The notes under the pieces: generated by a model | The model's database searches: none | Told to the model about the DNA's origin: nothing | The model's input: only the letters and a program-made list of their open reading frames with translations | Assembly (NCBI GenBank): GCA_031292145.1 | Contig: JARLHR010000140.1 | Span: 1 to 64,000 of the forward strand | From: Clostridium sp. | GTDB taxonomy: Bacteria > Bacillota > Clostridia > Clostridiales > Clostridiaceae | DNA: 64,000 nt | Direction: 5' to 3' | Translations under genes and position numbers: made by a program | In this document: positions 1 to 64,000 of the stretch, piece by piece | How positions within the stretch are numbered: position 1 is the stretch's first letter | Layout of the letters: every line of letters begins with the position of its first letter

Positions 1-183
1 AAAGCACTTAATGGGAGCTTGTTCAACATTAGCTTGTCACACTGAAAGTGGGAGCAAGCTAATGTTGATGCAAGCTCCCATTTAGTGCTTTCAGCGAAAT
101 TTTCATAGTCCTGCGTAACACAAATGTATTTGATTTCGGTAAGTTATTGCATAAGGCTAAGTCTTAAATTGGATATCTATAAT
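1..183 (+). repeat. Family-1 hairpin element, copy A (left end cut by window)
   Basis: The first 110 bases form a long imperfect hairpin: AATGGGAGC at 10-18 pairs with GCTCCCATT at 74-82, and AACATTAGCTTG pairs with CAAGCTAATGTT. It is followed by the family's conserved flank (TTTTCATAGTCCT, then TTTCGGT, then GCATAAG) and the end motif GGATATCTAT near 180. Six further full copies share these constant parts but have different helix sequences. The left end lies outside the window. Confidence 0.8.
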
Positions 184-320
184 CTATTTATAGATTGTTT
201 ATAAATCATTTATGAAAAAATTAGACATGACTTTTATAATTAGACTAGCTATTAATAATATGTTAAAAGTACCAATTTTTATTTGTTAATAGCTAAAAAA
301 TATAAAAGGAGATGCAAACT
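184..320 (+). other. AT-rich leader upstream of the first gene
   Basis: This stretch lies between repeat copy A and the first gene. It is very AT-rich and contains the gene's ribosome binding site AAAGGAG at about 305-311. No convincing promoter pair or structured RNA was recognised. Confidence 0.4.
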
Positions 321-1196
321 ATGAAAAGTAAAAAAATTAAAACCATTGTGATAACTGCAGTAGCAGGATGCATGCTATTGTCAATTACGGTAGCGGCATC
401 GGCAAGTAGCGGCTCAGGATATGACACATATAAAAGTGCAGTAAAAGATTTAATGAGTACTAGTAATGCTACGTTTTCAACTACTTTTGAAGTTAAAGAC
501 AATGGAAATGCTAATATTTCGGGGACTAGCGTAGAAAAGCTTGAAGATGCTAATATGTCTTCAGTTACAGATATTAAAAATGGGGATGCGGCAACTGAAA
601 CTGAAACAAGCAGGATAGATGGTAAAACGATTATAAAAAATGGAGACAATTATTATTCAAGAGATAGTAAGGGTAACGGAAAAAATGATAAAATGGAGAA
701 AAAATTTGATTCTTCATCAAGTAAGGCAAAACTAGAGGAAATGGTATTAGATACTTTAGTTGGAGATGTTAAAAACCAATTTGTTGTTGACGGGGATACA
801 ATTAGTGTAAATCTTGAAGGTACACAAATTCCGGAACTTGCTAAATTAGCTATTTCAGCTGCTGTAGAAGAAAGAAATAATAAAAAAGATTATAATAACA
901 AAGGCGGAACTGGAAACGATGGTTTTAAAGAGGCATTAAATAGTATACCAAATCTAAAAAATGTTGATATTAAATCATTGAGCATGACAGCCAAAGTAGA
1001 TGGAAATACATTGACTGAAAATGATGTTAAGGCTGTAATTAGCGGTGAAGACGAAAATGGTGTGTCTCATGAATTTGAAGTATCTGTTGATACAGCTGTT
1101 AGCGCTGTGAATTCTACAAAAGCAGATTCAATTGATACTACAGGTAAGCAAGTACAAACTTTGGCAGATAAATTTACACAACATAAAACAAAATAG
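321..1196 (+). CDS. Secreted protein of unknown function
   Basis: A 291-residue protein with a clear export signal: a Lys-rich start (MKSKKIK), a hydrophobic core and an Ala-Ser-Ala-Ser cleavage zone near residue 30. The mature part is rich in Ser, Asn, Asp and Lys and has no recognised catalytic motif. The ATG at 321 is preferred because AAAGGAG (305-311) sits 9 bases upstream; the in-frame ATG at 312 touches that site. A degraded copy of its 3' end lies about 200 bases downstream. The ABC transporter and two-component genes that follow are separated by 377 bases, so a functional link is only a possibility. I do not recognise the family. Confidence 0.7.
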   Translation: MKSKKIKTIVITAVAGCMLLSITVAASASSGSGYDTYKSAVKDLMSTSNATFSTTFEVKDNGNANISGTSVEKLEDANMSSVTDIKNGDAATETETSRIDGKTIIKNGDNYYSRDSKGNGKNDKMEKKFDSSSSKAKLEEMVLDTLVGDVKNQFVVDGDTISVNLEGTQIPELAKLAISAAVEERNNKKDYNNKGGTGNDGFKEALNSIPNLKNVDIKSLSMTAKVDGNTLTENDVKAVISGEDENGVSHEFEVSVDTAVSAVNSTKADSIDTTGKQVQTLADKFTQHKTK

Positions 1197-1364
1197 ATAT
1201 TAATATATTTATATCTATTTTAGAATTGGCAATTAACGAATATGGGTATGAGAGGTTTTTAGATAGATAAATTTAAAGGGTATTTTATCTTAAATTACCG
1301 ATTTTAATAAATACAAAAATAACATTTGGTTGAATTTTAACAGATTAATTTTTGAAGGAAAATA

Positions 1365-1432
1365 GATACAATTGATATTGTGATTAAACAAGTATAAACT
1401 TTGGAAGATCAATTAAGACATAAAGAAAAGTA
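1365..1432 (+). pseudogene. Degraded partial duplicate of the preceding gene's 3' end
   Basis: The stretch resembles the last ~70 bases of the secreted-protein gene (1124-1196). CAATTGATA, then AAGTA.AAACTTTGG.AGAT, then ACATAAA...AAAATAG-like text occur in the same order, now with an in-frame stop. It looks like the leftover end of a tandem paralogue or a local duplication. The rest of the 1197-1573 gap is AT-rich with nothing else recognised. Confidence 0.5.
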
Positions 1433-1573
1433 AAAAACATTAAAAAAGGGTTATATATTTATAATTAAACTTATGCAATTGAAAAATAATCGACATACTA
1501 TAATTTTTAATAATGTATAGGTCAAGTTATTAATATAAGCCCTTATAATTTTTGAAGTAAAGGAAGGGGTAGT

Positions 1574-2299
1574 ATGAAACCTGCACTTAAAGTTAATGGT
1601 TTAACAAAGATATATAAGAATGGTCGCGGAATTATGGATATATCTTTTGAAATAGAAGAAGGCGATATTTTTGGGTTACTTGGTCCAAATGGCTCCGGAA
1701 AAACTACTACTATGAAAATTATTACTGGCTTGTCTTATGCAGACAAAGGTAGTGTTCAAATATTAGGAAACGATATTTTAGAAGATGGTTCAAAAGTATT
1801 AAATGAAATGGGATGTCTTATTGAAGCACCAGCAATATACGAGTATCTTACAGCTAGAGAAAATTTACAGCTTGCAGCAAATTATTATAAAGAAATTAAA
1901 AAACCTAGAATAGACGATATTCTTACGCAGACAGGATTAATGAAGTATGCTAATGAGAAGGTGAAAAATTTTTCTTTAGGAATGAAGCAGAGATTAGGAA
2001 TTGCATTAGCCCTAGTTTCTAAGCCTAAAGTAGTAATTTTAGATGAGCCTACTAATGGTTTAGATATTGAAGGAACCGTAGAGATTAGAGAAATAATACT
2101 TAAGCAAGCAAAACTTGGGGTGACATTCCTTGTTTCCAGCCACATAGCCCATGAAATTGAGTTGATGTGCAATAAATTTGGTATTATAAAAGAGGGGAAA
2201 TTGTTAAAGACAGCATCAATGAAAAAAGCATTAGATGAATGTGGTACTTTAGAAAAATATTTTCTTAAATATGTTAGTGGAAAGGAGACGGAGGCATGA
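1574..2299 (+). CDS. ABC transporter ATP-binding protein (BcrA-type)
   Basis: A 241-residue cytoplasmic ATPase. Walker A GPNGSGKTT lies at residues 37-45, the ABC signature FSLGMKQR at 133-140 and Walker B VVILDEPTNGLD at 153-164, followed by the switch histidine in SSHIAHE. The layout matches the single-domain ATPases of ABC-2 exporters such as bacitracin or lantibiotic self-protection systems. A strong site GGAAGGGG precedes the ATG. Its stop overlaps the start of the permease gene by 4 bases (ATGA), so the two are translationally coupled. The substrate cannot be read from sequence; a kinase/regulator pair downstream suggests response to an envelope stress or an antimicrobial. Confidence 0.88.
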   Translation: MKPALKVNGLTKIYKNGRGIMDISFEIEEGDIFGLLGPNGSGKTTTMKIITGLSYADKGSVQILGNDILEDGSKVLNEMGCLIEAPAIYEYLTARENLQLAANYYKEIKKPRIDDILTQTGLMKYANEKVKNFSLGMKQRLGIALALVSKPKVVILDEPTNGLDIEGTVEIREIILKQAKLGVTFLVSSHIAHEIELMCNKFGIIKEGKLLKTASMKKALDECGTLEKYFLKYVSGKETEA

Positions 2300-3033
2300 A
2301 GCAGATAGAAGTGGGAATAATTAATGAAAGTACAAAATTATTTAAAAGGAATAAGTACAGAATATTATTAATTTCTATTGGAATTTTAGTTATAGCTTTA
2401 GGTTTATTGAGTAATTTTACAGAAGGTTATATGAATATTTCATTATCAAATCTTCCATTAAACGTTCTATCAATGTTAAATATTATATTTATTCCTTTGA
2501 TTTGCTTTATGGCAGTTGCTGATTTGTTTGCAGCAGAACAAGAAAATGGATCAATTAAAGCAATAATAACAAGACCTATAACTAGAAATGAAATTCTTAT
2601 TTCTAAGATGTTATCTATTTTAATTTATGTAATAAGCATTTTAACAGTAACATTTATAATAGGATCAATTATGGGAATAGTTTTTGGAAAAACACAAGTC
2701 ATAAGTATTCCACAGATTTTTACAGCATATGTTATGTCTATACTGCCTATAATACCAACAATTTTTCTTTCAATATTAATATCGCAATTATCAAGAAGTA
2801 GTTCATCTTCAGTAATGCTTTCGGTACTGATTTATATTATAATTATGTTAATTACAATAGTAATACCATCAATATCATCAATGGTATTTATTTCATATGC
2901 AAATTGGTATAAACTATTTATTGGAGCTAAAATGCCTATGAAATCAATTTTAACAATTATAGGATTATTTTTAGGATATTCTTTATTGTTTTTTTCTGGA
3001 GCATATGCATTATTTGAAAAAAGAGAATATTAA
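2296..3033 (+). CDS. ABC-2 family transporter permease
   Basis: A 245-residue integral membrane protein with about six hydrophobic segments (roughly residues 23-41, 56-76, 105-130, 145-165, 175-197 and 218-238). The motif AAEQENGSIKAIITRPI after the second segment is typical of ABC-2 permeases (NatB/BcrB-like). It overlaps the ATPase gene by 4 bases and should form the membrane half of the same exporter. Downstream, 93 bases separate it from the sensor kinase gene, with no terminator seen, so the four genes may form one transcription unit. Confidence 0.85.
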   Translation: MKQIEVGIINESTKLFKRNKYRILLISIGILVIALGLLSNFTEGYMNISLSNLPLNVLSMLNIIFIPLICFMAVADLFAAEQENGSIKAIITRPITRNEILISKMLSILIYVISILTVTFIIGSIMGIVFGKTQVISIPQIFTAYVMSILPIIPTIFLSILISQLSRSSSSSVMLSVLIYIIIMLITIVIPSISSMVFISYANWYKLFIGAKMPMKSILTIIGLFLGYSLLFFSGAYALFEKREY

Positions 3034-3126
3034 TTTTACATTCTGAATTGATAAATAAAACGTGGTACAGCCACTTTTGCTCTTAAAGTGATTAATTAAT
3101 AGATAAGCTGGGGGGATGCCTTAAAT

Positions 3127-4578
3127 ATGATGATAAAAAAACGTCTTGTTATTTCCAATATTCTTATGTTAATAGTTCCTGCAATATTAGTAGTAGTTAT
3201 TGCAGGTGGTGTCCTTGAAGGTTTTACAGAGATATATGGTAAGAATATAAAAGTTTTAGATGAAGGCAATGGAAGTTATTTTGTACAAAAAACTTTATAT
3301 TCTTATAGCAAGGAAATTAGAAATAATCATGAAGAAATTAAAGGAGATACGAAAGTTGAAGAAGCTCTTAAAAATGTAGGTTATAATTTAATAATTACTA
3401 ATGATGGAGATACTGTATTTTCCAACTTAACTGATGATGATAAAAATGCTATGTCTAAAATTCAAGAGGATATGCTTTCTTCATCGGATTCAATAGTACT
3501 CGAAGTTAATTCTATTAGCTTAGTTAAAAATAGTTTTATCAGAGATGGAAAAACTATTAATATGGTTGCTATTAAATCAAACAGGTTAGTGGGCAAACAG
3601 CAGATGAAAGAGGAGGTAAGAACCTTTTTTGTTAGTTATATGGGGATTGTATTTATAATAGCTTTGCTTATAATTATATTAACTAATGGTATACTATCAT
3701 CTCGTGTAGCTAAAAGCTTGATTGAACCTTTAGATTTATTAAGTTATGGTGCGGGACAGATAGAAGAAGGCAACCTTGATTTTAAAATGAACTATAAAGG
3801 TACAGATGAATTTGCTAAGGTTTGTGCTGATTTTGATAAAATGAGAATTAGGCTTAAGGAATCTGTTAATATGCAGTTAAAATATGAGGAAAATAGAAAA
3901 GAATTAGTTGCAGGAATATCTCATGATTTACGTACTCCGTTAACAACAATCAAGGGATATGCAAAGGGATTAAAGGATGGAATTGCAAATACGCCTGAAA
4001 AATGTGAAAGATACCATGAAATTATATATAATAAAGCTTGTGACTTGGATATGCTAGTGGATAAGTTATTTTTATTTTCTAAATTAGATACAGGAAAATT
4101 TCCCTTCAATTTTGAAAAAGTAAATTGTAATGATTTCTTTTCAAGCTTTTTTAATAGTGCTGTGGATGAATTTAAAGGAAAAGGCCTTGATTTAACTTAT
4201 GAAAATAATTGTGATGATAAGATTTTTATTAATATTGACTGTGAGGAAATACATAGAGTTCTTATTAATATACTTGAAAATAGTGTGAAATATAAAATAA
4301 AAGAGTATGGAAATGTAAGTATTACAACAAATAAAAGAGAAGATAGGATTGTTTTAACAATTAAAGATGATGGGCCAGGCGTTTCGGAGGAAAACCTCTC
4401 GCGTTTATTTGTAAGTTTCTATAGAGAAGATTCATCAAGAACTAATCCAAGTGAAGGCAGTGGACTTGGTCTTTCAATAGCTGAATATATAGTTAAAGCT
4501 CATGAGGGCACAATAAGAGCTGAAAACATGGATGGTCTTGCAATTATTATAACTTTACCTATTTTTCAACAAATATAG
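3127..4578 (+). CDS. Sensor histidine kinase
   Basis: A 483-residue membrane kinase. It has an N-terminal membrane segment (residues 8-28), an extracytoplasmic sensor region of about 135 residues, a second membrane segment (about 168-190) and a HAMP linker (about 190-245). The HisKA box ISHDLRTPL follows, with phospho-acceptor His266, and then the ATPase domain with N (ILENSVKY), G1 (DDGPG) and G2 (GSGLGLS) boxes. The large sensor separates it from the short BceS-type kinases. The start could be either of the two adjacent ATGs (3127, 3130), with GGGGGG upstream. It very probably phosphorylates the response regulator encoded 77-84 bases downstream. Confidence 0.9.
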   Translation: MMIKKRLVISNILMLIVPAILVVVIAGGVLEGFTEIYGKNIKVLDEGNGSYFVQKTLYSYSKEIRNNHEEIKGDTKVEEALKNVGYNLIITNDGDTVFSNLTDDDKNAMSKIQEDMLSSSDSIVLEVNSISLVKNSFIRDGKTINMVAIKSNRLVGKQQMKEEVRTFFVSYMGIVFIIALLIIILTNGILSSRVAKSLIEPLDLLSYGAGQIEEGNLDFKMNYKGTDEFAKVCADFDKMRIRLKESVNMQLKYEENRKELVAGISHDLRTPLTTIKGYAKGLKDGIANTPEKCERYHEIIYNKACDLDMLVDKLFLFSKLDTGKFPFNFEKVNCNDFFSSFFNSAVDEFKGKGLDLTYENNCDDKIFINIDCEEIHRVLINILENSVKYKIKEYGNVSITTNKREDRIVLTIKDDGPGVSEENLSRLFVSFYREDSSRTNPSEGSGLGLSIAEYIVKAHEGTIRAENMDGLAIIITLPIFQQI

Positions 4579-4655
4579 AACATATAAAGAGAAACACAAG
4601 TAATATGATTCTTGATTTGTGAATTGTAAACTGTTAACTGTATAAGGTGGGAGAG

Positions 4656-5360
4656 ATGGAAATGAGGAGAATACTTATTGTAGAAGACGATAAACTTATT
4701 GCAGAATTAGAAAGAGATTATCTTGAAATAAATGGATTTGAAACTGAAATTGCAATAAATGGAGATAAGGGATTGGAACTAGCACTAAATGAGGATTTTG
4801 ATTTAATACTTCTTGACTTAATGCTTCCAAGTAAAGATGGATTTCAACTTTGCAGGGAGATAATAAATAATAAAGAAATACCTATATTGATGGTTACAGC
4901 CAAAAAAGAATCCATAGATAAGATTAGAGGACTTGGTCTTGGGGCAGACGATTATATTGTTAAGCCTTTCGATCCAAGTGAGCTTGTAGCTAGAGTAAAT
5001 GCACATCTTTCTCGTTATGATAGATTAACTTCTATGGAAAAAAATGACGACCTAGAGCTTGGTGCGATAACTTTGGGAAGAGTAAAGATATTACCAAAGG
5101 CCTGGAGAGTATATGTGGATGACAAGGAAGTTAAATTTGCTAATAAAGAATTTGAATTGCTATTATTTTTAGCAACTAATCCTAATATTGTATTTTCTAA
5201 AACAACTCTTTTAGATAGGATTTGGGGATTAGACTCATTGGCGGATGTTGCTACTGTTACAGTACATGTCAATAGAATTAGAGAGAAGATTGAGGAAGAT
5301 AGCAGCAATCCTAAATTTATAGAAACTGTATGGGGTGCAGGCTATAGATTTAAAATATAG
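4656..5360 (+). CDS. OmpR/PhoB-family response regulator
   Basis: A DNA-binding response regulator of about 234 residues. The receiver domain has the acidic pocket VEDD, the phospho-acceptor Asp in LLDLMLPSKDG, the Thr in MVTAKKE and the Lys in DDYIVKPFD. A winged helix fills the C-terminal half (FELLLFLATNP to GAGYRFKI). Three in-frame starts compete: GTG 4647, ATG 4656 and ATG 4662. The AAGGTGG site at 4644-4650 favours 4656 or 4662. Its partner is the kinase just upstream; likely targets are this operon's transporter genes. The hairpin at the convergent end is shared with the next gene on the other strand. Confidence 0.9.
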   Translation: MEMRRILIVEDDKLIAELERDYLEINGFETEIAINGDKGLELALNEDFDLILLDLMLPSKDGFQLCREIINNKEIPILMVTAKKESIDKIRGLGLGADDYIVKPFDPSELVARVNAHLSRYDRLTSMEKNDDLELGAITLGRVKILPKAWRVYVDDKEVKFANKEFELLLFLATNPNIVFSKTTLLDRIWGLDSLADVATVTVHVNRIREKIEEDSSNPKFIETVWGAGYRFKI

Positions 5361-5383
5361 TTATAATTTTATAGGAAGTTATA

Positions 5384-5424
5384 TTAAAAAATGCTTAATT
5401 AGCATTTATGCTAATTAAGCATTT
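5384..5424 (-). terminator. Terminator of the phospholipase-like gene (minus strand)
   Basis: A 16-bp perfect stem (5389-5404 with 5409-5424) and a 4-base loop, followed on the minus strand by six T residues. The stem contains the last codons and stop of the minus-strand gene. It may also slow plus-strand transcription from the response regulator, although no T-run follows on that side. Confidence 0.8.
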
Positions 5425-6052
5425 GGGGACTTAAGATTTTTCTGTCTAGCCTTATGCGTGAGAAATGCAACTGTTTAGTACCATATGTAATACGATGTGA
5501 AAAATTAAAATTAAAGATAACAGAGCAAATAAAAGAACTAATTTCAATGCAGTTTGTAATATCCCAAAGGTAGGATTTATCACCTTTAACATAGTTAATT
5601 AATGTATTATAAAGTTCACTTTTTATTGAAGATACATCATTTAGAACTAAATTCTCGTTAGCTAAATTATTATGAATTTGATTTTTAATAATATCAAAAT
5701 TCTTAAATAAATATTTCTGCAACCCACGTTCATATTTTAAGTGATAGGAAATACTGCCGATTGAACCGGAAATATGAGAATGGCAACAAAAATCACAAAG
5801 GTAATGAACTACTATTCCAAGCTGCATAGAAGAATAAGCATTAAAATTTTTTATAGATAGAAGACTTTCTATTTTTTTATTAATATACTCAAGAGATTTT
5901 TCCATGTAATGAGGGTGAGTTTTAACCAGCCAACTTTGATCAACCATTACTAATCCAAAATTAAACATAAATTTGGAAAATCCTTTTGGAATAATATTAT
6001 TGTTTTTTATCAAAGACAATTTTGCCAATTTAACATGAGTGTTCACTTTCAT
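5411..6052 (-). CDS. Zinc-dependent phospholipase C-like protein
   Basis: A 213-residue protein beginning MKVNTHVKLAKLSL with no signal peptide. The core VVHYLCDFCCHSHISG, with an earlier HPHYMEKSL, has the spaced His/Asp ligands of the zinc-dependent phospholipase C / nuclease-like fold (PF00882). Many clostridia encode such short, leaderless members; their substrate is unknown. A site AAAGGAATG precedes the ATG. The gene stands alone and convergent to the two-component operon. The family assignment rests on the His pattern and size, so lipase activity is only inferred. Confidence 0.65.
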   Translation of the reverse strand: MKVNTHVKLAKLSLIKNNNIIPKGFSKFMFNFGLVMVDQSWLVKTHPHYMEKSLEYINKKIESLLSIKNFNAYSSMQLGIVVHYLCDFCCHSHISGSIGSISYHLKYERGLQKYLFKNFDIIKNQIHNNLANENLVLNDVSSIKSELYNTLINYVKGDKSYLWDITNCIEISSFICSVIFNFNFSHRITYGTKQLHFSRIRLDRKILSPQMLN

Positions 6053-6338
6053 AATTAATCATTCCTTTAATACATAATAAATTATATCCTTCTAGCATGT
6101 AAATATCGAGATTTTATTATATATTAATACAGTTATATAAACTTGATGTAAATCAAATATAAATAATATATAAACTTAATTAATAAAAGTGATCTTGTGT
6201 CTACTTAAATTAAAGAGCATACGTAAATTAAGTATTAAAATATGCAAAGGGTAAGATTTTTTACATTAAAAAACAAAAAATACATATTAGCTCTTTTTTT
6301 ACTTATACTATTAGTGTATAATAGCATAATAAAATATA
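6053..6338 (+). promoter_or_regulatory. Divergent intergenic region with a probable promoter for the MFS gene
   Basis: The gap lies between the divergent phospholipase-like and MFS genes and is very AT-rich. A good -10 box TATAAT sits at 6317-6322, about 75 bases before the MFS start. The matching -35 is poor. Nothing else is recognised. Confidence 0.45.
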
Positions 6339-6374
6339 AGCTCATTGATAATATGGGCTTAATTTTTTTATAGA
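6339..6374 (+). terminator. Terminator-like hairpin in the leader of the MFS gene
   Basis: AAGCTCAT pairs with ATGGGCTT (one G-T pair, 7-base loop) and is followed by AATTTTTTTA. It lies between the TATAAT box at 6317 and the ribosome binding site at about 6385, so a transcript starting there would meet it before the gene. This is the arrangement expected of an attenuator, but the stem is short and could be weak. Confidence 0.45.
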
Positions 6375-6396
6375 CATTTTTATAAGGGGGCTAAAG

Positions 6397-7641
6397 ATGA
6401 ATATTTTTAATACATATAAAGGACTGCCGAAAAGTATATATGCACTTTTTTGTGTTCAGATAGTTAATAGGTTTGGTGACTTTGTGTTTCCATTTTTATC
6501 TTTATTACTAACACAAAAACTTAATTTTTCTTATTCAACAACAGGAATAATTGTAATGATAACGTCATTAGTTTCTATGCCTGCAGCACTTTTAGGAGGG
6601 AAATTTGCGGATCAGGTGAGCAGAAGAAGAACTTATTTTGTGGGACAAGGTTTAGCAGCTTTAGCTATTTTAATTTGCGGAACCATAAAAAATCCTCTAA
6701 TTATTGTTGTTTTGTTAATTGTTTCAGCATTCTTTAACGGATTTGTCAGACCTACACTTTCTGCAATTATAGCAGATGTATTAACACCGGAGAAAAGACA
6801 AATTGGTTCTTCGTTAACTTATTTAGGAATAAATATAGGGGTTTCAGTAGGACCTATAGTAGCAGGTTTTCTTTTTAATAATTATATTTCACTTCTTTTT
6901 ATTTTAGATGCGTTAACTTCATTTATTGCAATAATAATATTTTATATTTATGTAGAAGAAACAAAACCAAAGCTTGGAATTAAGGAAGAAAATAATTTGA
7001 AAGAAAGAGAAGAATTGGGGAATGTAGTCCAAATACTTTTAAAAAGGCCAGAATTAACTCTTTTTATGATGTTTAATATGTTTTATAGTTTTGCATATAC
7101 TCAAATTTCATTTTCTATGCCAATGATGCTTAATGAAGTATTTGGAACTGATGGAACCACAAAATTTGGTTATTTGATGAGTGTTAATGCGATGACTGTA
7201 ATATTTTTAACAGTTTTAATTATTGCCATAACTAAAAGATTTTCAACTCTTATAAATGTAATATTTGCAGGAGTTTTTTATATGATAGGGTTTGGAATGA
7301 TAGGCATAATAGGAAATTCCTTTTTATTATATATAATTTCAACTATCATTTGGTCAATAGGTGAAGTCATAGCTGCAACAAATAATGGAGTATACATTGC
7401 AAATAACAGTCCTAAAAATTTCAGAGCAAGAATTAGTGCTGTAAGTAATTTAACGTATGCTATAGCAATTGCATTGGGTACTTCCCTGGTTGGAAAATAT
7501 ATAGATTTTTATGGAATCAATAAAGTTTGGCCTCTAGTTTTTGTAGTAGCTTGTATCGGAGTGGGACTTATGGCAGCATTGTATATATATAAATTAAGAA
7601 GTGATAAAAGGGAAATAACTAAAAGAGAAGAAGTTTGTTAA
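6397..7641 (+). CDS. MFS transporter, drug-efflux type
   Basis: A 414-residue protein with about twelve membrane segments. The cytoplasmic loop after segment 2 reads GGKFADQVSRRRTYFVG, the MFS motif A, and TYLGINIGVSVGPIVAG in segment 5 resembles the antiporter motif C. These point to a proton-coupled exporter of the multidrug type. A strong site AAGGGGG lies before the ATG. The leader holds a terminator-like hairpin, suggesting that expression may depend on readthrough. The gene is followed by a small gene with its own ribosome binding site. Confidence 0.85.
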   Translation: MNIFNTYKGLPKSIYALFCVQIVNRFGDFVFPFLSLLLTQKLNFSYSTTGIIVMITSLVSMPAALLGGKFADQVSRRRTYFVGQGLAALAILICGTIKNPLIIVVLLIVSAFFNGFVRPTLSAIIADVLTPEKRQIGSSLTYLGINIGVSVGPIVAGFLFNNYISLLFILDALTSFIAIIIFYIYVEETKPKLGIKEENNLKEREELGNVVQILLKRPELTLFMMFNMFYSFAYTQISFSMPMMLNEVFGTDGTTKFGYLMSVNAMTVIFLTVLIIAITKRFSTLINVIFAGVFYMIGFGMIGIIGNSFLLYIISTIIWSIGEVIAATNNGVYIANNSPKNFRARISAVSNLTYAIAIALGTSLVGKYIDFYGINKVWPLVFVVACIGVGLMAALYIYKLRSDKREITKREEVC

Positions 7642-7726
7642 CTTTATTGTATTTTTAAAGCTATGAAAGTTTGAGAATAATTTTTTCTTATATGGTAAAG
7701 CTAAAGTCATGTAAGGAGGAGTATAC

Positions 7727-7867
7727 ATGGCAAACAAGCGTAAAGTTACTAAAAAGCAAATGGCTTCTTTAGGATTAAGAAAAACTGAAAATGGTGATTA
7801 TGATTATATAAATCCAGATGATAAAGATTCAAAATATAAACCTGTTAGAAGAGAGCCTGCAAAATAA
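7727..7867 (+). CDS. Small basic/acidic protein of unknown function (46 aa)
   Basis: A short reading frame with an excellent ribosome binding site (AAGGAGGAG at about 7713-7721) and a correctly spaced ATG. The product MANKRKVTKKQMASLGLRK... ends DSKYKPVRREPAK and is highly charged, with no membrane segment or cysteine. The terminator hairpin begins inside its last codons. I do not recognise a family, but the strong start site and adjoining terminator make it a likely real gene. Confidence 0.7.
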   Translation: MANKRKVTKKQMASLGLRKTENGDYDYINPDDKDSKYKPVRREPAK

Positions 7868-7882
7868 AAGGCTCTTTTTTTA
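7850..7882 (+). terminator. Intrinsic terminator after the 46-aa gene
   Basis: GAGAGCC at 7851-7857 pairs with GGCTCTT at 7870-7876, followed by a run of T. The left arm is inside the coding sequence. Confidence 0.8.
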
Positions 7883-7955
7883 TGGATTTAAGTCTAAATT
7901 TATTTGATTATTGGAAGTCGTATGGCCTGTTGGAATGAAATTAATAAGTTTTGTA

Positions 7956-7982
7956 TAAGGCACAATCAAAAAATAATAAATA
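7956..7982 (+). repeat. Family-2 element, solo left end
   Basis: The text TAAGGCACAATCAAAAAA followed by TAATAA matches the left end of the family-2 elements at 9826 and 24801. No matching right end is visible before the next gene, so this is probably a remnant. Confidence 0.5.
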
Positions 7983-8065
7983 TAGGTAGTGTGTGGGTTT
8001 AATAAAATTTGAAAAATATAGAAAGTAATTTTGCTTTGTCAGATTTTAAAGTGTGATTACGAACT

Positions 8066-8095
8066 ATATTATATTATATTATATTATATTATATA
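8066..8095 (+). repeat. ATATT pentanucleotide tandem repeat
   Basis: Five perfect ATATT units (8066-8090) run into ATATA, about 60 bases before the sigma factor start. Copy-number change here would alter promoter spacing if a promoter overlaps it; no consensus promoter is obvious. ACCCC at about 8110, upstream of the start, is a weak hint of a SigI-type -35 element. Confidence 0.6.
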
Positions 8096-8153
8096 AGATA
8101 TAAACATTACCCCTTTTAGTATTGATAACGGTAAAAAAGAAAGAAGGTGCATT

Positions 8154-8708
8154 TTGATTTCAGATAATGAATTACTTAATATTTTGCATACTAAACCTGA
8201 AATGGGTCTTAAGATTATGATGGATAATTACATGGCTCTTGCTTATACAATAATATTCAATAAACTTTCAGGGATATACTCAAGAGAGGATATCGAAGAA
8301 TGTGTAAGTGATGTGTTTTTTGAAATATTTCATCATAGAGATAGGATTAATTTAGAAAAGGGCTCTGTAAAAGCACTTTTGGCAGTTGTAGCAAAAAGAA
8401 AAGCAATTGATATGTATAGAAAAAATAAGAATAATAACTATGTTCATATAGAGGATATATCAGAGGACTTATATAGTTCAAGAAATGAAGTAGAAGATTC
8501 ATTTGCATTAAAAGAGAGTAACTCAATATTAATTAATGCTATAAAATCTTTAGGGGAACCGGATGGTGAAATAATTATAAGAAAATATTATTTTCATCAA
8601 AGTTCAAAAGACATTTCTAAGGAGCTTGGAATCAAAGTTAATACTATTGATAAAAAGGTGTCAAGATGCATGGGAAAGCTAAAAAAAGTATTAGGAGGGA
8701 TTATGTAA
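8154..8708 (+). CDS. SigI-type RNA polymerase sigma factor
   Basis: A 184-residue sigma-70 family factor of the alternative, ECF-like size. Region 2 covers residues ~25-95 (core-binding segment ECVSDVFFEIFHH) and region 4 covers ~125-180 (HQSSKDISKELGIKVNTIDKKVSR, a helix-turn-helix). It starts at TTG, set by AAGAAGGTG 7 bases upstream. Only one base separates its stop from the downstream gene for an RsgI-like anti-sigma factor, the usual SigI/RsgI arrangement. In clostridia such pairs control polysaccharide-degradation or envelope genes; the targets here are not known. Confidence 0.8.
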   Translation: MISDNELLNILHTKPEMGLKIMMDNYMALAYTIIFNKLSGIYSREDIEECVSDVFFEIFHHRDRINLEKGSVKALLAVVAKRKAIDMYRKNKNNNYVHIEDISEDLYSSRNEVEDSFALKESNSILINAIKSLGEPDGEIIIRKYYFHQSSKDISKELGIKVNTIDKKVSRCMGKLKKVLGGIM

Positions 8709-8709
8709 G

Positions 8710-9828
8710 TTGGAAGATAAATTATTTGAAAAATTAGATCAATTAGATATTGAAGATACAAATTTATTATTAAATGAAGAAATTCAATTATCATTAGATA
8801 CTTTTACTAGAAAACGTATCGAGCAAGCAGTAAAGAAAAAATCAGGATATTATCCTGAAAATAATACATTCAAAGATAAAGTAAATAATATTCTAGGGAG
8901 AATTATCATGAAAAGAAAAATGGCATTAGCACTATCAGGAGCACTTCTGTTAAGCTTAGGTGGAGGTGGATATGCATATGCAAAAACTAATCCGGTAGCA
9001 TATGTTAGTATGGACATTAATCCAAGTGTAGAATTGGGGGTAAATACTTTTGATCAAGTAATATCTGCTGAAGCTTATAATGAAGATGGCCAAAAAGTAT
9101 TAGAAGGTACTAAGTTAATTAACGCTGATGTTGATAAGGCAATCAGCACAGTAATTTCAAATGCAATTGCTGATGGATATGTAAAAGAAGATGGATCATC
9201 TGGTATTGAGATAACAACATCGTCAGATAAAGAAAATGTAGCAAATAAATTAGATGAATCGTTAAAAGAAACTGCCAATAAAGCATTAGAAAATAATAAT
9301 ATACAAGCAACAGTTGAAACAGAAAAAGTAGCTCTTGAAAGAAGAGATGAAGCAAGAAAACTTGGAATAACACCAGGAAAGTTAAATCTTATTCAAAAAC
9401 TTCAAGAATTAGACCCAACAATTAAAGTAGAAGATTATAAATCTAGTTCTGTAAAGGACATTATGAAGAAAACTAATGAGTTAAGAAAAGCTAATAATAA
9501 AGATCAAGATAGCACAACTGGTAATACACAAGATAATACAAATGTAGATCAAAATAGCAGCACAGATACTCAAGAAATCGACAAACAAGAAAATCAAACA
9601 ACACCATCAACTAATTTAGATTCGGATAAATCTTCAACTATAAAAGAAGAAAAAGATAATGATTCTTCATATTCTAAAGATAATAATGGTAAAAAAGAAG
9701 ATGATGAAAAAGACACTAAGGATGTATCTGAAAAAAAGAATAATAGTAGCGTAAATTCACAAAATAATTCTTCAAAATCAGAACATAGTAATAATGGGAA
9801 TTCAGAAAATAAAGGCAAGAACAAATAA
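8710..9828 (+). CDS. RsgI-like transmembrane anti-sigma factor
   Basis: A 372-residue protein starting at TTG with AGGAGGG just upstream. The order is a cytoplasmic anti-sigma segment (residues 1-68), one membrane helix (about 71-91), the RsgI extracytoplasmic domain (about 93-235) and a long Ser/Asn/Lys/Asp-rich, low-complexity tail. SMDINPSVELG at ~100-110 contains the Asn-Pro bond that is self-cleaved in studied RsgI proteins. No carbohydrate-binding or hydrolase domain is attached, unlike cellulosomal RsgI proteins, so the sensing input is unclear. The stop codon is formed at the left end of a family-2 repeat. Confidence 0.82.
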   Translation: MEDKLFEKLDQLDIEDTNLLLNEEIQLSLDTFTRKRIEQAVKKKSGYYPENNTFKDKVNNILGRIIMKRKMALALSGALLLSLGGGGYAYAKTNPVAYVSMDINPSVELGVNTFDQVISAEAYNEDGQKVLEGTKLINADVDKAISTVISNAIADGYVKEDGSSGIEITTSSDKENVANKLDESLKETANKALENNNIQATVETEKVALERRDEARKLGITPGKLNLIQKLQELDPTIKVEDYKSSSVKDIMKKTNELRKANNKDQDSTTGNTQDNTNVDQNSSTDTQEIDKQENQTTPSTNLDSDKSSTIKEEKDNDSSYSKDNNGKKEDDEKDTKDVSEKKNNSSVNSQNNSSKSEHSNNGNSENKGKNK

Positions 9829-9891
9829 GGCACAATCAAAAAAATAATAGACCAGTACGCTTGTCTATTATTTTTTTTATTTGTCTAATAT
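9826..9891 (+). repeat. Family-2 element, short copy acting as terminator
   Basis: The left end TAAGGCACAATC includes the stop codon of the RsgI-like gene. Inside, a stem of about 14 bp (9839-9852 with 9863-9876, loop CAGTACGCTT) ends in eight T residues, a strong intrinsic terminator. The right end TTTGTCTAAT is a decayed GTGCCTTAT. Confidence 0.75.
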
Positions 9892-10336
9892 AACAATAAA
9901 TTGTAATAAAGCTGATTATTTATTGAAAATAATTTAATGAGCTATCTGAATTGAAGGATTAATATTTGTATGAATAATTCGGTCTAAAGCTACATAGTAT
10001 AGGTTTGTAGGTTGTTAATTGTATAATAGTGGAATAATAGTTTCGTAATTATGATTGCCATTGAAATTTAAGTTAGGAAATGGAGGAAATTTCAAATTTA
10101 CGTAGAATATATTAATTATGATATAGGAGGTGATTAAAATGGTATAGTTAGTACTGTTAAAACATTTTCAAAGAAAACATAAATCCTTTTCGCAAAAACG
10201 TTAACAAAAGTTTGTATTAATGTTATATAAATAACATTTTAATATAGTATAGGTGTATCCTCATAAGTGCTAATATACTAATTGAAAAATATTTAATAGA
10301 TAAGGTTACGTAATAATTGTAAAAGGAGAGAGGCAT
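9892..10336 (+). other. Non-coding gap with a strong Shine-Dalgarno before a two-codon frame
   Basis: This 445-base AT-rich gap has one notable site: TAGGAGGTGAT at 10124-10134, then ATG GTA TAG at 10139-10147. That is a near-perfect ribosome binding site followed by Met-Val-stop. It may be the start of a dead gene. The DUF3800 gene's own site AAAAGGAGAG is at its end. Confidence 0.4.
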
Positions 10337-11344
10337 ATGGAGAAAAAATATGTAATGTTTGTTGATGAAAGAGGTTTTTTAACAGATAAGGATGAAAACT
10401 TTACAATGATTGGCGTGGTATTTGAAGGTGATTATTGTAGTGATTCAAAATACTATGAATGTGAATTGAAGATGAAATTAGATGAATACAAGAAAAAAAT
10501 ATTTAGTGAATGTTCTATAGTACCTTTAGATGATATAATTCTCAAAGAAAATGTTTATACGAGCATAGATAAGTATCAAAGAAATAAATTTATAAATGAA
10601 TTACCATCATTATTTAAAAGTTTAAAATTTACAATAATATCTAGTACAGTAAAAAAAGATACAAAGGATTCATATTCTACAGCTGCTAAAAAGTTATTGA
10701 AAGAATTTTATACCTATATAATAAAGAAAAATGGGAAATCAGGCGGAATAATTTTAGAAGCTAAAGCAGGGGATACTAGTTACATGACTCAACAAAGTTT
10801 CTTTGATATATATAATGAAAGAGATGTAAATTTAAACATATTAGGAAATATTCCGGGGAAAATCAATACATTTATAGTATGTGAGAAGAATGGCATGACA
10901 TTTGGAACAGGTATTGAAATACTGAATATATTAAATAATATATTTTTAAAAGTATTAAATGGTCACAAAGAGTTTGACTCAAGGTTAATATCATATATAG
11001 AATATGGTAATAAAAATAAAATGTTTGATGTAATTAAGCGTAAGATTTATAGGGACATAGGCATAGGAATTGGACAAGATGAGCTAATGAGAGAGGTTTA
11101 TAATATAAACGGAGTTAATGAAGAATTAAATGATCTAAGAGAACAATTAATAAATAAAGATATAATAATTGATAAAAAGGAAAAAGAAATTGAAAAATTA
11201 ACTAATAGAATTGAATTTTTAAAGGAACAGTTAGAAAAAGTTATATTTAACAATGGAAGAGAAACTGTGATGTCAAAAATTCTTTCTGAGATAAATGTAA
11301 AAATACAAGGTCTTGATAAAATAACAACGGCTGCGAAGAATTAA
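10337..11344 (+). CDS. DUF3800 domain protein with C-terminal coiled coil
   Basis: A 335-residue protein starting MEKKYVMFVDERG, where the early acidic VDE(R/S)G motif and the later IEYGNKNKMFD segment match the DUF3800 family (an RNase H-like fold often found near mobile or defence loci). Residues ~255-300 (LNDLREQLINKDIIIDKK onward) are a heptad-rich coiled coil not usual in the short members. The gene has its own ribosome binding site (AAAAGGAGAG) and terminator, and no partner gene. Family membership is a motif-level call; activity is unknown. Confidence 0.65.
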   Translation: MEKKYVMFVDERGFLTDKDENFTMIGVVFEGDYCSDSKYYECELKMKLDEYKKKIFSECSIVPLDDIILKENVYTSIDKYQRNKFINELPSLFKSLKFTIISSTVKKDTKDSYSTAAKKLLKEFYTYIIKKNGKSGGIILEAKAGDTSYMTQQSFFDIYNERDVNLNILGNIPGKINTFIVCEKNGMTFGTGIEILNILNNIFLKVLNGHKEFDSRLISYIEYGNKNKMFDVIKRKIYRDIGIGIGQDELMREVYNINGVNEELNDLREQLINKDIIIDKKEKEIEKLTNRIEFLKEQLEKVIFNNGRETVMSKILSEINVKIQGLDKITTAAKN

Positions 11345-11426
11345 ATAATTTGACTGTATAGATGTTAAATTAAAAAATGACTGTGAAAATAAGGATATAA
11401 AAGTGGGCGGAGTATAAGAGAATATT

Positions 11427-11476
11427 AAACTACCTTAGAGCATATGGGTTTTAATGCTTAGGGTAGTTTTTTATTT
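11427..11476 (+). terminator. Terminator after the DUF3800 gene
   Basis: AAACTACCTTAGAGCAT pairs with ATGCTTAGGGTAGTTTTTT around a short loop, and a T-run follows. Confidence 0.75.
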
Positions 11477-11574
11477 AGGCATATTAAAATAAATAAAAAG
11501 TCAGTATGCTAGCCTATTTTGCGTAATACTTCGTTAATAATATTAGCTAATAGTTAAACTAATGAAAATAATAT
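11474..11574 (+). repeat. Family-2 element, decayed copy
   Basis: It starts TTAGGCATATTAAAATAA. AGTATGCTAGCCTATTTTGC and TTAGCTAATAG then align with the interior of the copy at 45567. The right end is lost or diverged before the AraC gene. Confidence 0.55.
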
Positions 11575-11594
11575 ATAAGCTTTATGTTGTTACT

Positions 11595-12455
11595 TTATTT
11601 TTTAGATGAAAAATCACTAGGTGATTTGTTAAACATATTTTTAAATGAACGAAGGAAGCAAGAGTAGTCATTAAAACCACATTGTAAGTACACTTTAGTA
11701 ATTGGTTCACCAGATTTTATGAGATCTTTCGCAATTAATAGCCTTTTTTGATTTACATAATTGTGAAGTGTATATCCTGTCTCTTTTTTGAACTTATGCA
11801 TAAGATAATATTTACTAATATAAAATTTTTGAGATAAAGTTTCTATGGAAAGATCTTCGCATAGGTTATTATTTATATATTTTAAGAGTTTTTCAATTTG
11901 CTTATCATATTTAAGGTTGAGGTAAGCTTCATCGTTTATGTACATATTTTTAAGATGTACTCTATTTAAATATATAAGTAACTGAATGAAAAGGGAATTA
12001 CTTAATAGTTTGCTTCCAAATTCATTTGAATTAAAAGATGCTTCAAGAGATTCTATTATAAATTTTATATTTTCTTGAAATTTAGCTTCAAGTCTAATAA
12101 GATTGAAGCTTTTTTCATTTACTAATTTAAAACATTTTAATAAGTCACAATTTTCATAATTGTGATTTTCTATGAAATTAGAATCAGCCCAAATAATTAT
12201 TCTTTCATAAGTCTCTGAAGAATCAATAATGGGCTTATGAACATCATGATTATTTACAAGCAAAATATCCCACGGTTTTAAATTATAAGCTTTACCTTCA
12301 ATCAAATAAGTAACTTTTCCAGAAAGAAAAATTATTATCTTATTAAAATCATGATAATGAAATTCAAATTCTTGATTATTCCTATCCTTTAAGTGAAATA
12401 ATTGAAAATCTTTATTTAAGTATCCGGATTTATTATTGATATAGTCATTATTCAT
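11595..12455 (-). CDS. AraC-family transcriptional regulator with cupin sensor
   Basis: A 286-residue regulator. The N-terminal half is a cupin-type ligand pocket (HYHDFNKIIIFLSG, PWDILLVNNHDVHKP). The C-terminal ~100 residues carry the two AraC helix-turn-helices: LCEDLSIETLSQKFYISKYY, then LIKSGEPITKVYLQCGFND. It is read from the minus strand with AAGGAGAT before the ATG. It has no obvious target gene beside it: the divergent neighbour 395 bases away is murE, and sugar or amino-acid genes are absent. The effector is unknown. Confidence 0.85.
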   Translation of the reverse strand: MNNDYINNKSGYLNKDFQLFHLKDRNNQEFEFHYHDFNKIIIFLSGKVTYLIEGKAYNLKPWDILLVNNHDVHKPIIDSSETYERIIIWADSNFIENHNYENCDLLKCFKLVNEKSFNLIRLEAKFQENIKFIIESLEASFNSNEFGSKLLSNSLFIQLLIYLNRVHLKNMYINDEAYLNLKYDKQIEKLLKYINNNLCEDLSIETLSQKFYISKYYLMHKFKKETGYTLHNYVNQKRLLIAKDLIKSGEPITKVYLQCGFNDYSCFLRSFKNMFNKSPSDFSSKK

Positions 12456-12850
12456 GAAAGTATCTCCTTATTAAGTGGATTACGTTTTGTAAACCACGAT
12501 ATTTAAGCGCATTTATTAAACTTAATGGTATAACTACATTAGAAATAAGTAACATATTGTGTGGAGTGTTTCATTGGAATTTTTATGGTAATGATTCTTG
12601 ACTATAAGTTGTTCACAATATGTTTGTTCAAAGTTATCTTTGAAGCAAGCATTTTGGGCGCAACTTATAATCTTAGAAAAATCCATCTAAATCCTCAGCA
12701 ACTGGAGTAAATGCATGCACCTTATTTCGGCTTACACACATAAAATAATAAAGCACTTTTTACAATATATCAAGCAATATATGCACTATTTATTGCGAAA
12801 ATGTTGTATATAATGAGAGTATAACAAATTTATTACTTGGAGGAATAAAA
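12456..12850 (+). other. Divergent gap between the AraC gene and murE
   Basis: An AT-rich region of 395 bases holding the promoters of both genes. TATATAAT at about 12808-12815 is a plausible murE -10 box, and GGAGG at 12839-12843 is the murE ribosome binding site. No repeat, RNA or coding remnant was recognised. Confidence 0.4.
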
Positions 12851-14320
12851 ATGGAACTATATAAATTACTTAAGAATATAAACTATGAAATAATTAATGG
12901 AAGCCTTGATATAGATATTAAAGATATTAGCTATGATTCTAGAAAGGTAAAAGAAAATTCAATATTTGTATGCATTAATGGGGAGAATGTAAACGGACAT
13001 GATTATATAAAAGAAGCAATTAAAAAAGGCGCTTTAGCAATAGTGATTGATGAAGAATTTCAACTAAAAAATCAAAATGTAACAGTAATAAAAGTAGAAA
13101 ATTCTAAAATTGCGTTGGCAAGCTTAGCTAACTTATTTTACAATGAACCATCAAAAGAGATAAATTTGGTAGGTTTAACAGGAACTAATGGTAAAACTAC
13201 TGTTATACATTACATTAAGGATATACTAGAAGCTCATAATAAGAGAACAGCTGTAATAGGAACTTTAGGATATGAATTTGAAAACAAAGAAGTAAGTATA
13301 CAAAAAATAAATCCTACTACACCAGAATCATTGGAATTACAAGGTTTGTTTAGAGAATTTATCGATAAGGGCGCTAAAAATGTAGTTATGGAAGTCACAT
13401 CTTCTGCTTTAGCAAAACATAGAGTTGAATGCAGTAACTTTAATGTTGGAGTATTTACAAATTTGTCTCAAGATCATCTTGATGAACATGGTACAATGGA
13501 AAAGTATAAAAATGAAAAAATGAAATTGTTTAAAAAATGTTCTCTAGGGGTTATAAATTTAGATGATAAAATTGCAGAAGAAATTATAGAAAAATCTACT
13601 TGCAAGATTTTAACTTATGGAATAAATAAAGAAGCGGATATTAGGGCAACTGAAATTAGATATAAAAATGATTGCGTAATATTTAAGATTAAATTTAAAG
13701 ATATTAATTGGTCTTGGTGGTCAATACAAGATGTAAAAGTAAATATTCCGGGAAAAGTGACAGTTTATAATACTTTAGCAGCTATTGGAGCTTGCATAGG
13801 TCTTGGAATGGAGATTGGAGATATTATAAGTGTATTATCTAAGCTTAAATATGTTCCGGGAAGACTTGAAATGGTAAAAAATAATGCAAATAAAAATATA
13901 ATAGTTGATTATGCACATACACCTGATGCCTTAGAAAGATTATTAATGATGGCAAGAGAAACTACTGGTGGAAGGCTTGTTACTGTGTTTGGGTGTGGTG
14001 GTGACAGAGATAAAACAAAAAGAAAATTAATGGGGATGGCAGCAGGAATTTTATCAGATTATTGTATAATAACCTCTGATAACCCAAGAACAGAGGATCC
14101 TATAAGAATAATTGAAGAAGTTGAAGAAGGAATGGAAACTATAAATTCAACTTATGAAAAAATTGTAGATAGAAGAAAGGCAATTGAAAAAGGATTAAAG
14201 CTTTTAAAGGATGATGATTTATTAATAATAGCAGGAAAAGGTCATGAGAATTATCAAATAATAGGAAATGAAAAGATACATTTTGATGATAGGGAAATTG
14301 TTAAGGAAATCTTAGGATGA
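12851..14320 (+). CDS. murE: UDP-MurNAc-L-Ala-D-Glu:meso-diaminopimelate ligase
   Basis: A 489-residue cytoplasmic Mur ligase that adds the third residue to the peptidoglycan stem peptide. The ATP loop GLTGTNGKTT is at residues 108-117. TTPESLELQGL, EVTSSALAKHRV and DYAHTPDALERLL follow in the expected order. The substrate-selecting motif DNPRTEDP fits the meso-diaminopimelate enzymes rather than the lysine-adding ones. The immediate downstream gene is dapA, which starts the diaminopimelate pathway, supporting this specificity. This copy sits outside any mur/fts cluster, so another murE may exist elsewhere in the genome. Confidence 0.92.
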   Translation: MELYKLLKNINYEIINGSLDIDIKDISYDSRKVKENSIFVCINGENVNGHDYIKEAIKKGALAIVIDEEFQLKNQNVTVIKVENSKIALASLANLFYNEPSKEINLVGLTGTNGKTTVIHYIKDILEAHNKRTAVIGTLGYEFENKEVSIQKINPTTPESLELQGLFREFIDKGAKNVVMEVTSSALAKHRVECSNFNVGVFTNLSQDHLDEHGTMEKYKNEKMKLFKKCSLGVINLDDKIAEEIIEKSTCKILTYGINKEADIRATEIRYKNDCVIFKIKFKDINWSWWSIQDVKVNIPGKVTVYNTLAAIGACIGLGMEIGDIISVLSKLKYVPGRLEMVKNNANKNIIVDYAHTPDALERLLMMARETTGGRLVTVFGCGGDRDKTKRKLMGMAAGILSDYCIITSDNPRTEDPIRIIEEVEEGMETINSTYEKIVDRRKAIEKGLKLLKDDDLLIIAGKGHENYQIIGNEKIHFDDREIVKEILG

Positions 14321-14356
14321 GTAACTAGATTATTATAAATTATTTGGAGGTATAGT

Positions 14357-15235
14357 ATGAAAATTCAAGGCGTTTATGTTCCACTTATAACACCTTTTAC
14401 AAATGACAAAGTTGATTATGATTCGTATAAAAAAATGATTGATCACTATTTAAATAAAGATATCAGTGGAATCATTCCATTGGCCACTACAGGGGAAAGT
14501 CCAACCATTGATGAATATGAATACGAAGAAATAATAGAAAAAACCATGGAGTATAATAATAATCGTGTTCCGGTCTTCATAGGAATTGGAGGCAATAATA
14601 CAAAAAAGGTTATCGATAAATTAAGATTAGCAGAAAAGTATAAGGTAGACGGCATACTATCAGTTTGCCCCTATTATAATAGGCCAGATCAAAGAGGGAT
14701 ATATGAACATTTTTTAAGAATTTCAGAAGCTACTAATTTAAATATTATTATATATAATATACCATATAGGACAGGTAGAAATATTGAAAATGATACTATT
14801 TACAAATTAGCAGAATTAAAAAATATAGTCGGGTTGAAAGATTCTTGTGGTGATATAAAGCAAACAACCAATCTACTTCTCAACCCACCAAAAAATTTTT
14901 CTATTTTAACAGGAGAGGATATATTATTTTATACTACTTTAACGCTTGGGGGAGATGGCGGAATATTGGCATCTTCACATTTAAACACTGAGAAGTTTAT
15001 TGAGGTTTACAATGCTATAAAAAATAATGATCATCAATTAGCGCGTGAAAAATGGAAAGTTATATCTAAAATTATCCCAATGTTATTTGAAGAACCTAAT
15101 CCAGTACCGATTAAATATTGTCTAAATAAATTAGGAATTATTAGTTCGCCTGAAGTAAGGCTGCCTTTAACTGAAATCACGAATAACTTGAAAAGTAGGC
15201 TTGACAATGTTTTATTTGATAAATGCGGAGAATGA
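14357..15235 (+). CDS. dapA: 4-hydroxy-tetrahydrodipicolinate synthase
   Basis: A 292-residue TIM-barrel enzyme condensing pyruvate with aspartate semialdehyde. The Schiff-base lysine is K161 in VGLKDSCGD. Tyr133 in IIYNIPYRTGRNI and Thr44-Thr45 in PLATTGES complete the catalytic triad, and the GTG pocket appears as ATTGES, a mild variant. It lies 36 bases after murE with TTTGGAGG before the ATG, so the two are probably one operon that makes and then uses diaminopimelate. Related aldolases share this fold, but the triad and context favour DapA. Confidence 0.85.
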   Translation: MKIQGVYVPLITPFTNDKVDYDSYKKMIDHYLNKDISGIIPLATTGESPTIDEYEYEEIIEKTMEYNNNRVPVFIGIGGNNTKKVIDKLRLAEKYKVDGILSVCPYYNRPDQRGIYEHFLRISEATNLNIIIYNIPYRTGRNIENDTIYKLAELKNIVGLKDSCGDIKQTTNLLLNPPKNFSILTGEDILFYTTLTLGGDGGILASSHLNTEKFIEVYNAIKNNDHQLAREKWKVISKIIPMLFEEPNPVPIKYCLNKLGIISSPEVRLPLTEITNNLKSRLDNVLFDKCGE

Positions 15236-15351
15236 AGATAGTAAATAAGATCCGTTTTCCAAGATGTATGAATAATTGGGCACATGAAAATAAATAACAA
15301 GCCTAAAGCTGCAATAAAAGAACTTAAAACTTAGAATTATGTGATAACAAT

Positions 15352-15410
15352 CTGAAATTAGAGGAATCTGTGGACAATGTGAAAAGTCCACAGCTTCCTC
15401 TAATTTTATT
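15352..15410 (+). terminator. Terminator after murE-dapA
   Basis: TTAGAGGAA-CTGTGGAC pairs with GTCCACAG-TTCCTCTAA (one mismatch, loop AATGTGAAAA), followed by TTTTATT. It closes the two-gene unit. Confidence 0.88.
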
Positions 15411-15553
15411 ATTTATACATAATTATGTCTAGAAGAATGAAAAAATAGATTTGTAATAAACTAAAACTAAAAATGTTTGTTTATATATAGATATAATTAC
15501 TTAAAATAGTATAATGGAGTATAGGAATATTATTAGTGAAAGGATTTGAATTT

Positions 15554-16324
15554 ATGGATATAAAATCAAATGAATTATTTTGGAGTGCATCAATAGAGGA
15601 AGTTAAAAAAGGATATATAGAAACTGAAGAGGAATATAAATGCATAATTTGTGAAGAAAGATATGAAAAAGGCCGTATATATGAGGTAAAGTCAGAATTA
15701 TATGATGCAAGAAGGGCAGCAGTGTTTCATATAGAAGAAAAGCATAGTTCCATGCTTGAATATTTACTTGGTATGAATTCAACTTTTACTGGAGTATCAG
15801 AGGTTCAAAGAGAGTTAATAACGCTGATAGCTCAAGGATTATCTGATAGAGAAATAGCAACAGAGCTTGGAGTTGCACAATCAACTATAAGAAATCATCG
15901 TTATAAATTAAGGGAAAAAGAAAAGCAGGCAAAATTATTTTTAGCTATGATGGATTTACTTTCAAAAAATACTAATAAGAAGATTAACAAACTAGATAAA
16001 GGCGTTATATGTGATGCTCATAAAACAGCAACTACCTTAGATGATAGATTTAATATAACTGATAAAGAGAAAACTGATGTAATTAAAACTTATATGGATG
16101 AAAATAAGGCATTGAAGAGCTATCCGGCTAAGGAAAAGAAAAAAATTATTGTTTTAGAAGAAATAGCTAGGAATTTTACAAAGGGAAAATCGTATTCTGA
16201 AAAAGAAGTTAATAGGATTTTAAAAAGAGTATATGAGGATTATGCAACCATAAGAAGGGCATTAATAGAATATGGCTTTATTGAAAGATCGAAGGATTGC
16301 AGTAATTATTGGGTCAAAGAATAG
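15554..16324 (+). CDS. Transcriptional regulator, LuxR-type HTH plus DUF2087
   Basis: A protein of about 256 residues. The first ~60 residues include a CxxC pair (KCIICEERYEKG). A LuxR-type helix-turn-helix follows (LITLIAQGLSDREIATELGV, then STIRNHRYKLREKEK). The C-terminal ~80 residues (KALKSYPAKEKKKIIVLEEI to NYWVKE) match DUF2087, a domain common in Firmicute regulators. The ATG at 15554 has AAAGGA nine bases upstream and is preferred to the GTG at 15536. The neighbouring acetyltransferase follows with a 43-base gap and may be cotranscribed. The ligand is unknown. Confidence 0.8.
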   Translation: MDIKSNELFWSASIEEVKKGYIETEEEYKCIICEERYEKGRIYEVKSELYDARRAAVFHIEEKHSSMLEYLLGMNSTFTGVSEVQRELITLIAQGLSDREIATELGVAQSTIRNHRYKLREKEKQAKLFLAMMDLLSKNTNKKINKLDKGVICDAHKTATTLDDRFNITDKEKTDVIKTYMDENKALKSYPAKEKKKIIVLEEIARNFTKGKSYSEKEVNRILKRVYEDYATIRRALIEYGFIERSKDCSNYWVKE

Positions 16325-16367
16325 CTGACCGTATCTGGTAATTAAAAATGTGAGTGAGGTAGTAAGG

Positions 16368-17240
16368 TTGATTAAACGGTATTTAAACTTAAATGGTATA
16401 GAAAAAAGTTTGGTTAGGAATTTCATAAATAGGAAAGAAGAAAATAAGAAATCATTAGATGAAATAGAAAAGATATTTAATAATAAAATGTATGGATATG
16501 GGAAAGGCTCACTATTTTATTTTTTTAATGGGCAGGCTGTAGGTAAAATTAATATTGTTTTAGAAGTAGTGAAGGAGCTTGGGAATATTTTTATACACCA
16601 TCTAGATATATTGGAGGATTTAAATATCCATACTCAAGAAGTGATTATAAAAGAACTTATCGATAATGCAATTACACTGGCAGAGGATTATAAGCCTAAG
16701 AAAATTTTATTAGGGGAAAGAAATAAGAATAGGTTAAAAATTCTGGAAGGACTTGGTTTACATAGTGAATATAAATCATTAAGAATGCATTTGGAAGATA
16801 GAAGTAAAAAAGAAAAACCACTAGATTTAATACCATTGTCAACAGAAAATAAATTTGAGTATTTAAGTGTTTACAATGATTCTTTTAATGATATGCCTCA
16901 TGGAAGTTATGCTTATATTGATGAAGTTGAAGAATATTTAAATAAGGCTAATGAGGAAAATTATTATTTTATGGTTTCTGTTAATAATACAAATATAGGA
17001 TTTATGAATTGTATCATTGAAAATCGACAAGGAATATTTGATATAGGATTGTGTAAAGCATATAGAGGTAAAGGCTATGGAAGTCGATTACTTGAAACAG
17101 CTGTTAACTTTTTAAATAGAAAAGATGTTCGGAAGATAAATTTAATTGTAATTGAAAAGAATTCTAGGGCTTATAATATGTATAAAAAGAGAGGCTTTAA
17201 AGAGGAGTCAATAATAAGTTACTGGATAAAAATCAAATAG
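16368..17240 (+). CDS. GNAT-family N-acetyltransferase
   Basis: A protein of about 290 residues with a C-terminal GNAT domain: NIGFMNCIIENRQGIFDIGL, then the acetyl-CoA loop KAYRGKGYGSRLLETAV, then IEKNSRAYNMYKKRGFKEE. The N-terminal half looks like a second, degenerate GNAT-like fold, as in tandem GNAT proteins. GAGGT at 16356-16360 favours the TTG at 16368; an in-frame GTG at 16350 is the alternative. It lies just downstream of the DUF2087 regulator. The substrate cannot be read from the sequence. Confidence 0.82.
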   Translation: MIKRYLNLNGIEKSLVRNFINRKEENKKSLDEIEKIFNNKMYGYGKGSLFYFFNGQAVGKINIVLEVVKELGNIFIHHLDILEDLNIHTQEVIIKELIDNAITLAEDYKPKKILLGERNKNRLKILEGLGLHSEYKSLRMHLEDRSKKEKPLDLIPLSTENKFEYLSVYNDSFNDMPHGSYAYIDEVEEYLNKANEENYYFMVSVNNTNIGFMNCIIENRQGIFDIGLCKAYRGKGYGSRLLETAVNFLNRKDVRKINLIVIEKNSRAYNMYKKRGFKEESIISYWIKIK

Positions 17241-17553
17241 CATCAAATTAAATTATTATCGTCAGCATTGTTCTTCGTTAGAATATAGATGAATTAAGTT
17301 AATTTGTCCTAAAATGCGTTTTATGTATAAATTCATACGTTTAGAGAGATAAGTATTTAAATAAAGTTAATATTGTGAGAATATATATGTGTTAGCAATT
17401 ACGAGTCATGCTTAGGTTAGTTGTATATTAAAATTTTAGCATAGGATAAATAATATGAGTAAAACTTTATTTTGTAACTAATTAGAAAGTATGAACAAAT
17501 AAAAAAATATAAAGAAATTTTTTATAATAAGTTATAAATGAAGGAGTATCTCC
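17241..17553 (+). other. Intergenic gap, nothing recognised
   Basis: About 310 AT-rich bases between the acetyltransferase and the (p)ppGpp synthetase gene. There is no hairpin with a T-run, no repeat copy and no coding remnant. Only the ribosome binding site AAGGAG, just before 17554, is clear. Confidence 0.4.
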
Positions 17554-18360
17554 ATGAATAAAAAATTTAATATGCATGAATTTCTATTGAAATATCCAAA
17601 AGCAGAAGAGGTAATTTTAAAAAATAATATTAATGTAGATAATATTAAGGAAATTTATGAAGATTATATAGAATATAAAAATTCGTATGAAAGTCAGGCC
17701 GGGTTTATAGCAAATATACTACGTTCACAAACAATGGTACACTCAGTTAAGTCAAGAATTAAAGATCCAGACAGATTAATAGAAAAAGTTATAAGAAAGA
17801 TAGAAGATAGAAAAAATAAATATGGAAACGATTTTGAATTTACGGTAAATAACTATAAAAATGAAATAAATGATTTAATTGGGATTAGAGTTATACATAT
17901 ATTTAAAGATCAATGGCAGGGAATTCACGAATTTATTATAAACACCTGGAAGGTCATAGAAATTACTGCGAATGTTAGAGAAGGCGATAATATAGAAGTT
18001 TTTGATGATCCAAGTATAGAGGTAAGATCAAAGGCTTCAGGTTATCGTTCAGTCCATTACTTAGTAGAATTTTATCCAACGAATCAAAAAGTTATTGCAG
18101 AAATACAAGTTAGAACAATTTTTGAAGAAGGATATGGGGAAATTGATCATAGATTACGGTATTCACATAATGAAATACCTGAAATTCTGAAATCAAATTT
18201 ATTGTTATTTAATAGAATTGTTGGAAGCGCAGATGAAATGGCATCATTAATTAACAACATAAGTAAGGAATGGGGAGAAAAGGAGATTGATTATAAGAAG
18301 ATAATTGAAGAACAAAAAACTGAAATAAATAGATTAAAAAGCAATAAGACTTCAAACTAA
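17554..18360 (+). CDS. Small alarmone (p)ppGpp synthetase, RelA/SpoT domain
   Basis: A 268-residue cytoplasmic protein with a stand-alone RelA/SpoT synthetase domain. Key segments are SRIKDPDRLIEKV (GTP/ATP site), NDLIGIRVIHIFKD, SGYRSVHYLVEFYP and EIQVRTIFEEGYGEIDHRLRY. There is no HD hydrolase and no TGS or ACT domain, so it should only synthesise (p)ppGpp, like the RelQ/RelP group. The C-terminal ~30 residues are a predicted coiled coil. A site AAGGAG precedes the ATG. The HD-GYP gene follows, with its own probable promoter. Confidence 0.88.
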   Translation: MNKKFNMHEFLLKYPKAEEVILKNNINVDNIKEIYEDYIEYKNSYESQAGFIANILRSQTMVHSVKSRIKDPDRLIEKVIRKIEDRKNKYGNDFEFTVNNYKNEINDLIGIRVIHIFKDQWQGIHEFIINTWKVIEITANVREGDNIEVFDDPSIEVRSKASGYRSVHYLVEFYPTNQKVIAEIQVRTIFEEGYGEIDHRLRYSHNEIPEILKSNLLLFNRIVGSADEMASLINNISKEWGEKEIDYKKIIEEQKTEINRLKSNKTSN

Positions 18361-18409
18361 GATAAGCGAGATATGGTGAAATTAAAGCCTTTAAGAGGAA
18401 ATGTCTTGA

Positions 18410-18437
18410 TTGCAAATGGGTAATATTTATATATAAT
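18410..18437 (+). promoter_or_regulatory. Probable promoter of the HD-GYP gene
   Basis: TTGCAA at 18410-18415 and TATAAT at 18432-18437 are 16 bases apart, about 25 bases before the start at 18462. GGGGAG follows as the ribosome binding site. Confidence 0.55.
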
Positions 18438-18461
18438 AGTTATTTTAGGGGAGTATTTAAA

Positions 18462-19535
18462 ATGATTTATGTGCCTCAGTATAAATTGAAAAGTGGAATG
18501 AAACTAGCTTCTGATATTGAATTGAATTATAAAGTGAAATCTAGAGCTTTTTTATTAAAAAAGGGAGCAATATTAACAAAAGAAAGTATAAATAACCTGG
18601 TCAAGTTCGGAATATTGGGTGTTTATGTTGAAGATGGAAGAACTAATGAAATTTTAGATTATAAATTTAGAAAAGAATCTGTTTCAGCCATAAAAAAAAT
18701 TTTTGATGTTTGCGAAAATACTCATAAAATTTTAGATGAAAATAGTATAAAAGAAATAGAAAAGATATCAGAAAACCTTGTTGAAAATATTAATAAAAAT
18801 AAAGGAGTAACAATAGGTATTTCTGATTTACAAGCATATGATGACAATACATATTTACATTCATTGAGTGTAACAGTGATATCAATTGCAATCGGAATAG
18901 AATTAGAATTAGGTAGTAAACAACTATGTAATTTAGGAGTAAGTGCTATGCTGCATGATATAGGAAAAATGGAAATTCCAATTGAATTAATATCAAAGCC
19001 AGCAAAACTCACAAAAGATGAATATGATATCGTGAAGACTCATGCAAAACTAGGGGCAAATTATATTGTTAAAAATAATGATATTAATAGAGAAATATAT
19101 TTAGGTGTTATTAGTCATCATGAAAAATTTGATGGAACAGGATATCCTAGCGGATTAAAAAAGAGTGAAATACCGATTTTTGGGCGAATTATTGCGGTTG
19201 CAGATGTTTATGACGCATTAACGGCTAAAAGACCATATCGAAGGCCAATTAAGCCGTTTGAGGCAATCGAATATATTATGGGCGGCGTTGGAACTAGTTT
19301 TGATTGTGATGTTGTGAAAGCGTTTTTAAGAAAAATAGAACCATATCCAATTGGTGCTCATGTAAGATTAAGTGATGGGCGAGTAGGTGTTATTCTTAAA
19401 GGAAATAGTAATAATCCATTAAGACCTATTCTTAAAGTAATGGAAGGAAATAAGGAAATCTTAGATCTCTATATGGATTGTAATTTAAGAAATGTGGTTA
19501 TTTCTGATATTGATTATAACTATTTAGTAAAATAA
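18462..19535 (+). CDS. HD-GYP domain cyclic-di-GMP phosphodiesterase-like protein
   Basis: A 357-residue cytoplasmic protein. The N-terminal ~115 residues resemble the HD-GYP-associated domain (DUF3391-like). The HD-GYP domain follows: HSLSVTVISIAIG, the metal motif MLHDIGKMEIP, HAKLGANYI, HHEKFDGTGYPSGL and VADVYDALTAKRPYR. All expected metal and GYP residues are present (GYP within GTGYP), so cyclic-di-GMP hydrolysis is plausible. No receiver or membrane domain is attached. A C-terminal β-rich segment (IGAHVRLSDGRVGVILKG) is common in this subgroup. A terminator follows. Confidence 0.9.
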   Translation: MIYVPQYKLKSGMKLASDIELNYKVKSRAFLLKKGAILTKESINNLVKFGILGVYVEDGRTNEILDYKFRKESVSAIKKIFDVCENTHKILDENSIKEIEKISENLVENINKNKGVTIGISDLQAYDDNTYLHSLSVTVISIAIGIELELGSKQLCNLGVSAMLHDIGKMEIPIELISKPAKLTKDEYDIVKTHAKLGANYIVKNNDINREIYLGVISHHEKFDGTGYPSGLKKSEIPIFGRIIAVADVYDALTAKRPYRRPIKPFEAIEYIMGGVGTSFDCDVVKAFLRKIEPYPIGAHVRLSDGRVGVILKGNSNNPLRPILKVMEGNKEILDLYMDCNLRNVVISDIDYNYLVK

Positions 19536-19640
19536 ATGAAAAAAAATTACTAAATAATGTGTTTTTATTTGTCATAATATGATATACTGTAATTGACCCT
19601 AATAAATACTAAATAAAACCCCTTAACAATTTTCTCTCTC

Positions 19641-19684
19641 TAAAGCAGTAGATAAGAACTTCTTATTTACTGCTTTATTTTTTG
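19641..19684 (+). terminator. Terminator after the HD-GYP gene
   Basis: AAAGCAGTAGATAAGAA pairs with TTCTTATTTACTGCTTT with almost no loop, followed by ATTTTTTG. Confidence 0.85.
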
Positions 19685-19701
19685 TATGCGATGTATGTGT
19701 T

Positions 19702-19866
19702 ATAGGCACAATAAAAAAATAACAAGTCCATCTGCGAGAAAAGTTCTTATATGCAGAAAAGTTCCGTATTGCTGCATAGCTGCTCTTTTCGTGGGTGGAA
19801 AGTTCCGAATTGTGGCAAAGCCACTCTTTTTATAAGTGCATAGCTGCTTTTTTCTAATGTGCCCAT
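19702..19866 (+). repeat. Family-2 element, half copy with nested hairpins
   Basis: The left end TAGGCACAATAAAAAAAT and AACAAGTCCATCTGC match the family. The interior holds three related small hairpin units built on AAAGTTCCG...TTG and GCATAGCTGC. The text TAGCTGCTTTTTTCTAATG near its right side also occurs in the copy at 61244. The usual right half of the element is missing, so this is probably a deletion derivative. Confidence 0.6.
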
Positions 19867-20061
19867 TTTCTATCACAAGGAAGCTCAACTCGTATATTTT
19901 TCTTTCATATGTAAAAAAAACACTATGCAGAAAAAAAATTTTTGCTATAATAAAATATGTGCATTACATAGTAAATTTATAAGAAAAATCAGAAAAAAGA
20001 TAATTTTAAGAAGAAATATGTTAATTTTTCATATGGATAAACTTGAAAGGAAGAATGTAAT
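19867..20061 (+). other. Leader region of the desulfurase gene
   Basis: AT-rich sequence without a recognised gene. The 84-codon open frame through it lacks a ribosome binding site and continues out of frame over the desulfurase start. AAAGGAAG at about 20047-20054 is the site for the true gene. Confidence 0.4.
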
Positions 20062-21210
20062 ATGGAAGTTTATTTTGATAATAGCTCAACAACAAAACCA
20101 TCAGAAAAGGTAATAAATGAAGTGACTTTGGGAATGAAGGAGTTTTATGGAAATCCATCTTCTTTACATAATTTGGGGTTGAAAAGTGAAAGAAAACTAA
20201 AAGAATGTAGAGAGCTACTAGGAAAGACTATAAATGCTAATGAAAATGAAATATATTTTAATTCTGGTGGAAGTGAAGGAAATAACTTTGTTCTTAAGGG
20301 GATTTTAAAAAGTGGATCTCATTTTATCACAACTCCATTTGAGCATGCTTCGATTTTAAATACTATAAAGAAGTTAGAGGATAACAATGTTAAAGTAACT
20401 TTACTAAAGGTAAATAAAGAGGGAAAGATTGATTTAAATCACTTAAGAGAATCAATAACTAAAGAAACAGTGCTTATTTCAATAATGCATGTAAATAATG
20501 AAATTGGAGTAATTCAAGATTTAAAGATAATAGGCGAAATAATAAAAGAAAGCAGCAGTAGGGCAAAATTCCATGTGGATGCAGTTCAAAGTTATGGAAA
20601 ATTCCCTATAGATGTAAAAAAAATGAATATAGATTTCTTAACAGTAAGTGCTCATAAATTTCATGGACCAAAAGGAGTCGGATTTATATATGTAAAGAAA
20701 CCTAATACTTTAACACCTCTAATAGAAGGTGGAGCACAGGAATTTGGAGTAAGAGCTGGAACACAAAATATACCAGGAATTATGGGGATGAGTCTAGCTG
20801 CTAAGGCTGCTAATGAAAATATAGGGAATAATTATGAAAGAGTTTTAAAGATAAAAGAAAAATTTATTGAAAAACTAAATAAAATAGAAAACATAAGAAT
20901 TAATAGTTTATTAAGTAATGAATTTTCACCATATATTTTAAATGTATCATTTAAAGGTGTTAGGGGAGAAGTATTACTTCACTTTTTAGAAGATGCGGGA
21001 ATATATGTATCTACTGGATCGGCTTGTTCATCTAAGGAACGAGAAAAAATTGGTGGAAGTTATGTATTAAAGTCATTAGGCTTAAGTCAAGATGAAATTT
21101 CAGGAGGAATTAGATTTTCATTTTCTGATGATAATAAAGAAGACGAAGTTGACTATGTAATAGAAACTTTAGAAAAAGGATTGAACTTTTTGAGGAGGAT
21201 TAAGAAATAA
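20062..21210 (+). CDS. Cysteine desulfurase (NifS/IscS-like), partner of ThiI
   Basis: A 382-residue pyridoxal-phosphate enzyme that moves sulfur from cysteine to a carrier. The cofactor lysine is K199 in SAHKFHGPKG and the persulfide cysteine is C322 in TGSACSSKE. FEHASIL and HVDAVQSYGKFPID complete the cofactor pocket. Its stop overlaps the thiI start by one base (TAATG), and this direct coupling indicates that its main job is to supply sulfur for tRNA 4-thiouridine. A general iron-sulfur role is possible, but no iscU or suf genes are nearby. Confidence 0.88.
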   Translation: MEVYFDNSSTTKPSEKVINEVTLGMKEFYGNPSSLHNLGLKSERKLKECRELLGKTINANENEIYFNSGGSEGNNFVLKGILKSGSHFITTPFEHASILNTIKKLEDNNVKVTLLKVNKEGKIDLNHLRESITKETVLISIMHVNNEIGVIQDLKIIGEIIKESSSRAKFHVDAVQSYGKFPIDVKKMNIDFLTVSAHKFHGPKGVGFIYVKKPNTLTPLIEGGAQEFGVRAGTQNIPGIMGMSLAAKAANENIGNNYERVLKIKEKFIEKLNKIENIRINSLLSNEFSPYILNVSFKGVRGEVLLHFLEDAGIYVSTGSACSSKEREKIGGSYVLKSLGLSQDEISGGIRFSFSDDNKEDEVDYVIETLEKGLNFLRRIKK

Positions 21211-22367
21211 TGAAAGAACTTATTTTAGTAAAGTATGCCCCAGAAATATTTTTAAAGGGATTAAATAAAGGTAAATTTGAAAGAAAGTTACGAGATAATA
21301 TAGGAAAAAAGCTTGAAGGAATAAAAGTAGAATTTATACATGATAGTGGAAGATATTTCATTAAAACTGATGAAGTAGAAGAAAGTATTAATAGAATAAG
21401 AAAAGTATTTGGAGTACTGGAAGTATGCATAGTTAGAGAAGTAGAAATTGATTTTAATGCTATAAAAGAAGCTGCATTAGAAAAAATGAAAGAAGCAAAA
21501 GGAAGCACTTTTAAGATTGTGACAAATAGAGCAAATAAAAAATTTGAATTAAACTCAATGGAAGTTTCTAGGGAAGTTGGAGCATATGTTTGGAACAGTT
21601 TTGATGGACAAATAAGTGTTGATGTTAAAAATCCAGAAGTTTTGATAAATATTGAAATAAGAAATAATTATGCTTATGTTTGGTCTAACACAGATATAAC
21701 AAAAGGTGCAGCAGGCATGCCATATGGCACAAATGGAAGCACAATGCTTATGTTATCAGGAGGAATTGATTCGCCGGTTGCTGGATATCTTATGGCTAAA
21801 AGAGGAGTTGAGGTAAGCTGCGTTTATTATCATAGTCATCCGTATACGTCAGAAAGGGCTAAGGATAAGGTTAAAGAATTAGCAAAAATACTTGCTCAAT
21901 ATACAGAAAAAATAACTTTATACATAGTTCCATTTACTGATATTCAAATGGAGATTATAGATAAGTGTAGGGAAGATGAGCTTACCATAATAATGAGAAG
22001 ATTTATGATGAGAGTAGCATGTAAGCTCGCAGAAAGATATGGGATAAATTCAGTTAGTACAGGGGAAAGCATAGGACAGGTTGCGAGTCAAACTATGGAT
22101 GGACTTGTTGTAAGTGATGATTGTTCTGATAGACCAGCATTTAGACCTTTAATAGCGATGGATAAAACAGATATTATGGAAATAGCGAGAAAAATAGGCA
22201 CATATGAAACGTCAATTCTACCATATGAGGACTGTTGTACTATATTTGTTCCAAAGCATCCTAAGACAAATCCAAAACTTGATATGATTAGAAGAGAAGA
22301 AGAAACGTTAAATGTAGATGAATTGGTAGAAAAAGCAATTGAAAATATTGAGACGGTAGTATATTAG
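21210..22367 (+). CDS. thiI: tRNA 4-thiouridine synthase ThiI
   Basis: A 385-residue protein. The order is an N-terminal ferredoxin-like and THUMP RNA-binding region (residues 1-165), then the adenylating PP-loop SGGIDSP at 183-189, then the AANH-type domain. It lacks the C-terminal rhodanese domain of the E. coli protein, as do many Firmicute ThiI proteins that depend on a dedicated desulfurase, and such a gene overlaps its start here. It modifies uridine 8 of tRNA; a thiamine role would need the rhodanese part or other partners. Its stop codon TAG lies within the end of a family-2 repeat. Confidence 0.92.
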   Translation: MKELILVKYAPEIFLKGLNKGKFERKLRDNIGKKLEGIKVEFIHDSGRYFIKTDEVEESINRIRKVFGVLEVCIVREVEIDFNAIKEAALEKMKEAKGSTFKIVTNRANKKFELNSMEVSREVGAYVWNSFDGQISVDVKNPEVLINIEIRNNYAYVWSNTDITKGAAGMPYGTNGSTMLMLSGGIDSPVAGYLMAKRGVEVSCVYYHSHPYTSERAKDKVKELAKILAQYTEKITLYIVPFTDIQMEIIDKCREDELTIIMRRFMMRVACKLAERYGINSVSTGESIGQVASQTMDGLVVSDDCSDRPAFRPLIAMDKTDIMEIARKIGTYETSILPYEDCCTIFVPKHPKTNPKLDMIRREEETLNVDELVEKAIENIETVVY

Positions 22368-22530
22368 GCACAATCAAAAAAATAACAAGTCCATCTGCCA
22401 AGTCTATTTCCCATCATGCTGCGTCAGCAGATTGCCCTAATAGGCCCGCTATGAGACCAATCTGCTTCCTTGCCTGATGAAAAATAATCATGGCATTTTG
22501 GACTTGTTATTTTCTTTCATGTGCCTTAAT
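22364..22530 (+). repeat. Family-2 element, full copy with covarying core
   Basis: The ends TTAGGCACAATC and CATGTGCCTTAA are inverted, with a longer inner repeat AATAACAAGTCCA / TGGACTTGTTATT. In the core, AGCAGATTG (22426-22434) pairs with CAATCTGCT (22458-22466) around the conserved loop CTAATAGGCCCGCTATGAG. Outside it, CATCA pairs with TGATG. The left end overlaps the thiI stop. Confidence 0.82.
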
Positions 22531-22566
22531 AAAATGCCTCAGGAGGTTCCTGAGGCATTTATTAAT
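22530..22566 (+). terminator. Terminator after thiI and the repeat
   Basis: AAATGCCTCAGGA (22532-22544) pairs perfectly with TCCTGAGGCATTT (22548-22560). The following T-run is short (ATTTATTA), and the hairpin may work in both directions. Confidence 0.75.
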
Positions 22567-22747
22567 ATAGTAAAATAAAGAATAGGTATTCTTTACTGCG
22601 TTGGAAATGTTTTTTTAAGTAAATTGCAAATGCAAATTGAAAAATGTTGCAATGTGTGATATATTTATTGTAATATCATATTATGATATTTTGAGTTAAA
22701 AAACATAACTTTTGTTTTAAAAGAATTATAAAAGTGGGGGAGATATA

Positions 22748-22972
22748 ATGATAATAGTAAATTGTGCATTAAGACAAGATGATATTGTAAAAATAGTAGA
22801 AGAAATTGAAGTTGAAAATGAAAAAGTTTTTAAATTTCTAAAAAAAGAAGGTCTTAAACTGTGTTTCGAATGTAGCCTCGGCGATTCGGAAAAAGCTGCT
22901 TCGATTGCAAAACAAGCAATAAAAAATACGCCGCTTGGTAAAGCACTATTTTTTAATGTTAGTATACAATAA
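22748..22972 (+). CDS. Small protein of unknown function (74 aa)
   Basis: A 74-residue protein, start MIIVNCALRQDD, preceded by GGGGGAG at the right distance. It mixes acidic and hydrophobic residues, with two cysteines in LCFECSLGDSEKA and an Ala/Lys-rich C-terminal helix. No signal peptide or membrane segment is seen. No family was recognised. It stands alone between a terminator and the triple repeat cluster. Confidence 0.6.
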   Translation: MIIVNCALRQDDIVKIVEEIEVENEKVFKFLKKEGLKLCFECSLGDSEKAASIAKQAIKNTPLGKALFFNVSIQ

Positions 22973-22993
22973 TTAACACTTTGTGCCAGTAAT

Positions 22994-23284
22994 GATTATA
23001 GATACCCAAATGTGAATTTAGACTTATGTGGTGTCCTACCGAAATTCCATACATTTTTGTTCCACAGGACTATGAAATTTTCGCTGGAAGGTTCTAAGCA
23101 CAAGGTTGTGCCCATTTCTGCATGCTCCCAATATAAAATTTTGACAAGCAGTAAATGGTACAACCTTGCACTAAGAACCTTCACAGTTCAATTTCAAATG
23201 CCTGTTTCACAAAAATGTATGGAATTTCTAGTATGGAAATACATTCAAATTATAAATCAAATTTATAATTTGGGTATCTATATA
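22994..23284 (-). repeat. Family-1 hairpin element, copy B
   Basis: The ends TATAGATACCCAAA and TTTGGGTATCTATA are inverted repeats. The central hairpin has the family's constant pieces (read on the minus strand: TTGTACCA, GCTTGTCA, GGGAGCATGC, TGGGCACAA), with helix AGCACAAGG / CCTTGCACT specific to this copy. The GCATAAG-type end is on the left, so the orientation is minus. It abuts copy C. Confidence 0.8.
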
Positions 23285-23575
23285 GATAAACAACATATAA
23301 TCTAGAATTATGTTGTAAGAAACAGAACTTGGATAAATATGTGCTTCATAGGACTATGAAAATTGCGATAGAAGGTTCTAAATAGGTGGGTACACCCATT
23401 GTAGCATGCTCCCATTATTAAATGTGACAAGCTAAAGTGGAACACCTACATAATTTAGAACCTTCAACAGCTCATTTTCAAATGCCTATTTCACACATAT
23501 TTATCTAAGTTCTTTGTGCGGATACACACTTAATTAGAGCTAATTATAAGTATATATTTCCAACTATAAATCAAG
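23281..23575 (-). repeat. Family-1 hairpin element, copy C
   Basis: A near relative of copy F at 46071 over its whole length, including both flanks (CCAACTATAAATCAAG is the complement of the start of copy F). The hairpin helix TTCTAAAT / ATTTAGAA and the constant TTCCA, GCTTGTCACA and GGGAGCATGC pieces are present. Its left end shares a few bases with the end of copy B. Confidence 0.8.
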
Positions 23576-23596
23576 CATAGAATTTATGTTTCATTT

Positions 23597-23889
23597 ATTA
23601 TAGATAAACAATTTATGAATTAGATTTATACCTTGAAATATATACCAAACTAGAAAGAACTGGTGATCTTTTACGCAGTGTTGCATTGAGAATAAGGTTG
23701 TAGGTATTTCTTCAATAGAAATTGTTCCATTTTTGCTTGTCCTCAGCTCGTCTGAGGAGCATGCAGAAATGGGTACAACTTCTATTGTTAGAAATCCACA
23801 ACCTTATTCTCTAGCAACCGAGTAACAGATCACCAGTTCTTTCGGTAAGCTATAGCATAAGTCTAAGTTTTAGTTTGGATATCTATATG
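23597..23889 (+). repeat. Family-1 hairpin element, copy D
   Basis: The ends are TATAGATAAAC on the left and GGATATCTATATG on the right. The hairpin is the longest of the family: GAGAATAAGGTTGT pairs with ACAACCTTATTCTC, and the apical stem TCCTCAG / CTGAGGA caps it. The constant TTGTTCCA, GCTTGTC, GGAGCATGC and TGGGTACAA pieces are kept. Its right end overlaps the last codons of the DUF1275 gene. Confidence 0.8.
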
Positions 23890-24613
23890 CCTTATTCTCA
23901 TCTATACGGAATAACCCCAAACATAAAATTAATATTATTGCAGAAATCCATATTGATTTAACTCCTACCCATAAAGTTGATATTCCACCAATACATGATC
24001 CTACCAAAAATGAAACTATTATTATTGCATATCTAGTAGTATTTTCAGCTGATTTATTGTCTTTTTTAGTAAAGGCTATATATGCTGAATGACATGCAGA
24101 TCTTAAATTTCCAGTACACATTGTAGTACAATAAGGAGAATCCACTAAAGTTCTGAAGCAAGATATTTGAACAGATGAAACAAAAGAAATTGGAACCGTC
24201 ACAAATATATCAGGAATATTAGTTGGTATAAATCCTATAATAAAAAGTACAATTATCTCAATAGCTAGAATCAAACATTCTGAATTAGTAACAAAAGCGG
24301 CTGACGGTGATTTAAAATCTTTTATTTTTTCAGCGACTAAGGTACCAATTATAAACGCTAAAATTGGTAAGAATGCCATAATAGCTTGTTTAAAGTTTCC
24401 TTTGGTAAGTTCAATTCCAAATAAAACAATATTGCCTGTTTGGGCGTTAGCGAAGACTCCACCTCTGCAGACAAAAGTATAAGCATCTAAAAATCCACCG
24501 ACTATTGCGAGTAGAAATCCTAGCTTTAGAGATTGTGAGGTTTTAGTTTGTAATTTGAGTTTGTGATTATCATCATTTATAACATTAGTTATAAATGGAC
24601 CTTTAGTAATCAA
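23870..24613 (-). CDS. DUF1275 (YoaK-type) membrane protein
   Basis: A protein of about 247 residues with six or so membrane segments. The N-terminal GFLLAIVGGFLDAYTFVCRG and FANAQTGNIVLFG are the hallmark of the DUF1275/YoaK family, whose transport or other role is not established. The TTG at 24613 is preferred because AAAGGAG lies ten bases upstream; the ATG at 24634 overlaps that site and has none of its own. The last codons (AYRYPN and stop) fall within the end of repeat copy D, so the repeat has supplied or replaced the original C-terminus. Confidence 0.8.
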   Translation of the reverse strand: MITKGPFITNVINDDNHKLKLQTKTSQSLKLGFLLAIVGGFLDAYTFVCRGGVFANAQTGNIVLFGIELTKGNFKQAIMAFLPILAFIIGTLVAEKIKDFKSPSAAFVTNSECLILAIEIIVLFIIGFIPTNIPDIFVTVPISFVSSVQISCFRTLVDSPYCTTMCTGNLRSACHSAYIAFTKKDNKSAENTTRYAIIIVSFLVGSCIGGISTLWVGVKSIWISAIILILCLGLFRIDENKAYRYPN

Positions 24614-24800
24614 TATTATAATAGCTCCTTTCATATTCTGTAGTATAAATAGATAATATTCTATATGTAAATCATCACGGTTATAATATAAATATATGCA
24701 ATTTAGAAATTAAATAATTTCCATAAAGTCGTAAATTCTAGCTATCAATTATGAATTAATAATGAGTAGGTACACTATGTTACCAACATATTTATTATAA

Positions 24801-24890
24801 TAAGGCACAATCAAAAAAATAACAAGTCCATCTACCAAGACTATTTTTTACGGCATTTTTGACTTGTCATTTTCTTTAATGAGCCTAATT
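24801..24890 (+). repeat. Family-2 element, short copy
   Basis: The left end TAAGGCACAATCAAAAAAAT, with AACAAGTCCATCTACC after it, and the right end GACTTGTCATTTTC...GAGCCTAAT are inverted. The covarying core is absent. It lies in the region before the histidine operon. Confidence 0.75.
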
Positions 24891-25045
24891 AAAGAAAGCA
24901 TAAAAATCAAATTTATTGCAAAAAATAATTTAAGCAAAGCGTAATGCGAAATAGTATCCATGAGAAATGAGTATATCATTGCTCATGCATTTTAAAGGTT
25001 AAGGTAGAATAAAAAAATAAACTATGTGAAAAAAAATTAGAATTA

Positions 25046-25074
25046 TTGACATACAATAGGAAATAATATATTAT
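25046..25074 (+). promoter_or_regulatory. Probable promoter of the histidine operon
   Basis: A consensus TTGACA at 25046-25051 and TATTAT at 25069-25074 are separated by 17 bases, about 65 bases before hisZ. The short leader has no T-box motif or obvious histidine-rich leader peptide. Control by histidine is therefore not evident in the sequence. Confidence 0.65.
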
Positions 25075-25139
25075 AAATTTAACAGCAATTTAGCACGTTA
25101 AAGCGATAAAATATTTTTAATAAATCGGTGGGGTGGAAA

Positions 25140-26285
25140 ATGAGCAAGAAAAATATGCTTCCTGAAGGAACAAGAGATTTGATATTAGATGAATGTATTA
25201 TAAAGAGAAAGTTAGAAAGAGATATAGATAATCTCTTTGAAAAGTGGGGATATAAAGAAGTTATAACACCAACAGTAGAATTTTATGAAACATTTAATTA
25301 TAATTCACAAACTTTAAAGGAAGAAGATATGTACAAGTTCTTTGATAATAGAGGACGTATTTTGGTATTAAGACCCGATATGACAATTCCTATATCTAGA
25401 GTTGTACAAACTAAACTAAAAGATGCAGAATTTCCTATAAAATTAAGATATACGTCTAATGTATTTAGGGTTCATGAAAGCCTTGGTGGTAAAAGAAATG
25501 AATATACAGATTGCGGTATTGAATTTGTAGGACTTGAAGATAAAAAATCTGATTTAGAAATCTTAGTGTTAGCTTTAGAAGCTTTAAAGAAGTTAGGGCT
25601 TAATGATTTTAAACTTGAAATAGGGAATATTGGAATATTTAATGGAGCATTTAAAGATTTAGAAATGAGCCAAGAAGATAAAGAAATGATTGCTAAGTTT
25701 ATTGAGGAAAAGAATTTGAAAAATTTAGAAGATTACTTAGTAGGCTTAGAAATGACAGATGAGTATAAAAACTTTTTTAATAAGCTTCCATGGCTATTTG
25801 GAGATAAGCAAATTATTAATGAAGCCAAGAAGTTAATATTTAATGAAGATATAAAAGAAAGTTTAGAATATTTAGAAGAGTTATATAGTCAATTAGAAGC
25901 ATTAGGTTATGGTGATAATGTAACTTTTGATTTAGGAATGGTTCCAAGACTTAACTATTATACTGGAATTATTTTTAGAGGATATGGTGAAGGCCATGGA
26001 AATATTCTACTAAGCGGTGGAAGATATGATAATTTAATTGAGTTCTCTAAAGCTTATGTACCAGCTATAGGGTTTTCAATAGATATTAATTCGGTTATAT
26101 CTACTTTTGAATTAAATGAAGAATTAATTCAAAATGAAAATGTATATAAAATATATTATGATGATAAAGATAGAATTAAAGCAATCAAAAAGAGTGAAGA
26201 ACTTAGAGAACAAGGGTATATAGTAGAATTGTTTCCAAAGGAAGGAATTACAGAAATAGAAATTTTTAAGGGTGGGGAGCTTTAA
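25140..26285 (+). CDS. hisZ: ATP phosphoribosyltransferase regulatory subunit HisZ
   Basis: A protein of about 381 residues related to class II histidyl-tRNA synthetases but used as the regulatory partner of short-form HisG. It starts MLPEGTRDL near its N-terminus and keeps motif-2-like RLRYTSNVFRVHESLGGKRNE and the histidine-site segment GMVPRLNYYTGIIFRGYG, but lacks the tRNA-binding C-terminal domain. The ATG at 25140 follows GGTGGGG; the GTG at 25128 lies inside that site. It is the first gene of the histidine operon and is followed at once by hisG. Confidence 0.9.
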   Translation: MSKKNMLPEGTRDLILDECIIKRKLERDIDNLFEKWGYKEVITPTVEFYETFNYNSQTLKEEDMYKFFDNRGRILVLRPDMTIPISRVVQTKLKDAEFPIKLRYTSNVFRVHESLGGKRNEYTDCGIEFVGLEDKKSDLEILVLALEALKKLGLNDFKLEIGNIGIFNGAFKDLEMSQEDKEMIAKFIEEKNLKNLEDYLVGLEMTDEYKNFFNKLPWLFGDKQIINEAKKLIFNEDIKESLEYLEELYSQLEALGYGDNVTFDLGMVPRLNYYTGIIFRGYGEGHGNILLSGGRYDNLIEFSKAYVPAIGFSIDINSVISTFELNEELIQNENVYKIYYDDKDRIKAIKKSEELREQGYIVELFPKEGITEIEIFKGGEL

Positions 26286-26286
26286 A

Positions 26287-26916
26287 ATGAGTATAAGTAT
26301 AGCATTAACTAAGGGCAGATTAGAAAAAGAAACAGTTAAAATTTTAGATAAAGCAGAGTTTGATCCATCAGAGTTAAAAGATAAGGGAAGAAAGCTTGTA
26401 TTTAAAGATAAGAAAGAAGATATAAAGTATTTTTTAGTAAAAGCTGCAGATTCAATAACATATGTAGAACACGGAGTTGCAGATCTAGGAGTTGTAGGTA
26501 AAGATACTATTTTAGAATATGATAATAATTGTTACGAAGTATTGGATTTAGGTTTTGGGAAATGTGGTTTTATAGTGGCTTCTTTACCTGAAAATGATAT
26601 TTTTAAAAAGGTTGGTCATATAAAAATAGGAACTAAATATCCAAAAGTTGCAAAGGATTATTTTAAAAAGAAAGATATGGATGTAGAAGTTATAAAAATA
26701 GAAGGTTCAGTGGAACTTGCACCTATACTTGGATTGTGTGATGGAATTGTAGATATTATGGAAACAGGAACAACATTAAAAGAAAATGGATTAGTTGTAC
26801 TTGATAGAATTTGCGAAATAAGCGCACGATTAATTGTAAACAGAGCTAGCTTTAAGATGAAGCAAAACGAAATTGGAGATTTTATAGATAAAATTAAAAA
26901 AGTGATAGAGAATTGA
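26287..26916 (+). CDS. hisG: ATP phosphoribosyltransferase, short form HisG
   Basis: A 209-residue catalytic subunit that joins ATP and PRPP in the first step of histidine synthesis. The family segments SIALTKGRLEKET, HGVADLGVVGKD and DGIVDIMETGTTLKENGL (PRPP loop) are present. At ~210 residues it lacks the C-terminal regulatory domain of long HisG, which explains the neighbouring hisZ. The ATG at 26287 follows GGTGGGGAG, one base after the hisZ stop; the in-frame ATG at 26272 lies in the end of hisZ. Confidence 0.93.
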   Translation: MSISIALTKGRLEKETVKILDKAEFDPSELKDKGRKLVFKDKKEDIKYFLVKAADSITYVEHGVADLGVVGKDTILEYDNNCYEVLDLGFGKCGFIVASLPENDIFKKVGHIKIGTKYPKVAKDYFKKKDMDVEVIKIEGSVELAPILGLCDGIVDIMETGTTLKENGLVVLDRICEISARLIVNRASFKMKQNEIGDFIDKIKKVIEN

Positions 26917-27030
26917 CAAAAATCGTGAAATGTTGATAATTATAAGTGTTATATTTTAAATGATTAACAAAATAATTGATGAAATTTAAAATATTAATAT
27001 TTGGTTAATGTAAAGGGGGCTATTTGTTAA

Positions 27031-28329
27031 ATGTTGAATTTAATGGAAATAACTGAAGATAATAAAATGAGTTTAATTAATGAACTTAAAGGAAGAGTAG
27101 CAGAAACAGGGCAGGAAGTAATTTTAAACGTGAATAACATCTTATCAAAAGTAAAAAAAGACGGGGATAAGGCTTTATTTGAATTTACTGAAGCATTTGA
27201 TAAAGTTAAGCTTGAGAGACTAGAAGTATTAAGTCAGGAACTTGATGAATGTTTTAATAATGTTGAAGAAGATTTTATACAAGCATTAGAAGAAGCTAAA
27301 GTTAATATTGAGGATTATCACAAAAAGCAAAAAGCAAATGGTTTCTTAATGACCAAGGATAAAGGCGTTTATTTAGGGCAAAGGGTACTTCCTCTAGAAA
27401 GAGTTGGGGTTTATGTTCCAGGTGGAACAGCAGCTTATCCATCATCAGTGCTTATGAATGTAATACCAGCAAAGGTTGCAGGGGTAGATGAAATTGTTAT
27501 GGTGACTCCACCAGATAAAGATGGAGGAATTAATCCATATATAGGTGTGGCTGCTAGAATTGCTGGAATAGATAAGATTTATAAGGTAGGGGGCGCACAA
27601 GCGGTAGCTGCTTTAGCGTATGGAACAGAAAGTATTAAAAAGGTAGATAAAATTGTAGGCCCTGGGAATATATTTGTTGCCACTGCTAAGAAATTGGTAT
27701 TTGGGGAAGTTGATATAGATATGATTGCAGGACCTAGTGAAATATTGGTAATTGCAGATGAAAAATCTAATCCGAGTTTTGTAGCGGCAGATTTAATGTC
27801 ACAAGCAGAGCATGATAAATTAGCATCATCTGTTTTGATTACAACATCTAAAGAATTATATGAAAAAGTTGAAATAGAATTAGAAAAACAAGTTAAAACG
27901 CTTGAAAGGGAAGAAATTATAAGAACTTCTCTTAAGGATTTTGGATGTGCGATAATTTGCAATAGCATTGAAGAATGTATTGATATTTCAAATGTAATTG
28001 CACCTGAACATTTAGAAATAATGGTAGATGAACCTATGCAATATTTAGGTATGGTCAGAAATGCTGGTTCGGTATTTTTAGGCAGGTATTGTCCAGAACC
28101 TATTGGAGATTATTTTGGGGGTACAAACCATGTATTACCTACTAGTGGTACAGCAAGATTTTTTTCACCATTATCAGTTGATAGTTTTATAAAAAAATCA
28201 TCTTTCATTTATTATTCCAAGGAAGCAATTATGGAAAATGGAGAAAAAATTATAACATTAGCAAATAAAGAAGGACTCACAGCTCATGCTAATTCTGTGA
28301 AAGTGAGATTAAACCATGGGCTTATATAA
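27031..28329 (+). CDS. hisD: Histidinol dehydrogenase
   Basis: A 432-residue NAD- and zinc-dependent enzyme catalysing the last two oxidations to histidine. GVYVPGGTAAYPSSVLMN, AYGTESIKKVDKIVGPGN, DMIAGPSEILVIAD and the metal site QAEHD are all present, as is APEHLEIM with the catalytic Glu-His. AAAGGGGG lies upstream of the ATG. The gene overlaps the start of hisC by 14 bases. Confidence 0.95.
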   Translation: MLNLMEITEDNKMSLINELKGRVAETGQEVILNVNNILSKVKKDGDKALFEFTEAFDKVKLERLEVLSQELDECFNNVEEDFIQALEEAKVNIEDYHKKQKANGFLMTKDKGVYLGQRVLPLERVGVYVPGGTAAYPSSVLMNVIPAKVAGVDEIVMVTPPDKDGGINPYIGVAARIAGIDKIYKVGGAQAVAALAYGTESIKKVDKIVGPGNIFVATAKKLVFGEVDIDMIAGPSEILVIADEKSNPSFVAADLMSQAEHDKLASSVLITTSKELYEKVEIELEKQVKTLEREEIIRTSLKDFGCAIICNSIEECIDISNVIAPEHLEIMVDEPMQYLGMVRNAGSVFLGRYCPEPIGDYFGGTNHVLPTSGTARFFSPLSVDSFIKKSSFIYYSKEAIMENGEKIITLANKEGLTAHANSVKVRLNHGLI

Positions 28330-29353
28330 TTCTTATATCAATGCTTATGATGAATATACACTGAAGCTAGATAGTAATGAAATTTATCTAGAGATGGATG
28401 AAAATATACTAATGAAAATGAAAACTTGCTTAACCAGTGTTGAACTGCATAGATATCCTACCAATGAAATGACTACAATTAAAGAATTATATGCAAAATA
28501 TGCGCATACAGAAAGTAAAAATATCATTGTAGGTAATGGTTCAGATGAAGCGATAGAACTTGTTATAAGTAGGACTATTAAACAAGGTAAAAAAGCATTG
28601 AGTTTAAGTCCGGATTTTGTAATGTATGATTTTTATGTATCGAGATTTGGTGGGGAACTTAAGACATATGATATAGATAAAAACATGAGTTTCAATGTAG
28701 AAGAATTTATAAAACTTGGCAAGCAGGAAAATGTTGATTTAATTCTTTTTTCTAATCCTAATAATCCAACAGGAATAGGAATAGAAGTGGAAGATATAAT
28801 CAGTATATTGGAAACTTTTAAGGATACAATAGTACTTGTAGATGAGGCTTATTATGAATTTTATGGTAAATCAATGATTCCATATATAAATAAGTATAAG
28901 AATTTAATGGTAACAAGAACTCTTTCAAAAGCATGGGGACTTGCAGCCTTAAGAGTTGGATTTTTAATAACTCATGAAGATAATATAGGTGAATTATTAA
29001 ATTTTAAGGTGCCGTATACAATAAGTTCTTTTTCACAGAATTTGGCATCTATTGTATTAAGATATCCAGAGAATGTCATGAAAAATACAAGGTTAATAAT
29101 AGAGCAAAGAGAAGAATTATATAAAAACCTTAAAGAAATTCAAAAAAATGCGGCAATGAAAATAGAATTTTACCAGTCTAAGGGAAATTATATATATGGA
29201 AGAACTAATCATAAGGAAGCCTTAATAAAGGGACTTGAAAACAATGGAATTGTGATTAGGAATCTTAATGATGATACATTTAGAATAACCGTTGGTTCAC
29301 CTATGCAGAATAGAAAAGTAGTAGATGGAATAAAGAAGATTTTTGTATATTAA
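28316..29353 (+). CDS. hisC: Histidinol-phosphate aminotransferase
   Basis: A 345-residue class I/II aminotransferase using pyridoxal phosphate. FSNPNNPTGIGIEVEDI, LVDEAYYEF and the lysine site TRTLSKAWGLAALRVGF are present. The start ATG at 28316 lies within the end of hisD, so the two are translationally coupled. Its place between hisD and hisB identifies the substrate as imidazole-acetol phosphate. Confidence 0.93.
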   Translation: MGLYNSYINAYDEYTLKLDSNEIYLEMDENILMKMKTCLTSVELHRYPTNEMTTIKELYAKYAHTESKNIIVGNGSDEAIELVISRTIKQGKKALSLSPDFVMYDFYVSRFGGELKTYDIDKNMSFNVEEFIKLGKQENVDLILFSNPNNPTGIGIEVEDIISILETFKDTIVLVDEAYYEFYGKSMIPYINKYKNLMVTRTLSKAWGLAALRVGFLITHEDNIGELLNFKVPYTISSFSQNLASIVLRYPENVMKNTRLIIEQREELYKNLKEIQKNAAMKIEFYQSKGNYIYGRTNHKEALIKGLENNGIVIRNLNDDTFRITVGSPMQNRKVVDGIKKIFVY

Positions 29354-29383
29354 TTATATTGTTATGAATTTTAGGAGGCTTAT

Positions 29384-29971
29384 ATGCTAGATAGAAGCTC
29401 AAAAAAAGAAAGAATAACTAAAGAAACTTCAATTAATTTGGAAGTGAATCTAGATGGAAGTGGAACTAGTGAAGTAAATACAGGAATTGGTTTCTTTGAT
29501 CATATGTTAAATTTATTTGCTTTTAATAGCAAGATAGATTTAAAAGTTTCAGCTAAAGGAGATTTAGATGTATGTGATCATCATACCATAGAAGATATAG
29601 GTATAACTCTTGGAGAAGCATTTAAGGAAGCAATTGGCGATAAAGTAGGAATAAATAGATATGGAACCTTTTATGTTCCAATGGATGAAACTTTAGCTCT
29701 AGTATCCCTAGATATAAGTAATAGACCTTTTTTAGTTTTTGATTGCGAATTCAAAAGAGAAAAAGTAGGAGAAATGTCTACTGAAATGGTGATTGAATTT
29801 TTTAGGGCTTTTGCTTTTAATGCAGGAATAACACTTCATTTAAAAGTATTATATGGAGAAAATGATCATCATAAGATTGAAGCATTATTTAAGGCATTTG
29901 GAAGAGCTATTAAAGAAGCTAAGTTTAGAAGCGATGAAAATGGAGTGCCATCTACAAAAGGAAGCCTATGA
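29384..29971 (+). CDS. hisB: Imidazoleglycerol-phosphate dehydratase
   Basis: A 195-residue manganese enzyme. The two metal-binding repeats [12 protein letters not shown] / [16 protein letters not shown] and [13 protein letters not shown] / [16 protein letters not shown] are intact. It is the single-function form without the histidinol-phosphatase domain. That phosphatase is not in this operon and must be encoded elsewhere, typically by a PHP-type hisK in Firmicutes. AGGAGG precedes the ATG. Confidence 0.95.
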
Positions 29972-29984
29972 AAGAGGTGTTTAA

Positions 29985-30605
29985 ATGATAGTTATAATTG
30001 ATTATGGAATGGGAAATCTGAAGAGTGTTAAAAATGCTCTTGATTTTCTTGGATTAGAAAGTAAGATATCATCGGATTTAGAAGATATACAAAGTGCAGA
30101 TGCATTAATATTACCAGGAGTTGGGGCTTTTCCAGATGCTATGGATACTATTGAAAAGTTATCTCTGGATAAAATAATTAAAGAAGAAGTTAATAAAAAT
30201 AAGCCACTTCTAGGAATATGCCTTGGCATGCAGCTACTATTTGAAAATGGATTTGAGGGAATTGAAAGAAAAGGACTTGGTTTATTAAAAGGCAGTATTG
30301 TAAAGATGAAAGACGATAAAGAAAACAATATAAAAATTCCTCACATTGGTTGGAATAATTTAATATATAATAAAAAAGATGAGTTGTTTGATTCTATAGA
30401 AGAGGGTAACTTTGTATATTATGTTCATTCATATTTTGTGCAAAACTATAATGATGATGATTTAGTGGCTTATAGTGAATATGGAGAAAATAAAATTCCG
30501 GGTGTAGTTAGATGTAGGAATGTTATGGGAGCTCAATTTCATCCAGAAAAGAGTGGAACTGTAGGTCTAGCTATTTTAAAAAACTTTGGGGAGTTGATTA
30601 AATGA
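29985..30605 (+). CDS. hisH: Imidazole glycerol-phosphate synthase, glutamine amidotransferase subunit
   Basis: A 206-residue class I glutamine amidotransferase. The nucleophile Cys is in LLGICLGMQLLFE, and the His and Glu are in GAQFHPEKSG. It begins MIVIIDYGMGNLKSV, as in the family. It releases ammonia that is channelled to HisF, encoded two genes on. It overlaps the hisA start by 4 bases (ATGA). Confidence 0.95.
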   Translation: MIVIIDYGMGNLKSVKNALDFLGLESKISSDLEDIQSADALILPGVGAFPDAMDTIEKLSLDKIIKEEVNKNKPLLGICLGMQLLFENGFEGIERKGLGLLKGSIVKMKDDKENNIKIPHIGWNNLIYNKKDELFDSIEEGNFVYYVHSYFVQNYNDDDLVAYSEYGENKIPGVVRCRNVMGAQFHPEKSGTVGLAILKNFGELIK

Positions 30606-31321
30606 TAATTTTACCAGCGATTGATATAATTGATGGCAAGCCAGTAAGATTATATCAAGGAGATTATGATAAAAAAGAAATCGTTGCAGATGACATATTT
30701 GAAACAGCAAAATCTTTTGAAGATATGGGAGCTGAATATGTGCATTTGGTTGATTTAGATGGAGCAAAGAGTGGAAGCAATGAAAATCATGAGTTAGTAA
30801 TAAAAATTGCTAATATGCTTAAAATTCCTGTGGAGTTAGGGGGCGGAATACGTTCTTTTGAAACAATAAAATATTTATTAGATAATGGGATTTCAAGGGT
30901 AATTTTAGGTACTATAGCTATGGAAGATGAAGAATTATTAAAAAAGGCAGTAGAAACTTATGGAGATAAGATTGCAGTTGGAATAGACTGTAAAGATGGG
31001 AAAGTGTATGGAAGAGGCTGGTTAGCTGGAAGTGATTTAGATTACATAGATTTTGCTAAAAAGATGGAAAGCGTTGGAGTTAAAAACATAATAGTAACTG
31101 ATATAAGTAAAGATGGAACTTTAGAAGGACCAAATGTAGATATGCTTAAAAAGTTAAAAGAAACTGTTAATATTGATATTACAGCTTCGGGTGGAATCCG
31201 TGATATAGAAAATATAAAAGAATTAATTGAAATAGATTTATATGGTGCTATAACAGGTAAGGCAATATATGCTAATACATTATCACTAGAAGAAGCAATA
31301 AAGGTTTCAAAGAAACAATAG
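30602..31321 (+). CDS. hisA: ProFAR isomerase HisA
   Basis: A 239-residue TIM barrel that opens the ribose ring of the fourth intermediate. MIILPAIDIIDGKPVRLYQG (Asp acid/base), VELGGGIRS (phosphate site), VTDISKDGTLEGPN and ASGGIRD (second phosphate site) are present. It is coupled to hisH by a 4-base overlap and followed by a 142-base gap before hisF. Confidence 0.95.
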   Translation: MIILPAIDIIDGKPVRLYQGDYDKKEIVADDIFETAKSFEDMGAEYVHLVDLDGAKSGSNENHELVIKIANMLKIPVELGGGIRSFETIKYLLDNGISRVILGTIAMEDEELLKKAVETYGDKIAVGIDCKDGKVYGRGWLAGSDLDYIDFAKKMESVGVKNIIVTDISKDGTLEGPNVDMLKKLKETVNIDITASGGIRDIENIKELIEIDLYGAITGKAIYANTLSLEEAIKVSKKQ

Positions 31322-31325
31322 AATT

Positions 31326-31434
31326 GCAGCAGTTGACAATAAATAATTAAACAATAAGCTTAGAGTGAGTTTAATGAAAAAATATATTTGAGTATCCTGA
31401 AAGGATTTCCAATATAACTGTTAATTGTTAACTG
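31326..31434 (+). repeat. Inverted repeat in the hisA-hisF gap
   Basis: GCAGTTGACAATAA near 31327 is roughly complementary to TTAATTGTTAACTGC near 31415, with about 65 bases between. The right arm resembles AAACTGTTAACTG before the response regulator start (4627). It may be an eroded small element. Confidence 0.35.
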
Positions 31435-31463
31435 CTAACTGAATTAAAAAGGGGGGTTAGTTT

Positions 31464-32225
31464 ATGCATACTAAAAGAATTATTCCTTGTCTTGATGTAA
31501 AAGAAGGAAGAGTCGTTAAAGGAATAAACTTTGAAGGATTAGTAGATGTTGGTGATCCGGTTGCACTAGCAGAGTACTATAACAAACAAGGTGCAGATGA
31601 GTTGGTTTTTTTAGATATCACAGCAACTCATGAAAAAAGAGGGATAATGGAAAAGGTTGTTCAAAGTGTAGCTGAAAAGATTTTTATTCCCTTTACAGTA
31701 GGTGGAGGATTAAAGACTTTGGAAGATATAAAATCAATACTTAGAGCTGGAGCAGATAAGGTTAGTTTGAATTCGGCAGCTGTTAGAGATAAAAATCTTA
31801 TAAAAGAAGGGGCCTTTTATTTTGGAAGTCAATGCATAGTATTAGCTGCAGATGCAAAAAGGAGATCAGATAATACTGGATGGAATGTTGTTATAAATGG
31901 TGGAAGAATAGATACAGGAATGGATTTGCTTAAGTGGATTGAAGAAGCAACTTCACTTGGGGCAGGAGAGATTCTTTTAACATCTATGGATGCTGATGGA
32001 ACCAAAAAAGGTTTTGATTTAGAATTAACAAAGGCTGTAAGCGATATAACAAATGTGCCTGTAATTGCATCAGGTGGATGTGGGTGCTTAGAAGATTTTT
32101 ATGATGTATTTGAAAATAATATTGCTGATGCAGCACTTGCAGCCTCGCTTTTCCATTATGGAGAACTAACTGTTGACGAAGTTAAAGAATATCTAAATGG
32201 CAGGGATATTCCTGTACGTCTTTAA
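31464..32225 (+). CDS. hisF: Imidazole glycerol-phosphate synthase, cyclase subunit HisF
   Basis: A 253-residue TIM barrel that closes the imidazole ring using ammonia from HisH. The catalytic aspartates are in [15 protein letters not shown] and [14 protein letters not shown]. The phosphate loops FTVGGGLKT and VIASGGCG are intact. A very strong GGGGGG site precedes the ATG, suggesting independent translation after the hisA gap. Its stop TAA is the first triplet of a family-2 repeat. Confidence 0.95.
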
Positions 32226-32294
32226 GGCGCAATTAAAAAGTAATAGATCAGTATGTTTGCCTATTTGGTATATTATTTTCTTTCATGTGCCTAA
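32222..32294 (+). repeat. Family-2 element, short copy inside the his operon
   Basis: The left end TTAAGGCGCAATTAAAAA overlaps the hisF stop. The right end TTTCATGTGCCTAAA is its inverted partner. It lies between hisF and hisI without separating the operon in an obvious way; a hairpin of the element lacks a long T-run here. Confidence 0.75.
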
Positions 32295-32325
32295 ATATTA
32301 AAAAAAAGTTGGAGGCGAAATTTTT

Positions 32326-32655
32326 ATGGAAATTTGCAAAAAGCTAGAGCAAGTTGATTTTGAAAAAGGTAATGGTTTGATCCCTGCTATAGTTCAAGAT
32401 TATAAAACAAAGGAAGTTTTAATGCTAGCATATATGTCAAAAGAAAGCTTAAGTAAGACATTGGAAGGAACTACTACTTGGTTTTATAGTAGAAGTAGAA
32501 ATGAACTTTGGAATAAAGGTGCAACCTCGGGACATTTTCAATATGTGAAAGAAATAAAAATAGATTGTGATAATGATACGCTTTTAATACTTGTTGAGCA
32601 AAATGGGGCAGCATGCCATACTGGAGAAAAAAGTTGTTTTTATAGAACTTTATAA
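32326..32655 (+). CDS. hisI: Phosphoribosyl-AMP cyclohydrolase
   Basis: A 109-residue zinc enzyme, separate from hisE rather than fused. LVPAIVQD-like [36 protein letters not shown] and the metal ligands [21 protein letters not shown]-type segment (Asp/Asp and Cys-His) match the family. GGAGG precedes the ATG. hisE follows after 51 bases. Confidence 0.94.
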
Positions 32656-32706
32656 AATTTAAAATTACTAAGCATATATATAATAAAAAGTATTGGAGGA
32701 TTAAGA

Positions 32707-33033
32707 ATGGATGAGAATATAAAAGCATTATATGATATAATTTTACAAAGAAAAAATGAGGGGGAAGAAGGTTCATATACAAATTATCTTTTTGAAAAAG
32801 GAACGGATAAAATATTAAAAAAGGTTGGAGAAGAATGTACAGAAGTTATAATTAGTTGTAAAGAAGAAAATAAGGAAGACCAAATAAATGAAATATGTGA
32901 CCTTACTTATCATCTACTAGTTTTAATGGCTCAAATGGGAATTTCACTTGAAGATGTTTCAGAAGAACTTGAAAGAAGAAGAAATAAAATCAATAATTTA
33001 AAAGGCGAAAGAAAGCCAATAACAAATGTTTAG
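32707..33033 (+). CDS. hisE: Phosphoribosyl-ATP pyrophosphatase
   Basis: A 108-residue MazG-like helical enzyme performing the second step of the pathway. [20 protein letters not shown] and ECTEVIIS...[13 protein letters not shown] carry the acidic metal ligands. It is the last gene of the operon (ZGDCBHAFIE) and is followed by an intrinsic terminator. GGAGG lies before the ATG. Confidence 0.94.
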
Positions 33034-33088
33034 TAAATTAAAGGTAGCGTGATTTATATATTTTTCTTATTGATTACAAAAAAACGTT

Positions 33089-33127
33089 TAAAAGGATTGT
33101 TCTTTAATAGCAATTCTTTTTTTATTT
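33089..33127 (+). terminator. Terminator of the histidine operon
   Basis: AAAGGATTG (33091-33099) pairs with CAATTCTTT (33111-33119, one G-T pair), followed by seven T residues. Confidence 0.8.
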
Positions 33128-33206
33128 TTATGAAATATAATTATTATTTTCAGTTTTATATTATCATGCAAAGTTATTTGAAAATTTGCTGAAATTTGAT
33201 AAAAAA

Positions 33207-33246
33207 AGAAAACCTGCATGCTTATACTCAGAACACAGGTTTTTAC
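33207..33246 (+). terminator. Second terminator-like hairpin after hisE
   Basis: AAAACCTG (33209-33216) pairs with CAGGTTTT (33236-33243) around a 19-base loop and runs into TTTTA. It could back up the first terminator or end an unseen small RNA. Confidence 0.5.
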
Positions 33247-33649
33247 ATGTTCATTTGAGAAAGGGAATAAATGAACATATTATTATGGGTTTATAAAAAT
33301 TTATAGCGCGTACTATAAATTGTATGGGCTTAATAGTTGTTGATAATTTTATTATACAATAAACAAAAAAAAAAACAATAATTTTTTATATTGCGACAAT
33401 TAAGTGTTAAGAAATTATATATAAAATTAGTTGAAATAAATAAAAAATTGATTTAATAAAAAAAATATGTAAAATAAATATATTATATACACCAAGAAAT
33501 AAACTTAAATTATGATGAATGGTTGGAGTATTTATCAAAAATAGATGATAATTATTAACTTAATATACTTATTTATTATTTTTAACGTATAAGGATTTAG
33601 CAGATGAGGTATATAATATATGTAAGAATATATGATTAGGAGAAGAATT
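33247..33649 (+). other. Long AT-rich gap, nothing recognised
   Basis: About 400 bases, extremely AT-rich, between the his terminators and a small Cys-rich gene. There is no repeat copy, hairpin with T-run or coding remnant. AGGAGAAG at 33639-33646 serves the following gene. Confidence 0.4.
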
Positions 33650-33844
33650 ATGATTAAAATTTGTAAAGAGGATTTATTAAAAAACACAGTGGATTATGAA
33701 GAATATTCAGAAAACATATGTAAATTAAACGTGGAAGAATTAATAGAAGAAGGATTATTAGAGTGTGGAGGATGTTGCCAAAAGGGAGAAAGGAAGGGAA
33801 ATAAATGTGGCAACTGTACAAGTAAAAATAGTTGTGAAAAATAG
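33650..33844 (+). CDS. Small Cys-rich protein, putative metal-binding (64 aa)
   Basis: A 64-residue protein. The first ~45 residues are acidic and helical; the tail has LECGGCCQKGERKGNKCGNC followed by TSKNSCEK, six cysteines in about 22 residues. The spacing suggests a bound metal or iron-sulfur centre but matches no family I know. The ATG at 33650 has AGGAGAAG upstream; the in-frame ATG at 33632 does not. Confidence 0.65.
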   Translation: MIKICKEDLLKNTVDYEEYSENICKLNVEELIEEGLLECGGCCQKGERKGNKCGNCTSKNSCEK

Positions 33845-34019
33845 CTTTTATAAAAAATTAAAAAATTAAAAAATTCTTAAATTATAAAAATATGAAATAT
33901 GTTGTAGATTTAAATTTTATAATAATATATAATAAATTTGTTTGTTAGGCATATGAAATAAAATAAGTTATTTTTTGAATATGCATTAATACATTACAAA
34001 GATTTGGAGGGGGCCATCT

Positions 34020-34826
34020 TTGGGAAAGCCAAGTATTTTTAGTAGAGAATATGAAAAAAAAATGAAGAAACGGAGAACGAGTATAATAATAATTTCTTTT
34101 GCTATATTATTGGTAATATCTGCACTTATAGTTAAAGTTATATGTAATCCTATTGATTATAAAAACATTAAAAACAATATTCAAGCCTGGATTGATAGCG
34201 ATACTGCTAATATAGGTGAAAAGAAGCAAGTAACTGATGAAGATGTGAATAATAGTGAGGAGGCGCCTAAAGAAGAGGTTAAAAAGCCTGTAGAAGAATA
34301 TTTAACAATCACCCTTGCTAGTGGAAATGTTGCAAAAGCAATTTATGCCGATGATATTAAAAATGAAAAAGCATTTAAAACTTTGGATAGTAATGATAAA
34401 GGCGTAGGTTTTGATATAAGTCCATCAGGTAAACAAATGATTGTAATAGATACAAATTCAGAAATTACTTTATATAATGTGGATGGAACTAGTAAAGTGG
34501 TGTCTAAAGAACGATATGTATCTACAAGTGGGGGCGTTTTTACAAAGGAAGCCACAATTCAATCAAATCAAGCATATCTATGGAATGTAAATCCTAAGTT
34601 TATCAGTGATGATAAAATAATTTTTGTCACAAACAGGCCTTATTTTGGAAATGGAAATCTTAAGCAATATTTGTGGATGACGGATATTACAAATGATGCT
34701 GATAAAATATTTTGGGAATTAGCTGGGCAAGATATAGAAATCGGAACTAAAGAAGAAAAAGGAGTCAAAGTTACTGTTGATGGACAAATTCATTATATAG
34801 ATAAAGATGGCAATAATATTCAATAA
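34020..34826 (+). CDS. Membrane-anchored protein of unknown function
   Basis: A 268-residue protein starting at TTG, set by GGAGGGGG 6 bases upstream. One N-terminal membrane helix (residues ~22-43, [20 protein letters not shown]) follows a basic stretch, so the bulk is outside the cell. A Glu/Lys-rich linker (~65-95) leads to a β-rich domain ([19 protein letters not shown] to the end) with propeller-like strands such as [17 protein letters not shown]. No enzyme motif was found. It sits upstream of tig, which has its own promoter. Confidence 0.65.
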
Positions 34827-34846
34827 AGATAATATTAATAAATTAT

Positions 34847-34876
34847 TTGATAAGATTTACGGGTTTATGGTATAAT
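34847..34876 (+). promoter_or_regulatory. Promoter of tig
   Basis: TTGATA at 34847-34852 and TATAAT at 34871-34876 are 18 bases apart, about 45 bases before the tig start. Confidence 0.7.
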
Positions 34877-34921
34877 AGCCTAGTTAAATTAGATGCACAC
34901 TGTTTAGGAGGAAAGAATAAA

Positions 34922-36205
34922 ATGAAAGCTAACGTAGAAAAAATAGAAACAAATGTGATAAAACTAGAAATAAGGGTTGAGGCTGAAAAGTTTGATGCAG
35001 CATTAACTAAAGCTTATAATAAAAATAAGAGCAGATATAATATCCCAGGGTTTAGAAAAGGAAAAGTTCCAATGGCAATGGTAAAAAAATTCTATGGAGT
35101 TGAAGCATTCTATGATGATGCTGTTAACTTTGCTATTGAAGAATCATACCCAGCTGCATTAAATGAAGAAAATATAAGACCAGTGGACTATCCACAAATT
35201 GACATAGTAGAGTTAGGTGAAGGTAAAGAATTAGTTTATACTGCGACAGTTACTACTTATCCAGAAGTAGAACTTGGAGAATATAAAGGTTTAGATATAA
35301 AAAAACCTGTGTATGAAGTTGAAGATGGTGAAGTAGATAAACAAATCAAAGATATGCAAGAAAAGAATGCTAGAGTAGAAGTTAAAAATGAAGGCGCTGT
35401 AGCTAAAGGTGATATAGCTGTTATAGATTTTAAAGGATACATAGATGGAGTTGCTTTTGAAGGTGGCGAAGGTACTGATTATTCTTTAGAAATAGGTTCA
35501 GGTACTTTTATAGATAACTTTGAAGACCAATTAATTGGTTTAGCTGTAGGAGATAAAAAGGAAGTTAATGTTACTTTCCCAGAAGCTTATGGAAAAGAAG
35601 AATTAAATGGTAAACCAGCAATGTTTGAAGTTGAAATCAAACAAATTAAAGTTAAAGAATTACCAGAATTAGATGACGAATTTGCTAAAGATGTTTCAGC
35701 TGTTGATTCATTTGAAGAATTAAAAGAAAATCTTAAAAAGACATTAGAAAAGAATAATGATGAAAAAGCTGAAAGAGAATTTGAAGAAGCTGTTATTACT
35801 GCAATAATTGAAAATTCAAAGATGGATATTCCAGTAGTTATGGTAGATAAAGAAATTGATTCTATGATGAAAGATCTTGAAGGAAGATTAAAATATCAAG
35901 GATTAAGCTTAGAACAATACATGGAGTTTACAGGAAACACAGTTGAAAAAATGAGAGATTTCATGAAAGAAAATGCTGAAAGAAAAGTTAAAGCAGATTT
36001 AGTTCTTGAAGCAGTTGCTACAGCAGAAGAAATTAAAGCTTCAGAAGAAGAATTAAATGCAAAAGCTTTAGAATTAGGAAGAATCTATGGACCTAAAGAT
36101 CCAGAAAAAATGGCTAAAATTTTAGTTAAATCTCAAAAGACTATGATTGAAAAAGACATAATTTTAGAGAATACTATTAAATTTATAAAAGAAAATTGCA
36201 AATAA
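34922..36205 (+). CDS. tig: Trigger factor
   Basis: A 427-residue ribosome-bound chaperone and prolyl isomerase. The ribosome-docking signature [17 protein letters not shown] lies in the N-terminal domain, the FKBP-type domain ([15 protein letters not shown] to FEVEIKQIK) in the middle, and a long helical C-terminal domain follows. AGGAGGAAAG precedes the ATG at 34922; the longer upstream frame has no such site and crosses the promoter. It heads the tig-clpP-clpX-lonB-lon-engB quality-control cluster. Confidence 0.95.
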
Positions 36206-36238
36206 TTTATTTTGCGATATAATATAAAATAAGTATAA

Positions 36239-36273
36239 TGATTGCCAGAAAAAAATTTCTGGCAATTTATTCA
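36239..36273 (+). terminator. Terminator after tig
   Basis: ATTGCCAGAAA pairs with TTTCTGGCAAT around a short A-rich loop, followed by TTATT. It separates tig from clpP. Confidence 0.8.
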
Positions 36274-36350
36274 AATAAGGATTAACAAATTAATCCAAAA
36301 AATATATAATTATAGTTAGATAAAAATATAATAGTAGAAGGAGGATTTAT

Positions 36351-36950
36351 ATGGCTTTAGTACCAATGGTTGTAGAACAAACAAGTAGGGGAGAACGTTC
36401 CTATGATATATTTTCTAGATTGTTAAAAGAAAGAATAATCATGTTAAGTGGAGAAGTAAACGATGATACTGCTAATTTAATAGTAGCACAATTATTGTTT
36501 TTAGAGAGTGAAGATCCAGATAAGGATATATATTTATATATAAATAGCCCAGGAGGATCAATAACAGCTGGAAATGCAATTTATGATACTATGCAATACA
36601 TTAAATGTGATGTGTCAACAATATGTATTGGTATGGCAGCTTCTATGGGAGCATTTTTACTTTCATGTGGGGCAAAAGGAAAAAGATATGCACTTCCAAA
36701 TGCTGAAGTTATGATACATCAACCACTAGGCGGTTTCCAAGGGCAAGCAACTGACTTTGAGATTCATGCAAAGAGAATATTAAAAATGAAGGAAACTTTA
36801 AACAGAATTTTAAGTGAGAATACTGGAAAGTCTTTAGATGTAATCAAGGCTGATGTTGAAAGAGATAATTTTATGACTGCAGAAGAAGCTAAAGATTATG
36901 GTTTAGTAGATGAAGTAATAACTACACATAAAATAGGAAAAGATAAATAG
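36351..36950 (+). CDS. clpP: ATP-dependent Clp protease proteolytic subunit
   Basis: A 199-residue serine protease. Ser98 in GMAASMGAF, His123 in [12 protein letters not shown] and an Asp in the KADVERDNF segment form the triad. [11 protein letters not shown] is the typical handle region. AGGAGG precedes the ATG. clpX begins 40 bases downstream, so the protease and its unfoldase are probably cotranscribed. Confidence 0.96.
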
Positions 36951-36990
36951 GATAATACTTTTAATTTATATGTCTGAGTGAGGTGAATGT

Positions 36991-38280
36991 ATGGCTAAAT
37001 ATGATGAAAAGAAGCAGTTGAAATGTTCTTTCTGTGGTAAAACTCAAGAGCAGGTAAAAAGATTAATTGCAGGACCAGGAGTTTATATATGTGATGAATG
37101 CATTGATTTATGTTCTGAAATTATAGCAGATGAATTTCAAGAAACTGTTGACTTCGATCCCAAAAGTGTTCCAAAGCCAAATGAAATTAAGGAATATTTA
37201 GATTCTTATGTTATTGGTCAAGAAAGAGCAAAAAAATCTTTAGCAGTAGCAGTTTATAATCATTATAAAAGAATAAATACAAATAAAGAAGATATAGATG
37301 TAGAACTATCTAAAAGTAATATTTTATTATTAGGACCAACAGGTTCAGGTAAAACATTACTTGCACAAACTTTAGCAAGATTTTTAAATGTACCTTTTGC
37401 AATAGCTGACGCTACAACATTAACTGAAGCAGGATATGTTGGAGAAGATGTAGAAAATATTCTTCTTAAATTAATCCAAAATGCAGATTATGATGTTGAA
37501 AAAGCTGAAAGAGGAATAATTTATATTGATGAGATAGATAAGATTGCAAGAAAATCAGAAAATCCATCTATTACTCGTGATGTATCAGGAGAAGGAGTGC
37601 AACAAGCACTATTAAAGATATTAGAAGGAACAGTTGCATCAGTTCCGCCACAAGGTGGAAGAAAGCATCCGCATCAAGAATTTATACAAATTAATACTTC
37701 AAATATATTATTTATTTGTGGTGGAGCTTTTGATGGTGTTGATAAGATAATTGAAAAGAGAACAAGAAAGAGTTCTATGGGATTTGGAGCACAAATTCAA
37801 GCTAAACACGAAAAAGATGTTGGAAGCTTACTTAAAGAAATTATGCCAGCTGATTTATTAAAATTCGGGTTGATTCCAGAATTTGTTGGAAGACTTCCAA
37901 TCCTTGTTACATTAGAATCTTTAGATAAGGAAGCTTTAATTGAAATTCTAACTAAACCTAAAAATGCTCTTATAAAGCAATATAAGAAATTATTTGAGTT
38001 AGATGATGTTAAGTTAGAATTTGATGAAAAATCTTTAATTGCAATTGCCCAAGAAGCTATAAGCAGGCAAACAGGCGCAAGAGGGTTGAGAGCTATTATT
38101 GAAGATATAATGAACGAAATAATGTATGAAATTCCTACAGATAATAGAATAACCAAGGTTACAATAACTGAGGAAGCTATTAAAGATAAAAAAGAGCCTA
38201 CTATTGAAAGGCTGGAAGAAGGTAAAGTTAGACCTACTTTAGTAAAAGCTAGAACTAAAAAGGGTATTGAATCTGCTTAA
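36991..38280 (+). CDS. clpX: ATP-dependent Clp protease ATP-binding subunit ClpX
   Basis: A 429-residue AAA+ unfoldase. The N-terminal zinc domain has Cys12, Cys15, Cys34 and Cys37. Walker A GPTGSGKT, Walker [10 protein letters not shown], the RERNINGs-like pore region and sensor 2 ([11 protein letters not shown]) follow. The ClpP-docking IGF-type loop appears as MGFGAQI. GTGAGGTGA precedes the ATG. A terminator follows. Confidence 0.96.
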
Positions 38281-38301
38281 GTTATATTTATATAAAGAAA
38301 A

Positions 38302-38350
38302 AATAAGTCAGTATTTTACTTGGTTAAAGTAATACTGGCTTGTTTTTTGT
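38302..38350 (+). terminator. Terminator after clpX
   Basis: AAGTCAGTATT (38304-38314) pairs with AATACTGGCTT (38331-38341, one G-T pair), followed by GTTTTTTG. Confidence 0.8.
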
Positions 38351-38480
38351 TTGCAGATAGAAATTATTTACAGAGAAATAAAAAAATTAAGGTATAAAAA
38401 GTTAATAAAATTTAATATTGGATCAAGCAGAATTCGAGACTACAAAATTGGCATTAGAGTTCTCTAAAGTTACTTTGGCA

Positions 38481-38765
38481 GGGAATATAATTAAAAATAT
38501 ATATTAATCATTAAAAGTACTTAAGTTTATCTTCAAACAAAGAAATTATATAAATGTTTATGAAATAGGCATTTGAAAATGAGCTGTTAAAAGCACTTGG
38601 TGGAAGGTTGTTCCACTTTAGCTTGTCTAAACTTTATATTTGGAGCAAGCTAAAGTGGATGCAACCTTCCACTTAGTGCTTTCAGCGATATTTTCATAGT
38701 CCTATGGAATAAACATTTATATAATTTCGGTTGATTATCGCATAAACTTAGCTTCTATGTGGTTA
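38481..38765 (+). repeat. Family-1 hairpin element, copy E
   Basis: The helix TGGAAGG (38601-38607) pairs with CCTTCCA (38665-38671). CCACTTTAGCTTG pairs with CAAGCTAAAGTGG inside it. The constant TTGTTCCA, GCTTGTC, GGAGCAAGC and TTTTCATAGTCCT pieces and the TTTCGGT...GCATAA end are present. It sits between clpX and lonB, genes otherwise neighbours in many Firmicutes. Confidence 0.8.
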
Positions 38766-38900
38766 CTTTAATTATATTTATAAATTAAGAATATATTTGT
38801 AATAATAAGCAAATAATAGTAATGATAAAAATATAAGGAGGAAAGGTATATTTACAATAATTAATATCTTAAAAATTAATTGTAAGTGTATTTGAAAGTT

Positions 38901-40577
38901 ATGACAAATATATTGATGATTTTGCAAATTATAGTTTTAGTTCTCATGGTTTATGTAATGTTTACCTCCATGAGTAGACCACAAAGGAGTAGGGAAATTG
39001 TAATTGATCGAGAAAATACTAAAGAATTAAATAATTTAAATAGGCTAAGGCAAATAAGTTTATCAAAACCGCTAACAGAAAAAAGTAGGCCATCTACCTT
39101 TGATGAAATAATAGGGCAGGAAAAAGGTATTAAAGCTTTAAAGGCAGCGCTATGTGGTCCTAACCCACAGCATGTAATTATTTATGGGCCTCCTGGAATA
39201 GGTAAAACCGCTGCAGCTAGATTGGTATTAGAAGAAGCTAGAAAGTCAAAATTATCACCTTTTAAAGAAAAATCGAAATTTGTTGAGTTAGATGCCACAA
39301 CCTTGAGGTTTGATGAAAGAGGAATAGCAGATCCACTTATTGGTTCAGTACATGATCCGATATATCAAGGTGCAGGTTCTTTGGGTATAGCAGGAATTCC
39401 GCAACCTAAAGCGGGAGCGGTTACTAAAGCTCATGGAGGCGTATTGTTTTTAGATGAAATTGGAGAATTACATCCGATTGAATTAAATAAGCTCTTAAAA
39501 GTTTTAGAAGATAGAAAAGTATTTTTAGATAGTTCATATTATAGTTCTGAAGATAGTAACATGCCTAAATACATAAAGGAAGTTTTTGAAAATGGGCTTC
39601 CAGCGGATTTTAGATTAATAGGGGCAACAACAAGATCTCCAGAGGAAATAGTACCTGCCATAAGGTCAAGATGCGTTGAAATATTTTTTAGAGCATTATT
39701 GCCTGAAGAAATAGAAAAAATTGCTGCAAATTGTGTTAATAAGGTAGGTTTAAATATTACGAAAGATGGAGTGGAAGAAGTTAGTAAATATTGTACCAAT
39801 GGTAGAGAAGTGATAAATTTAATACAATTGGCATCGGGTATTGCTATTAACGAAGATAGAAGTGAGATAACATTAGAGGACATAAAATGGGTGTTAGAAA
39901 ATGGGCAATATAACAAAATAATTTGCAATAAGATTCCAGCTAGTTCAAAGATAGGAGTTGTTAATGGATTGGCAGTATATGGAGCAAATATAGGGATGCT
40001 TATGCCACTCGAAGTAAGTTGCAAAAAAGTTAATGATAGAAGAGGGGAACTCAAAGTAACAGGAATAGTAGAAGAAGAGGAAATAACTACTAATAATAAG
40101 AAAATTAAAATGAAAAGTACAGCATATTCATCAGTACAAAACGTACTAACAGTCTTAGATAATTTATTTAACTTAAATACTGATAAATATGATATACATG
40201 TAAATATACCAGGTGGAATGCCTGTAGATGGTCCGTCTGCTGGAATAAGTATTGCTACAGCTATATATAGTGCAATAACAAAACAAAAGGTAAATAGATT
40301 TGTTGCAATGACAGGAGAAATAAGTATTTTAGGAGCTGTAAAAGCCATAGGAGGAGTAAAAGCAAAAATATCAGCAGCACTTAAAGGCGGAGCAACAAAG
40401 GTTATTATTCCTCAAGAAAATTATGATGAATCTTTAAATGAAATATGTGAAATAGAAATAATACCAGTAAAAAGCTTTAAAGAAGTACTTAGAGTTGCTA
40501 TAGAATTTGAGGAAATCAATAGTGAAAATGATAAGGGGATATTATCAGCAGAAGCCAATAATATATTAAAAAATTAA
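38901..40577 (+). CDS. lonB: ATP-dependent protease LonB
   Basis: A protein of about 558 residues with an N-terminal membrane helix (ILMILQIIVLVLMVYVMF), as in sporulation-linked LonB of Bacillus. The AAA+ part has Walker A GPPGIGKTA and Walker B VLFLDEIGE. The C-terminal Lon protease domain has the catalytic Ser in VDGPSAGIS, and the Lys lies in GGVKAKISAALKGG. The start is uncertain: the ATG at 38901 has only a weak GAAAG, and the alternative GTG at 38886 has no good site. A strong AAGGAGG at about 38835 has no usable start behind it. Confidence 0.92.
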   Translation: MTNILMILQIIVLVLMVYVMFTSMSRPQRSREIVIDRENTKELNNLNRLRQISLSKPLTEKSRPSTFDEIIGQEKGIKALKAALCGPNPQHVIIYGPPGIGKTAAARLVLEEARKSKLSPFKEKSKFVELDATTLRFDERGIADPLIGSVHDPIYQGAGSLGIAGIPQPKAGAVTKAHGGVLFLDEIGELHPIELNKLLKVLEDRKVFLDSSYYSSEDSNMPKYIKEVFENGLPADFRLIGATTRSPEEIVPAIRSRCVEIFFRALLPEEIEKIAANCVNKVGLNITKDGVEEVSKYCTNGREVINLIQLASGIAINEDRSEITLEDIKWVLENGQYNKIICNKIPASSKIGVVNGLAVYGANIGMLMPLEVSCKKVNDRRGELKVTGIVEEEEITTNNKKIKMKSTAYSSVQNVLTVLDNLFNLNTDKYDIHVNIPGGMPVDGPSAGISIATAIYSAITKQKVNRFVAMTGEISILGAVKAIGGVKAKISAALKGGATKVIIPQENYDESLNEICEIEIIPVKSFKEVLRVAIEFEEINSENDKGILSAEANNILKN

Positions 40578-40600
40578 AGTGATTTAAAATATAATTTAGT

Positions 40601-40656
40601 TATGCACAATTCATAATATATATTTTCTGATTAATTTGCATTATGAATTGTGCATT
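40601..40656 (+). terminator. Hairpin after lonB
   Basis: TGCACAATTCATAA (40603-40616) pairs perfectly with TTATGAATTGTGCA (40641-40654) around a 24-base loop. The T-run after it is poor, so termination may be inefficient. Further on, GATTATGATAATT (~40730) and AATTATCATAATTAC (~40779) form another inverted repeat. Confidence 0.55.
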
Positions 40657-40904
40657 AAATATTTTGTGACTTACACCTTTTCTTTTTAATATTAATATAT
40701 ATATGGTATAATAGATAAATTAAACAGTGATTATGATAATTAATAATATATTATTTAATGATTTTAAGATTATAAATTATCATAATTACTAGATAAAGAA
40801 CTTAAAAAAACATTTAAAATTAAACCTATATAGATAGAGAAATTTATAATTTTTTTATTTTGCAAGAAGTATAACCTAATAGAAAGTTTTTGTATGAAGA
40901 ATTA

Positions 40905-40933
40905 TTGAAAAAATTAATTATTATGTGTATACT
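40905..40933 (+). promoter_or_regulatory. Promoter of lon
   Basis: TTGAAA at 40905-40910 and TATACT at 40928-40933 are exactly 17 bases apart, about 50 bases before the lon start. No HrcA or CtsR operator was recognised near it. Confidence 0.65.
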
Positions 40934-40983
40934 AGATAAGTCAAAATAAATTATGTAATTATAATATGGGGGGAAATAGTACT

Positions 40984-43314
40984 ATGAAAAAGTTATATAC
41001 AATTCCGCTAATTCCTTTAAGAGGATTGACTGTTTTTCCTAATGTAGTTGTACATTTTGATGCAGGAAGAGAAAAATCTACATCAGCTATTGAACAAGCT
41101 ATGTTAGATGAGCAAGAAATTTTCCTTGTTGGTCAAAAAGATTCTATAATAGAAGAACCAAATCAAGATGAAATTTACTCTGTTGGAACTATATGCAAAA
41201 TAAAGCAAATTCTTAAAATGTCTGATAATACTATCAGAGTTCTCGTGGAAGGAAAAGAACGAGGTAAGATAGTTGAGTATATAGAGGAAGAACAAAATTA
41301 TATAAGAGTTTCAGTAGAAGCATTAGAAGAAGTAGTGATTAAAAATGAAGAATTGGAAGCTTATGTAAAGTGCTTGAATAAAGAATTTACAAAATTATTA
41401 AAGCTTGTTGAGGATAATTATGGAGAAGGGATTAAGCCGATAGATTCTTCAGAAAAACCAAGTCAATTTATAGATATGGTGGCATCTTATGCAATTACTG
41501 ACGAAAAATTAAAGCAAGAAATATTAGAAACTATAAATTTGTCAAAGAGAGCAGAGAAGGTATTAGAAAGAATTAAAATAGAGATTTCTGTCGCTAAAAT
41601 TCAAAGAAAAATTGCTAACAAAGTGAAAAATACTGTTGCAAAAGAACAAAAAGAATATTATTTAAGGCAACAATTAACTGCAATTCAAGAAGAATTAGGC
41701 GAAGATGATGAAGAAAAGAAAGAAATAATTAAATATGAGGAAAAAATAAAAAAAGCAAAACTTTCAAAAGAAATTAAAGACAAGGTTAATTATGAATTAT
41801 CAAGGCTTAAAAATATGAGTGCAACATCATCTGAAGGTAATGTAGTCAAGGCATATTTAGATTGGGTATTAGATATTCCTTGGGGAAAGTATACAAAGGA
41901 AAGTATTAATGTTGTAAAAGCTAGAGAAATTTTAGATAATGAACATTTTGGATTGGAAGATGTTAAAGATAGAATTATAGAGTATTTAGCTGTAAAACAA
42001 TTTAGTAAATCTCAAAAAGGTCCTATATTATGTTTAGTTGGACCTCCAGGGGTTGGAAAAACATCTATAGCAAAATCTATAGCTCATGCTATTAATAGAA
42101 AGTATACAAGAATTTCCCTAGGCGGAATGAAGGATGAGGCTGAAATAAGAGGGCATAGAAAGACCTATGTGGGTGCTATTCCAGGTAGAATAGTTTATGC
42201 AATGAAGGAAGCAAAATCTATGAATCCACTTATGCTTTTTGATGAGATAGATAAAATTAATTCTAACTATAAGGGTGATCCATCTGATGCTTTATTGGAA
42301 ATATTAGATAGTGAACAAAACAAAGATTTTAGAGACAGCTATTTAGAAGTGCCAATGGATTTATCAAAAGTTATGTTTATAGCAACAGCAAATACTTTAG
42401 AAACAATACCAAAACCTCTTTTAGATAGAATGGAGATTATTGAGGTTTCAGGATATACTTATGAAGAAAAATTTAATATAGCTAAAAATCATTTAATTCT
42501 TAAAATATTTAAGGAACTAGATATGCCGACTGATAAAATTAAAATAGAAGACATAGCTATTAGAGATGTTATAGAAGGCTATACTAGAGAATCAGGGGTG
42601 CGTGGATTAGAAAGAAAATTAAGTTCGCTTATTAGAAAAGCACTAGCTGAGATGCTAAAAGAAGGAAAGAATGAAATTACAATAAATAGTGAAAATATTG
42701 AAAAATTAATGGGAAAAAGAATTTTTGATTTTGATAAAATCGATAAAGTAGACAAGGTTGGCGTTGTTACAGGGATGGCATGGACTGCATATGGTGGAGA
42801 TACACTTCCAATAGAAGCTATGGTAATGACTGGTTCGGGTAAGTTAGAGCTTACTGGTAAACTTGGAGATGTTATGCAAGAATCTGCTAAAACAGCTTAT
42901 AGCTATGTTAGAGCTAATGCAATTAAGTTTGGAATTAATGAAACTTTTTATAAGGAAAAAGATATACACATCCATGCGCCGGAAGGAGCAGTACCAAAGG
43001 ATGGCCCATCAGCTGGTGTGACAATGGTAACAGCTCTTGTATCAGCATTATCAGGTAAGAAAGTTAAGCATAATGTAGCAATGACAGGAGAAGTGACATT
43101 AACAGGTAGAGTGCTTCCTATTGGTGGATTGAAAGAGAAATCTTTAGCAGCATTTAGAGCTGGTGTAGATACTATAATAATTCCAAAGGAAAATGAGAAA
43201 GATATAGATAAGATACCAAACTCCATTAGAAATAGTTTAAATATTATTTCAGCTAAGGAAGTCAATGAGGTATTGAAAAATGCACTAATTGGAGAGGATA
43301 CTAATGAGAATTAA
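40984..43314 (+). CDS. lon: ATP-dependent protease Lon (LonA)
   Basis: A protein of about 776 residues. It has the N-terminal substrate-binding domain ([18 protein letters not shown]), a helical linker, AAA+ Walker [10 protein letters not shown], Walker [11 protein letters not shown], sensor-2 [10 protein letters not shown] and the protease domain with Ser in [10 protein letters not shown] and Lys in [12 protein letters not shown]. The true ATG at 40984 follows GGGGGG; the in-frame ATG at 40966 is upstream of it. The engB start lies 11 bases inside its end. Confidence 0.96.
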
Positions 43315-43900
43315 AAAATCAGAATTTACTACTTCAGCAGTAAAAAGAAATCAATATCCTTTAGACAACAGAGCTGAAATTGCATTTGTTGGCAGGTCAA
43401 ATGTTGGGAAAAGTTCAATAATAAATGCTTTGACAAATAGGAAAAAATTAGCTAAGGTAAGTCAAACACCAGGGAAGACAAGACTAATTAACTTTTTTAT
43501 TATAAATGATGATTTTTATTTAGTTGATTTGCCAGGGTATGGATATGCAAAAGTATCAAAAGCAGAAAAAGATAGCTGGGGAATAACTATTGAAACGTAT
43601 TTAACAAGCCGGGAGCAGTTAAAGAGAGTTGTTTTACTGGTAGATTCAAGGCATAAACCAACAGGTGATGATATATTAATGTATGAATGGATTAAGCATT
43701 TTGGATATGATGTTATAATTGTTGCAACAAAAAGTGATAAGCTTACTAGAAATGAATTGAAAAAGAATGAAAAATTAATAAGGGAAACGCTGAAATTGAA
43801 TATTGGTGATAAGTTATATTTCTTTTCATCTTTAAACAAAGATGGCAGGGATGAATTAATTGATAATCTTTTTCTTGAATTTGCAACAGATTTAAATTAG
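43304..43900 (+). CDS. engB: Ribosome biogenesis GTPase EngB (YsxC/YihA)
   Basis: A 198-residue small GTPase needed for large-subunit assembly. G1 [10 protein letters not shown]2 region [13 protein letters not shown]3 [10 protein letters not shown] and G4 TKSDK are intact. GGAGAGG upstream fixes the ATG at 43304, which overlaps the lon end by 11 bases. The lon-engB pairing is the same as in Bacillus. A strong terminator follows. Confidence 0.94.
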
Positions 43901-43963
43901 TAGAAATATAATTTAATAGAATTAGTAATAATCACTTTATATTTGAAATAAGGGACCTCGAAG

Positions 43964-44010
43964 GAAAAAAAGTTCACTACAAAATTATTTTTGTAGTGAA
44001 CTTTTTTGGT
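43964..44010 (+). terminator. Strong bidirectional terminator after engB
   Basis: A perfect stem, AAAAAAGTTCACTACAAAA with TTTTGTAGTGAACTTTTTT, around a 5-base loop. A/T tracts on both sides would allow use in both directions. Confidence 0.9.
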
Positions 44011-44013
44011 TAT

Positions 44014-44086
44014 CAAGGCATATTAAAAAATAACAAGTTAAAATGTGATGCATCCTAGGTTTATTATTTTATTTCATATGATTAAA
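44014..44086 (+). repeat. Family-2 element, decayed short copy
   Basis: The left end CAAGGCATATTAAAAAATAA with AACAAGTT, and the right end TTATTATTTTATTTCATATG, match the family ends with several changes. There is no core. Confidence 0.55.
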
Positions 44087-44173
44087 AACTATATAAAAAA
44101 CAGTGTCAAAAATATTAGTATGGAATAATATATAGTATAAAAAAGAAAAAAATATTTCCAAGGAGGAATAAAT

Positions 44174-44632
44174 ATGGAGATGAATGATATCCTAAATGGT
44201 TTAAATTCATGTAGTGATGATGATTGTTGTGAATCAATTCCTAACAATTGTGGTTGCGGACCAAGCTTTGGAGGACCAGGATTTGGAGGCTTTCCAGGTG
44301 GAATAGGTTGCAATAATGTTGGACAAGGATTTGGCAACCCATGTGGTTGTGGATTTGGTAGCTGGATTTGGATTTTATTAATATTATTTTATTGTGGTTG
44401 TGGAAAAGGCTCTAGAAGAATGGGGAATGAATGTTGCTGTGAGAAGAAACGTGAATGTTGCTGTGGAAGCGGAAACTATGGCGGTGGATTTTTAAGTAGC
44501 TGTTCACCATACTTGTTTGTATTAGTAATATTATTCCTTTGCAATAATAACTTTAATGGCTGTGGAGTTGGCTCAGGAATAAATGGGTGTGGCGTTGGTC
44601 AAGTAATAAATCCTTGCATTGCTAGTTGCTAG
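44174..44632 (+). CDS. Gly/Cys-rich protein, possible spore-coat or surface protein
   Basis: A 152-residue protein, very rich in Gly and Cys (DDDCCESIPNNCGCGPSFGG, ECCCEKKRECCCGSGNYGGG). It has two short hydrophobic stretches (SWIWILLILFYCGCG and SPYLFVLVILFLC) inside the cysteine-rich text and lacks a signal peptide. AAGGAGG precedes the ATG. It is followed 30 bases later by a smaller relative with the same design. The composition recalls cross-linked spore or outer-layer proteins, but no family was recognised and this is an inference. Confidence 0.7.
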   Translation: MEMNDILNGLNSCSDDDCCESIPNNCGCGPSFGGPGFGGFPGGIGCNNVGQGFGNPCGCGFGSWIWILLILFYCGCGKGSRRMGNECCCEKKRECCCGSGNYGGGFLSSCSPYLFVLVILFLCNNNFNGCGVGSGINGCGVGQVINPCIASC

Positions 44633-44662
44633 AATTCTTAATTTTAGAAAGGAGAGATAAAT

Positions 44663-44893
44663 ATGTCTAGAAGGAAATGTTGCTGCAAAAAGGAACATGA
44701 GGAATGCTGTTGTCAACCTGCTAACTCTGGATTTTTAGGAGGCGGTTGTACACCAATCATATTCTTATTAATAGCATGTGGTTCAGGCTTATTGAATTGC
44801 AATAAATCATATTTAATTATTTTACTATTCTTATTATGCGGTGGATGTAATTTCTTGGGTGGAAATTGCGAAGGATCTGGATCTTGCTGCTAA
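44663..44893 (+). CDS. Small Cys-rich protein related to the preceding one
   Basis: A 76-residue protein built like the one before it: MSRRKCCCKKEHEECCCQPA, a Gly-rich turn, hydrophobic stretches (CTPIIFLLIACGSGLL, SYLIILLFLLCGGC) and a Cys-rich tail ending GSCC. Fifteen or so cysteines in 76 residues is extreme. AAAGGAGAG precedes the ATG. The pair is almost certainly cotranscribed; the shared CCCxKK and hydrophobic-Cys blocks suggest duplication and shrinkage. Confidence 0.7.
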   Translation: MSRRKCCCKKEHEECCCQPANSGFLGGGCTPIIFLLIACGSGLLNCNKSYLIILLFLLCGGCNFLGGNCEGSGSCC

Positions 44894-44895
44894 GA

Positions 44896-44930
44896 TAGTG
44901 GATAGAGGGCTTTATAAGCCCTCTAAAAAA
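44896..44930 (+). other. Perfect hairpin after the Cys-rich pair
   Basis: AGAGGGCTT pairs with AAGCCCTCT around a 3-base loop. Plus-strand sequence after it is a run of A, not T, so it is not a standard plus-strand terminator. Confidence 0.5.
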
Positions 44931-45007
44931 ATGTCCAAAAACATAAACATTTTTATAATGATATACATATATTAAAAAGAGGCAATTATAGTTGAAAGGA
45001 TTTAAAA

Positions 45008-45556
45008 ATGGCTAAGCACAAACATAGAGAGCAAAATCCAATAAGAAATGATACAAATACGAATGCCAGTACCAATACCAATGCTAGAAATAATATACCT
45101 TTTGGAATAGACCCAATGCAATTGATGGGACTATTAGGTGGTAATTTTGATATGAATAATATGGGCAATATGTTAGCTTCAATGAATACAAATGGATTTG
45201 ATTTAGGAAATTTGAACTCAATAGCTCAAATGATGGGACTTAATTTGGATAATAACCTTTTTCAAGGTAATGTGAATAATCAAAATACTGATACTAATAA
45301 AAACTATTATCCTAATGTCAATAATCAGAATGTAAAAAAATATACTAATAGCACTAGTTCAAAAACTAATGAAAGTTCAAATGTAGATAGAAATAGCAAA
45401 AAGAATGAGAGTACTGGTAGTAGCAAATATACAAAAGATAATGACGCAAATTTAGAGTTTTTAGTCGCTTTAAGAAATCATATCCATCCAGATAGGATAA
45501 AGCTTATGGATAAAATTATTGAAGCTTACAAGAGCGGTGAATTTAATGATGATTAA
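45008..45556 (+). CDS. Asn-rich protein of unknown function
   Basis: A 182-residue protein. A basic start (MAKHKHREQNP) leads to Asn/Thr repeats (NDTNTNASTNTNARNN), a Met/Gly/Leu segment (MQLMGLLGGNFDMNNMGNML), an Asn/Ser linker and a conserved-looking C-terminal helix (LEFLVALRNHIHPDRIKLMD). Its place after two Cys-rich proteins suggests a shared spore-surface role, but nothing in the sequence proves it. GAAAGGA precedes the ATG. Confidence 0.65.
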   Translation: MAKHKHREQNPIRNDTNTNASTNTNARNNIPFGIDPMQLMGLLGGNFDMNNMGNMLASMNTNGFDLGNLNSIAQMMGLNLDNNLFQGNVNNQNTDTNKNYYPNVNNQNVKKYTNSTSSKTNESSNVDRNSKKNESTGSSKYTKDNDANLEFLVALRNHIHPDRIKLMDKIIEAYKSGEFNDD

Positions 45557-45565
45557 AAATTAAGT

Positions 45566-45797
45566 TTAAGCACAATCAAAAAAATAATAGACCAGTATGC
45601 TTGCCTATTTTGCACCATACTACGCCAGTAATTTAAGCTAATAGGTCCACTATGAGCATAAATTGCTTCCGTGTCTGGTATAAAGTGAAACTTTTCAGGT
45701 AGAATTTTACATTCTAGCTGAATTTAGTTGAACTTATCTAGTATCAGACAAAATATGCCTCGCATCTTTGAGCTATTATTTTTTTTATGTGCCTTAT
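45566..45797 (+). repeat. Family-2 element, long copy with covarying core
   Basis: The left end TTAAGCACAATCAAAAAAAT and the right end TTTATGTGCCTTA are inverted. The core stem AGTAATTTA (45627-45635) pairs with TAAATTGCT (45659-45667), and ATAC (45617-45620) pairs with GTAT (45678-45681). The loop is CTAATAGGTCCACTATGAG. It has an extra ~90 bases, absent from other copies, after the core. Confidence 0.78.
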
Positions 45798-46070
45798 TGA
45801 AAAATGTATATAAAATAAAAACATGTCAATAATACAAATGTAATAGAAATACATTCTATTATAAGCTTAATGAATTGTTGAGTTTAACTTGATTCAAGTA
45901 AAATTGAATCAAAGTGAATGAGTCATGATGAATTGTTATAACTTATTCTAATTTAGAAAGAATAAGTTGATGGTAAGTCGTGTTATTATTAATTTCATTA
46001 AGAGTATCCCCTCATCCCCCTTAGGCCGCATAATGCGGCCTTATATTATTTTAAGCTATCAAAATTTCCG
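45798..46070 (+). other. Gap with a GC-rich hairpin
   Basis: A 270-base AT-rich gap. AGGCCGCAT pairs with ATGCGGCCT at about 46023-46041 and is followed by TATATTATTTT. This terminator-like hairpin has no coding gene before it, so an unrecognised short transcript is possible. Confidence 0.4.
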
Positions 46071-46366
46071 CTTGATTTATAGTTGGAAATATATACTTAT
46101 AATTCGCCATGCTTAAGTGTGTATCAATGCAAAGAACTTAGATAAATATGTGTGAAATAGGCATTTGAAAATGAGCTGTTGAAGGTTCTTAATAGGTGAT
46201 TGTTCCACTTTAGCTTGTCACATTGAATAATGGGAGCATGCTAAAGTGGGTGCAACCACCTATTAAGAACCTTCCAGCGCAATTTTCATAGTCCTATGGA
46301 ACACATATTTATCTAAGTTCGGTTGACGACTACATAAGTCAAGAATACATGCTATATATCTATATG
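46071..46366 (+). repeat. Family-1 hairpin element, copy F
   Basis: Helix AATAGGTG (46191-46198) pairs with CACCTATT (46257-46264). Inside, CCACTTTAGC pairs with GCTAAAGTGG. The constant pieces TTGTTCCA, GCTTGTCACA, GGGAGCATGC and TTTTCATAGTCCT are present, and the end reads TATCTATATG. It is closest to copy C in the opposite orientation. Confidence 0.82.
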
Positions 46367-46368
46367 TC

Positions 46369-47298
46369 TTATTTAACCTTTTGTATAGAATTAATTTTAT
46401 ACGTAGAGCCAGTTTTCTCTAAATCAATTATTAGTATAAATTCAGTTTTATTACTTAGAGTACCCTTAAGATTACTTTTCTCAAAAGATAATCTCCATCT
46501 AATTGCATATGGTTCTCCTGATTGAGTCCATTTATAGTCGTAGAAGAAGCCATTTTGAAATGAATAAGAATAATTGTCTTTATCTAAGCTCCAAAGTAAA
46601 GATAAATTTTCTTTGTCAATAGCGGAAGTAAAAATATCTGGAAGATTATCAAGAATATATGGAAGTTCAACTATGTTAATAAAGTTTGTTACTGAATCTA
46701 ATGAAGGAACGCTAGAATTCTCTTTGCTAGTATCTAAAGTATAATCATTTATAAGCATAAAACTATTTAATGAAGAAAGTCCTTCAGATGATGATAATGA
46801 GTAACATTGAGGAGTTTTTGAATTTTTACAATCTAGTATACCAAAAATATTATTATTACTTGAGTAAACTAAAGCAAAATTTTTTTTATTCCAATGAAAC
46901 ACATAGCATGCGCTTTTATTGTTTTTAGAACCTTGAAGAATAATTTCAGGTATATTATCTCTAGAAATATCGTGAAGATAAATTTTAGGCTCCCAATGAG
47001 TGTTAGTATTAAAAAGTGTCTTATCTTTAATTTGATTTGAAAGTGAAAAACTATCGTTAGAACAAGTAATATTTAAATCAATTTTATTTTCAGCGTTTGA
47101 TAATTGCAAGGAATCCTTCTGTCCATCACCAGTTAAGTCAATTGGTGGTGTTTGAGAAATATTTACTGGAGATATAGTTTGTATTGATTTATATTTAATA
47201 GAAGTAAAGTAAATAATAACTGCACTTAATGTAATTGCTACTATTAAATACAATAATAAATTTATTAAAAGTTTTTTCTTAATTATTAAGATTTTCAT
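46369..47298 (-). CDS. Membrane-anchored protein with a Ca-binding-like repeat
   Basis: A 309-residue protein with one N-terminal membrane helix (residues ~12-32) and the rest outside the cell. IDLTGDGQKDSLQL near residue 55 and ISRDNIPEIILQG near 110 resemble VCBS/FG-GAP calcium loops (DxTGDGxxD). The remainder has no recognised motif. GAGGTGATAC precedes the ATG on the minus strand. The stop lies three bases from the end of repeat copy F. It is transcribed towards that repeat and has no other obvious terminator. Confidence 0.65.
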   Translation of the reverse strand: MKILIIKKKLLINLLLYLIVAITLSAVIIYFTSIKYKSIQTISPVNISQTPPIDLTGDGQKDSLQLSNAENKIDLNITCSNDSFSLSNQIKDKTLFNTNTHWEPKIYLHDISRDNIPEIILQGSKNNKSACYVFHWNKKNFALVYSSNNNIFGILDCKNSKTPQCYSLSSSEGLSSLNSFMLINDYTLDTSKENSSVPSLDSVTNFINIVELPYILDNLPDIFTSAIDKENLSLLWSLDKDNYSYSFQNGFFYDYKWTQSGEPYAIRWRLSFEKSNLKGTLSNKTEFILIIDLEKTGSTYKINSIQKVK

Positions 47299-47365
47299 TA
47301 TGTATCACCTCAGTAAATTATATGTTAATATAGAGATACATATTAATCATAATGAAATGATTAAA

Positions 47366-47412
47366 TAAAAAAAGACTATAACAATAAATAAAAATTCACT
47401 GTTATAGTTTAA
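47366..47412 (-). terminator. Terminator of the PerR-like gene
   Basis: On the minus strand, ACTATAACA pairs with TGTTATAGT around a ~17-base loop and runs into CTTTTTTT. Confidence 0.8.
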
Positions 47413-47420
47413 ATTAAGAT

Positions 47421-47828
47421 TTATTGACAATTGGTACAATAACCATAAAAATAAATCTTATTAGTAATAATTTGATAATCAGTATGCTCTTCAGCCAAAG
47501 AATTAAGATTATCTAAAGATAAATCTTTAAAATCATCAACTCTGCCACAGCCTAAACATTGTAAATGAGGATGAGGGGCTGAGTTTCCATCATATCTAAA
47601 ATTTCCTTCTCCAACGTTTATTTCTTGTATTAATTCAACATCAACTAGTGTTTTTAAAGCTTTATATACCGTGGCTAAACTCATAGTTGGGTATTGAATA
47701 TGAATATCTGTATAAATAACATCAGCTGAAGGGTGAGAAGTCGTATTTAGCAAATAATTATATACTGCAAGTCTTTGAGGAGTTAATTTTAGCTTTTTTT
47801 CCCTGAAAATTGAAGCTATTTGTTCCAT
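47421..47828 (-). CDS. Fur-family regulator, PerR-like
   Basis: A 135-residue metal-dependent repressor. The winged helix (LTPQRLAVYNYLL, SLATVYKALKTL) is followed by the metal site HPHLQCLGCGRVDD and the second cysteine pair CTNC at the very end, the structural zinc site. The Asp-rich regulatory segment DDFKDLSLDNL and the short length fit PerR, the peroxide sensor, better than Fur, but subtype assignment is uncertain. The ATTATAA at about 47863 just upstream looks like half of a Per box, suggesting self-control. Confidence 0.85.
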   Translation of the reverse strand: MEQIASIFREKKLKLTPQRLAVYNYLLNTTSHPSADVIYTDIHIQYPTMSLATVYKALKTLVDVELIQEINVGEGNFRYDGNSAPHPHLQCLGCGRVDDFKDLSLDNLNSLAEEHTDYQIITNKIYFYGYCTNCQ

Positions 47829-48228
47829 ATTTTACACCTCACTTTCAAATATTTTATTATAGATTATAACATAAATACAGAGATATAGTCAATTCAATTG
47901 ATTAAAATTATTCAATGATAATAGTTATTAATTATTATTTTATTAAATGATAAAAATTATTAATTAATTTTTATTAAATGATAATATATATTAAAAATTA
48001 ATTAAATTTTATAATTAACATATAAAAAAATTAAAATAATATTGTATGACTAGGAAAAGTCTGTTAAACTTAAATAAGAAAATGCTAATTGATTTACATT
48101 TTTTAAGGTATAATATTATATTAATTTTACAATTCCACAATGAGGATACTAATTTTTATTACAGACTTTTGATTATATAGCCTATGATAAAAATACAATA
48201 TTTTAATTTAATAAGGAGGCGTATTTTT
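47829..48228 (+). promoter_or_regulatory. Very AT-rich divergent region with a possible Per box
   Basis: About 400 bases, among the most AT-rich of the window. TTTTATTATAGATTATAAC at 47852-47870 contains one good Per-box half (ATTATAA). Imperfect copies of ATTAAATGATAA occur at about 47943 and 47975. GTATGACTAGGAAAAG and beyond hold no gene. Confidence 0.4.
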
Positions 48229-48546
48229 GTGGGAAAATATAAAGTTGGAGATGAATTAATAATAGTTAATGATCCCAATAAAGATAATGCAAAATTAAAG
48301 GAATTAACAACTTTAACTGTTGATGGAGATTTTGCTCAAATATCTTGGGGAATTAAAATTCTACAAGTAGAATATGATAAGCCAAATGTAACTTTGACTT
48401 ATAAAAATGCTAAAGGTGAAAAAAATAAAGTTTTTTCAGTATGCAAAGACATAGAAAACTTTGATAAAGAAAAAGTTTTAGAAAAAGCTTTACTTAGAGC
48501 TTTTCAAAATGAAATTATAAATATTTCAGCTGATAAAAACAAATAG
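48229..48546 (+). CDS. Small protein of unknown function (105 aa)
   Basis: A 105-residue protein starting at GTG, with a perfect AAGGAGG nine bases upstream. It opens MGKYKVGDELIIVNDPNKDN and continues with alternating β strands (ITWGIK-like ISWGIKILQVEYD, VTLTYKNAKGEKNKVF) and a C-terminal helix. It has no membrane segment. The upstream in-frame ATG at 48184 lacks a site. The fold looks like a small β-barrel, but no family was recognised. A terminator follows. Confidence 0.65.
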   Translation: MGKYKVGDELIIVNDPNKDNAKLKELTTLTVDGDFAQISWGIKILQVEYDKPNVTLTYKNAKGEKNKVFSVCKDIENFDKEKVLEKALLRAFQNEIINISADKNK

Positions 48547-48556
48547 TGAATTTATT

Positions 48557-48598
48557 ACAAGGGAGTAACTTTAATTTAAGGTTACTCCTTTGTTATTA
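48557..48598 (+). terminator. Terminator after the 105-aa gene
   Basis: AAGGGAGTAAC (48559-48569) pairs with GTTACTCCTT (48581-48590), followed by TGTTATTATT. Confidence 0.75.
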
Positions 48599-48699
48599 TT
48601 TAAATGTTATTCCATCAATTGGGAAAATGTTTACTTTTTATTTTAATTGTAATATAATGGAGTTATAAAATTGGAATTGAGAGAAAAGGATGAGGTATT

Positions 48700-48927
48700 A
48701 TGAGCAGATGTCCATTTTGGTCAACTAAAAGAGAAAAGATTGAATGTTATAATGAATGTCCTATACTAGGAACTGGATCATTGCAAGGTGAAGGTAATGA
48801 AAAGTGTGTTTTTCATGAATGCAGTGAAGAAAGTGACATAAGTTTTAGAGATAGTATAAAAGATGAATATAGTTTTCTTAATTTATTAATATATGACGAA
48901 GAAAAAAGTTTAAATATTAGTTATTAG
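48700..48927 (+). CDS. Small Cys-motif protein (75 aa)
   Basis: A 75-residue acidic protein. The N-terminal half has five cysteines: CPFWSTKREKIECYNECP and CVFHEC. The pattern CPFW...ECYNECP looks like a small zinc or iron-sulfur fold of a clostridial orphan family. The C-terminal half is acidic and helical. GATGAGGT precedes the ATG. No function can be named. Confidence 0.65.
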   Translation: MSRCPFWSTKREKIECYNECPILGTGSLQGEGNEKCVFHECSEESDISFRDSIKDEYSFLNLLIYDEEKSLNISY

Positions 48928-48944
48928 ATAATTAAAAAAGAAAT

Positions 48945-49010
48945 CAAAATTAAAATAATAGACCTAATACGCAAGTATACGGGTCTATTATTTTTTTATT
49001 GTGATTTAAT
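48945..49010 (+). repeat. Family-2-like terminator hairpin
   Basis: AAATAATAGACC pairs with GGTCTATTATTT around TAATACGCAAGTATAC and ends in TTTTTTATT. It closely resembles the inner hairpin of the family-2 copy at 9826, but the GGCACAATC ends are gone. It would terminate the 75-aa gene and, facing the other way, pncB. Confidence 0.6.
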
Positions 49011-49053
49011 ACTTTGATTAAAAATAAAAACTAACAATTTTATAGATATCGTC

Positions 49054-50538
49054 TTAATCCTGTGTTTCATATGAAGTTGTGTATTTATGCAATAAAGAAT
49101 GCTTTAAAGACCATAAATTCTGTGATAAATCAACATAATAAGTGTGAGGATTTTCAAATCTGAGCACTTCAGGCCATAGTTTTTCAGATTCAAGTTTAGA
49201 AAATTCTTTTATTTCTAAAACAGAAGGCGATTCATATATACATTTCCCACTATTAAATATTTGAACTTGAAGATCATTAGTATAATAATTTTTGATTTTT
49301 TTTCTCTTCCAAGTATGAATAGGATCAAATAATACCAAAGGTTCATTTTCAGTGATAACTTCATCTCTTAATGTAATTAAGTCAGCTAATGCCTTGTGAG
49401 AAGTCTTATCAAAAATTCTTATTATTTTCTTAAAACCTGGGTTAGTTATTTTTTCATTATTTTCGCTTATTTTTATTTTTGGAATTATTTCACCGTTATT
49501 TTCTAAGGCAACTAGTTTGTAAACACCGCCAAAAACAGGTTCTGATTTTGCTGTTATAAGTCTTTCACCAACTCCAAATGAATTTATGCATGCACCTTGA
49601 TCTAGTACATCTTTTATTATATGTTCATCTAGAGAATTTGAAATAACTATATTACAATCCTCATACCCAGCAGCATCTAACATTTTTCTGCATTTAGTTG
49701 TTAAATAAGTAATATCACCAGAATCGATTCTAACACCACGAGGACGTTTGCCAAGAGGCTTTAAAACTTCGTCGAATACTTTTATTGCATTTGGTATACC
49801 TGATTTTATAACATTATAAGTATCAATAAGTAAGACACAATCATCAGGATAAATTTCTGACCAAGCTTTAAAAGCATCATATTCAGTATCGTATAACTGA
49901 ACCCAACTATGAGCCATGGTACCTACAGCAGGAATGTTAAACATTCTATCTGACATAGTACAAGCAGTTGAACTACATCCTCCAATAATAGCAGCTCTAG
50001 CACCATAAATGGCTCCATCATATCCTTGTGCTCTTCGTGAACCAAATTCCATTACAGGACGACCATCGGCAGCTCTACAAATTCTATTAGCCTTTGTAGC
50101 AATTAAAGTTTGATGATTTATAGTTAAAAGAATCATTGTTTCAAGAAATTGCGCTTGAATTACAGGTCCACGAACAGTTACAAGAGGTTCGTTAGGAAAT
50201 ACAGGGTTTCCTTCTGGAACAGCCCAAACATCACAGCTAAATTCAAAATCTCTTAAATATTCAAGGAATTCTTCAGAAAAAGTATTTTTATCTCTTAGAT
50301 AAGTAATATCATCATCAGTAAATTTTAAATTTCTTAGATAATCTATTAATTGATCGACACCAGCCATTATGCAATATCCGCCACCGTCGGGAACTCTTCT
50401 GAAAAACATGTCAAAATAAGCTATTCTATCTTTAAGTCCTTTAGCAAAATAACCATTTCCCATAGTTAATTCATAAAAATCAACTAACATTGTTAAATTT
50501 CTTTCATCTCTTACATTGAATTTAGATTTATTATCCAT
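49054..50538 (-). CDS. pncB: Nicotinate phosphoribosyltransferase
   Basis: A 494-residue enzyme of NAD salvage that makes nicotinate mononucleotide from nicotinate and PRPP. LVDFYELTMGNGYF is the N-terminal signature. EFGSRRAQGYDGAIYGARAA holds the substrate residues, GTMAHSWVQLYDTEYDAF holds the phosphorylated-His region, and VRIDSGDI the phosphate loop. The length fits the bacterial long form. AAAGGAGAC precedes the ATG. It stands alone and divergent from the helicase gene, with repeat copy G between them. Confidence 0.94.
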   Translation of the reverse strand: MDNKSKFNVRDERNLTMLVDFYELTMGNGYFAKGLKDRIAYFDMFFRRVPDGGGYCIMAGVDQLIDYLRNLKFTDDDITYLRDKNTFSEEFLEYLRDFEFSCDVWAVPEGNPVFPNEPLVTVRGPVIQAQFLETMILLTINHQTLIATKANRICRAADGRPVMEFGSRRAQGYDGAIYGARAAIIGGCSSTACTMSDRMFNIPAVGTMAHSWVQLYDTEYDAFKAWSEIYPDDCVLLIDTYNVIKSGIPNAIKVFDEVLKPLGKRPRGVRIDSGDITYLTTKCRKMLDAAGYEDCNIVISNSLDEHIIKDVLDQGACINSFGVGERLITAKSEPVFGGVYKLVALENNGEIIPKIKISENNEKITNPGFKKIIRIFDKTSHKALADLITLRDEVITENEPLVLFDPIHTWKRKKIKNYYTNDLQVQIFNSGKCIYESPSVLEIKEFSKLESEKLWPEVLRFENPHTYYVDLSQNLWSLKHSLLHKYTTSYETQD

Positions 50539-50650
50539 AATAGTCTCCTTTAAAAAAATCCATTAAATAATTTCAGCTTAATAATTTTTATACAAAATAA
50601 TTATAAATTAGATATATAAACCTATTGTACATCTATAATACTTTGATTAC

Positions 50651-50935
50651 AATATAGTTGCTATAAACTTATGGTTATGCAAGACATTACCTAAATCAAA
50701 TACATTTTTATTCCACAGGACTATGAAAATATCGCTGGAAGGTCTAAATGTTAGGTTGTACTCATTTCTGCTTGTTCCAACTATTCAGTTGGACAAGTAG
50801 AAAATGGAACAACCTACCATTAAGACCTTCGGCAGCTCATTTTCAAATGCCTGTTTCATAAAAATGTATTTGATTTCTGGTGTGGATATGTACTTAAAGT
50901 TTAGTAAATGTGTATGAATGTTCCAGCAATAAATT
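50651..50935 (-). repeat. Family-1 hairpin element, copy G
   Basis: On the plus strand AATGTTAGG (50747-50755) pairs with CCTACCATT (50813-50821, one mismatch). The apical stem TCCAACT / AGTTGGA closes it. The constant pieces read on the minus strand are TTGTTCCA, CTTGTCC, GGAACAAGC and TGAGTACAA. The GCATAA-type end is on the left, so the orientation is minus. Confidence 0.8.
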
Positions 50936-51110
50936 GCAAATGAAGATATATTTGGTTTAAATATGGGTTTGCGTAAAATAACGCATATTTTTTAATATTT
51001 TAAATCAATCTGAAATTTATATATAATTATGGATAGAATTTGAAATATATAGTTTTGAATTCTAAGGATGAACATACGCAAAATGAAAAGAAGAAAGAAG
51101 GATTTTAATA

Positions 51111-53129
51111 GTGGGTTACAACCTTGATAAATACCAGATGAGTGCAGTAAAAGCAAATGAGAGAAATACATTAATAGTTGCAGCACCTGGCTCTGGTAAA
51201 ACGACTGTTATAATAAATAAAGTTAATGACTTAGTTGAAAATAGAAAAGTTTCTAATGGAAATATAATAGTAATAACTTTTACTAAAGCAGCTGCTCAAA
51301 ACATGAAAAAGAGGTATGAAGATGCTTTTAATAAAAAGGTTTCGCCTTTTTTTGGGACATTTCATGGTTTATTTTATAAAATGATTTTAAGATGTGGTAA
51401 AAAAATAGATATAATAGATGGAGCTATTGTTCGTAAAATAGTAAGTAATGTGCTAAGCAAATATTTTGATGAAATTAATGAAGATAAAATAAAGGAAGCA
51501 GTAAATAATATTTCATTATATAAAACTTCAAGAGTACCTTTGAGCGAATTTAAACCATCTTTTACAAAAGAAATTTTTAATGAGGCTTTAGAGAAGTATG
51601 AAGAATATAAACGAGAAAATAATAAACGTGATTTTGATGATTTAGCTATAGAAGTTTTGGAATTACTTCAAAATGATGAAAAGATACTTTCGAGCTATAG
51701 AAAATTATTTAAGTATGTATTAGTTGATGAATTTCAGGATTGTGATGAAATGCAAATTGACTTTTTAAGATTGATAAATGAGGGTAAAGATAATTATCTT
51801 TTTGCAGTTGGAGATGAGGATCAATGCATCTATTCCTTTAGAGGCTCAAAGCCTGAATATATGGTTAGCTTTGATAAAATATTTAAGGAAGGGAAGAAAT
51901 ATTATTTATCAATTAATTATAGAAGTAAAATGAATATAGTTGATAAATCGAAAGATATAATAAGCTTTAATAATAAAAGAAACAACAAAGAAATACAATG
52001 GAATAGGGAGTCGGAAGGGATTATCAGATGGTTTAATCCATATAATGAAAAAATGCAAGGGGAAAGCTTAGCAGATATAATTTTTAATAATAAAAATCTT
52101 GGAATTCCCTGTGAAGATAACGCTGTATTATATAGAACTAATATAGAATCCATGACAATTATAGATGTTTTAACAAAAAGAAAAATTCCATTTACATTAT
52201 TAGATAGGGAATATAATTTTTTTGACAATTTTATATGTAGGGACTTAATTGCTTATTTAAAGTTATCCATTAATCAATTTGATACAGAAAGCTTCTTTCA
52301 AATAATTAATAAACCTTTTAGGTATATAAGTAAGAGTAACTTTGCTTATATAAAAAATTATGTAAAGGAAGAAAATCCATTTACTATATTAATAAATAAG
52401 GAAGATATACCTCCATTTCAAAAGAAAAAGCTTGATGATTTACGGAAGGAAATAAACTATTTGAATAAAATATCACTGTCATCAGCAATTTCATATATAA
52501 TTACAGATTTAGGGTACATAGATTACTTAAAGGAATATGCTAAAAAGTTTAATCAAAGTTTAGAAGATTTAGAAGATACAATAGAAGAATTTAAAATATC
52601 AGCAGAAGGATACAAAACCATATTTGAGTTTTTGGGGCATATAGAGGAAGTAAAGCAAACAATAGAAGAAAGCAAGAAGAAAACTAAAAGAGATGGCGTT
52701 ATACTTAGTACAATACATGGAGTAAAAGGAATGGAATTTAAGAACGTCTATGTTATTAATTGTGTTGAAGAAACTATGCCTCATGCTAATAGCATAAAAG
52801 ATAACATAGAAGAGGAGAGAAGATTATTCTATGTTGGAATAACACGTGCAATAGATAATTTATATTTATTTTCTCCAAGAAACAGGAAAGGGCAGTTTAA
52901 GGATGTTTCAAGATTTATTCTTGAAGGAAAATTAAATGACATGCCTGTAGATACTTATGGTTATGAAGTTGGAAGCAAGGTAGCCCATAAAGCTTATGGT
53001 TTAGGAGAAATAGAAGCGTTTGATGAGAAGGATAAAGATAAGATTAAATTGAAATTTAGTGATGGGACTTTCCGGAGTTTTTCTTTAAAGGTTTTGATTG
53101 ATAATGGTTTGATTGAGAAGATTGAGTAA
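51111..53129 (+). CDS. UvrD/Rep-family DNA helicase
   Basis: A 672-residue superfamily 1A helicase. Motif I APGSGKTT is at about residue 25. Motif Ia TFTKAAAQNM, motif II LVDEFQDCD, motif III VGDEDQCIYSFRGS, motif IV SINYRS, motif V STIHGVKGMEFKNVYVI and motif VI EERRLFYVGITRA are all present. The C-terminal ~55 residues (GSKVAHKAYGLGEIEAFD) form the PcrA-type RNA-polymerase-binding Tudor fold. It starts at GTG after GAAGAAAGAAGG. It is shorter than PcrA (~740 residues) and is probably an accessory paralogue. Confidence 0.9.
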   Translation: MGYNLDKYQMSAVKANERNTLIVAAPGSGKTTVIINKVNDLVENRKVSNGNIIVITFTKAAAQNMKKRYEDAFNKKVSPFFGTFHGLFYKMILRCGKKIDIIDGAIVRKIVSNVLSKYFDEINEDKIKEAVNNISLYKTSRVPLSEFKPSFTKEIFNEALEKYEEYKRENNKRDFDDLAIEVLELLQNDEKILSSYRKLFKYVLVDEFQDCDEMQIDFLRLINEGKDNYLFAVGDEDQCIYSFRGSKPEYMVSFDKIFKEGKKYYLSINYRSKMNIVDKSKDIISFNNKRNNKEIQWNRESEGIIRWFNPYNEKMQGESLADIIFNNKNLGIPCEDNAVLYRTNIESMTIIDVLTKRKIPFTLLDREYNFFDNFICRDLIAYLKLSINQFDTESFFQIINKPFRYISKSNFAYIKNYVKEENPFTILINKEDIPPFQKKKLDDLRKEINYLNKISLSSAISYIITDLGYIDYLKEYAKKFNQSLEDLEDTIEEFKISAEGYKTIFEFLGHIEEVKQTIEESKKKTKRDGVILSTIHGVKGMEFKNVYVINCVEETMPHANSIKDNIEEERRLFYVGITRAIDNLYLFSPRNRKGQFKDVSRFILEGKLNDMPVDTYGYEVGSKVAHKAYGLGEIEAFDEKDKDKIKLKFSDGTFRSFSLKVLIDNGLIEKIE

Positions 53130-53210
53130 GTGAAATTCGGCAGCTATGATATGTACTAAATTTAAAGCAGAAGAAATTTTTTATAGTAATATTTCCTTTC
53201 GTTGAAGTAC

Positions 53211-53238
53211 TTGGAAATTAAAGTAAGAGTGATATAAT
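53211..53238 (+). promoter_or_regulatory. Promoter of the lectin-like gene
   Basis: TTGGAA at 53211-53216 and TATAAT at 53233-53238 are 16 bases apart, 32 bases before the ATG. Confidence 0.6.
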
Positions 53239-53269
53239 AATGTAGAAGAATAAATGAGAGGTAAATAAA

Positions 53270-54006
53270 ATGAGAAAATCAAAATTATCGAAATTAATAG
53301 CTAGTTCAGTATTAATATTAAGTCCGGTAGGAGCGAGTGCAGAATGGAGACAAAATAGTACAGGTTGGTGGTATGCAGAAGGAAGTTCTTATGCTACAGG
53401 TTGGAGATTGATTGATGGAAAGTATTATTATTTTAGCGATAATGGTTATATGCTGCATGATACTTACATTGATGGATATGAACTGGGTTCTGATGGTGCA
53501 TGGGTAGTGTCTACTCCAAGAGTTTCAACGGCAACTAATTATTCTGCAAATTTAGTTAATTTACAAATAGTTCGTGGGTTAGATACGAGTAGAAATTTAT
53601 TAAGTTGTACGGAGGATGGAACTGTAGTTGATTTATGGACCGGAGATGATGGAAGTGGACGCCAGAAATGGCGATTCACACGTGTCAATGGTTATGATGA
53701 TGTTTATAATATTAGAGTAGTTAATGGTGTTAATTGTAGTAGTAGTTACTTAAGTTCTACTCCGGATGGGACTGCGGTTGATTTATGGCCTGTAGATGAT
53801 GGAAGTGGGCGTCAAAGATGGAAGATAACACCTATAAGTGATTCTTCACAAATAATACTTATTTAATTCAAGTTTATGATGGTGTTTCATCAGGAAGAAA
53901 ATACTTAAGCACTAGTGAGGACGGAACTATAGTTAACTTATGGGCTGTAGATGATGGAAGTGGACGTCAAGAATGGGTAATACCAAATTTGAAATCTAGG
54001 GAATAA
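53270..54006 (+). pseudogene. Secreted lectin with cell-wall-binding repeat, frameshifted in its third lobe
   Basis: It has a signal peptide (residues 1-24), then two WYY cell-wall-binding repeats (EWRQNSTGWWYAEGS, GWRLIDGKYYYFSDNGYM) and a ricin-B-type β-trefoil. Two lobes, ending GSGRQKW and GSGRQRW, are in the first frame, which stops at 53866. The third lobe (GRKYLSTSEDGTIVNLWAVD, then GSGRQEW) continues from 53851 in the -1 frame to the stop at 54006. A trefoil needs three lobes, so a one-base change near 53848-53851 has probably broken it. A sequencing error or programmed shift cannot be excluded. The intact 5' frame codes for 198 residues. Confidence 0.75.
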
Positions 54007-54063
54007 GAAAAACTTTGAATATAGAAGTGAGTCATGATGAAAATTATAGATTGAGGTAGTAAA

Positions 54064-54114
54064 GCAAAACAGAACGAAATATTTGGGATAATAAGTCGTT
54101 CTGTTTTGATTTTA
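54064..54114 (+). terminator. Terminator between the lectin and GH16 genes
   Basis: AAAACAGAACGA (54066-54077) pairs with TCGTTCTGTTTT (54096-54107), followed by GATTTTATT. A-rich sequence on the left would also serve the minus-strand gene. Confidence 0.8.
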
Positions 54115-54155
54115 TTCGGTTTACACAAAATTCTTTACAGAGCCAATTAATGTAG

Positions 54156-55232
54156 TTATGAATTAACCCAAGCACCATTTGAATCCAAGTAATATCCATC
54201 AATAGTTGTATTTTTTAACATAATGCCATCGTCATTTAGATAATACCAATTACCATTGTCATTTACCCAGCCAGTTTTTCTTTGACCATTGGAATCTAAA
54301 TAGTACCAATAATCTTTAGTGTATAACCAACCTTTAAATGGGTTCCCATCTCCATCTAAGTAATACCAAGAACCAGTCTTTTCATCTTTATACCATGTAT
54401 TTCTTCCTTTAATATTAGAAGAATCATCAGAGTGTTTATTATACACACGTACATAATCGACGTACATTTTTGCAGGGAATTTAGTTGATGAATCAGGACT
54501 TTTAGGCCAGTTTCCACCAACTGCCAGGTTTAATACAATAAAGAAAGGTTTTTGAAAAGGGGTAGTACCATTGTTGCCATTCTTAATATTATATTCGAAA
54601 TATTGAGTATCATCTACAAACCATTTTATAGATTCAGGACTCCATTCAATTGAATAATTATGGTACTGCGTAACATCAATTTTTAATTTGCTGCCTTCAG
54701 ACTGCATTCCGTCTGCAGTTCTCCAATGAAGAGTACCCCAAATATATTCATCATAATTTATATGTTCCATAATATCTAGTTCTCCGCAATCAGGCCAATC
54801 TATAGCTGCCATATTGGAGCCTAATATCCAGAAGGCTGGCCAAAGTCCTTGATCTTCTGGAAGTTTAATTCTGGCTTCAATTTTTCCATAAAGAAAGTTT
54901 TGTAAGCCTTGAGTTTTTAATCGCGCAGAAGTATAATCACATCCACCATAGGATTCTTTTCTAGCTTCAATGACTAGATTTCCATTTTCCACTCTTGAAT
55001 TTTCAGGACTGTTTGTATAATATTCAAGTTCATTATTACCTAATCCATGAGCGGCAATGTCATAAGTCCAATTAGAAGTGTTAATTTCGTTGCCATCAAA
55101 TTCGTCGCTCCAAGTTAGATCCCATTTGTCTGAATTTTGAATGGTTGTAGCATTTGCTAACAAAGAAAGCAAAGTTGTATTGCATAATAAAATTATACTA
55201 GTTATTATCGATGTTAATTTAGATATTTTCAT
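54156..55232 (-). CDS. Secreted GH16 β-glucanase with cell-wall-binding repeats
   Basis: A protein of about 358 residues. The signal peptide (1-27) is followed by a family 16 glycoside hydrolase domain (WDLTWSDEFDGNEINTSNW to YVDYVRVYNK). The catalytic motif is GELDIMEHI (E-x-D-x-x-E), typical of laminarinase/lichenase-type endo-β-1,3(4)-glucanases. The C-terminal ~75 residues hold three WYY repeats (TGSWYYLDGDGNPFKGW, WYYLDSNGQRKTGW, NWYYLNDDGIM). AAAGGAG fixes the ATG at 55232; the longer upstream frame is not needed. Expected to be anchored on the cell surface. Confidence 0.9.
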   Translation of the reverse strand: MKISKLTSIITSIILLCNTTLLSLLANATTIQNSDKWDLTWSDEFDGNEINTSNWTYDIAAHGLGNNELEYYTNSPENSRVENGNLVIEARKESYGGCDYTSARLKTQGLQNFLYGKIEARIKLPEDQGLWPAFWILGSNMAAIDWPDCGELDIMEHINYDEYIWGTLHWRTADGMQSEGSKLKIDVTQYHNYSIEWSPESIKWFVDDTQYFEYNIKNGNNGTTPFQKPFFIVLNLAVGGNWPKSPDSSTKFPAKMYVDYVRVYNKHSDDSSNIKGRNTWYKDEKTGSWYYLDGDGNPFKGWLYTKDYWYYLDSNGQRKTGWVNDNGNWYYLNDDGIMLKNTTIDGYYLDSNGAWVNS

Positions 55233-55414
55233 ACAATCTCCTTTTGAAATTTTCATTCTCAATATTTTGATTTTATATAAAATGATAGTCATAAAATTTA
55301 TACTCAAATATAATCCCTAAAATTTAGCATGCTTTTATATTTTTGACTCTATTGTAATAATTTTAAGCTAATTCCATTATATTGGCAACATTACAAAACT
55401 TATTTGAAGGAAGA

Positions 55415-55446
55415 TAAGGCGAATAAATAAATAACAAGTTCAGGTA
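55415..55446 (+). repeat. Family-2 element, solo end
   Basis: AAGGCGAATAAATAAATAAC followed by AAGTTCAGG resembles the left end of the copy at 61244 (GGCACAATAAAATAAATAAC). No right end was found; it borders gene debris. Confidence 0.5.
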
Positions 55447-55747
55447 TTGTAAATGAAATTATTCAAGATAAGTATGGTAATGCTATATTAACGGGTTCTA
55501 TAACTCAGTACCATAATCAAAGTACTGATATATCTATAATTTAACGTTTAAGGCGCTTTGAAAATTCAGTGGAAATTGAAAAAATAATGTCAAGTGGTCC
55601 TGAATTACACGAATGGTTGCCGTATGTTATACAAAGACATTAGAAAAGGAATTGAAGGTAATTGCAGAGCAGTTACAAAGTAAGCATGATGTCGAGGTCG
55701 CGAAGAAGGACTTAGAAATAGATAAGCTAAAGAGTGAGATAAAGTAG
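55433..55747 (+). pseudogene. Decayed coding remnants
   Basis: Three short blocks read like protein but are broken by stops and frame changes: TSSGIVNEIIQDKYGNAIL (55433 on), RFENSVEIEKIMSSGPELHE (55554 on) and LKVIAEQLQSKHDVEVAKKD (55650 on), the last ending in a Lys/Glu helix at about 55747. They may come from one lost gene. I cannot name it. The rest of 55233-55882 is AT-rich and empty. Confidence 0.5.
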
Positions 55748-55882
55748 GAGTAGCATTGTAAAGAAATAAATCATGATCTTAATTGTTAAATTATACATGA
55801 ATTTCACATAATTATATAAAATAATAGGCGATAATGGTATAATATAGCTGATATTAATATTCAGAGAAGGAAGTGTAAAGTC

Positions 55883-56407
55883 ATGAAATTAAAGTTAATA
55901 GCATTAACAATGGCTTGTACAACTATACTTACAGCTTTGCCAGTAGCTGCAAGCGCAAATAGTAGACAAGCAGAGTATGATTTTAATGTAAGTTTCGGTA
56001 TGTATGGTGATTGGATAAGATATGGAGATGATTGGCAGTTTTTAAATCCAAACGATATTTGTACTACTGGTTCAGCGATTAATATTACTACTGATCAAGC
56101 TGTTAATATTACTACGTGTTCAGCAGTATTATTTTCTTTTGATGTTACTACAGCTCCAGCTGTGAATTTTATACCTTTTGACGTTACTACAGCACCGGCT
56201 GTAAGTGTACCAATTGATATTATTACAACACCAAATGTACCTGCGTTATTAAATGATAATAGTAACTTTGAAAATGTTATAAATGAATGTAATAGAGAAG
56301 AAGATAAATTAGATAATTTTGTGAATAAGATTAATGACAAAATTAATGATCAATTTAATAAAGCAGAAAAACGCTTAGATAGAGTTTTAAATTTTATACG
56401 TAGATAA
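55883..56407 (+). CDS. Secreted protein with short TTAPAV-type repeats
   Basis: A 174-residue protein with a signal peptide (MKLKLIALTMACTTILTALP, Ala-x-Ala near 25). After ~35 residues of mature N-terminus comes a repetitive stretch (residues ~61-120): INITTDQAV, NITTCSAV, DVTTAPAV, DVTTAPAV and DIITTPNVP. The C-terminal ~50 residues form a charged helix (DKLDNFVNKINDKINDQFNK). GAAGGAAG precedes the ATG. The repeats suggest a β-solenoid or linker. No family was recognised. Confidence 0.65.
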   Translation: MKLKLIALTMACTTILTALPVAASANSRQAEYDFNVSFGMYGDWIRYGDDWQFLNPNDICTTGSAINITTDQAVNITTCSAVLFSFDVTTAPAVNFIPFDVTTAPAVSVPIDIITTPNVPALLNDNSNFENVINECNREEDKLDNFVNKINDKINDQFNKAEKRLDRVLNFIRR

Positions 56408-56411
56408 ACAA

Positions 56412-56446
56412 TGCAAAGGCTTAGAATGTATATTCTAGGTCTTTTT
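56412..56446 (+). terminator. Terminator after the TTAPAV-repeat gene
   Basis: AGGCTTAGAAT pairs with ATTCTAGGTCT (with G-T pairs), loop GTAT, followed by TTTTTTT. Confidence 0.75.
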
Positions 56447-56456
56447 TTGATATAAA

Positions 56457-56503
56457 ACAAAAAGGAACGTCTCTCTTAGGGGATTAAGATGTTCCTTTTT
56501 GCT
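56457..56503 (+). terminator. Second hairpin with T-run
   Basis: AAAAAGGAACGTCT pairs with AGATGTTCCTTTTT-like text, with the loop CTCTTAGGGGATTA, followed by GCTG. It may have ended a lost gene or be the border of the intron remnant. Confidence 0.55.
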
Positions 56504-56521
56504 GTATAGGAAAATATAAAG

Positions 56522-56614
56522 ATGCCGAACGCTACAACCAAGAAAAATAGAGGGGAATTCAAAAAAGATTTGTATGACCAGATGGAGAAATTCCGCCAGT
56601 CCATTGATAAGTAG
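56522..56614 (+). pseudogene. Short foreign-looking coding fragment
   Basis: ATG to TAG encodes 30 residues, MPNATTKKNRGEFKKDLYDQ and then MEKFRQSIDK. It uses GC-rich codons (CCG, AAC, CGC, TCC) unlike the neighbouring genes. There is no good ribosome binding site. Downstream sequence in the same frame keeps protein-like text with stops. It is probably the truncated start of a horizontally acquired gene. Confidence 0.45.
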
Positions 56615-56699
56615 GGCTATTCCTAATTCTTGGTTTGATGAAATCAAACTTTATTAATATGTCAAAAGTAGAAACTGAAGCTTTGTATCACTATTATGA

Positions 56700-56800
56700 G
56701 TGATTTAGATTTGTCAATAGCCGTGTGCGAGGTCCGCATGCACGGTTATGTGAGAGGAAAGACCTCAGAAAATTATTTCTGAGGTTTACCTACTTGATCT
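56700..56800 (+). mobile_element. Group II intron 3' remnant (domains V and VI)
   Basis: AGCCGTGTGCG at about 56719 pairs with CGCA-TG-CACGGTT, leaving a two-base bulge on the 3' side and an AGC triad, the hallmark of domain V. A domain VI-like hairpin follows (CCTCAGAAA / TTTCTGAGG, 56763-56784). The end GGTTTACCTACTTGAT resembles group II intron 3' ends. The GAGGTC loop is not a GNRA tetraloop, and no reverse transcriptase or 5' end (GTGYG) is present, so it is a dead fragment. Confidence 0.6.
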
Positions 56801-56898
56801 TTTTATTTAATCCTTCATTAATTTTTAACAATTAAATTATTTCACGGAAGTATGGATTAGTATACAATTGTATTAGAGAGAATTAGGAGGTACACAAG

Positions 56899-57861
56899 AT
56901 GAAAAAATTAAAATTAGTAAAAGTTATAGTTGGTTCATTATTAGTAACTTCAATATTAGCGTTAAGTCCAATAGGAGCAAATGCAGAATGGAAACAAAAT
57001 TCAAAAGGCTGGTGGTATACAGAAGGTAATGCATGGGCTACAGGATGGAAATTAATAGATAAGAATTGGTATTATTTTTACTCTGATGGTTATATGGCGC
57101 ATGATACAACTATTAATGGTTACTATTTAAACAGCGGTGGCGCATGGACTAATTACATGCTAAACAACTATGGATCAACTTTAGATTCATTGGGACAAGA
57201 AATATTAAGTAATATTAGTACAGAAAATCCTTCGTTTTATGTGGAATACGATGGAGATATAAACAATGCAGGTAAGGCTATTGAAGATGAGATAGATAAC
57301 TTAAAATACACAAATCCATATGAGGCATACAATGTATCAAGTTATAATATACAGATGTCATCATCATGGGGTTCATCTACTGTGGAAGTGAAAATTAATT
57401 GTAATTATAAGATGACAGCAGAAATGGAAGCTGATTTGGATACAAAAGTAAGAGTAATAATTGCAAGTATTGCTCCAGACAGTATGAGTCAATCAGAAAA
57501 AGAACTTGCTATACATGACTGGATAGTTTACAATACGCAGTATGACCAATCATATACAATATACGATCCATACAATACTTTGGTTAAGCATACTGGAGTT
57601 TGTGAAGGATATTCTCTATTAGCGCAAAAAATGTTTACTGTTGCAGGAATTAAATCAATAGTTGTGGAAGGTACAGCTGGTGGACAATCCCATGCATGGA
57701 ATATGGTATACATCGATAACAAGTGGCATCATGTAGATTGTACGTGGGATGATCCAGTATCTTCTGATAAGATTTTAAGTCACGACTACTTCAATATAAC
57801 AGATAGTCAAATTAGTGTGGATCATATTTGGGATACCTCAAAATATCCAAGTGCTACTTAA
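56899..57861 (+). CDS. Secreted transglutaminase-like protein with cell-wall-binding repeat
   Basis: A 320-residue protein. The signal peptide (1-29) is followed by WYY repeats (EWKQNSKGWWYTEGN, GWKLIDKNWYYFYSDGYM) and, after a linker, a transglutaminase/protease-like core. That core has Cys in HTGVCEGYSLLAQ, His in GGQSHAWNMVYID and Asp in HHVDCTWDDP. The triad is complete. AGGAGG precedes the ATG. The domain order (wall anchor then catalytic core) points to a surface enzyme cutting or linking wall peptides or proteins. It shares its N-terminal anchor design with the lectin and GH16 genes. Confidence 0.85.
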   Translation: MKKLKLVKVIVGSLLVTSILALSPIGANAEWKQNSKGWWYTEGNAWATGWKLIDKNWYYFYSDGYMAHDTTINGYYLNSGGAWTNYMLNNYGSTLDSLGQEILSNISTENPSFYVEYDGDINNAGKAIEDEIDNLKYTNPYEAYNVSSYNIQMSSSWGSSTVEVKINCNYKMTAEMEADLDTKVRVIIASIAPDSMSQSEKELAIHDWIVYNTQYDQSYTIYDPYNTLVKHTGVCEGYSLLAQKMFTVAGIKSIVVEGTAGGQSHAWNMVYIDNKWHHVDCTWDDPVSSDKILSHDYFNITDSQISVDHIWDTSKYPSAT

Positions 57862-58508
57862 TTCTATTAAAATTGAGCTAGGATTACTACTTATACTAAT
57901 ATATGAATGAATAAATGTTTACGAATAGTGAAAAATAGCTTGACTAATAATGTAATGGTGAATATTATACATAAAGCTAGTAATATCAATGTTTTAAATC
58001 TATATGAATAAAAATTATAATATGGAGTTTTATGAAATGCTCTTATCGAACATATGTGATGATAATTGAAACTATATTAAATATTTATAGAGCTAAAGGG
58101 TAATGTAGCAGTTAAAAAAACGTTAAATGAATGGAGTAATTTTATGGCGAAATTAATGCTGAAAACATTAAGAATTAACAATAGAGGAATAGAAAGTAAA
58201 TGGTGAAAAATCAAAAAGACAACTTGCTTAGGGGTACAAGTTGTCTTAAGATGCATTAAATAATACATTTAATAATGATAAAAAAATAATATTATTTTTT
58301 TGCCATTATTTCATAATACTATTATAGGATAAAAATGTAAATTATGTCAAGGGATAAATTATTTATGGAATATATAAAATAAAAAGGCCAACTTACTATA
58401 AGAAAATAAGTTATCCTGAAAGCTGATTTAAGATTTTACTTAATTAGGGGGTAAATAATATGTTTTAACTGATTTATGATATTATTATAAGATTTGGTTG
58501 AGACAGTA
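57862..58508 (+). other. Long gap with hairpins and no intact gene
   Basis: About 650 AT-rich bases. Besides the coding fragment at 58081, AAGACAACTTG pairs with CAAGTTGTCTT at about 58216-58247 without a T-run. GGCCAACTTACT and AAGTTATCC nearby make a weaker hairpin. No promoter or repeat is clear. Confidence 0.4.
58081..58206 (+). pseudogene. Short coding remnant without a start
   Basis: A 41-codon open frame with protein-like text (IFIELKGNVAVKKTLNEW, then SNFMAKLMLKTLRINNRG, IESKW, stop) lies directly after a stop and lacks a start codon and ribosome binding site. It reads like the tail of a lost gene. No family was recognised. Confidence 0.35.
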
Positions 58509-58587
58509 ATATAGATACCAACAACGAAATTTATAATTATGCTTGGCTATACGCATAAGTACGATTTTCAATGTGGATATCTATATG
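58509..58587 (+). repeat. Family-1 miniature: the two ends without the core
   Basis: ATATAGATACC on the left and GGATATCTATAT on the right are inverted repeats. ATTATGCTTGGCTATACGCATAAG between them is itself near-palindromic. Both halves look like the GCATAAG-type end of family 1, so it may be a palindromic end-to-end derivative. Confidence 0.5.
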
Positions 58588-58601
58588 ACAAGATATAGGG
58601 A

Positions 58602-58655
58602 AAACAACAAAGGCTAGGGAGTTATAAAAGAATCCGTAGCTTTGTTATCTTGCAT
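58602..58655 (+). terminator. Hairpin after the miniature element
   Basis: AACAAAGGCTAGGG pairs with CCGTAGCTTTGTT (mismatched) around a ~14-base loop, followed by ATCTTGC. There is no long T-run; it may be a relic. Confidence 0.4.
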
Positions 58656-58819
58656 CTATATAAAAGTATTAAAAAAAGAAAAGCAAAGAATAAAGGAACA
58701 ATTTTATGTTTTTGGAATATGGATATAGAAATAATTAAAAGCACTGTCTTCTCTGAAGATCTTAACATGTTAATTTCCAATACCCTGTATGCAAATGAAA
58801 AAGAGGTGAGTGAATAATT

Positions 58820-59041
58820 ATGGAATTTAAAGTTAAATTTTTAGATGCTACAGATAGAAAAAAAGAGATTTTAAGTGGGAATTATACCCATGAGGAGATA
58901 ATGAATATATTGCATTCTAATATATTTTGCACTAAAAATGATGAAGAGATCGATAAATTAAAATTGTATGAAGTGACAGAAAGCATATACAATGTAGATA
59001 TGAAAACATTTGCTATATTTATTAAGCTTTTACGGGAATGA
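58820..59041 (+). CDS. Small protein of unknown function (73 aa)
   Basis: A 73-residue protein, MEFKVKFLDATDRKKEILSG onward, with AAGAGGTGAG upstream of the ATG. It has one cysteine, no signal peptide and alternating β and α character. No family was recognised. A tiny frame with a ribosome binding site follows. Confidence 0.55.
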   Translation: MEFKVKFLDATDRKKEILSGNYTHEEIMNILHSNIFCTKNDEEIDKLKLYEVTESIYNVDMKTFAIFIKLLRE

Positions 59042-59112
59042 TGAACAATATTTTTTTATTATGTATATTTAATTTAATTTTGCACACAATAATATTGAAA
59101 GAGGTGATTCTC

Positions 59113-59160
59113 ATGGATAATGATTTTAACAATAATATTTTAGGTACAGTCCGAAAATAA
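59113..59160 (+). CDS. Possible 15-residue peptide or gene remnant
   Basis: GAAAGAGGTGA is followed by ATG and 14 more codons: MDNDFNNNILGTVRK, then stop. The site and spacing are good, but the product is tiny; it may be the truncated start of a lost gene. Confidence 0.3.
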   Translation: MDNDFNNNILGTVRK

Positions 59161-59197
59161 TTTTAAAGTCCCCATAAGTAAGCATGTCTTTCTGAAA

Positions 59198-59243
59198 GAA
59201 ATAAAGCTAGGGCTTAAATATAGCCCTAGCTTTATTTTTATTC
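59198..59243 (-). terminator. Bidirectional terminator before the phosphatase-like gene
   Basis: AAATAAAGCTAGGGC (59199-59213) pairs perfectly with GCCCTAGCTTTATTT (59223-59237). T-runs on both strands suit termination from both sides. Confidence 0.88.
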
Positions 59244-61003
59244 TATAGTTTAATATCTTTAAATGCAGCTATCATATCTGGTGTAATTCTTCCAGTAAAA
59301 TCAACAAGTATGCAGTTTAGTTGATTATTGTAAGATACATCTATTCCTTGGGTATATAATGCGTCGATGTTTACTTTTGAACTATCGCCATTTAAAAGAT
59401 CTGTTTTAGCAAATGTATATGCTTTGTTATTTATTGTTAAAGTTAATGAAGTTGCATCATAAGTTCCTTTATAATACTTAGCTATTAATGCTGGGTCAAT
59501 GTAACCTTTATTGTTTGAAACAGTAACATTATATCCATCTTGAACAGTTCCAGCAATTGCTAATTGAGTGCTTTTGCTTGGATTTAATGTTAATTGTGTG
59601 CTGTTACCCGGATTATCTTTATCAATAGTAAAAGAATCTATTTTAGTTGGTGTATTACATAAAACATTTTGCTTATTAGTTGCACTTGTATCAATTGTAT
59701 TATATTTATATGCATCAATAGTAAGTTTTCCATTTTCTATGTTTACAACTTCATAAGCAGGACTATCTTGACAGTCAAAGAAGGCTGCGTCCCATATTTT
59801 CTTATTAAGATCTGTATAGTATTTATTTCCACTTCTTCCTGTTACATAATAAACTGTTCCTTTAGAGTAATCTGTATAATAGTTACCGTTATTAATTGGG
59901 TATGTTCTAGAAATACCGTGGTCATGTCCGTTAAATACTATATCAACGTGATGTTTTTCTATTATAGGTGTAAAAATATCTTTAACAGCAGGATTATTTC
60001 TTGTTGCTTTATTATAATATGGAGTTTTATGGAACATTACTATTGTCCATTTTTGTACATTTTTACTTAAATCATTTTCAAGCCAAGACGCTTGTTCTTG
60101 AAGGAATGAATCCTTTCCAGGTGCTTCTTCATCTTCTTGGCTATCTAAAACAACAAAGTGTACATTTCCATAGTTATATGAATATGTCTGACCAACATGA
60201 CCTAAAGGTCCATTTTGTGGTACAGAAAATTGGTTCGTAAAATCTTGTGGAGCTGAAGAAGAATTCTCAGTATTATTTATATATGTTTCATGATTCCCTT
60301 GTACTGGCATTTCAGGTATATTATTAATTACACCATTAGCTGCTGAAAACCAATTATTCCAATGTTGGTAGCTTTGCCCTATTTCGACCAAGTCACCCAT
60401 ATTTACCACAAAATTAGCATCTGGGTTTTGTTGATATGCCTCTGTTATTGTATGATTCCAAGGAGTGTATTCAGGGTTAGCGGGAACTCCACTTTGAGAA
60501 TCACCAAATACAATGAATTTAGCACTTTTATTATTGCTACTTTCAGTTTTAAAAGAGCTAATGCTGCTAGTTTGAACTGTATTAGTTGCATCTAGTGCAA
60601 CTATCTGATACTCATAAGTAGTTCCAGAAGTAAGTTCTGTAAGTGTTATTGAATAAATATTTTCTGTACCAGTAGTCACAGTTATGTCACCTGTACCTGA
60701 TGTTAATGCTTTTGGTGTTGCATCAGGACTAGTAGCCCAAGTAGATGACCCCTTAACTCTAAATTGTACATAGCTCCTCTTATCTGTTGATATTGTTCGC
60801 CAAGCAATAGTTTGAGTTGTAGTAGGATCATTAGTCCAGCTAAGATCAATGTGATCTGGTGTTGCAGTTGCATTTAAATTTGCATCGATTGAAGTGCTAT
60901 TATAGGAAATAGCTGCAGAAGCTATAGTATTATAAGCGGGTAATGAAATCAGTCCTCCTGTTATTGCTAAAGAAACACAAATAGATATAATTTTTCTTTT
61001 CAT
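59243..61003 (-). CDS. Secreted purple-acid-phosphatase-like metallophosphoesterase
   Basis: A 586-residue exported protein with a signal peptide (1-30). A fibronectin-like N-terminal domain (residues ~45-155) is followed by the calcineurin-type metallophosphoesterase with its metal motifs: VFGDSQSG, NMGDLVEIG, QGNHETY, VMFHKTPYY and FNGHDHGISRT. A C-terminal ~140-residue β-rich part (IDKDNPGNSTQLTLNPSKST onward) looks like a copper-amine-oxidase-type or adhesion domain. The purple-acid-phosphatase layout suggests release of phosphate from organic esters outside the cell. GGAGGT precedes the ATG. Confidence 0.87.
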   Translation of the reverse strand: MKRKIISICVSLAITGGLISLPAYNTIASAAISYNSTSIDANLNATATPDHIDLSWTNDPTTTQTIAWRTISTDKRSYVQFRVKGSSTWATSPDATPKALTSGTGDITVTTGTENIYSITLTELTSGTTYEYQIVALDATNTVQTSSISSFKTESSNNKSAKFIVFGDSQSGVPANPEYTPWNHTITEAYQQNPDANFVVNMGDLVEIGQSYQHWNNWFSAANGVINNIPEMPVQGNHETYINNTENSSSAPQDFTNQFSVPQNGPLGHVGQTYSYNYGNVHFVVLDSQEDEEAPGKDSFLQEQASWLENDLSKNVQKWTIVMFHKTPYYNKATRNNPAVKDIFTPIIEKHHVDIVFNGHDHGISRTYPINNGNYYTDYSKGTVYYVTGRSGNKYYTDLNKKIWDAAFFDCQDSPAYEVVNIENGKLTIDAYKYNTIDTSATNKQNVLCNTPTKIDSFTIDKDNPGNSTQLTLNPSKSTQLAIAGTVQDGYNVTVSNNKGYIDPALIAKYYKGTYDATSLTLTINNKAYTFAKTDLLNGDSSKVNIDALYTQGIDVSYNNQLNCILVDFTGRITPDMIAAFKDIKL

Positions 61004-61243
61004 AATTTACCTCCATGTATTTATAATATGATATCATTGTAATGCATTAATGTTAAATTAAATTCCAAGTTGTGTTAATTTCAGTTTAATTTTAGTTTAA
61101 TTTACAATGAAATCCAAATATTTATTTGATTAATAATAGAAGATAAATCAGTAGAACATAGTTCTTTTGAAGATAGAATTATAATACTTAACTTGAAAAA
61201 GGTTAAAAAGATTTATCAAGTTATAATAATATTACGAGGAATG

Positions 61244-61492
61244 TTAGGCACAATAAAATAAATAACAAGTCCATTTGCTAGAAAAGTTCTTATATGCAGC
61301 ATAGCTGCTTTTTTCTAATGTGCCCATTTTCCATCATCCTACGTCGATAAATTGACCTAATAGGCCCGCTATGAGGGCAATTTATCTCCTTGCCTGATGA
61401 AAAATATCCACACATTAGAACAGAGCAGCTATGCTGCATGTCGGAACTTATATTAGCAACTTTGGACTTGTTATTTATTTTCATGTGCCCTA
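61244..61492 (+). repeat. Family-2 element, largest copy with nested hairpins
   Basis: The ends are TTAGGCACAATAAAATAAAT and TTTTCATGTGCCCTA. A middle inverted repeat pairs GCAGCATAGCTGCT with AGCAGCTATGCTGC and TCTAATGTG with CACATTAGA. The innermost core pairs GATAAATTG (61346-61354) with CAATTTATC (61378-61386) around CTAATAGGCCCGCTATGAG. The three layers make the element one long folded structure. Confidence 0.82.
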
Positions 61493-61496
61493 AAAA

Positions 61497-61545
61497 ATGA
61501 AAAAGAATGACTTAACATGAGAGAAGTCATTCTTTTTACGTATTA
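61497..61545 (+). terminator. Bidirectional terminator downstream of the repeat
   Basis: AAAAAGAATGACTT (61500-61513) pairs with AAGTCATTCTTTTT (61524-61537), loop AACATGAGAG. Confidence 0.8.
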
Positions 61546-61817
61546 GTACTTTTATGGAGAATAATAATGTTTTGTCTACAATTATATTATAAAATATATG
61601 GTGATTTTTATCAAAATAAATCGTAATACAATTATCATCAAATGTTTACAGAAATAGTTATAATGCTATTATTTTCGTTCGTGTATCTAACTTTATGCAA
61701 AAAAAGTCAGACAAACCATTTAAAACATTGTATGAATATGGCTTATACTATATAATTTATAGTATATTTATTAAAAAATTACAAGATATAAATAAGACAA
61801 ATAAAGGTTGTGTTTAT
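61546..61817 (+). other. Leader of the FtsA-like gene
   Basis: About 270 AT-rich bases. An in-frame extension of the FtsA-like gene back to 61695 has no ribosome binding site and an odd composition. AAAGG at 61803-61807 serves the ATG at 61818. No promoter pair stands out. Confidence 0.4.
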
Positions 61818-63920
61818 ATGGAATTAAAAAGGTTTAATCAAAAGGATATAATTTTTGCTTTAGATATAGGTACTAGATCTATAATAGGAACCGTTGGAAT
61901 AATAAAGGATAAAAAGGTCCAAGTAGTATGCGAAAAATACATAGAACATGAAGAAAGAGCCATGGTGGATGGACAAATACATGACATAACTTTAGTAGCT
62001 TCAGTTGTTCAAAAAGTCAAAAATTATCTTGAGGAAGAACTTCAAATAAAATTAAATGAAGTATCTATTGCAGCAGCAGGTAGATTTCTGAGGACAATTG
62101 ATGTAAAAACAGATGTTGAACTTAATGAAGATGAAGAGGTTAATAAGGAAATCGTAAGAAGCCTTGAATTAAGTGCAGTAAAAAAGGCAGAGGAAGAAAT
62201 AGCTGCTGTAACAGAGGGGAAATTATATTGTGTTGGGCATTCAGTAAAAAACTTTTATTTAAATGGTTTTTTAATATCTAATTTAATAGGACACAAGGGA
62301 GAAAAGATTGGGGCTGAAGTAATAGCAACATTTTTACCGAGATCTGTAATTGACTCCCTTTATGCAGTAATGAATAGAGTAAATTTAAAGGTTGTAAATT
62401 TAACCTTAGAACCAATAGCAGCTATGGAAGCAGCTATACCAAAGAATTTAAGGCTTTTAAATATAGCATTAGTTGATATTGGAGCTGGGACATCTGATAT
62501 AGCAATAAGTTCTAAAGAAAGTATTTCAGCTTATGGAATGGTGCCAATGGCAGGAGATGAGATTACTGAAGCTATTGCCCAGGAATATTTAGTTGATTTT
62601 AATACTGCTGAAAATATAAAAAGATCTATAGTAAATGAAAAAGAAGTTACATATGTTGATGTTTTGGGTATGGAGAATACTGTATCATCAGAGAATGTAT
62701 TTAAATTAATTAATTCTATTGTTACTAAAACAGCAGAAGAAATAGGTAAGAAAATTTTGGAGTTAAATGGGGATAAAGCACCTAGTGCTGTATTCTTAGT
62801 TGGAGGAGGAGCACATACACCAGGTATTTTAGAGGCAATTTCTGACAAGTTAAAGTTACCGTCTCAAAGAATTGCTATTAAAGATAGACAAGCTGTAATA
62901 GAGTGTATTTCAGATAACAAATTGGGTTCGGCGGGAGTAACTGTCCTTGGGATAGCCTTAACTGCATTACGAAGTATGGGGAATGATTTTATTGATGTAA
63001 TTTTAAATAATGATCCAATAAGTTTATTTAATTCACATAAGCATACTATTCTGGATGTATTACTTCAGGCAGGAATAAATCCATCACTATTAATAAGTAA
63101 AAATGGTAAAAGCGTTAGATTTACTTATAATGGTTGCAAGAGAATTGTTTTTGGCGAATATGGAATTAATGCTAAAATCAAAATTAATGGTAAAGAAGCT
63201 ACTCTAGAAACAGAAGTTAAAGCAAATGACAATATAACTTTAGAATATGCACAAAATGGTAAGAATGCAGCTCCTAAGTTAGCTGAACATATAAAGAATA
63301 TAAATTCAATATCTGTTCAATTAGGGGGAGGGATTACGAATATTGAGCCAATAATTATTGTTAATGATCAAATGGAAAACATAGATTATATAATAAAAAA
63401 TAATGATGAAATAAAAGTATTCTTACCATCTAAAGTAAGTGAATTTAAGAAATATGTTTTAAAAGAGGAAATTAATTTATTTAAAGATGATAAGCTTTTG
63501 GAAAATAGCTATGAAATTGCAGAAGGAGACAATATTATAAAAAAGTCTAAGGCTTTAGATGAAGGCAAGATCATTGAACATATTATTATAGATGAGGAAA
63601 AGTTGAGTGATAATATAAAAAGTAATGATATTATTGAAGATAGTAATATGGTTAAATTAAATGAACTGGAAAATGAATCTAAAAAGGAAATATCAGCTAC
63701 GAAGGAAGAATTTAATAGTATAACAGTTAATATTAATGGAGAAAATAAAACATTAATTGGAAAACTTGAATATATTATAGTTGATATATTTGATTATATA
63801 GATTTTGATTTAACAATAGCTCAAGGCATAATTAGTTTGACTTTGAATGGAGAAAAAACAGCATATACAGCTAAACTAAGGGATGGAGATATAATAGAAG
63901 TCTTTTGGAGTAGGCAGTAA
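61818..63920 (+). CDS. FtsA/PilM-like ATPase with long C-terminal extension
   Basis: A protein of about 700 residues. The first ~360 residues form an actin-like ATPase of the FtsA type: phosphate-1 FALDIGTRSIIG, an SHS2-like inserted domain, phosphate-2 ALVDIGAGTSDIAI and the adenosine motif VFLVGGGAHTPG. Residues ~390-700 are a β-rich, Lys/Glu-rich extension with repeated INGKEATLETEV / LRDGDIIEVFW-like units, absent from typical FtsA (~420 residues). It lacks the FtsA membrane-targeting helix. No ftsZ is beside it. It may be a paralogue with a different role in envelope assembly. Confidence 0.75.
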   Translation: MELKRFNQKDIIFALDIGTRSIIGTVGIIKDKKVQVVCEKYIEHEERAMVDGQIHDITLVASVVQKVKNYLEEELQIKLNEVSIAAAGRFLRTIDVKTDVELNEDEEVNKEIVRSLELSAVKKAEEEIAAVTEGKLYCVGHSVKNFYLNGFLISNLIGHKGEKIGAEVIATFLPRSVIDSLYAVMNRVNLKVVNLTLEPIAAMEAAIPKNLRLLNIALVDIGAGTSDIAISSKESISAYGMVPMAGDEITEAIAQEYLVDFNTAENIKRSIVNEKEVTYVDVLGMENTVSSENVFKLINSIVTKTAEEIGKKILELNGDKAPSAVFLVGGGAHTPGILEAISDKLKLPSQRIAIKDRQAVIECISDNKLGSAGVTVLGIALTALRSMGNDFIDVILNNDPISLFNSHKHTILDVLLQAGINPSLLISKNGKSVRFTYNGCKRIVFGEYGINAKIKINGKEATLETEVKANDNITLEYAQNGKNAAPKLAEHIKNINSISVQLGGGITNIEPIIIVNDQMENIDYIIKNNDEIKVFLPSKVSEFKKYVLKEEINLFKDDKLLENSYEIAEGDNIIKKSKALDEGKIIEHIIIDEEKLSDNIKSNDIIEDSNMVKLNELENESKKEISATKEEFNSITVNINGENKTLIGKLEYIIVDIFDYIDFDLTIAQGIISLTLNGEKTAYTAKLRDGDIIEVFWSRQ

Positions 63921-63952
63921 GAATTTTATTAAATTATGGAGGAATCAAGAAA

Positions 63953-64000
63953 ATGATAGATTTTAAAAAAGAAGCCAATCTTATAAGAGATGAACTTATT
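63953..64000 (+). CDS. Start of a probable M20-family amidohydrolase (cut by window)
   Basis: The ATG has GGAGGAATC upstream. The 16 visible residues MIDFKKEANLIRDELI resemble the N-terminus of M20 amidohydrolases (N-acyl-amino-acid deacylases), but this is too short for certainty. It starts 32 bases after the FtsA-like stop and may be cotranscribed. Confidence 0.4.
   Translation, partial: MIDFKKEANLIRDELI

Follow-up and report, generated by a model that had tools for sequence, protein, structure and literature searches.

MITEs are usually viewed as two ends around a passive filler, and in REP/RAYT systems folded single-stranded DNA is recognised by a Y1 transposase. Any likeness of the family described here to REP/RAYT would be an analogy of working only, and the related enzyme in the present case is a DDE IS630 transposase, whereas that of REP/RAYT is Y1. 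Among the described bacterial repeats, RUP of Streptococcus pneumoniae is non-autonomous, has ends like those of IS630-Spn1 and has a predicted fold in which the ends pair with each other (PMC3049150). The CREE/NEMIS elements of Neisseria are short mobile inverted-repeat elements that form a hairpin in RNA, with mobility inferred from strain comparison (PMC2649163), and YPAL, ERIC and Bcr1 are dispersed intergenic repeats with a predicted fold, YPAL being ∼168 bp and Bcr1 ∼167 bp long (PMC2267715). As RUP is presented in that paper's main text, the present family shares with it the non-autonomous state and ends resembling an IS630 element; in a comparison of architecture rather than sequence, RUP is ∼107 bp and the present family ∼310 bp (PMC3049150). 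Unlike RUP as described there, the present family has a covarying core, several structural types and a core only loosely tied to its flanks, and the main text of the RUP paper has neither of the word stems "covari" and "compensat" (PMC3049150). Most CREE measure 104-108 or 153-157 bp, against ∼310 bp here, and the likeness is one of description only; the sections of the paper drawn on here do not describe the CREE core as a covarying hairpin (PMC2649163). YPAL, ERIC and Bcr1, likewise compared by description only, are like the present family dispersed and predicted to fold, and the main text of that paper does not contain "compensat" and mentions Clostridium twice (PMC2267715).

The Clostridium species group analysed here carries hundreds of short parasitic DNA repeats, each with a long hairpin, and 18 genomes were positive for the family. 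In the genome from which the window (the whole 64-kb stretch under analysis) is taken, the family is found at 150 places, 135 of them near full length, and a whole copy of ∼310 bp consists of inverted-repeat ends (TATAGATAnnCAA) flanking a single long quasi-palindromic hairpin. The seven copies reported by the first-pass annotation are all real, lie close to where it had placed them and are recovered by the covariance model; it overlooked an eighth, diverged copy (X). The copies in the window are as follows.

Copy A, 1-183, plus strand: type 1, core 1-131, right terminal repeat 169-181, truncated by the contig start.
Copy X, 12558-12722, plus strand: decayed type-3-like core, 48 bits.
Copy B, 22997-23282, minus strand: type 1, core 23047-23215, two terminal inverted repeats.
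Copy C, 23281-23575, minus strand: type 1, core 23331-23499, adjoining B, with the terminal TA common to both.
Copy D, 23599-23887, plus strand: type 2, core 23668-23835, apical module 23707-23793.
Copy E, 38481-38765, plus strand: type 1, core 38555-38722, decayed ends, with clpX on one side and a Lon-like protease gene on the other.
Copy F, 46071-46366, plus strand: type 1, core 46147-46314, flanked by convergent reading frames.
Copy G, 50663-50935, minus strand: type 1, core 50698-50864, decayed ends and approximate start, before a uvrD-like gene.

Copy A is incomplete because the window begins at base 1 of the contig. Copy D represents a second structural type, in which the basal loops differ while the apical module and the ends are the same. 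Copy G is present but had been drawn too long, its supposed first bases (AATATAGTTGCT) being host sequence that is also found in relatives.

We examined the fold in an alignment built from the window and loci L031-L120, a part of the 150 places, in which 112 matches were reduced to 101 distinct copies. One opposite-strand match (L053:1494-1660) and identical rows were removed before the later counts, the L053 match still being included in the covariation test on 102 distinct aligned rows. In these 102 rows, covariation was very strong: 97.6% of cells were paired and 39 of 59 pairs had changed on both sides. The covariation score was 0.363; shuffles gave 0.132, sliding the pairing gave no more than 0.072, and none of 500 shuffles attained any of the measures. 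Copies F, D and G, the three that were folded, were far more stable than their shuffles (z = -12.1, -14.5 and -9.7, respectively). In a second genome, 33/59 pairs had changed on both sides and 95.0% were paired, with helix 1 only 85.6% paired there; from G013, 54 of the 72 matches counted in all were used (52 distinct rows).

The loops proved less constant than had been thought. The four internal-loop pieces proposed as constant are all exact in D, but elsewhere the best fit is up to three bases off, and a large part of TTGTTCCA/TGGGTACAA belongs to a helix. Taken as a whole, the unpaired columns do not exceed the helices in constancy: mean conservation was 0.848 for both, a conservation of at least 0.95 was reached by 24/48 unpaired and 60/118 paired columns, and the unpaired columns contain 31 variants present in at least six copies. 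Near-invariance is limited to some loop positions. A search of the 64-kb window against 4,227 Rfam families at gathering scores gave no matches, and at relaxed scores, for 22900-24000 only, nothing but miRNA/snoRNA noise.

Inverted-repeat ends are present, as the first-pass annotation had proposed, but in less uniform form. Among the end-motif matches of the window the exact form TATAGATACC occurs in copy B only, and neither TATAGATA nor TATCTATA is found in exact form in copies E and G. Both ends are retained in 30 of the 101 copies (at most one mismatch per 8-mer), one or both being missed in the remaining 71 (decayed, cut or outside the searched range); preservation is better in the hairpin core, the supposed filler, than at the ends. 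Genome-wide, the end motifs were found 160 times, compared to 9 for a control pattern, and a search with a long end pattern allowing mismatches gave a single weak match. The ends start with TA, and adjoining copies have a single TA in common. Inspection by eye of the 30 both-ended copies revealed no duplication longer than TA, and the relatives differ too much for a precise empty site to be read.

At congener locus L302 (859-2058), a 1.2-kb IS630-family element adjoins a MITE copy. It contains two overlapping reading frames with HTH_33 and DDE_3 above their Pfam cut-offs, and with the NCBIfam IS630 models its DDE half scored 109.6 bits (cut-off 100) and its other half 79.9, below the cut-off. 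Its ends are identical to those of the adjoining MITE at 28/36 and 27/36 positions (background mean, 18.7). When full copies from the window's own genome were compared with this element, only 16/30 left and 18/30 right ends exceeded the 95% mark of the background, and the L302 element therefore counts as related to the mover, not as the proven mover. No DDE_3 (IS630) transposase was found in the draft genome of the window itself. On these sequence comparisons, the repeats classify as non-autonomous IS630-type MITEs. An IS630-family transposase would move them, or would once have moved them, in trans. Site E lacks the repeat in 14/14 relatives covered and site F has no covariance-model match in 13/13, the sole match in the stretches of the 14 relatives being at the G site of G023; sites that are occupied here and repeat-free in relatives point to mobility. 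Titles of open-licence papers yielded no description of the family, and 201 bases of copy F used as query had no match in plasmid and phage collections. The earlier statement that no named element matches stands as regards Rfam and a family name, but the class is known because the copies are IS630-type MITEs, and to that extent they do belong to the IS-derived repeats that the first-pass annotation had set against its own reading.

We compared the inheritance of cores and flanks. Five identical 172-nt cores lie within 10% diverged flanks; over the 10 pairs of these five copies, there were 0/1,720 substitutions in the core and 138/1,383 in the element flanks. The two halves of the core were correlated with each other (0.88 and 0.92), and the left and right flanks were not (0.03 and -0.02). 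Core-flank correlations were low yet significant (0.16-0.34; p 0.002-0.007), being depressed by private mutations in short flanks, with copies whose flanks were too short dropped (26/30 and 34/54 retained). With the same exclusion, L198 has a left flank as in L189 (0.92) and another core (0.815). L263 and L214 share an orthologous site occupied by different variants. A core is thus inherited only loosely with the flanks around it. Substitutions counted in four orthologous pairs were rarer in the cores than in their surroundings (6/669 versus 69/2,394; p 0.002), which also fits a function in place; the pairs L259/L268, L263/L214, L265/L205 and L284/L295 were judged visually and lie outside this count.

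Common variants preserve the pairs and on one strand accept G·U but hardly A·C, whereas private variants (in one or two copies) disrupt pairing freely. In the 101 copies of the window's genome, states found in one or two copies comprised 25 G·U and 30 A·C, compared to 14 and 2 among states found in at least three copies (p 0.0037). The corresponding counts in the second genome were 20/12 and 9/1, which is not significant alone (p 0.13), and 11 mismatch states in addition to the one A·C were also found there in at least three copies. For the two genomes combined, the contrast between G·U and A·C had a p of 0.0006 and that between paired and broken states a p of 5e-11, with the caveat that states common to several copies are not independent events. 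Taken together, this filter on common variants indicates that selection seems to act on propagating copies via one folded strand, be it RNA or single-stranded DNA. The first-pass proposal that selection maintains a fold, whether of RNA or of single-stranded DNA, is supported, and it is made sharper by the strand asymmetry of G·U.

The explanation that we consider probable is that these are IS630-kind MITEs whose core, folded as a single strand, helps propagation, with cores partly spreading or being homogenised separately. A single-stranded core, folded with a defined polarity, probably helps the element to propagate, since a filter for pairing on that strand is apparent among multi-copy variants and not among private ones. 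Cores probably also spread or become homogenised partly on their own, for which ectopic gene conversion between copies would be the simplest route. We lean slightly toward single-stranded DNA rather than RNA as the folded strand because of the absence of an own promoter and of bias relative to neighbouring genes. A further reading is that the hairpin core is selfish in its own right, copying itself between MITE shells and displacing resident cores, with IS630 transposition moving only the shells. The intermediate would be a folded single strand, DNA or RNA, whose polarity is fixed, and in such a parasite of two layers it would be structure, not sequence, that is inherited; we regard it as unlikely. 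Complementarity could arise without selection if template switching at the palindrome copied one arm onto the other. Indeed, the two sides of loop 3 in L005 are now perfect complements, the left arm of the first L284 copy is the complement of the family's usual right arm, and some single-copy states are fully paired (15/94 in the window's genome; 20/67 in the second genome). Such a process, however, would give common variants no one-strand preference for G·U over A·C, and it would wipe out non-complementary positions that are near-invariant and in fact persist. In the window's genome, 62 of 94 states seen in a single copy break a pair. As an account of the family, template switching is very improbable. 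The strand preference also bears on a double-stranded role, in which cruciform extrusion would juxtapose both ends for the transposase. The stem does sit between the ends of a short (∼310 bp) element, but both strands fold in a cruciform and G·U and A·C should therefore be accepted equally, which the common variants do not do, and we give this reading very little credence.

A domesticated host element, with the hairpin kept as an in-place 3′ UTR RNA (terminator, RNA stabiliser or RNase III site), agrees with the preference for 3′ ends, as of 76 copies with a gene on both sides 28 were in convergent, 4 in divergent and 44 in tandem contexts. It also agrees with the roughly 3-4 times slower change of cores than of their surroundings in the four orthologous pairs, and the Correia elements, which are described as binding RNase III, provide a precedent (PMC2649163). 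Avoidance of promoters, however, is equally expected of any tolerated insertion, and the tandem copies have no orientation preference (20 with and 24 against the genes). Relatives lack the repeat at sites E and F, and G·U is not preferred among the rare variants of the window's genome, although those of the second genome do lean that way. Promoters were not enriched: in the 90/101 copies kept after those with too-short flanks were dropped, the mean best score for a promoter of the sigma-70-like type, the only type sought, was 8.44 in the left linker, compared to 8.53 on the reverse strand and 8.56 in shuffled sequence. We consider domestication rather unlikely, and a host-regulatory RNA less likely than a selfish role.

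What is new here is the strand-specific pair filter on common variants, together with cores that are loosely inherited with their flanks. If confirmed, the role of single-stranded structure in the movement of a DDE transposon derivative becomes testable, as does the separate propagation of repeat cores and ends. With its many natural copies, the family offers a large set in which selection on structure can be told apart from palindrome correction. It also serves as a warning that covariation in a bacterial repeat family does not have to mean a host regulatory RNA.

We also compared the orientation of copies with replication, the origin being assumed at coordinate 1. Among the matches listed, 49/57 copies in G012 lie against the assumed fork. 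The counts in four further genomes, again among the matches listed, were 32/58, 23/39, 18/28 and 16/25, none significant alone; pooled, 89/150 of these listed matches lie in the same direction as in G012 (p 0.03), and a weak general replication-strand lean is possible.

All seven hairpin-repeat copies reported in the first-pass annotation (A to G) are present in the window (G000:C22:1-64000, from a 6.34-Mb low-G+C draft genome), and a covariance model trained on 27 copies from this genome detected an eighth, decayed copy (X) at 12558-12722. A full copy measures ∼310 bp: the terminal inverted repeat TATAGATAnnCAA is followed by a linker, then by a single long, imperfect hairpin (the core) and, after a short linker, by the other terminal repeat; abutting copies have one TA in common (23281). 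There are at least three structural types, with common ends and apical module and a different basal part:

Type 1: window copies A, B, C, E, F, and G
Type 2: window copy D
Type 3: the eighth copy, X, loci L063 and L015, and others

At least 150 places in the window's genome match the model, 135 of 150 scoring at least 144.9 bits among the matches listed, although some lie at contig ends and may represent one copy counted twice. Searching with another model, built on the apical part common to all types, again gave at least 150 matching places and added some that are missing from the first model's listed matches (e.g., C253:3960 and C97:25655).

We conclude that these repeats form a genuine, strongly covarying superfamily of MITEs (nonautonomous repeats), found only in one Clostridium clade among the genomes searched here and bearing no name in the sources searched. 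The element class is known; the selected core is unusual. The three copies folded (D, F, and G) were far more stable than their shuffles. Two-sided changes that preserve pairing were seen at 26 of 59 pairs in an unguided alignment of 27 copies and at 39 of 59 when 102 distinct rows were fitted to the model; in the latter, 97.6% of cells were paired, compared to 85.0% after shuffling and 37.6 to 48.2% after sliding. A further genome, G013, supplied 52 distinct rows; there, 33/59 pairs had changed on both sides and 95.0% of cells were paired, helix 1 being weaker (85.6%). The annotation had described constant loops between varying helices. The helix covariation was borne out, but the loops are not more conserved overall: mean conservation is 0.848 in paired and unpaired columns alike, and about half of each class reaches at least 0.95. 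Some loop positions are nevertheless near-invariant, among them G-n-A opposite G-n-A (columns 8 to 10 and 162 to 164, with the middle position free), CATT opposite TAGT, T73, C78, and GGA. The opposed GnA motifs suit sheared G·A pairs, which form in RNA as well as in DNA.

We binned pair states differing from the commonest state by the number of copies carrying them. Among 101 copies in the window's genome, single-copy states comprised 38 mismatches, 24 A·C, 17 G·U, and 15 Watson-Crick pairs, whereas states in at least 6 copies comprised 33 Watson-Crick, 5 G·U, 2 mismatches, and no A·C. The G·U:A·C ratio was 25:30 for states in 1 to 2 copies versus 14:2 in at least 3 copies (p 0.0037); in G013 it was 20:12 versus 9:1 (p 0.13), and paired:broken states there were 45:40 versus 32:12 (p 0.037). 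Both genomes combined gave p 0.0006 for G·U/A·C and p 5e-11 for paired versus broken, all these values being indicative since column states are not independent events. Our reading is that mutations arise largely irrespective of pairing, whereas most variants found in several copies preserve pairing on the modelled strand. Template-switch correction alone could be proposed to keep the arms complementary, and such correction seems to happen now and then (loci L005 and L284). However, it treats the strands alike, as does a symmetric cruciform, in which both are equivalent; the common variants are strand-asymmetric and the pairing filter fits the modelled strand, which argues against both.

Cores and flanks appear to have partly different histories. 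Five copies in genome G023 have identical 172-nt cores and element flanks that are 10% diverged (10 pairs: 0/1720 substitutions versus 138/1383). Agreement between the two core halves was 0.88 over 26 copies of G023 and 0.92 over 34 of G013, whereas core and flank agreed weakly yet significantly (0.16 to 0.34) and left and right flanks not at all (0.03 and −0.02); private flank mutations depress flank correlations, so these figures probably overstate the decoupling. At L198, the left flank is that of L189 (0.92), the right flank agrees at 0.76, and the core is another (0.815). An orthologous site (L263/L214; 713 bases on the left side 95.5% identical) carries a different variant in each species. 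Constraint in place contributes to slow core change: in four orthologous pairs, 6/669 core sites differed, compared to 23/600 in element flanks (p 0.0005) and 69/2394 outside (p 0.002). As the sole cause it does not readily account for L198 or for five cores that show no difference at all; ectopic conversion or core replacement would explain both. Separately, half a type-2 hairpin has been replaced by a type-1 copy in one species (L265 about 700-1290 versus L205 5570-6290). The join lies near the hairpin apex, and the relative (L205) keeps the entire type-2 copy; the replacement could be a trace of hairpin cleavage and repair.

By BLAST, the E-site flanks lie close together in 14/14 congeners and the F-site flanks in 13/13 whose stretch extends there, with another repeat at the F site in G049. 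In the syntenic stretches of the 14 congeners the covariance model had one match, at the G site of G023, a copy with a different core and a deletion. DDE_3 had no match in the window's own draft genome and matched in 14/67 genus genomes searched, 11 of them above the cut-off. One element (L302, genome G002) is 1,200 bp long with HTH_33 and DDE_3 domains and is IS630 by NCBIfam, its HTH half falling under the cut-off. Its ends match those of the adjoining MITE at 28/36 and 27/36 positions (the average for random AT-rich ends that begin with TATAGATA is 18.7 of 36); it is joined to that MITE by a common TA and has no hairpin core. Against 30 full copies of the window's genome the likeness is looser, at 14 to 31 (left) and 17 to 28 (right) of 36, with 16/30 left and 18/30 right ends above the background's 95% mark. 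On this evidence the family is an IS630-type MITE, and its relation to the IS630-family element resembles that of RUP to IS630-Spn1 (PMC3049150).

The strand asymmetry is compatible with either RNA or single-stranded DNA. There is evidence against the core being an RNA gene, as a promoter search of the left linker of the copies found no enrichment, and against an RNA acting on neighboring genes, as tandem-gene contexts are 20 co-oriented versus 24 opposed. Of 76 copies flanked on each side by a called gene, 28 sit between convergent genes and 4 between divergent ones, a skew that fits mere tolerance. We lean slightly toward single-stranded DNA as the folded strand. In genome G012, 49/57 copies (at least 100 bits) are oriented against the assumed replication fork; four other genomes lean weakly the same way (89/150 pooled among the matches listed), none significantly alone.

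A search with strict filters that scored the best 19 candidates in each genome found the apical module in 18/225 genomes of the order and 1/56 genera; DNA like copy F was found in 16/68 genomes of the genus. Among named genomes, the repeat occurs in C. beijerinckii HUN142, C. chromiireducens, Clostridium sp. LS, and the Bacillota MAG BP5.bin74. At 22997-23887 in the window and in at least six of 30 loci (L002, L005, L008, L009, L014, and L025), copies stand back to back as oppositely oriented pairs or follow one another in abutting series, often of mixed types. In several species, some cores (type 1 and other types) carry within one arm an additional hairpin module (GAACCCAAATC...GAGTCGAG-like), which is either a repeat nested in the core or a further structural variant:

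L203 6984-7040, additional hairpin module
L205 6042-6099, additional hairpin module
L206 2722-2778, additional hairpin module
L295 729-786, additional hairpin module
L142 1710-1767, variant of the module
L373 1442-1498, variant of the module

A 47-bp remnant (L132 1501-1547; G000:C26:18540-18586) retains the two terminal repeats, but the hairpin core is gone, together with most of its left flank. At L268 541-697, a second repeat of ∼157 bp (GCCCTAAGGCAC ... CAAGTCCATTTGCCAGCC-like), apparently unrelated, adjoins a MITE; it is inserted in one of two close genomes, being absent from the orthologous L259, and similar sequence flanks L085. Six contigs of the window's genome (C13, C17, C22, C23, C61, and C164) start or stop within a copy, the pattern that assembly breaks caused by the repeat would give. 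Real copies (at least 123.8 bits) lie on 8/9 IMG/VR contigs examined (L248 to L253, L255, and L256), so the repeat also occurs within, or next to, sequence predicted to be viral or proviral.
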